From positions 1 to 23,903 of the IMG/VR virus record IMGVR_UViG_3300032241_000532: a stretch of DNA of 23,903 nucleotides; one strand, written 5' to 3'. The notes under the pieces are model-generated. The model ran no database searches. It had not been told where the DNA came from and saw nothing but the letters and a program-made list of their open reading frames with translations. Below are positions 1 through 23,903 of the stretch, piece after piece (position 1 is the stretch's first letter; each line of letters begins with the position of its first letter). The position numbers and the translations under genes were made by a program. This DNA comes from a virus.

Positions 1-959
1 ATAACTTCTTGACCGGACAGACGGTTTACCTCGGTGGTCTTTCCCCAGCCGGATACAACGGTTCGTTCACGATTGCCTCAACTGGCACAAACACTTTTAC
101 CATCACAAACTCCACTCAACCCGGCGCAGTCACTTTCCAAGGCACTGCAACCGTTCAACCTTATCCAATACCAGCAGGAGGGGCGGTTTCGTATCAAGGC
201 ATCAACGGTTCAAGTAATGCAATCTGGCTCACTGGTTCCAACCCGCAAACGCTCTCTGGTGATGTGACGGTTGGCAATACAGGAACAGCAACCGTCAAGA
301 AGGTTCAGGGTGTAGCAATCAGCGGAACGCCTGCTTCCGGTCAGGTTCTTACGGCCTCTGCTACAAATGCTGCATCGTGGAGCAATCTTTCGTACTTCAA
401 TCAGTTAGCAATCAACATGCTGCCGATTATCGGTGGCGTCACAGCAGTAGGAGAGACCTTTCCTCGATACTTGACCAACAATGATTTGACATTGTACTCG
501 GGTCAGTTTCGAGCAACTGCTGTGTACCTCACGGCAGGAACAGTCGTTAGCAACATTTCTTTCTACACTAATACCGCAGGGTCGGGTTTGACCGGAACGT
601 GGGCGGGCATCACTACGTTCTCTGGTACTACCGCAACACTCGTTGCTGCTACCGCGCAGCAATCTCTGACCACAATGGCAAACAATACCTTATTTACATG
701 GCCTATCGCCACTATCGCTTCGGGTTCATCAAGCACCTATACCGTTCCAAGTACCGGCATCTACTACGTTGTAATCTGCGTGACTGGAACGACCATGCCA
801 CAACTTTCTTGCATTATCACAGGTTTTGCTGGGTCGCCAACCATTTCTCCGTTTATTGGGTTTACCACAAGTGGATCAACCAGCCCTCCCTCAATCGGCA
901 CAACCTATACAGGGATTACAAGCGGCGCGGCGTCCGTTTGCTATTTCGTTCTCACCTAG
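1..959 (+). CDS. Fiber-like structural protein, 3' part (5' end outside window)
   Basis: The frame is open to the left edge (first full codon at base 3), so the gene starts upstream. The TTG at base 9 is not needed as a start. Three parts are visible. The first is a beta-rich module reading TGQTVYLGGLSPAGYNG followed by a FTI strand, a pattern common in phage fibers. The second is a short linker with GDVTVGNTGTATVKKVQGV and PASGQVLTAS, the 'GDVSG...V.K.QG.P...SGQVL' type that usually joins a fiber shaft to its tip. The third is a tip domain of about 180 residues, rich in Thr, Ser and Gly and ending in CYFVLT. There is no enzyme motif. Its place just before the neck genes, rather than after the tail-tip genes, suggests a head or neck fiber, but that is inference. 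Fiber-like is fairly sure; its exact site on the virion is not. Confidence 0.7.
   Translation, partial: NFLTGQTVYLGGLSPAGYNGSFTIASTGTNTFTITNSTQPGAVTFQGTATVQPYPIPAGGAVSYQGINGSSNAIWLTGSNPQTLSGDVTVGNTGTATVKKVQGVAISGTPASGQVLTASATNAASWSNLSYFNQLAINMLPIIGGVTAVGETFPRYLTNNDLTLYSGQFRATAVYLTAGTVVSNISFYTNTAGSGLTGTWAGITTFSGTTATLVAATAQQSLTTMANNTLFTWPIATIASGSSSTYTVPSTGIYYVVICVTGTTMPQLSCIITGFAGSPTISPFIGFTTSGSTSPPSIGTTYTGITSGAASVCYFVLT
941..959 (+). repeat. Direct repeat copy 1 at the fiber 3' end
   Basis: This copy reads ctatttcgttctcacctag. A second copy at 1022-1040, ctattacgttctcacctag, differs at one base of 19. The copies are exactly 81 bp (27 codons) apart and each ends in a TAG stop in the same frame. 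Confidence 0.8.
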
Positions 960-980
960 ATTGGAATGGTAGAATAGAAA

Positions 981-1040
981 ATGCCCTCAACTTACGCAGG
1001 CAGTCAAGCAACACTGACTTTCTATTACGTTCTCACCTAG
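981..1040 (+). pseudogene. 19-codon remnant of a second fiber C-terminus
   Basis: A tiny reading frame, MPSTYAGSQATLTFYYVLT, ends at the TAG at 1038-1040. It lies in the same frame as the upstream fiber gene, separated from it by TAG codons at 957-959 and 975-977. Its end matches the end of that gene: TYAGSQATLTFYYVLT against TYTGITSGAASVCYFVLT. There is no good ribosome binding site in front of it. The best reading is a leftover of an alternative fiber tip after recombination or partial duplication. A translated micro-protein, or a readthrough extension of the fiber, is possible but not supported by anything else in the sequence. Confidence 0.5.
1022..1040 (+). repeat. Direct repeat copy 2, end of the fiber remnant
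   Basis: Partner of the copy at 941-959, with 18 of 19 bases identical. It lies 2 bases before the ATG of the next gene, so termination here could be coupled to that start. Confidence 0.8.
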
Positions 1041-1042
1041 CC

Positions 1043-1426
1043 ATGGGTCACTCATACCGTCACATCGGTAGTGCGCTCCGAGGTGGATCAGCACTGCACT
1101 ATTCGGGTCGCTTCCTTGCGGCTTACGAGCCGTTCGTCTTGTCTTCGGTTGCGGTTAGTGAAAAACAACGAGAACTCACGCGCTCGTCGCAAACCGTCTT
1201 TTCCTTCACGGAGAGTGCATTTACGGTCATGTATCCAGCGATCGTTGGTTCCGGCCTCATCGTGAGAGACACTCCGACAGACCAGATGTATGCTGAACCC
1301 TCAACCGTTGCTGCACTCACAGACCCCGCGCCAACGGTTGCCGTAGAGAGTTCCACCACCGCCACCTTTGAGGAAGAGGCAGTAATCTCGTATGAGGAAG
1401 GCGCAAATAATCGAGGGAGCGTATGA
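1043..1426 (+). CDS. Hypothetical protein, 127 aa
   Basis: I do not recognise this protein. The start is taken as the ATG two bases after the TAG of the fiber remnant. No clear Shine-Dalgarno sequence is visible, so translation may be coupled to the upstream stop. Codon choice matches the neighbouring genes, and the end overlaps the next start by ATGA (1423-1426), which supports it as real. The N-terminal half is mixed and basic (MGHSYRHIGSALRGG, then SSVAVSEKQRELTRSS). The C-terminal half is rich in Ala, Val, Thr and Ser with an acidic end containing FEEEAVISYEEGANN. No signal peptide or membrane segment is evident. By position it is a virion-associated or neck accessory protein, but that is inference only. 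A TAGTGAAA site lies inside it at 1156-1163. Confidence 0.6.
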   Translation: MGHSYRHIGSALRGGSALHYSGRFLAAYEPFVLSSVAVSEKQRELTRSSQTVFSFTESAFTVMYPAIVGSGLIVRDTPTDQMYAEPSTVAALTDPAPTVAVESSTTATFEEEAVISYEEGANNRGSV

Positions 1427-1758
1427 CGTTTATTGAGTATCCAAGTCCGGCATCAAGCCTCCCAGACCTTCAGATCACATGGGAAGACCAGAACGGCAAC
1501 CCCATAGATTTCAGCACCGGCTGGACGTTCAAGATGACCATCGCACAGCCACCGAACCCTGCGAAGATTACGAAGATGAGTGGGTTTAGTGCTGGAAACG
1601 GAACCCCGAACCTGACGATCATGTGGAGCCCGAACGAACTCTCCACCCTCACTCCGGGTCGGTGGGCCTTTCAAGTGACCGCAACCAACGGGCCTTCGGG
1701 TGGCAAGCAGCGCATCTTCAATGGAACTATCCGCATTGACCAACCGATTATCTCTTAG
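1423..1758 (+). CDS. Ig-like / BppU-type beta-sandwich protein, 111 aa
   Basis: The start overlaps the previous stop by ATGA. The protein has the pattern of small phage beta-sandwich proteins: a strand with DLQITWEDQNGNPIDFS, a turn, GWTFKMTI, then a central NLTIMWSPNELSTLTPGRWAFQVTAT and a last strand IFNGTIRID. The 'tW.d.dG.pidls' opening followed by 'W....l..l.pG.y.~v.at' is shared with the N-terminal domain of baseplate upper proteins and with small proteins found next to head-tail connectors in siphoviruses. It probably decorates the neck or capsid. The fold assignment comes from sequence pattern alone. Confidence 0.55.
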   Translation: MTFIEYPSPASSLPDLQITWEDQNGNPIDFSTGWTFKMTIAQPPNPAKITKMSGFSAGNGTPNLTIMWSPNELSTLTPGRWAFQVTATNGPSGGKQRIFNGTIRIDQPIIS

Positions 1759-1759
1759 G

Positions 1760-1766
1760 TAGTGAA
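1760..1766 (+). promoter_or_regulatory. Atypical ribosome binding site made of the TAGTGAAA word
   Basis: AGGTAGTGA (1757-1765) sits directly before the ATG at 1767. It matches the anti-Shine-Dalgarno complement AGGAGGTGA at 7 of 9 bases, and the TAGTGAAA octamer overlaps the start codon. The same arrangement is found at 2673-2680. Confidence 0.5.
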
Positions 1767-2258
1767 ATGACTTGGACATACAGCGCAGACCCGACCTCAT
1801 CAAACAAAGACGCCGTTCGATACCTCATTGGGGACACGAACGCCGACGATCCGCTTCTGCAAGACGAAGAGATCAACTTCAATCTCCTTGAGGTGAATAA
1901 CAACATCTACCGTGCGGCAGCGAACTCATGTGAGAACCTTGCAGCCCGATACGCGACCCTTGCTCAGAGCACGTCAAAGAGCGTCGGTGGCCTCTCACTC
2001 AGTCAGTCGTATGGTGATCGTGGTCAGAGGTTCCTCACACTTGCTAAGCAACTCGTTGTGCGCGCACGAAAGGTCAATCCCCCGTTGGTCAATGCCGACG
2101 CAAAGGCACTCGGCGCAGAGTTTTCAGTAGGTCAGTTCGACCCCTATGTGGCTACGACGAACACTTGGCCTACAGATTCGACAACGGGTGTGACAACCAC
2201 TTACGGGACAGGCTACAGCCCTGACTACTCTGGTAATGAGGGTGGCGGTCAAGACTGA
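1767..2258 (+). CDS. Head-tail connector (adaptor) protein
   Basis: A 163-residue protein of the usual length for the adaptor that binds under the portal (HK97 gp6 / SPP1 gp15 type). The diagnostic N-terminal block is present: DAVRYLIGDTNADDPLLQDEEI at about residues 14-35, seen in many siphovirus adaptors as 'vR.liGDtd..dplL.DeeI'. It is followed by an alpha-helical stretch (NNIYRAAANSCENLAARYA) and a YGDRGQRFLTLAKQL helix. The C-terminal 40 residues are Gly/Thr/Tyr-rich and probably flexible. The gene begins 8 bases after the preceding TAG and ends in TGATG, sharing one base with the next gene. The protein adapts the 12-fold portal to the closure protein encoded next. Confidence 0.85.
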   Translation: MTWTYSADPTSSNKDAVRYLIGDTNADDPLLQDEEINFNLLEVNNNIYRAAANSCENLAARYATLAQSTSKSVGGLSLSQSYGDRGQRFLTLAKQLVVRARKVNPPLVNADAKALGAEFSVGQFDPYVATTNTWPTDSTTGVTTTYGTGYSPDYSGNEGGGQD

Positions 2259-2668
2259 TGAGCAGCATTGACCCTCTCTTGCTCGCCATGATGACCCAGA
2301 CGGTCGTGGTGGAAAATGCAGCCTTGCCGAGCACGGAGACATGGACAGAGACAACGCCTCAACTTGACATTTACGGGCGACATGACGGTCAAGTAGCCAC
2401 CACCGATGCCGAGTGGCAAACAGGGAAGACAATCAAGTGCCGTCTTGAGTATTCCACCAAGATCGTTGCCGGGACAGACCACCGAGACCGTGCGAGTTCG
2501 GGTCGGGCTTACCTTGACGGGTTCTATCCAGAGATCAGCACCGAGAGCCGCATCACAATCCCTAGCCAGAAGCAACCAGCCTTGCGGCACCCGGTCATTG
2601 TCTCGATTGACAACAACTACGATGAAACGGGACTTACGGGATACAATACAGTTCTCAACTTTGAGTAG
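2258..2668 (+). CDS. Head closure / head-tail stopper protein
   Basis: A 136-residue protein that follows the adaptor with a one-base overlap, the standard place for the stopper (SPP1 gp16 / HK97 gp7 group). The sequence is consistent with a small beta-barrel: WTETTPQLDIYGRHDG, a central KIVAGTDHRDRASSGRAYLDG, and PSQKQPALRHPVIVSIDNNYDETGL near the end. The 'v.~..G.~r.s~..~yl' core with a final 'p.~I~sv....d..G' strand is typical of closure proteins. It would seal the filled head and provide the tail docking surface. The assignment relies mostly on position, length and pattern. Confidence 0.7.
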   Translation: MSSIDPLLLAMMTQTVVVENAALPSTETWTETTPQLDIYGRHDGQVATTDAEWQTGKTIKCRLEYSTKIVAGTDHRDRASSGRAYLDGFYPEISTESRITIPSQKQPALRHPVIVSIDNNYDETGLTGYNTVLNFE

Positions 2669-2672
2669 GCGG

Positions 2673-2679
2673 TAGTGAA
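2673..2679 (+). promoter_or_regulatory. Second atypical ribosome binding site with TAGTGAAA
   Basis: GGTAGTGAA immediately precedes the ATG at 2680. The spacing and the word are the same as at 1760-1767. It supports choosing the ATG at 2680 over the internal ATG at 2686. Confidence 0.5.
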
Positions 2680-3096
2680 ATGACTATGGGCCCGAACTTC
2701 TCCATCAAGTTCGACACTACCGATGTTCGTCGCATGGAGCGCAACGGCAAGCGTCTGACGAAGGACTTGCGTCGAGCGGTCAATGAAGTGCTGACCATGA
2801 TCTTCAATGAGAGCCAGATACTCGTTCCTGTGGATACCGGCGCACTCAAGGCTAGTGGAAAGTTGATCCTCAGTTCCCCCGGTTCGACACGGTTTGATTC
2901 GACAATCACCTACGGTTCCGATGGTTCCGATGGTCGGCCTCCTGTCACCTATGCGGTTGAGGTTCACGAAGACCTGCAAGCGCATCACACCGAGCCAACC
3001 CAAGCGAAGTTCCTTGAGGTTCCAGCAGACCGCTACAGTTCCTATCTCAAGAAGAAGATTGGCATGACCGTCCGTGCCGTCATGGAGAAGAAGTAA
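2680..3096 (+). CDS. HK97 gp10-like neck / tail-completion protein
   Basis: A 138-residue protein with the HK97 gp10-like signature. The N-terminal strand is FSIKFDTTDVRRMERNG, followed by a helix with DLRRAVNEVLTMIFNESQ. Next comes the diagnostic PVDTGALKASG at about residues 48-58, then a strand region ending in TYAVEVHE and the terminal block QAKFLEVPADRYSSYLKKKI. In the family, this 'vDTGaLr.S' plus 'Ya.~vE~G/H' pattern marks the small protein encoded between the closure protein and the tail terminator. The end is TAATG, overlapping the next start by one base. Confidence 0.85.
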   Translation: MTMGPNFSIKFDTTDVRRMERNGKRLTKDLRRAVNEVLTMIFNESQILVPVDTGALKASGKLILSSPGSTRFDSTITYGSDGSDGRPPVTYAVEVHEDLQAHHTEPTQAKFLEVPADRYSSYLKKKIGMTVRAVMEKK

Positions 3097-3536
3097 TGCT
3101 GATTGAAGAAATCGCCCAATACCTCACGAATACCCTAACGCAGACTGAATACGGCACACAAGGGTTGGTTTCTGGTGTCAATCTCTTTATCGGTAGGATG
3201 CCCGCCGAAGCCCCGAACGCTTGTGTGGTGATCGGTCAATACGAAGGGCCGCCATCTGAGTTCACGATGGGAAGGTCAGTCTCTTCGATTGACACTTACA
3301 AGATACAAATCATGGTTCGTGCTGAAAGGGAAGACTACCCCGGTGGCGCAGCGTGGGCAGCCTTGATCCGCAACGTGCTCGGCTACGCCCCCGTTCTTGA
3401 CCGCACTCTTTTCACTGACTTGATCCGACTTGAGCCAAGTGGAGTAGTCAATCCGTCTGGATACGACGAACTTGAGCGACCGAAGTTTAGTGTGAACTTC
3501 TCTGCCGTTCTGACCTCTGCGAATGAGTATCCATGA
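3096..3536 (+). CDS. Tail terminator-like protein
   Basis: A 146-residue protein in the usual tail-terminator slot. It has an N-terminal helix (LIEEIAQYLTNTLTQTEYG), then a strand with VNLFIGRMPAEAPNACVVIGQY. A central IDTYKIQIMVRAEREDYPGGAAWAALIRNVLG resembles the 'y.vqi~vR~.~y..a...a..i...L.g' core of minor capsid / tail terminator proteins. The final strand is KFSVNFSAVL. Such proteins form a hexameric ring that stops tail-tube growth and binds the head connector. It overlaps both neighbours (TAATG at the start, ATGA at the end), so translational coupling is likely. Confidence 0.75.
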   Translation: MLIEEIAQYLTNTLTQTEYGTQGLVSGVNLFIGRMPAEAPNACVVIGQYEGPPSEFTMGRSVSSIDTYKIQIMVRAEREDYPGGAAWAALIRNVLGYAPVLDRTLFTDLIRLEPSGVVNPSGYDELERPKFSVNFSAVLTSANEYP

Positions 3537-3814
3537 ACGAGTTTGAGATGCTAGTGAAAACTGTGGAGGCGGCGAAGGCAGCCGCACTCGCATCGGCAGC
3601 CGCACTTGAGGCAGTTGAGTTGATGCTCGGTGGATCAGCAACAAGTGAGGTTGAGGAAGAGCCGGAACAAGAACTCGACCCCATTGAGCCTGAACCTGAA
3701 CCCGAAGGGTGCGACCACCGAGAGGGTGTGGACATTGAGGTTGGTTCGGGAAAGTTCCGTGTCTGCCCGTGTGGTTGGCAAGGGCAACTTGACGCACCCC
3801 CTATCGTAGAGTAG
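3533..3814 (+). CDS. Small acidic protein with a CxH...CxC zinc-binding-like end
   Basis: 93 residues in three sections. Residues 1-35 are a predicted Ala-rich helix (EMLVKTVEAAKAAALASAA). Residues 36-58 are an acidic Pro/Glu linker with the repeated EPEPEPE. The C-terminal module has Cys60-x-His62 and Cys78-x-Cys80, spaced like a small zinc ribbon or treble-clef knuckle (GCDHREG ... RVCPCGWQ). Proteins of this build occur among actinophage tail genes with no assigned role. The start overlaps the previous gene by ATGA. Metal binding is inferred from four ligands only. I see no catalytic motif and give no function. Confidence 0.65.
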   Translation: MNEFEMLVKTVEAAKAAALASAAALEAVELMLGGSATSEVEEEPEQELDPIEPEPEPEGCDHREGVDIEVGSGKFRVCPCGWQGQLDAPPIVE

Positions 3815-3823
3815 GGTAGTAGC

Positions 3824-4090
3824 GTGACGAAGCGGAATACGACTGTTGCCGAGCCCGCCTACATTCCACCATGGGTCGAGTTGGACGCATGGGGAGAGTT
3901 TACGAAGGGCGACAAGATCGTTATCAAGGGCGAGCGTGGTGATTTCGTCTTTATGAGCGTTCACGTGGTTGCCGAAGAGGTCACGGCTGTCAATGTCATC
4001 GGTGGTCTTCACGGTCATTCTGGGTGGCGTTCATTCCGTCCTGAGCGCGTCGGCGTGGTGAAGAAGCCCCGAACTCGCAGAACGAAGTAG
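3824..4090 (+). CDS. Small SH3/KOW-like hypothetical protein (GTG start)
   Basis: 88 residues starting at GTG (3824), nine bases after the previous TAG, with a weak GGGTAGTAG in front. It opens with PAYIPPWVELDAWGEF, then a compact beta domain (KGDKIVIKGERGDFVFMSVHVV ... VNVIGGLHGHSGWRSFRPERV) and a basic tail (KKPRTRRTK). The 'GD.v.I.G~rG.F.F.sv' stretch followed by 'GWRSFRPERV' suggests a small barrel. Similar small proteins occur between the tail terminator and tail-tube genes of actinophages. Role unknown; the basic tail could bind nucleic acid or an acidic partner. Confidence 0.6.
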   Translation: MTKRNTTVAEPAYIPPWVELDAWGEFTKGDKIVIKGERGDFVFMSVHVVAEEVTAVNVIGGLHGHSGWRSFRPERVGVVKKPRTRRTK

Positions 4091-4159
4091 GCGACCCTTA
4101 GCGTTTCTCTATTTGAGTGGTAATCTTGGTCTGAACGGACTACTTCTCGGAAGGGTGAA
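4091..4159 (+). promoter_or_regulatory. 69-bp intergenic gap with a weak promoter-like pair and a ribosome binding site
   Basis: This is the longest gap between intact genes in the window. TTAGCG (4098-4103) and TAATCT (4121-4127 region) are about 17 bases apart and could be a poor -35/-10 pair of the actinobacterial TAnnnT kind. AAGGGTGA (4151-4158) is a good ribosome binding site for the ATG at 4160. No terminator-like hairpin is seen. The promoter reading is tentative. Confidence 0.25.
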
Positions 4160-4453
4160 ATGGCTAAGTCAAACCCCGCAGCACCAGCCTACGTAATCAC
4201 CAGCAAGTCGCCCATCTCGTACAGTGGCAAGCGTGTGGCTCCGGGAACCGTAGTCACCGACATTCCGGGTGAGAGCGTCACTTGGCTCTTGAAGGAAGGC
4301 TACATCAAGCCTGCACCCGTTGTCGCACCTGCACCTTCTAGTGAAATCCCACCGGCGACCGAGCCTGCACCCGAGCCGACCCCTCCGGTCGAGCCACCAG
4401 CCGCGCCTACTGAGGAACCGGCCGCCCCTGCTGAAACCCCTGCGAGTGCCTAA
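4160..4453 (+). CDS. Small protein with a Pro/Ala/Glu-rich tail
   Basis: 97 residues in two sections. Residues 1-50 hold a folded module (YVITSKSPISYSGKRVAPG, then VTDIPGESVTWLLKEGYIKP). Its 'G.r~.pG.vv.dip..s..WLl..G.I' pattern is common in short actinophage proteins encoded just before the tail genes. Residues 51-97 are a low-complexity run of Pro, Ala, Glu and Thr, with repeats such as PAPEPTPPVEPP, and are probably extended. Its last base is the first base of the tail-tube gene (TAATG), and the gene ends with the ribosome binding region of that gene. It may be an accessory factor for tail assembly; function unknown. Confidence 0.65.
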   Translation: MAKSNPAAPAYVITSKSPISYSGKRVAPGTVVTDIPGESVTWLLKEGYIKPAPVVAPAPSSEIPPATEPAPEPTPPVEPPAAPTEEPAAPAETPASA

Positions 4454-5658
4454 TGCCAACTCCTATCTTCCTTCACGGTAAGAACACACGGGTTCTCCTT
4501 TCGGGCGCACCGAACCCCTACGCCTATAACGTCAATAACACCATCACCGTTGCCCCGCCGGTGGATCAGAGCAACCAACTGCAAGTCCTCTCGGCAGACT
4601 GCCCCATCTTCCCCGGTATGGTCATCGGGCCGGATTGGAACACCAGTGACACGCTTCCGACGAGTAGTCATTTCACCTTGGACGCCTATGGCAACCCACC
4701 GGCCTATCAGAACTATGTCTTGGCCGTGTCTGGCTCCACGATCACTATGTCGTGTTATGTGGACGCCACGACTGCTGCGAGCAACAATGTTTCACTAACC
4801 GACCCTATGACTTTGCATGTTGGCATTAGTGCAGATACCGGCTATGCAACGGACAATGCTTCGTTTGATGTGTCGCAGTTCTTCAATGATGTGTCGGTTT
4901 CCACCACCGTCGAGAGCACGGAAACGACTACCTTCCAGACTGACGGATCAAAGTCCTACATCGCTGGCCTGAAGGACGGTCAGATGACCCTCTCTGGCTT
5001 CTACGATGGTACCTTGGGCGGCATTGACGCAATCCTCTCCAACGTGATGAATGCTCAGTCCTCACGACTTTATGGTGTAAATAACTACAGTGTTCCTCAA
5101 GGCATCGTGGTCTTCCCTGACGGTAATGCGAATAACTGCTTCATGGCTCAAGGCTTTGAGACGAAATACGATCTCAAGTCTTCTGTCTCTGGGGTTGTGA
5201 CCGTTGATGCTGATGTGCAAGTCACGGGAGGCGTTCGACGCGGTTGGGGAACCTACACGACGTTCGGCACACTTGACGGTTCTAGCACGAGCGCAACCGT
5301 GGCACTCCCCGCCTACCCGACGCAAACGGAGAACGGTGGACTACTGATCGGTGGAGTGACTGGAATCGTCGGTGCTGAAAACTTCCAACCCGACAACTTG
5401 CAAATCACTTGGACGCTCCAACACTCTCAAGACGGTCTGACTTGGGTGGACGACCTCGTGTTCTACGGTGGCGGCGACACTCTGACTACGAACATGGGGC
5501 TCGTTAGTGTAATCGCAGACAGTAAGAGCACTCAAGAATGGCAGATTTCCAATACGGTTTATCCGTATGTCCAACTACTTTTCACTATCTCAAACAGTGA
5601 CGGTACGAACACCGACCCTGTTTCCGTCAACTTCTACTTTGGGTTCGCCCGCTACTAA
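4453..5658 (+). CDS. Major tail (tube) protein 1, with extra C-terminal domain
   Basis: 401 residues. The first 255 or so are a tail-tube protein clearly related to the next gene. Shared blocks are FLHGKN (here) against FNHGKN, FFNDVSVS against WINDVDLP, ETTTFQTDGSKSYIAGLK against ETTTFSRDGVKTYIVGLK, LSGFYD against FSGMYD, and KYDLKSSVSGVVT against KYDVKSSVSGVVT. After about residue 258 there is a further beta-rich domain of some 140 residues (starting GTYTTFGTLDGSS and ending VNFYFGFARY) that the second copy lacks. It is probably an exposed surface domain, as in tube proteins with Ig-like decorations. It starts by a one-base overlap and ends before a clear AAGGAGA site for its paralogue. Confidence 0.8.
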   Translation: MPTPIFLHGKNTRVLLSGAPNPYAYNVNNTITVAPPVDQSNQLQVLSADCPIFPGMVIGPDWNTSDTLPTSSHFTLDAYGNPPAYQNYVLAVSGSTITMSCYVDATTAASNNVSLTDPMTLHVGISADTGYATDNASFDVSQFFNDVSVSTTVESTETTTFQTDGSKSYIAGLKDGQMTLSGFYDGTLGGIDAILSNVMNAQSSRLYGVNNYSVPQGIVVFPDGNANNCFMAQGFETKYDLKSSVSGVVTVDADVQVTGGVRRGWGTYTTFGTLDGSSTSATVALPAYPTQTENGGLLIGGVTGIVGAENFQPDNLQITWTLQHSQDGLTWVDDLVFYGGGDTLTTNMGLVSVIADSKSTQEWQISNTVYPYVQLLFTISNSDGTNTDPVSVNFYFGFARY

Positions 5659-5663
5659 GGAGA
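5657..5663 (+). promoter_or_regulatory. Canonical ribosome binding site for tail protein 2
   Basis: AAGGAGA overlaps the TAA stop of the previous gene and lies 9 bases before the ATG at 5673. It is one of only a few strong Shine-Dalgarno sites in the window, as expected for a protein made in many copies. Confidence 0.7.
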
Positions 5664-5672
5664 GCATCAACC

Positions 5673-6383
5673 ATGACAACCCCCATCTTCAATCACGGTA
5701 AGAACGCGTTTCTGGCCCTCGGTTTCGCTGAGGCCGCAAACTCGGACTTCCCCGGTCTCACCGGCTCGGTTGGTGGAAACGGTGTGCCCGGTGGCACTGC
5801 CGATACTGCACTTACCCTCTCGGCAACGGGAACCTTCGCTCAAATCAACACTCCACCCGTTCCGGGTAGCGATGAGTACGGAGCGTTCGTCGGTGGTGTT
5901 CCGATCATTACGACTGATGACATGACCTCAACCTCGGCAGTCACGCTCGGAGAGGCTGTGAACGCTGGTGGAATAGTTCTGCCGATGTACAACATCTCGC
6001 CGTGGATCAACGACGTTGACTTGCCCATCTCGATTGACCCGAACGAGACCACGACCTTCTCGCGTGATGGTGTAAAGACCTACATTGTCGGTCTCAAGGG
6101 TTGGTCACTCACCTTCTCTGGTATGTATGACCAGACTGACGGAAGCATGGACTACTGGATCAGCCAGATGGAGGCTTACCAAGACACTCCGGGTCAGTTC
6201 ATTACCTTCGTGTACGGCCCTGCCGACCCGGGTCAGTACGGCGGTTCCACCATCGCTCCTTCGGTCAAGTATTACGGTCAAGGTATCCTCACGAAGTACG
6301 ACGTCAAGTCCTCGGTGTCGGGCGTTGTGACCTTTGATAGTGAAATCCAGCCCACGGGTAAGGTCTGGCGGACTATCATCTAG
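5673..6383 (+). CDS. Major tail (tube) protein 2
   Basis: 236 residues, the size of a plain siphovirus tube subunit. It shares at least five conserved blocks with the 401-residue protein before it, including GKN near the N-terminus, ETTTF..DG.K.YI.GLK in the middle, and KYD.KSSVSGVVT near the end. It lacks the extra C-terminal domain. The N-terminal 90 residues are Gly/Thr-rich and diverge from the paralogue. A strong AAGGAGA site precedes it, and the chaperone gene follows 24 bases later, where a tube protein is expected. It could be the main tube subunit, with protein 1 as a second ring type or a tail-end subunit. Which one forms the tube cannot be told from sequence. Confidence 0.8.
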   Translation: MTTPIFNHGKNAFLALGFAEAANSDFPGLTGSVGGNGVPGGTADTALTLSATGTFAQINTPPVPGSDEYGAFVGGVPIITTDDMTSTSAVTLGEAVNAGGIVLPMYNISPWINDVDLPISIDPNETTTFSRDGVKTYIVGLKGWSLTFSGMYDQTDGSMDYWISQMEAYQDTPGQFITFVYGPADPGQYGGSTIAPSVKYYGQGILTKYDVKSSVSGVVTFDSEIQPTGKVWRTII

Positions 6384-6390
6384 GTTATTC

Positions 6391-6402
6391 CCTAGATAGG
6401 AG
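6391..6402 (+). promoter_or_regulatory. Ribosome binding site of the chaperone gene within a short inverted repeat
   Basis: TAGGAG (6397-6402) lies 5 bases before the ATG at 6408. CCTA (6391-6394) and TAGG (6397-6400) form a short inverted repeat around GA and could partly hide the site. Four base pairs is weak, so any regulatory effect is doubtful. Confidence 0.4.
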
Positions 6403-6407
6403 CAACC

Positions 6408-6794
6408 ATGTCAGACCTTGCAGCCAAAATCTTCGCCGTCGAAGACATTGAGAGTGAACTCGTTGATGTAGAAATCTGGGGCGTGACCGTCCTAGTGAAA
6501 TCTATGACTGCTCGCGCTCGCCAAGGCATGATTGCTCGCACGGTGGACGAAAACGGCAAGATGGACATTTCGCAGGTTCTCCCTGAGATGGTGATCGCCT
6601 GCACCTACGACCCTGAAACCGGCGAGAAGGTCTTCAAGGACAGTGACCGTGAGGCACTGCTGGCGAAGTCCGCAGCCGCAATCGAACAGATTTCTACCGT
6701 CGCTATGCGCCTCTCTGGTATGACTGCTGAGGCTGTGGCTGCGGTGGGAAAAGACTTGCCCTCGACGCAGAACGACGCTTCCTCTTTGAGTTAG
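6408..6794 (+). CDS. Tail assembly chaperone, short (zero-frame) product
   Basis: 128 residues, the zero-frame product equivalent to lambda gpG. The N-terminal region is a folded domain (LAAKIFAVEDIESELVDVEIWG ... TARARQGMIARTVDE), followed by acidic helical sequence. It carries a canonical slippery heptamer G GGA AAA at 6746-6752, read GTG GGA AAA GAC in the zero frame (codons 113-116). Beyond the slip, translation runs on for 13 more codons to TAG at 6792-6794. The position between the tube protein and tape measure genes and the overlapping second frame are the hallmarks of the G/GT pair. Chaperones of this type coat the tape measure while the tube assembles and are absent from the virion. 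Confidence 0.85.
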   Translation: MSDLAAKIFAVEDIESELVDVEIWGVTVLVKSMTARARQGMIARTVDENGKMDISQVLPEMVIACTYDPETGEKVFKDSDREALLAKSAAAIEQISTVAMRLSGMTAEAVAAVGKDLPSTQNDASSLS

Positions 6795-6940
6795 CCGAGA
6801 AGTTAGGTCGCACATTTGAGGAACTGCTTGACGGTTCTCCATCACACAAACCGTTGAGTGCGATGGAGATGCTGGAATGGCAGACAGTCTGGGCGTTGCG
6901 GGCAGAAGAACAAGAGCGTGCGATGAAGGACAACCGCTAG
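6408..6940 (+). CDS. Tail assembly chaperone, -1 frameshift fusion product (GT-type)
   Basis: Joined reading 6408-6752 then 6752-6940, 177 residues. After a -1 slip from G GGA AAA to GGG AAA, the next codon is AGA at 6752-6754. A clean 62-codon frame follows: RLALDAERRFLFELAEKLG, FEELLDGSPSHKPLSAMEMLEWQTVWALRAEEQ, ending MKDNR and TAG. This tail looks like real T-domain sequence, with a charged helix and the 'm...e~.~W.a~...~e.e' pattern common in siphovirus T extensions. The extension has no start of its own with a good ribosome binding site. Its stop lies 14 bases before the tape measure ATG. I see no strong hairpin after the slip site; CGACGC is repeated at 6763-6768 and 6773-6778 but does not form a stem. 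Confidence 0.85.
6746..6752 (+). promoter_or_regulatory. Programmed -1 ribosomal slippery site GGGAAAA
   Basis: The heptamer fits X XXY YYZ in the right phase (G GGA AAA). Both tRNAs can re-pair after a one-base backward slip. The resulting frame is open from 6752 to 6940 and the zero frame stops at 6794, giving short and long chaperones from one start. Confidence 0.85.
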
Positions 6941-6942
6941 GC

Positions 6943-6951
6943 GGGAGGTGA
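6943..6951 (+). promoter_or_regulatory. Strong ribosome binding site of the tape measure gene
   Basis: GGGAGGTGA is almost a full match to the complement of the 16S rRNA tail, 3 bases before the ATG at 6955. It shows that the host uses the ordinary anti-Shine-Dalgarno sequence. Confidence 0.75.
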
Positions 6952-6954
6952 AAA

Positions 6955-9675
6955 ATGGCGACAGATTACGACTTGAGGCTCCGTATCCTCGGAGATGACC
7001 ATCAAGCAATCGAAGCCATTGAGCACGTCGCCAAAGCATCAGAACTCGTTGGTGAAAAGATTGCCGACCACTGGAAGAGCACCTTCTCGTCCCTCAAGCG
7101 AGAGGTTGGCTGGTTCGGTGTCGCGCTCGGTGTCGAAAAAGGTCTTGACCTAGCCTCCATTCAGGTTTCAGCACAGAAGGTTCAGTCCACCCTTCTCAAT
7201 AACCAGAAAGCAATCGGATCATCGTTCGTCGGAACCTTGACAGCACTTGACGGTGCGAACAAGACGATGATTACGGGCAGCATGAGTGCGTCAAGTTTCA
7301 GCAAGATCGCACAAGGGAACTTGCAACTCTACTCGTCGCAACTTGACAACATGGCGACGCAAATGTCGTTGCAGACGGGTATCGCGAAGAACCAAGTCGT
7401 GCAAGCGCAGAACCTCTTACTGCCGAACAAGGACTTAGTGAAACTGTTCTCGCAACAAGCGGGAACGATGCAAGAGTCACTGAACGCTGCCGCCAACATC
7501 TCTGCAATCATGGGTGGGAACGGGCGCGGTATTGCTGGAACCTCTCGTATGCTCGGTCGCTTGCTTGCCGACCCCGCGAAGTCCATGGGTTCCATGAAGC
7601 GATTTGGTGTCACTCTTTCACAACAAGAGCAAGCACGGATCAAGCAAGTGGAGAAGACGAACGGTCTGCTCGCTGCTCAGGCGTTATTCCTCAAGGACAT
7701 TACGCAACACACGCAAGGCTTGGCCGTGAACTCGATTTCACCAATGGAGAAGTTGAAGAACTCGGTCACGATTATCTTCCAGACACTCGGCCTCGGACTG
7801 TTGCCAATCCTTGACACGATGGCGAAGGACTTGGCCGGAGTGGTGAATAGTCTTTTGCCGATCTTGCAGGGTCTTCAGGGGCCAATGAGAATGATCTCCG
7901 ACCAACTCGGTAAGGGTCTCAGCATGATCCTTGCAGCAGTCGTTCCTCTCGTCCAAATCTTCTCTCAAGGGTTCTTGCCACTCATCGTCAAGGTCGCAGC
8001 CACGCTGTTTGAGGGGTTCGGTCAGGTTGCGAAGGTCATTGACACCTTCCTCAACAACCACATGAAACAGATTGTCGCGGTTTTCACTACCCTCACGAAC
8101 ATCATCGCCAGTGGCTTGACTACGGGGCTCAACGAGATTGCCGGTGCATTTCAGCAAATGGCGAACTCGGGGCAACTCGGAGACTTGTTCCAGTCGCTCA
8201 CACAGTCGTTGCAAATAATGATGCCGATCCTTCCGGCGGTTCTCGACGCCTTCTCGCAGTTCATCATCGCCCTTCTCCCAATCGCTGTTCAGATGTTGCC
8301 GGTCATGGTGCAGTCTTTCCGGCTCTTCGCAATCTTGATGAAGAGCATCTTCCTTCCGGTTGCCAAGTTAGTTAGTGAAATCCTCAAGGTCTGGCAAGAA
8401 TACTTCAAGGGTCTTGACCCACTGATTGCCGGTCTGGCCGCAATCTGGTTTACCCGTGACTTGTTCGTTCTCCCTCTGAACGCTATCGCAGACGGGTTCT
8501 CAGGCATTATGTCTAAGGGTATTGCCCTAATGAAGTGGATAACGGGTATTCGCGCTGAGGGTGGCTTTATGAGCCTCTTGAGGGGTGGGGTTGGTAAGTT
8601 CTTCGGTAGTGGTGAAAAGGCCGCAACGCATGCCGCCGAAAGTGCTGCTCTCGGTGGGGCAGAGGGAGAAGCCGCTGGTGTCGCTGGCGGTGGTGGTGTA
8701 ATCGGTCTCATAAATAAGATCAAGGCACTCCGAGCACTCAAGACTGCGAAAGCCCTTGAGGAAGCCGCCACCCTCGCGAAGACCGTGGATAGTGCTGGTG
8801 GAATGACCGAAGGATTGACCGCACTACGCGGTGGTCTCTTGGCATCAGGGACAATCCCAGAGGCCGCTGCTGCCGGTGGAGCGGCTGAGGCTGGTGCTGC
8901 TGCCGGTGCTGGTGCAGGTGGAATACTTGGAGTAGAGGCAAGTGTCCCGGTCATCGGTTGGATTGCTGCTGCCATCACTGCCATCGGTGCTGCCGGCTAC
9001 TACATGTACAAACACTTTGAGACCTTCCGGCGTGGCATTGACCGCTTCGGTGGGTTCTTTACTGAAATCGGTAAGGGCTTCGCCACAGCCGGCGTAGTCA
9101 TCTGGCATTGGATTGACGGGGCCTACCAGAAGATCGTTCACCTCTACGACTTCATCATCTCTCTACCGGGGAAGATTGGCAACTTCATCGTTTCCACCTT
9201 TGACGGCATCGTGAGTTGGATTGAGAACCTACCGAACTTACTCTTGCGCTCTGTCGAGAAGTTGGGTCAGACGATTTGGGGAGCCATCGTGAGTTCCTAC
9301 CGGCAGTTGGTTCCGGGGTGGATGCAAGGTGTAATCTCTAGCATCGGCAGTGCGATTGGCAGCGTAGGGAACTTTCTCTTCGGTGGTTCCACGCCGGTTG
9401 CGAAACACCACAACGGCGGTGTCGTGCAAGGGCCTCTCGGTCGAGAGATGCCAACGATCCTTCGTGCCGGTGAGGGTGTCCTCACAATCTCGCAGATGAA
9501 CGCCTTGAGGAACCCGCGCTACGGCAGTGGTGGTGGAAACATGGTTATCCACCCGAACGCTGTGACAATCAACGTGCAAGGGAGCGTTGATCCGCAAGTT
9601 GCAAAGATGATCCAAGACCATGTGAGTACGCAGTTTGGGGAGTTGCAACGCACTCTGCGGTCAATGGGGAGGTAG
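6955..9675 (+). CDS. Tape measure protein
   Basis: 906 residues, the second longest gene, directly after the chaperone pair. The N-terminus is a charged helix (DYDLRLRILGDDHQAIEAIEH). Long Ala/Gln/Leu helical stretches follow. Hydrophobic regions lie at about residues 308-352 (LSMILAAVVPLVQIF), 420-472 (MMPILPAVLDAFSQFIIALLP) and 661-685 (PVIGWIAAAITAIGAAGYY), consistent with tape measures that insert in the membrane during DNA entry. Between about 560 and 660 the protein is extremely Ala/Gly-rich. The end has the actinophage tape-measure motif HHNGGVVQGPLGREMPTILRAG, continuing EGVLTISQM. No peptidase or lysozyme domain is seen. At roughly 0.15 nm per residue, a tail of about 130-140 nm would be expected. 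Confidence 0.9.
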   Translation: MATDYDLRLRILGDDHQAIEAIEHVAKASELVGEKIADHWKSTFSSLKREVGWFGVALGVEKGLDLASIQVSAQKVQSTLLNNQKAIGSSFVGTLTALDGANKTMITGSMSASSFSKIAQGNLQLYSSQLDNMATQMSLQTGIAKNQVVQAQNLLLPNKDLVKLFSQQAGTMQESLNAAANISAIMGGNGRGIAGTSRMLGRLLADPAKSMGSMKRFGVTLSQQEQARIKQVEKTNGLLAAQALFLKDITQHTQGLAVNSISPMEKLKNSVTIIFQTLGLGLLPILDTMAKDLAGVVNSLLPILQGLQGPMRMISDQLGKGLSMILAAVVPLVQIFSQGFLPLIVKVAATLFEGFGQVAKVIDTFLNNHMKQIVAVFTTLTNIIASGLTTGLNEIAGAFQQMANSGQLGDLFQSLTQSLQIMMPILPAVLDAFSQFIIALLPIAVQMLPVMVQSFRLFAILMKSIFLPVAKLVSEILKVWQEYFKGLDPLIAGLAAIWFTRDLFVLPLNAIADGFSGIMSKGIALMKWITGIRAEGGFMSLLRGGVGKFFGSGEKAATHAAESAALGGAEGEAAGVAGGGGVIGLINKIKALRALKTAKALEEAATLAKTVDSAGGMTEGLTALRGGLLASGTIPEAAAAGGAAEAGAAAGAGAGGILGVEASVPVIGWIAAAITAIGAAGYYMYKHFETFRRGIDRFGGFFTEIGKGFATAGVVIWHWIDGAYQKIVHLYDFIISLPGKIGNFIVSTFDGIVSWIENLPNLLLRSVEKLGQTIWGAIVSSYRQLVPGWMQGVISSIGSAIGSVGNFLFGGSTPVAKHHNGGVVQGPLGREMPTILRAGEGVLTISQMNALRNPRYGSGGGNMVIHPNAVTINVQGSVDPQVAKMIQDHVSTQFGELQRTLRSMGR

Positions 9676-9712
9676 TTTCACCATTTACGCGGTAGTCTAG
9701 AGACTGGTCGCC
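9676..9712 (+). promoter_or_regulatory. Gap before the giant gene with a short dyad
   Basis: This 37-base gap precedes the giant gene and has no clear Shine-Dalgarno sequence. It contains AGTCT (9694-9698), AG, then AGACT (9701-9705), a near-perfect dyad of five base pairs. TAGTCT (9693-9698) fits the loose TAnnnT -10 pattern, but no good -35 is visible. The dyad could be an operator, a weak hairpin or chance. Confidence 0.3.
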
Positions 9713-12700
9713 ATGAAACCTTACTTCTCGAAGCCCAACTACACCGATGTATCAGGGCCGAACTGGACGGTAGTCAATGCCAGTGATGGAACTCAGGCAC
9801 TCAACGACCTCTCTGCGCTCGCAGTCAAGACCGTTGCTGAAACTCCTTACGGTGGTTATGTCACGGCGGCACACGCCGACCCAATCTTCTCCATGTTCTC
9901 GGCAACGAGTGTGCTTTCCACCAAGAGCAGGGGAACGCGCTGGACGGTAAACGAACTGTCGGGCAACGTCCGAGACACCGGCGACACCTTCGTCTATGTG
10001 GACAGTGTTGAGGGTTTCACTAAGGGTCAAGTTGCAGCAATCCTTGAGGGCATCTCACAAGACCCACAAGGCGACGCAGCGAACACCTCAGTCTCTCCCG
10101 ACGCCTTCTATAGCGAGTGGCTCGACATTGGCAGTGTCGGACTTATTCCAGCATCACCGACCACACCGGCGACCTCAGACAACTGCCTCTACTTCCCTGT
10201 CAATGCCTCTACATGGTTCACGCCGATCACCTCTGGGCAGTTTGACCAGCAAGGCGTGGCGGGTGCGATTACGCCCGCTTACGTTGGTTCGACTGCTCCC
10301 GACCCAAGTCGTGCGCTCTACATCTCTGCGAGTGCCGATCAGCAAGCACGGGACAACTTGCTCACCTTGCTCCCCGACTGGGTTGGGCCGCTCCAAGTCA
10401 CGGCGATTTCAGTAGCAAGCGACAAGACAACCGTCACGCTTCTCGGAACGACGCTCGGACTTGCTCAAGGTCAGACGCTCACCATCGCGAACTCTTACAA
10501 CGGCATGGGGTTCTGGGCCGGCATCATCACGGGTCTTAGTGAAACAACCGTCACAGGTCACACGGTCATCACGACCACCTTGACCACGGCGAACCAAGGT
10601 AGTGGATCGTTTGACGTTCCAGCAAACCTCGGTGGCTATGTTCTCCCTTCAGATGTTGCAGCCGGTCGCTACTGTCTAGCCTTCGCAGCGACCTTGACGG
10701 ACACGAACGGCGTTCCCACGGTCTTCACCGTCAATAACACTTCTAACGCTCTCGGAGTGACCTTCTTCACCACTCCTTACCTCGCAACCACCGTAAACAC
10801 GGATCAGAGTTTCGTCACTCAGGTTGAGGGTCTCGGGCAGAAGGTTCGCTACTACTTTCCAGCAACGGGGGCTACGGGCGCACCCAACCAACCACCCTCG
10901 GCATCTGCGGTTGGGCAGTTCCCGATTGTCACCGTCACGGGCATCTGGCCACAAGAGTTCAATGTCTATGGTGCTGAAATCGTAAACTGCAACGCCGGCT
11001 CGTCATACTTTGAGGTTCTCTCTTCGGCAACCGACGATGCAACGGTCTCTCTTGACTATGCGACGGCAACTTTCTACCTTCCGGGTTCGGTGGACAGTGA
11101 TGGCAACGCTGTGGACGGATCGCACTACGGAGCCAACTTATTCTTCCCAATCAACGTCGTAGCGATTGACGGGCCTCCTGTTGCCACCTTCCAAGCGATG
11201 AGTGACGCAACCAGCGTGACCGTAGGCGGCACGACCTACCCGAACGCCCGTGTGATTTCAGTAGACGACGTCTCAAACATCTTCGTCGGGCAACACTTAG
11301 CCTTCCGTGAAGAATACACGCAAAACCTTTCCACCACTGCGACGGCAACCGCTTCCTCAAACACTCTGAACTTCTCTGGTCATGTAGTTGCCAACCACTA
11401 CAGCATCACGGGTGTCAGTGACGCTGTGGCCGCTCAACTCGGTATCGGCGCACCTTTGACGAAGACTGGTGGTGGAACCGGCTGGCCAGCAGGAACCTAC
11501 ATAACGAACATCTACAATGTCGGTACGAACAATAACACGGTTGTCACGAACCACCCATGGCGTTCCACCACACAGACTTGCAATCATCACACCCTCACGA
11601 ATAGCATCTCTACGACTGCGACTGGTCTGACCGGCGACGTTGTGACGGTTGCTTCGGTGAACGATTGGTTCCCTCACCACAGCGGATCGGTGCTCACCGT
11701 TGTCTCCAACTCCGGTGGACATTTCACTATTCAAGACGAGAACGGGCTCAATCAGGCTCCGAACTCCGTGAAGTCAAGTGCGACCATTACCTTCGCCTCA
11801 GCCAATCAACCGAGTTGGTACGTCATTGACGTCAATAGTGCAGACACGACTTTCACCATCGCTTGTTCCTCTCTCTCCGCTGGCACGGTGTACACGGTCA
11901 CGGGTCAAGACGCACCAGACGGTTCTGCGCCGGTCAATCAACCGATGGTCTATGCCAACGGTGCATCGGCCAATGACATTTACGCCTACGACAGTCAAGT
12001 TGATGAAGGTGCGACCCTTGACGTTGCTGGTGGAACCACAGGAGCAGGTGTCATCGCCTTCACGGGCGTCGCAGATGACGTCAAGTGGAACCATGTTGCC
12101 GGAACGGTGGTCGGGTCATACGACTTCGGCCCTCGCTACATTGGTAGTGAAACCGTTGGCGACCTTGAGGTCATTGACCCAATCCACATCGGTTCACGCA
12201 CTCAGGCGCGACTTCACCACAAGATCAAGCGTGGGGCGCAAGAGTTCTCGGTCAATGCCAATCCGAATACGCTCGGTCACGGCAAGATTGACATTTACGG
12301 AACCTACTACTCCTACGACACGTACGGCAACACCGTTGGCTGGCTGCCGAACACGGGTATCGGTGGTTTCACTACCCTTGCCGACTATTACGGACTTGGA
12401 CGCATTGACAGTGGCTACTTCACGAATGGGAGTGCCTACGTCACGGGAGTTGCGAACGCTGCACGATTTTTCACCATCGGGGACACGGTTGAGATTGTCA
12501 ATGACGTTTCCTACACCTACCTTCCCGCGAACACGACCATCATCGGTGCTGTAAATAACGGCAATAAGGGTTGGACGCTCTGGCTCAGTAATGCCTACAA
12601 CGGCTCAAACGGCTACCAGCAACTCCGCGTGAACATCGCTACTTGCCACACGGTCATCGTGGGTAGTGGTGAAACCGCAGAAGCCGTTGTCGTGATTACG

Positions 12701-15700
12701 CAGAACCCAACGAAGTCCACCTTGCCTCACGAACAGACACTCGACGGTCGAACGGGTGCTGCTGCCTTCCGTTCCCCGTTCCTCTGGAAGTTGGCTCCGG
12801 GTCAGAAGTTTCACTACGACCATAAGGCGGGCGAACCTGTCTCCACGCCGAACTTGCCCTACCGACTTCCGAGTTTCAGCAAGACTGCCCATGCCAAGAA
12901 CGCTCCGATCCTCGGCGCACCGGACAACGCAGTTGTCTATGACATTACGAATGGCACGAACTACACGGCGGCTGCGGCAATCGTCGCATCAAACCTTTCC
13001 GGCGACCTCTTCGTCAATGCTGAAACCGAAATCGCTGTCGGACACCCGTGGGTTGAGGCTGGCGTCAATGGGCAACCGAACACCGCAACGATCCTCGTCA
13101 GTGACACTCCGGCTCGTTCATCGCACATCAAACTCGCTACAAGCGCAGGACAGCCGACTACTGAAATCACGCCAGTCTTGCAGAGTGGACTGACGGTTCT
13201 CCCGCCAGAGATCGCTCGATTGGCCGGTGACGTCGTGCTGACCGATGCCAGCATTGAGGCAGTTCTTGACACCCATGTCGCTGACGTCACGGCAGTCGTG
13301 GTTGGAGCCCCCACACCGACTTCACAGACCTACACGGTTCAGAACATCACCAAGATTGACAACTCACCCTACGGCTACCACCTTGAGGTTGAGACAACGG
13401 ACTACGCCGCCATCACAAGTCCGGGGTATGCTTACATTTCACTAACCAGCGTTTCGCCAAGTGATTTTGACATTTCTTCGTACTTGACCTTCGTTGCCGA
13501 GCCGGTTCAGAACTACACGGTTTATAACGCTGCGAAGTATTCCAGCACGGTCGCTACCTATGCCTTCTTGACGAGCAAAGACCCGAACCTCAATCTGGGC
13601 GACCACATAACGGTTAGTGGTTTCACTGGAACTCATGCTTCTGAACTCAATGTCACGAACGGCAAGGTTGTCGGGATTGACGTCCACCCCTACACTCCGG
13701 GCGGCTTCTCTTACACCACCTATGACGTTCAGGTTCCCTCTGGATCAACCTTTAGTTGGGTTGGCGGCTACGGAACCGCTGTTCCACCTCAGAAGTTTAC
13801 AATCACGGTTGATGCCCTTCCAAGTGACACCTACATCTCTGGTGGAACCGTCACGGTCTTGACCCCCGGAACCATCACGGTCTCGGCAACCAACAACTTC
13901 TCTGTCGGTGATCAGGTTGCCTTGAGTGGACTTTCACCATCTAGTCTCAATACGGGTGCTTACGATACCTACTGGTACACCGGCGACTTGTCGGACTTCC
14001 AAACGGGGCTCGGATACGGTGTAGTGAAATCTTCGTCAGGGTCATCGTTCACGCTTGAGTGCGGTCCTCAGCAGAAGTCCGATCCTTCCATTGAGACCAC
14101 CGCCACGCCCATCTACGACCCGCCTGCTGGAACTTACAGTGGTTTGTCGGGTATCGCCTACCGATTGACCGCACTAGAGGTCACGGCTCCGAATGGCGAT
14201 GCGAACAGTCTGACGGTCGGTGGTGTAATCTCCGGCTCTTACATTCAGTCCGGAACCACCGTTATCTCTATTCCCAATGAGAGTAAGTTCGTTATCAGCA
14301 AGCCGCCGATGGACGTTCCCGCCGATGGAGCAGACGTCACACTTACTTACGGTGCTGCGGAAGCGTATCTCCTTGATGTGGTGGAAACCGCAAAGATACC
14401 GAGCACTCCCTTCTACATCACGGCTGGTAGTGACCAAGTTCAGGTGCAGGCGGTTGCAACCAATCCCGATGGGGGATTGCGATTTGTCCTCAATACGCCG
14501 ATCACTACCTCGCACTCCGACCTCACGCCGATCCACCTTGCCCATTGGCCGCAAGACACGGAACTCCGTCGCATCGCTGCTCCTTATGCCTACTTGACTG
14601 ACCCGCTTGAGATTTCAGCATACGGCTCTCTGTATGTGACCCCGTTGCCATGCAAGTTCCCTGCCGGAATAGTCCTCTATGTCACAAGTCCAGATGGGTT
14701 CCAGCAGTCCTTCACGCTCGCAGATGACGCGCAGGTAGGCGACACGGTTCTCTACGCTCTCAAGTCCTCTGCGGTCATTTCTGACACTACTGTCGGTTCC
14801 ACACTTCTTACTCCCTCGGTTGTCACAGCCACCTTGTATGTTGGACAGCCGATCTCGGGAACCGGCATTGACTTCGGCACGACGATTGCTGAAATCCAAT
14901 ACTCGGCAGATGGAGTAGTCAGTTCCATCACACTCTCCAACCCTGCAACCGCAGATGGAACGGCCACTCCGCTTGACCTCGGTGAGGATTTCACTACGAC
15001 CTCTCTCTACCCTGCAACGAGTGGAGCCAACGGGTTCTTCACGACTACGGGCGATGAGACCGGAACCCCATCAGTCGGAACAGTCATCACCACCGGCTTC
15101 TACGATGACCTTCCCACGGGTGCGACCTTGTTCCTCGGCAACGATGCCACCTTCTCAACTTCGTGGTTCCCGCTTGACCCTTCTGACCCGTCCGTAGTGA
15201 AATCCTACGCAACCGAGTTTGCGAGTGACAGCGTGGCGATTGAGGTCGCAAAGCACACTCCGAAGGGTGAGGCAGTTGTCCCTGTCGTGCCGTTCCAGCC
15301 GAACTCTGTGTACGACACTCAACCATTCCCTATGCAGTTCACGCCGAACTCTTACGCTGCTGGAAACCCGAACATCATCATCTACTCAGTCGGGGTCTCG
15401 CACATCAAGGGCGATGGCATCAAACTCACTTTCACGACCGCTACGACGCACAACTTCTCGGTTGGTGAAACCGTAGAGGTTGGCGGTGGGTTCTCCATCA
15501 CAGGAACCGTGCAAGACGTTCTCTACAGTGGTGGAAACCCTACCGGCTTCACGATCCTCGGCACGACTGTCGTGGACAGTGACTACTCCAATGTCTTCGC
15601 ATCATCGCAGAGTATCAAGGTTGGGCTGCGGGTTTCCAGCACGGAACTCCCTGCTTCTGATGCAACCTTCATTCAGGCGATTGCCGATGCCACCCTCTAC

Positions 15701-18700
15701 TCGACCACTTACAACACTGAGGGCAACCTCGGCAACATTCTCAACGTTACTGAAAAGGGTCTTGGCTACTTTATCCAGATCGACGCAAATCCCTACCCGA
15801 ATGTGGCGGGTTCCAACGGCCTGATCAAGATTACGGGAGCCTCACCTTCAGCACTCAACGTCGCCAACATACCTTGGGACGATACGCAATACAACTACCC
15901 TTCGTATGTCAAGGGTCAGAAGTATGACCGTTGGTTTGGCAACCTCTCGGCGTATTCCACCGACGCTACTGCACAGACATTTACCGGCTACTTGCCCTAC
16001 CCTGATGAGGGCATCTTTGACCCCTCATTCTTCGTTCCGGAGAGCGTGAACGTCGGAGACCATGTGACCTTCGGCAACGGAACCTTGAGTGGTGCTGGAA
16101 CCGTTGCGAGCATCACGCAACCGACGAGTACCAGTGAGGGTCAAGTCGTTGTCAACGTCACCTCGTCTTCCCCGACCTTGACAACGATTGCGAGAACCTC
16201 AACCACCTCTGGGTTTATTGAGCAACCAGCCAACGTGTATTGGCTTGGCTTGCCTAGTGAAATCACTTGGAGTAGTGGCGGGAAACTAACTTCGGGAACC
16301 CTGAACTCAACCTTCACGGGTACGCAAATCACCTTGAGCCATGCACCGCAAACTGCGCTCGGTCGCCCATTCGTGATCCATTCGTCTTCTTTGACTGCAC
16401 CGAGTTCTCTGACCCTCGGCAGTGGTGGAAATCAAGAGGTGGTGTATCCTGCGACAATCCCGACCACGGCAGATGGCGGTCGCACTTACTCTGTTCGACT
16501 TGCACACGCTACCCGCAAGCCGCACGATGCTGGAAACCCAACTCAAGACTACCAATACCCCGACAATCCTTCTATCGGGGACGTGACCTATCGCCCCGAC
16601 CTCTCTGGTCTGTTCATGTGGGACGGAACCACTTGGCGATCAGCACGGTGCATGGGCGTTCGTGGCATCTACTCCTTGCTCGGCCCGAAGTTCGGGAACG
16701 GTCTAGTGCAAATCAGCATCGTGGATAGTGTGACCGGCAATGAGGCGGCTGCGGATACCTTCTCCAACCTCACTCCTACAGGTTGGAAGACTTATCATGG
16801 TGGAAACCACGCTACTGACCCGAACAAGCAAGAGTGGACGGGCGACAGCCTCTCAAGCCTGCGCTTCCACATCAACGCGCGAGTGCCACTTGACAGTTCC
16901 ATCGGGTTCCGGAGCATTTCACTAGAGGCCGACTACGTTGCTGCCCCCTTGTGTGACGATGTGTTCCTCTCGCCTTCCGACAGCATGGTCATCACGAAGG
17001 GTTCGCAGCACTTCGTTGGCTGGCAGTACGACGGTATGGGAGACAACCAGACCGGCTGGGAGGTGAAAATCTACACCGACGAGCAAGTGAGTGGCGATGG
17101 GTTTGACCCCGCCTCAACCGAGCCCGTTTACCGCATCTCTGGGAACGATGACGCAGCGCAGACGGAGATTACGACTGCATACAACTGGATCAACGGACGT
17201 CGCTACTGGGCGTATGTCCGAGTTGCTAAAAACTTCCAGAACAGGCATTGGTGGAGTGATTGGAAGAGCCGTTCCTTCTATCCGATCCTCAACCAGCCCT
17301 CAACCCCAACCGTCACGGTCTATACCGATGATGAGAACTCTTGTACTGAAATCGTTGTGCAGTCTGCCGACAACTTGCTCGGCCCGAACAACGGTTCATT
17401 CACCAACAGTGCAGGTGGGTGGGACGTCACGAGCAACGACACGGCCGGGACTTCGCTTGATGTATTGGCAACGGCAATAACGACTAGTGAAATCATTCCG
17501 ACGGGCAAGCACATTCGCAGTATCCCCATCGGTGCAGACGGATACCTTCGCACCGCAATCACCACGACCTCGCAGTGTGGAGATGTTCTGGTCTGGGGAC
17601 ACGCTCGACGCAAGTCTGACCCTATTGGTTTCCCAATCTCAGGTCAGTTCTGGATCACCATCGGTTCTGAGGCAATCCTCGTTCACAATAAGGCAGATGG
17701 CAACAACTCCGGAGACCATTTCACTATCCTTGAGCGCGGCTACAGAGGCACGACGCCTGCAACGTACGCTGTCGGTGCGGCTATCTCCTACGGCTTGCAA
17801 GATGACGTCTACATCGGATCAACCGGACTGATTTCGTGGCATGAGAAGGTAAAAACCTCGTGGGCAACAAAGGAGAATGTCGTTGTCCGTTATGTCGGTG
17901 GCAAGGCTGGTGTCGGTGGGAGCGCAGGCACGGGCCCTCAAGTTCTCAACTCGGCACGCCTCAAGGTGGAAAGTGGAAGCGGCAGAGGAACGGCGGTCAA
18001 TGGTTCCGGTGGTGGGTTCTATGTCTTTGATCCAAACGGCTACCTGACTGACGGTTGGGTTGGTCAAACCGCATACCTTGACTACCACGAAGCCGGAGTT
18101 CCCCTTGAGCCCGTGGTGATTACGGGTGTCTCTCGCGTCGGCACAGGTGCGAATGGCAAGACCGCCATTTCGTCCAACATTCAGTTCGGTAAGGTTCACG
18201 GAGACACGGTTCTCGCACAGACGCAACTTGGTGGAATGTTTGGTAAGACTTACTACTTACCATTCAACTGCACCGCAACTCCAACGCAGTTGAACACGGC
18301 ACTCACCGGCAACTCGGTTATTCCACCAGAGCATAGTTCTGTGGGTATCTTCCACAATGTCTCCGGATCGTTGTGGATTGCGAATGTTGAGTGGAAGACG
18401 AACGACGGAACCTACGCCTCGGCCTCTTACCCTGCTACCTTCGCTGGTGCTGGTGGAATGGGTCAGTTGCTCACGGCGATCGAATACGGCGTTATGGGGT
18501 CTCAGTTCTCTTACAGTGGCTCGTCTGGTGGTGTCGGGCCGGCAAAGGGCAACATTGACACTCTGCCCGTGAACATCAGCCTGCCGCGTCCTCCGCACAC
18601 TCCACATGGCAAGGGTGGCGAGTGGTTCATTCCGGGTGGAACAAACATCTATCTCACGGGTGTTCCGAAACTGTCTCAAGACGTCAACGTCCACATCTCA

Positions 18701-21238
18701 CGGCCTCACGGTCACGACTTCGCAACGAACTTCGTTGGTGGAAAGACTGAACTCGTCCTCAACCATGTCATCGTGCAAGGAACGCCCGGCACGCCTTCGC
18801 ACGGTGGGGTTGCTGGAACGCCGGTCTATGGCACGAAGACTGTCCACCATGACGGTCTCAACGAGATTTCAGTAAACCAAGACATTGTGGTCAGTTTCCC
18901 AACCGAGCAACCGCCGACCATCTTGCAAGGAACCTACGGCAACTGGTCTGGCTCTGCCTTCTCGCCGGTGGATCACTCCTTTGTGCCGCAGTATTTCACC
19001 GGACAGGCTTCGGACACGGGTGCTGGCCCTGACACGAACACGATCTACGACCTCTCGATTTCCACCTCGCTGCTCACGACTGCGATGCGAGTGTCGGTCA
19101 ATGATGACCTTGCCGCAAACCAAGTCACGGTAGATGGCACACCCGCCGTCTATGACCACACCACGATCACCATTTTGAACCCGACTGCACACTCGATTAC
19201 GCTCAACAAGCCGGTCAAGAGCACTGCCTACTACGGAACAACCACGCCGTATCGTGCGACGCCAATCTTCAACGCTGTGGAGTTTTCAGTAAACCCAAGC
19301 GTGAGTGCCGGAGACGCAATCATCGGTCAAGGTATCCCTGATGGTGCAACGGTCACATCGGTCATTACCTCTGGTGGAAAGTGGATCGTGCGCTTTACGA
19401 ATGGCAACGCCTCAGCCGGAGAGGTGCAGTATTCCGCACTTGACCCCGTGACGAACCGTCCGGTCAGTCCGGTCACGACGAACTCGTTTATGTTCGTTTC
19501 AGCACCGGCAACGGTTATCCCCGCCGGTTCTCGCAGTCTCCCTGTGCGCCCCTTCAAGCCTTCCAACCGTATCCTTGCTGGAACGCCGGTGACTGTGACC
19601 TTCCCCGTGCAGTTTGGAACCCACGCTCTCGGCATCTTCCCGAGTGCGAACGGAACTAGTGAAATCTCTACGCTGGCGAACGGGTTTGACGGATCGTGGA
19701 CACCTCGCAACTCAGTTCCGGTCATCGCTGGACTTGACTACGGGTTCATGGGTTGGTCGTGTTCTGTGGTTGGTTCGACGCTGATTGAGTTCGTCACCTC
19801 GATTGACTGGTGCGGTGAGGACGGAAGCCTCATCAGTTCAACAGCCTCAAATGTCGTTCCCGGAGACACGCCGACCTCGTATCTTCGCTACCTCAACGAT
19901 TTCACTAACACCGCTGCGACTGTGAACTACACACCCGGCGGTTGGTCGCCAGCCGTTGCCTTCGGAACTGCTCCCGATGGTGCTGCATACGCCGTGACAC
20001 GCTGCACTTGGAACGGCATCACCACTTCAGATGTGGTTGCGCTGTGCGGTCTTTCCTTCAAGGCTCTGACCTCGACCGACCCACTTTCCACCATCAGTAG
20101 TGCGAAGACCGTCTCGACCAGTCTCTCGACCACGATCCTCAATGCCCTCAACCAGACGGTTGATAACTCTTCCACCTCAAACGCCCTCAACTTGCCTCTC
20201 GGAACTCCGTATGAGGGCTACTCTGCACTCTTCGTTCTTGAGCCTGCGACTGCGAACCAAGAACTAATCCTCGGTGGTAGTGAAAACTACCTCTCAACTG
20301 TCCTTGTGTCTGACGCTGCGGCTGGCGACACCGCCATTCAGTTGCAGAACACCTTTGGACTTGCCGCTGGTGCATCACTCACCGTTGGCTACCAGAACGA
20401 AGTTAGTGAAACCGTGACGGTCACTCCTGATTGGGACGGGACAAGCAACGTGACCATTAGCGCGCTCGCAAACGACTACCCTGCTGGAACTCCGGTCTGG
20501 GCAGATGTGTTCGGTCTTGCTCGGGCTGCGACCCTTCCTCACGATGTTGGATCAGCAGTTGCAGTCATGGGCTACGGCGTGGACGGATACGTCAATGCTG
20601 CAAATGAAGGGCTGCAATACAAGGTTGAGCGCAGTACCGATGGTGGAATAACTTGGCAAACGCTCTGGCGGGGAGCCAACCTCGTGTCGGGCAATAATGG
20701 GCGAGCCGTACTTCGTGATTACGAAGTTGCGAATGGAGAAGTGGTGGAATACCGCGTCACTCCAACCTTCGTGATTGACCCGGCAGTCGGTAAGCCGATC
20801 TCGGGGCCGACCACTCGACCAATCCAGTCAGTTCCGATTGAGAACGGATCGTGGTATCTCGGTTCGACTTCCGATGAGACGCTGCGCTTCAAGGTTCTAG
20901 TGCAAAACGCCTACACCGAGCAGCAGCAACACACTTCCGGTGTGTTCTATCCTCTTGGCTCAAGTCGCCCGATCACCGTCGCCGGTGTTCCGACAGGTCG
21001 CGATGGAGACATTACGATTACTTGGACGGACTTGGAACAATACGACAACTTCCGTTCCATGATTTCTCGTGGTGAAACCTTGCTCTTGAGTAATCCGGTT
21101 GAGGGTAGGGTCATGTACATCTTTATCAACCAGAATGTTCAGTTTACCAATAACGCTGCGGCCAACCCGTGGCGCGACATTGAGATACAGTACGTTGAGG
21201 CTGCCCCTCCGGGCTTCGGCTACACCTACGGGAGTTAG
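9713..21238 (+). CDS. Giant 3,841-residue tail-tip protein with a C-terminal distal-tail-type domain
   Basis: One uninterrupted frame of 11.5 kb between the tape measure and the DUF5047-like gene, the slot of the distal tail protein. Its last 120 or so residues (about 3721-3841) resemble the actinophage distal/minor tail domain: LRFKVLVQNAYTEQQQHTSG, GVFYPLGSSRPITV, a DGDITITW strand, LLLSNPVEGRVMYIF and WRDIEIQYVEAAPPG. Before it is an FN3-like segment near 3633 (YKVERSTDGGITWQTL), and another FN3-like pair lies at about 2415-2540 (GWEVKIYTDEQ, YWAYVRVAKNF). The rest is Thr/Ser/Gly/Val-rich beta sequence with recurring fiber modules: GDHITVSG and GDQVALSG near 1296 and 1399, and an 'ISGtgI..GTTV..I' module near 1508, 1716 and 3205. 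There is no signal peptide, and no catalytic motif I can name. It probably forms a very large tail-tip fiber or baseplate skirt. Confidence 0.8.
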   Translation: MKPYFSKPNYTDVSGPNWTVVNASDGTQALNDLSALAVKTVAETPYGGYVTAAHADPIFSMFSATSVLSTKSRGTRWTVNELSGNVRDTGDTFVYVDSVEGFTKGQVAAILEGISQDPQGDAANTSVSPDAFYSEWLDIGSVGLIPASPTTPATSDNCLYFPVNASTWFTPITSGQFDQQGVAGAITPAYVGSTAPDPSRALYISASADQQARDNLLTLLPDWVGPLQVTAISVASDKTTVTLLGTTLGLAQGQTLTIANSYNGMGFWAGIITGLSETTVTGHTVITTTLTTANQGSGSFDVPANLGGYVLPSDVAAGRYCLAFAATLTDTNGVPTVFTVNNTSNALGVTFFTTPYLATTVNTDQSFVTQVEGLGQKVRYYFPATGATGAPNQPPSASAVGQFPIVTVTGIWPQEFNVYGAEIVNCNAGSSYFEVLSSATDDATVSLDYATATFYLPGSVDSDGNAVDGSHYGANLFFPINVVAIDGPPVATFQAMSDATSVTVGGTTYPNARVISVDDVSNIFVGQHLAFREEYTQNLSTTATATASSNTLNFSGHVVANHYSITGVSDAVAAQLGIGAPLTKTGGGTGWPAGTYITNIYNVGTNNNTVVTNHPWRSTTQTCNHHTLTNSISTTATGLTGDVVTVASVNDWFPHHSGSVLTVVSNSGGHFTIQDENGLNQAPNSVKSSATITFASANQPSWYVIDVNSADTTFTIACSSLSAGTVYTVTGQDAPDGSAPVNQPMVYANGASANDIYAYDSQVDEGATLDVAGGTTGAGVIAFTGVADDVKWNHVAGTVVGSYDFGPRYIGSETVGDLEVIDPIHIGSRTQARLHHKIKRGAQEFSVNANPNTLGHGKIDIYGTYYSYDTYGNTVGWLPNTGIGGFTTLADYYGLGRIDSGYFTNGSAYVTGVANAARFFTIGDTVEIVNDVSYTYLPANTTIIGAVNNGNKGWTLWLSNAYNGSNGYQQLRVNIATCHTVIVGSGETAEAVVVITQNPTKSTLPHEQTLDGRTGAAAFRSPFLWKLAPGQKFHYDHKAGEPVSTPNLPYRLPSFSKTAHAKNAPILGAPDNAVVYDITNGTNYTAAAAIVASNLSGDLFVNAETEIAVGHPWVEAGVNGQPNTATILVSDTPARSSHIKLATSAGQPTTEITPVLQSGLTVLPPEIARLAGDVVLTDASIEAVLDTHVADVTAVVVGAPTPTSQTYTVQNITKIDNSPYGYHLEVETTDYAAITSPGYAYISLTSVSPSDFDISSYLTFVAEPVQNYTVYNAAKYSSTVATYAFLTSKDPNLNLGDHITVSGFTGTHASELNVTNGKVVGIDVHPYTPGGFSYTTYDVQVPSGSTFSWVGGYGTAVPPQKFTITVDALPSDTYISGGTVTVLTPGTITVSATNNFSVGDQVALSGLSPSSLNTGAYDTYWYTGDLSDFQTGLGYGVVKSSSGSSFTLECGPQQKSDPSIETTATPIYDPPAGTYSGLSGIAYRLTALEVTAPNGDANSLTVGGVISGSYIQSGTTVISIPNESKFVISKPPMDVPADGADVTLTYGAAEAYLLDVVETAKIPSTPFYITAGSDQVQVQAVATNPDGGLRFVLNTPITTSHSDLTPIHLAHWPQDTELRRIAAPYAYLTDPLEISAYGSLYVTPLPCKFPAGIVLYVTSPDGFQQSFTLADDAQVGDTVLYALKSSAVISDTTVGSTLLTPSVVTATLYVGQPISGTGIDFGTTIAEIQYSADGVVSSITLSNPATADGTATPLDLGEDFTTTSLYPATSGANGFFTTTGDETGTPSVGTVITTGFYDDLPTGATLFLGNDATFSTSWFPLDPSDPSVVKSYATEFASDSVAIEVAKHTPKGEAVVPVVPFQPNSVYDTQPFPMQFTPNSYAAGNPNIIIYSVGVSHIKGDGIKLTFTTATTHNFSVGETVEVGGGFSITGTVQDVLYSGGNPTGFTILGTTVVDSDYSNVFASSQSIKVGLRVSSTELPASDATFIQAIADATLYSTTYNTEGNLGNILNVTEKGLGYFIQIDANPYPNVAGSNGLIKITGASPSALNVANIPWDDTQYNYPSYVKGQKYDRWFGNLSAYSTDATAQTFTGYLPYPDEGIFDPSFFVPESVNVGDHVTFGNGTLSGAGTVASITQPTSTSEGQVVVNVTSSSPTLTTIARTSTTSGFIEQPANVYWLGLPSEITWSSGGKLTSGTLNSTFTGTQITLSHAPQTALGRPFVIHSSSLTAPSSLTLGSGGNQEVVYPATIPTTADGGRTYSVRLAHATRKPHDAGNPTQDYQYPDNPSIGDVTYRPDLSGLFMWDGTTWRSARCMGVRGIYSLLGPKFGNGLVQISIVDSVTGNEAAADTFSNLTPTGWKTYHGGNHATDPNKQEWTGDSLSSLRFHINARVPLDSSIGFRSISLEADYVAAPLCDDVFLSPSDSMVITKGSQHFVGWQYDGMGDNQTGWEVKIYTDEQVSGDGFDPASTEPVYRISGNDDAAQTEITTAYNWINGRRYWAYVRVAKNFQNRHWWSDWKSRSFYPILNQPSTPTVTVYTDDENSCTEIVVQSADNLLGPNNGSFTNSAGGWDVTSNDTAGTSLDVLATAITTSEIIPTGKHIRSIPIGADGYLRTAITTTSQCGDVLVWGHARRKSDPIGFPISGQFWITIGSEAILVHNKADGNNSGDHFTILERGYRGTTPATYAVGAAISYGLQDDVYIGSTGLISWHEKVKTSWATKENVVVRYVGGKAGVGGSAGTGPQVLNSARLKVESGSGRGTAVNGSGGGFYVFDPNGYLTDGWVGQTAYLDYHEAGVPLEPVVITGVSRVGTGANGKTAISSNIQFGKVHGDTVLAQTQLGGMFGKTYYLPFNCTATPTQLNTALTGNSVIPPEHSSVGIFHNVSGSLWIANVEWKTNDGTYASASYPATFAGAGGMGQLLTAIEYGVMGSQFSYSGSSGGVGPAKGNIDTLPVNISLPRPPHTPHGKGGEWFIPGGTNIYLTGVPKLSQDVNVHISRPHGHDFATNFVGGKTELVLNHVIVQGTPGTPSHGGVAGTPVYGTKTVHHDGLNEISVNQDIVVSFPTEQPPTILQGTYGNWSGSAFSPVDHSFVPQYFTGQASDTGAGPDTNTIYDLSISTSLLTTAMRVSVNDDLAANQVTVDGTPAVYDHTTITILNPTAHSITLNKPVKSTAYYGTTTPYRATPIFNAVEFSVNPSVSAGDAIIGQGIPDGATVTSVITSGGKWIVRFTNGNASAGEVQYSALDPVTNRPVSPVTTNSFMFVSAPATVIPAGSRSLPVRPFKPSNRILAGTPVTVTFPVQFGTHALGIFPSANGTSEISTLANGFDGSWTPRNSVPVIAGLDYGFMGWSCSVVGSTLIEFVTSIDWCGEDGSLISSTASNVVPGDTPTSYLRYLNDFTNTAATVNYTPGGWSPAVAFGTAPDGAAYAVTRCTWNGITTSDVVALCGLSFKALTSTDPLSTISSAKTVSTSLSTTILNALNQTVDNSSTSNALNLPLGTPYEGYSALFVLEPATANQELILGGSENYLSTVLVSDAAAGDTAIQLQNTFGLAAGASLTVGYQNEVSETVTVTPDWDGTSNVTISALANDYPAGTPVWADVFGLARAATLPHDVGSAVAVMGYGVDGYVNAANEGLQYKVERSTDGGITWQTLWRGANLVSGNNGRAVLRDYEVANGEVVEYRVTPTFVIDPAVGKPISGPTTRPIQSVPIENGSWYLGSTSDETLRFKVLVQNAYTEQQQHTSGVFYPLGSSRPITVAGVPTGRDGDITITWTDLEQYDNFRSMISRGETLLLSNPVEGRVMYIFINQNVQFTNNAAANPWRDIEIQYVEAAPPGFGYTYGS
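18590..18721 (+). other. Histidine-rich segment of the giant protein
   Basis: Residues about 2960-3003 hold His2962, His2965, His2994, His2999 and His3001, the last pair as HGH in RPHGHDF. The surrounding protein has few histidines. HxH motifs coordinate metal in some trimeric phage fibers, for example the T4 long tail fiber tip. Metal binding here is only a suggestion. Confidence 0.35.
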
Positions 21239-21240
21239 TC

Positions 21241-22842
21241 ATGTATCCGGCTAGTGAAAAGTTCTACAACTCACTCAAGGGCTCGCACCGTCCCATGATT
21301 ATCGTGAAGGCGAAGTCCATTGACGGAACCTTCGCCAACGTCTCGGTTTCTAGCGGCTCAGTCAAGGTGGACCGCACTTCTCAAGACGCTCGACGCACTT
21401 GCTCACTGACGATCAACGACCCGACCCTTGTGCCAATCATTTCCACCGACCCGCTTGGCATCTACGGCAACCACCTCTACATCTACAGAGGCGTTCTGTG
21501 GAACATGGACGGTATCGGTGAGGAACTTTTCACTAGTCCGCCCCCACTCACGAAAGAACTCCGCGCTCCGGCCAATGGAGCCTACGAACTCGTCCCCCTC
21601 GGCGTGTTCCGCATCAGTTCCGTGGACATCACCGAAGACACTCAAGGCGACATCACGATCTCGGTGGACGGTGCTGACATTTCCTCCAACATCTCTAAGA
21701 ACGCTTGGACGAACCCCGTCACCGTTTGGAAGACCGCATACAGGGTTCCCGTTCCGAAGACTTCCACCACAGCGGAGCAGACCTATGTGGCGAACACGAT
21801 GCAAGAAGCCCTCAAGTTGCTCATCAACGACAGGTGGAGTATCGGCAAGAAGTCAGTCTTTGGTGAAACGCAGTTCAACTTTAGTGGCGTCGCAGACATG
21901 CCCCTCGCTCGACCAGTCATCATGGGTTCGGCCAACATCTCGACCTCCGGGTCAAACTCGCCGTGGGTGGATTTCACTGGACTTGCCACGTCACTCGGAG
22001 CCGAACTCTTCATTGACGCAGACGGAGCCTTCACGCTCAAGCGGCTACCTGACCCGAACACCATTCCACCTATCTGGTCGTTCCTCGACGGTGAGGGTGG
22101 ACTACTCACGAACGCTCAACGGAAGTTGGACGTGGACAAGGCCATCAACTACGTCATCGCTACAGGTGAAAACACGGGTGCGAAGCAAGCACTCAAGGCG
22201 ATTGCCTTTGACGGCGATCCAGCATCTCCGACCTACTATCAAGGTGAGTTCGGTCGAGTGGTTGGTCGAGAGAGTGGTAGAAAGAAACTGACTACCCAAG
22301 CGCAGGTGCAGAACGCTGCCGATACCTACCTCAACTGGTTCGTCGGTGGCGAAGAGGCTGTGACCATCGAAGGCATCGTAAACCCGGGCCTTGACACCGG
22401 CGATGTGGTGCTGATCCGACGCAAGGCAGTCGGCATCTACAACCCCTACGCTACGCTTGCGGAACTGTCCAGCCCACTTCGCAACGACGGGAGTTCGGCG
22501 ATTAGTGAAATCCTCACTACTCCACTCAAGAAGCCTCTCGCGAAGGGAACGAAGGTCGTGCTCTACACCTACTCAGCAGAGGACGTTGTCACTGTCGCAT
22601 CGCACTACCCAGCCGGAGCAACTGACATTCAGGTAGAGCCGTTCTTTCCGAAGGTGGAATACTACAAGTCCACTCCCGTTCTTGACACGAATGACACCTC
22701 CAACAACGGAGCCGTGCCGTACTACATTGACCAACTGACTATTCCACTAGACCTTGACAGTCCCGTGCAAATCACAGCCCGCAGCCGCCGAGTTGGATCG
22801 AAGCAAGACGCTATCCGTGTGGCCGAGTATCAGCAGAACTAA
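21241..22842 (+). CDS. DUF5047-like minor tail / hub protein
   Basis: 533 residues, starting two bases after the giant gene's TAG. The N-terminal third has the actinophage DUF5047 pattern: SEKFYNSLKGSHRPMIIVKA, a GSVKVDRTSQDARRTCSLTI strand pair, YGNHLYIYRGVLW, and VPLGVFRISSVDITED. It is followed by DGADISSNISKNAW and a helix with MQEALKLLINDR. The middle contains a sheet with LGAELFIDADGAFTLKRLPDP, which fits the hub fold of tail-associated proteins. The C-terminal part has GEEAVTIEGIVNPGLDTGDVVLIRRK, typical of the last hub domain. It should form the central ring of the tail tip, between the distal-tail protein and the spike encoded next. It ends in TAATG. Confidence 0.8.
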   Translation: MYPASEKFYNSLKGSHRPMIIVKAKSIDGTFANVSVSSGSVKVDRTSQDARRTCSLTINDPTLVPIISTDPLGIYGNHLYIYRGVLWNMDGIGEELFTSPPPLTKELRAPANGAYELVPLGVFRISSVDITEDTQGDITISVDGADISSNISKNAWTNPVTVWKTAYRVPVPKTSTTAEQTYVANTMQEALKLLINDRWSIGKKSVFGETQFNFSGVADMPLARPVIMGSANISTSGSNSPWVDFTGLATSLGAELFIDADGAFTLKRLPDPNTIPPIWSFLDGEGGLLTNAQRKLDVDKAINYVIATGENTGAKQALKAIAFDGDPASPTYYQGEFGRVVGRESGRKKLTTQAQVQNAADTYLNWFVGGEEAVTIEGIVNPGLDTGDVVLIRRKAVGIYNPYATLAELSSPLRNDGSSAISEILTTPLKKPLAKGTKVVLYTYSAEDVVTVASHYPAGATDIQVEPFFPKVEYYKSTPVLDTNDTSNNGAVPYYIDQLTIPLDLDSPVQITARSRRVGSKQDAIRVAEYQQN

Positions 22843-23786
22843 TGCCTGACGCCCCAATCACCCCTCAACAAACGAATAGCCAGACGCCGGTTCCACCTGT
22901 TCCGAAACTCGGCAAGCCGAACCCCAGCATTGACTTCCGCAACCTCGCGAACTCAATGGTCGCGAACCGACAGTTCCACCTCCCACCGAACGATGTGACG
23001 CGTATGGGGGAAGTGGTTGGCTATGACCCGAACTACGTCACCGATGACCCGACAGCACCGGCTCCTTACTACGACTACCCGACTGTTTCAGTAACCTTGG
23101 CGGGCGACGATACGCCGATGCACGGGTTCCGGTTCATGGAGCACTACACACCGACGATTGGCGACACCGTTTGGGTGCAGATCAGTGGTGAAGACGGGTT
23201 CGTCCTCGGCAAGTTGAGTGGAGCCTACAATACGGTTTCCAATGCCCCTACAGGCAACTCACCGACAACCTTGCTCGGTCATTCATACGCTACGGCGGGA
23301 CAGCAGTGGCAGATTACAAGTGCCGAAGTGGATTTCACCATTGACGGTATTACTCAAGCGGTCAATGTCCTTCCGAACCGCAAGTATCGCTACGAAATCA
23401 ACTACAGCATCTACACACTGGTCTATCCCCCCGCAAGTGGTGTAAACCACATGACAGTCAAGTTGCAACCAACGCTCTCACCGAACTCTTACGGTTCGCC
23501 GGTCACGATTGACTACCTCAATGATTTCACTAGCAGCACGAACTCAAGTGGTTCTCCGATTGCCGCACAACAACGACTGTCAGGGACGATGACCGGCTAT
23601 TGGAGTTATTCGCCATCAGCACCGATCATTCCGGGTGAGTGGACAACATGGTTCCCGAATGGGCAGTTGCAGTTAGGAATGATCGGAAAGTTGACGTCAC
23701 TCGGTTCCACCTCTGATGATTTCTTGGGTGAGTTGCAGATTACTGCGATGGACATGGCCATCTACGACTGTGGACTTGCTGGATAA
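22842..23786 (+). CDS. Minor tail protein with an OB-fold spike domain
   Basis: 314 residues with a one-base overlap with the hub gene. Residues 1-45 are a Pro/Gln/Thr-rich leader. Residues about 50-130 look like an OB-fold barrel: RMGEVVGYDPN, PTVSVTLAGDD, GFRFMEHYTPTIGDTVWVQI and EDGFVLGKLSG. The 'p.~GD.Vwv....~~.~VlGkl' ending is typical of puncturing-device and hub-attached OB domains. Residues about 145-314 are a separate beta-sandwich beginning WQITSAEVDFTIDGI, with PNRKYRYEINYSIY, as found at the ends of actinophage minor tail proteins. The protein probably caps the hub and carries a binding or trimerising domain. A TTTCACTA site lies in it at 23525. Confidence 0.7.
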   Translation: MPDAPITPQQTNSQTPVPPVPKLGKPNPSIDFRNLANSMVANRQFHLPPNDVTRMGEVVGYDPNYVTDDPTAPAPYYDYPTVSVTLAGDDTPMHGFRFMEHYTPTIGDTVWVQISGEDGFVLGKLSGAYNTVSNAPTGNSPTTLLGHSYATAGQQWQITSAEVDFTIDGITQAVNVLPNRKYRYEINYSIYTLVYPPASGVNHMTVKLQPTLSPNSYGSPVTIDYLNDFTSSTNSSGSPIAAQQRLSGTMTGYWSYSPSAPIIPGEWTTWFPNGQLQLGMIGKLTSLGSTSDDFLGELQITAMDMAIYDCGLAG

Positions 23787-23811
23787 GGTAAGCCGTAGTG
23801 AAATCATGGCC

Positions 23812-23817
23812 TAAAAT
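23812..23817 (+). promoter_or_regulatory. Candidate -10 element for a leaderless transcript
   Basis: TAAAAT lies 6 bases before the ATG at 23824, the spacing expected of leaderless actinobacterial messages. No Shine-Dalgarno sequence is seen before that ATG. A TAGTGAAATC site (23796-23805) lies just upstream. The -35 region (about 23789-23794, TAAGCC) is poor, so this is a tentative call. Confidence 0.3.
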
Positions 23818-23823
23818 CTCTTC

Positions 23824-23903
23824 ATGGCCACCCAACCCTATGTCCTTGCAGCGTGCATCTCGGCCATTCCGACCTCGATTATGGCTATCAGCACTTGGTA
23901 TGG
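23824..23903 (+). CDS. Start of a small hydrophobic protein (cut by window edge)
   Basis: The ATG at 23824 opens a frame of 26 codons that is still open at the window end: MATQPYVLAACISAIPTSIM, then AISTWY. The N-terminus is hydrophobic and could be a membrane anchor or holin-like segment, but too little is present to say. Small membrane proteins often follow tail genes in siphoviruses, which is general context and not evidence for this one. Its start is supported only by the absence of an earlier in-frame start and by the nearby TAAAAT. Confidence 0.4.
   Translation, partial: MATQPYVLAACISAIPTSIMAISTWY

Follow-up and report, generated by a model that had tools for sequence, protein, structure and literature searches.

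Chi sites belong to an over-represented 8-mer class with degenerate variants, and act in one orientation. The phi29 protein p6 is thought to read bendability and not a fixed word. The stoperators of Cluster A mycobacteriophages number about 20-30, mostly share one orientation and occupy short intergenic spaces (PMC6550527, PMC9283540). In Haemophilus, drive maintains an over-represented and evenly distributed uptake sequence (PMC1939737). In cyanobacteria, the over-represented HIP1 words go with cognate methyltransferases (PMC4390886). Here, we describe an array of short words in phage DNA. We found no known phage or bacterial system that matches its pattern. In literature searches with the word sequence, the first matches listed were unrelated to phage genomes, and no paper was found for stoperators combined with over-representation.

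We analysed a window of 23,903 nucleotides (IMGVR_UViG_3300032241_000532, positions 1 to 23,903). The phage is a member of an uncultured clade of actinobacterial siphophages. A first-pass annotation had reported a word, TAGTGAAA, in 21 forward and 14 reverse copies; the exact count is identical. Forward copies lie at 1156-1163, 1760-1767, 2673-2680, 3552-3559, 4339-4346, 6338-6345, 6493-6500, 7436-7443, 8373-8380, 10537-10544, 12145-12152, 14022-14029, 15195-15202, 16255-16262, 17485-17492, 19657-19664, 20278-20285, 20404-20411, 21252-21259, 22503-22510 and 23796-23803. Those at 1760 and 2673 overlap the start codons of the genes at 1767 and 2680, respectively. Reverse copies lie at 4790-4797, 5580-5587, 8082-8089, 10015-10022, 11722-11729, 12367-12374, 12809-12816, 13437-13444, 14989-14996, 16917-16924, 17719-17726, 19900-19907, 21528-21535 and 23525-23532. 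This is the commonest 8-mer of the window and, as the annotation had supposed, far exceeds chance (35 copies against 0.58 expected from an order-3 Markov model). Apart from the word, repeat families and tandem repeats in the window are short and chance-like.

The word belongs to a degenerate family, TRSTGRAA, which the annotation had missed. The family has 117 copies between 1156 and 23803, or one per 200 bp: TAGTGAAA (35), TGGTGGAA (29), TGCTGGAA (17), TGCTGAAA (14), TGGTGAAA (12) and TACTGAAA (10) are the counted forms. The trailing TC of the original description is preferred and not fixed; the base after TAGTGAAA is T in 20 cases, C in 8, A in 7 and G in none, and TAGTGAAATC accounts for 11 forward and 3 reverse copies. 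Overall, the word is asymmetric and about 10 bp long, with TRSTGRAA followed preferably by T or A and then by C. No partner or flanking motif was found within 100 bp of a site. Hence, the site is compact and not bipartite.

Sites are found in the two tandem major tail protein genes (4453-6383, forward strand), in the tape measure gene (6955-9675, forward) and in a forward-strand gene encoding a tail protein of 3841 amino acids (9713-21238), which holds about half of them. In the window, 113 of the 117 sites are inside genes, with 60 in the sense and 53 in the antisense orientation. Short asymmetric sites, dialects among relatives and a conserved repressor-like HTH protein are what would be expected of true stoperators, at which a repressor halts transcription in the prophage. 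Indeed, the Cluster A sites read by L5 gp71 and the TipsytheTRex repressor are also dispersed short asymmetric words with related dialects. However, those phages encode a cognate monomeric repressor, the reader here is a candidate only, and the present array has 117 sites in 24 kb that are intragenic, regularly spaced and in both orientations. Furthermore, no integrase was found among the part of the proteins that was scanned. We therefore consider stoperators quite unlikely, and the annotation was right to set them aside.

The enrichment is not a property of the proteins. Forward copies of TAGTGAAA encode Ser-Glu 13 times (12 in called genes and the copy at 1156 in an open reading frame) and Val-Lys 5 times, as first described. 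The family is enriched on both strands and in every frame that is not blocked by a stop, confirming a word at the level of DNA. This also rejects codon-pair bias. Across the window's genes, the word is carried at about 37% of the positions that the proteins permit. Synonymous-codon shuffling within genes (n=500) gave 1.5 copies of TAGTGAAA on average and never more than 5, compared to 31 in the annotated genes. Hence, the word does constrain codon choice, and it is kept in coding sequence largely in this way.

A by-product of codon usage, codon-pair bias or restriction-site avoidance was also considered. Avoidance is extreme in these phages, a feature absent from the first-pass annotation. ATAT, TTAA, AATT and AGCT are entirely missing from the window's genes, and this channels codon choice. 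We used annealed synonymous recodings of a larger gene set, with 33 copies of TAGTGAAA, as null models. With the proteins, the codon usage and every 4-mer count kept fixed, the recoding retained almost all avoidance and yielded 1-2 copies; with all 5-mers fixed, it yielded 5-10. Stretches that lack sites retain the avoidance yet do not carry the word. Consequently, palindrome avoidance was rejected as the cause, and the enrichment is extremely unlikely to be a by-product of any of these biases.

The array obeys a spacing rule, also not recorded previously. The smallest gap between family copies in the window is 56 bp. No gap is below 50 bp, compared to 25 expected with uniform placement and 20.9 with random amino-acid-permitted positions. 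Across seven phages, we counted 29 pairs at 10-50 bp against about 306 expected. The pair correlation is 0.02-0.06 below 40 bp, 0.30 at 40-50 bp, 0.57 at 50-60 bp and approximately 1 from 70 bp. Exclusion is alike in the four orientation classes (observed/expected: ++ 6/84, -- 10/85, +- 8/70, -+ 5/68) and holds between TRSTGRAA variants. Thus, one copy precludes another over some 40-60 bp in any orientation. The words TTTTGGAA and TTTGGAAA are enriched too but show no exclusion toward the family; TTTGGAAA, a second word class that also lacks clear self-exclusion, was left out. Spacings show no helical phasing at 10-11 bp, and so give no hint that proteins on adjacent sites touch.

The orientation-blind exclusion bears on a role as Chi-like or exonuclease-pausing sites, which would protect DNA ends made by restriction. 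These phages are under extreme restriction pressure, they encode a Gam-like end-protection protein and, like Chi, the word is an 8-mer class with degenerate variants. Action in one orientation, as for Chi, is at odds with exclusion that ignores orientation. The word is also not enriched in the host-side genomes examined, although the true host may differ. We regard Chi-like function as very unlikely.

Sites are not present everywhere. The left end of the window (1-1155) is free of them, and its open reading frame at 3-959 leaves 18 word-permitting positions unfilled. In seven phages, the homologous regions that surround the Gam and Sak4-like genes hold very few sites; this core island has 10 against about 106 expected. 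The major capsid gene has 1 site, compared to 6.8 expected after correction for amino-acid capacity, and its depletion is in part due to low capacity. The idea that highly expressed genes lack the word is weakened, since capacity is low in the capsid gene and sites are retained by the major tail genes, which are presumably highly expressed too.

Related phages were collected using the gene for a DUF5047 tail protein (phrog_1887; 21241-22842, forward strand). Tape-measure and tail-tube queries returned no relatives, and the word is absent from the isolated phages Nesbitt and Shagrat, which have a related tail protein. Most related contigs, of up to 121 kb, have the same array, with about 350-450 family copies in 110-120 kb. 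The annotation had placed the word in the structural genes. It is indeed there, but is not confined to them, occurring also in replication and other genes of relatives. Sense and antisense sites number 98 and 92 in contig G409, and their ratio is about 2:1 in G406 and G407. In G407 and G410, CAGTGAAA takes the place of TAGTGAAA. G001 uses the dialect TGSTGAW, with the same exclusion; the TGSTGAT form belongs to a phage without TAGTGAAA. There is little of the word in G003, and in G004 it is present without exclusion, though at low density. Between G002 and G406, which are 29% diverged, 57% of sites are kept in place compared to 10% for reversed words.

We also looked for the word in bacteria. 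Among 84,980 species genomes scanned for word pairs, none has many scattered ones, each of 396 genomes from one phylum has at most 12 copies, and five bacterial genomes inspected in detail do not carry the word. Hence, as far as these genomes go, an origin in the host genome, raised by the first-pass annotation, was rejected; the collections may lack the host itself.

These data also bear on molecular drive of the uptake type, whereby word-bearing fragments are preferentially recombined into the phage gene pool and a second word on a short fragment adds nothing. Such drive has a precedent in the uptake sequences of Haemophilus (PMC1939737), and genes for an exonuclease, a Sak4-like protein, a RusA-like resolvase and Gam are present in the phages. 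As with the uptake sequences of Haemophilus and Neisseria, the word is over-represented, on both strands, mostly coding and more evenly spaced than random. Conversely, it resides in phages and not in the bacterial genomes that were examined, its family reaches a density several times higher, and exclusion extends over about 50 bp. The annotation's distinction from Haemophilus uptake sequences is therefore upheld. Related phages differ in dialect, and the Sak4-like and Gam genes themselves sit in the site-free island. We judge drive an unlikely cause.

If the words were targets of DNA methyltransferases that mark the phage's own DNA, a mark every few hundred bases would be enough. An N6_N4_Mtase protein is encoded by G406 (in two tandem copies), G407 and G409. 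HIP1, with its link to methyltransferases (PMC4390886), is a precedent, and it resembles the present case in being the most over-represented 8-mer of its genome, with alternate words in relatives. The word here differs in that it is not palindromic, is not in a cellular genome and follows a hard spacing rule. No good homologue of the methyltransferase was found in G410, G412 and G001, partial contigs that carry the array or a dialect of it. Methylation also leaves the site-free islands unexplained, and methyltransferase targets are not known to combine enrichment as a self-mark with strict exclusion over 50 bp. Hence, we think this explanation fairly unlikely.

The orientation-blind exclusion, the dialects and the site-free islands favour binding sites. 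Our leading interpretation, which we place just short of an even chance, is that a sequence-specific DNA-binding protein, most likely encoded by the phage, recognises each copy of the word, and that genome coverage is under selection. Of the functions first offered for the word, a binding site is thus preferred, while packaging, uptake and segregation gained no positive support. We propose that one bound protein would serve or occupy about 50 bp, so that a closer second site adds no benefit. Selection would act on coverage, at roughly one site per 200-300 bp, and coverage may compact, silence or shield the phage chromosome. The genes around Gam and Sak4, probably early, would stay open. In its inferred role as a protein covering a phage genome, such a reader would resemble phi29 p6 and other phage histone-like proteins; it differs from p6 in reading a fixed word, and is a candidate only.

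A gene-content search for a reader confined to word-bearing phages gave nothing clear. The candidate is a small winged-helix protein of LexA type, conserved in all 8 contigs that cover its locus and putatively ending in a zinc ribbon at its C terminus. LexA_DNA_bind scored above the Pfam cut-off in 6 of 6 proteins, and the predicted model has a winged helix. Its recognition helix does not reveal the dialect. Since G003, where the word is scarce, has the protein as well, its presence alone does not explain the array. A membrane protein, c19, was dropped as reader on its sequence. Tentatively, a dialect-specific phage LexA-type protein may read hundreds of words to coat or partition the chromosome, leaving the Gam and Sak4 genes open, with the dialect switched among relatives; this fuller version is possible, but we give it a rather low probability.

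The array shows that signals at the level of DNA can dominate how phages choose codons. If a phage protein reads the array, the spacing rule means that the reach of that protein could be measured without experiment. The array would then organise the phage DNA along the whole genome through a programme in its sequence, written by codon choice. Such organisation, if true, would change dialect between relatives and would provide a testable model of how a word spreads over a genome.

An exact count of TAGTGAAA in the 23,903-base window gave 21 forward and 14 reverse copies, in agreement with the first-pass annotation. The word tops all 8-mers in the window, with 35 copies observed and 0.58 expected under an order-3 Markov model. 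The annotation had proposed comparison with a codon-preserving shuffle. When synonymous codons were shuffled within genes (500 shuffles), the mean was 1.5 copies and the maximum 5, against 31 observed inside annotated genes. Annealed synonymous recoding preserves every protein and the codon usage, and all 4-mer counts almost exactly. In a larger gene set, this left 1–2 copies compared with 33 observed. Recoding that kept all 5-mer counts, which are already inflated by the word itself, left 5–10. Gene calls followed a simple open-reading-frame rule and include some spurious frames, such as c127, antisense to Gam. We conclude that the excess is genuine and not a codon effect.

A scan of single-base substitutions showed that TAGTGAAA, TGGTGGAA, TGCTGGAA, TGCTGAAA, TGGTGAAA and TACTGAAA are strongly over-represented in the window. 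Most other neighbours, and TAGTGGAA (2 copies), are not. The six variants add up to 117 sites, on average one every 200 bp or so, and share the consensus T-R-S-T-G-R-A-A. The next base is mostly T or A, and the one after it C. Preferences immediately upstream are weak; nothing further was evident in flanks out to 100 bp. Protein sequence permits the word at 310 positions in the window and 37% are occupied, which is about 60% of the maximum that a 55 bp spacing would allow. Pooled over eight phages, variants are enriched on both strands in frames without a stop block, peaking in those encoding Ser-Glu and similar pairs. For G-rich variants, one reverse frame is weakly or not enriched.

The sites keep their distance from one another. 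In the window, the smallest separation is 56 bp. No gap is below 50 bp, compared with 25 predicted by uniform placement and 20.9 (minimum 11) in 300 random draws among positions allowed by the protein sequence. Pooled over seven phages, pair correlation is 0.02–0.06 below 40 bp, 0.30 at 40–50 bp, 0.57 at 50–60 bp and near 1 from 70 bp upward, with no helical periodicity. Exclusion is the same in all four orientation combinations (observed/expected pairs at 10–50 bp: 6/84, 10/85, 8/70 and 5/68). The remaining close pairs about equal the expectation for chance words. Hence, a second nearby site is not favoured, which does not imply harm. We used mutual exclusion to assay membership of the word family. 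TRSTGRAA variants and AGGTGRAA exclude one another, as does CAGTGAAA in the related phage contigs G407 and G410. TTTTGGAA and TTTGGAAA are enriched too, yet without exclusion. Separately, TTGGAA and TTTGGAAA are strongly over-represented in G406, G407, G001 and G004 and do not exclude the TRSTGRAA family. Thus, a second, independent word bias exists.

Related contigs were reached via the tail protein encoded at 21241–22842 of the window. All sequences except two isolates are metagenomic contigs, mostly incomplete. The strongest arrays are in the window, G002, G406 (108.7 kb), G407 (121 kb), G409, G410 and G413; that of G412 is weaker. The form of the word is phage-specific. TAGTGAAA is the dialect of G406, G409 and the window, CAGTGAAA that of G407 and G410, and TGSTGRAA is common to all five. 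G004 came from searching viral contigs, blind to protein content, for TAGTGAAAT pairs within 30 bp, and turned out to belong to the same clade. Though picked for one such pair, it has 48 TAGTGAAA against 2.8 expected; its words are chiefly TAGTGAAA and CAGTGAAA. Array and exclusion were both confirmed in contigs L269, L271 and L274, found via another gene. G001 has zero TAGTGAAA, and its TGSTGAW words exclude (6 pairs at 10–50 bp, about 35 expected). G003 has little of the word or its exclusion, and the array is absent from two phage isolates whose tail protein is a distant relative. Contigs of G004/G414 and of the G407 group are 99–100% identical across different metagenome samples. Conservation was measured for G002 and G406, whose DNA is 29% different, other pairs being too close, too few or without a clear signal. 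Here, 57% of family words are held in place compared with 10% of reversed words, and mismatch per column is 0.185 inside words compared with 0.287 overall.

In seven phages, the longest gaps share one homologous place, with tail gene c3 on one side and replication genes on the other. This island has 10 sites where about 106 are expected; in G001, the eighth phage counted, its own shorter words are not depleted. On its opposite strand lies a Mu Gam-like end-protection gene; the island also contains a Sak4-like AAA gene, along with two small genes whose products appear membrane-anchored. Other islands contain small opposite-strand gene clusters, including amidoligase and glutamine amidotransferase. 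These two genes adjoin in a site-free island of G406 (L218:4710–6571), and both have relatives elsewhere in the clade. Judging by gene type and strand, island genes may be early. Restriction-site avoidance is preserved inside islands (AGCT 0). Hence, islands are not simply recent imports. The capsid gene (phrog_1005) is likewise site-poor; much of this is low capacity for words.

Restriction-site avoidance is itself extreme. Window genes have zero ATAT, TTAA, AATT and AGCT (56, 99, 113 and 130 expected). The window has 0 CCAGG/CCTGG (44 expected), 1 GGATG (38) and 2 GTWAC (54). Avoided sets differ among related phages (CATG, GATC, CGCG, TGCA, ACGT) and AGCT is almost always missing. The word-bearing G406 encodes two tandem N6_N4-type DNA methyltransferases (L214:18490–19497 and the next gene). 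Tandem window genes at 4453–5658 and 5673–6383 each match major tail proteins, and the pair recurs in relatives. A single tail gene of 3841 aa spans 9713–21238; counterparts are about 2400 to 4500 aa. KGGPGSGRH tags occur repeatedly in several proteins on the G004 contigs L035 and L186; relatives have KGDVAGHPFHGNQW, and these short peptides look interchangeable.

An actinobacterial host is probable: there is a WhiB-like gene, and phages of Streptomyces, Rhodococcus and Gordonia are among the distant relatives. The annotation had raised the prospect that the word is equally common in the host genome; this was not so among the genomes examined. Among 84,980 species genomes, a scan for TAGTGAAATC pairs within 30 bp gave 51 stretches and no genome with many scattered pairs. 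By arithmetic, window density corresponds to ~16 pairs per 3-Mb genome, and chance to ~15 over the whole collection at even base composition. In 396 genomes from the phylum of an Ilumatobacter assembly, counts of the word stay at or close to chance, and the family is not enriched in five genomes examined in detail. Hence, it is not a host word among the collections scanned, from which the true host may be missing.

Over-represented recognition words are already a known broad class. Chi works in one orientation. Stoperators, the asymmetric 13-bp sites of a repressor, number about 20–30 per genome; most share one orientation and lie in short spacers between genes, and reversed sites are inactive (PMC6550527, PMC9283540). 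The annotation's distinction between the word and stoperators holds; number, position and orientation all fail to fit. Uptake sequences share over-representation and evenness with the array. However, competent bacteria carry them in their own genomes (PMC1939737), and no such word-bearing genome was found among those scanned. HIP1, a palindromic word of cyanobacterial genomes, is associated with methyltransferases (PMC4390886). Within a limited literature search, the combination of features described here matches no known member of the class.

A small LexA-type protein is a candidate reader of the array. It combines a winged helix of LexA type with a CxHDWR...CxxC segment at the C terminus, is present in 8 of the 8 contigs covering its locus and scores above the Pfam cut-off in 6 of 6 tested. 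The structural model is a winged helix matching LexA domains, with medium confidence (pLDDT 67). The protein also occurs in the word-poor G003, so its presence alone is not sufficient. The second candidate is a phage N6_N4_Mtase, which would make the array a set of methylation marks. Overall, the array most likely comprises recognition sites of a sequence-specific DNA-binding protein that needs genome coverage. Each site would act in either orientation, with an effect saturating within about 50 bp. Sites lie in most, not all, genes, and the dialect differs from one related phage to another. Together, these properties are those expected of recognition sites for a DNA-binding protein.
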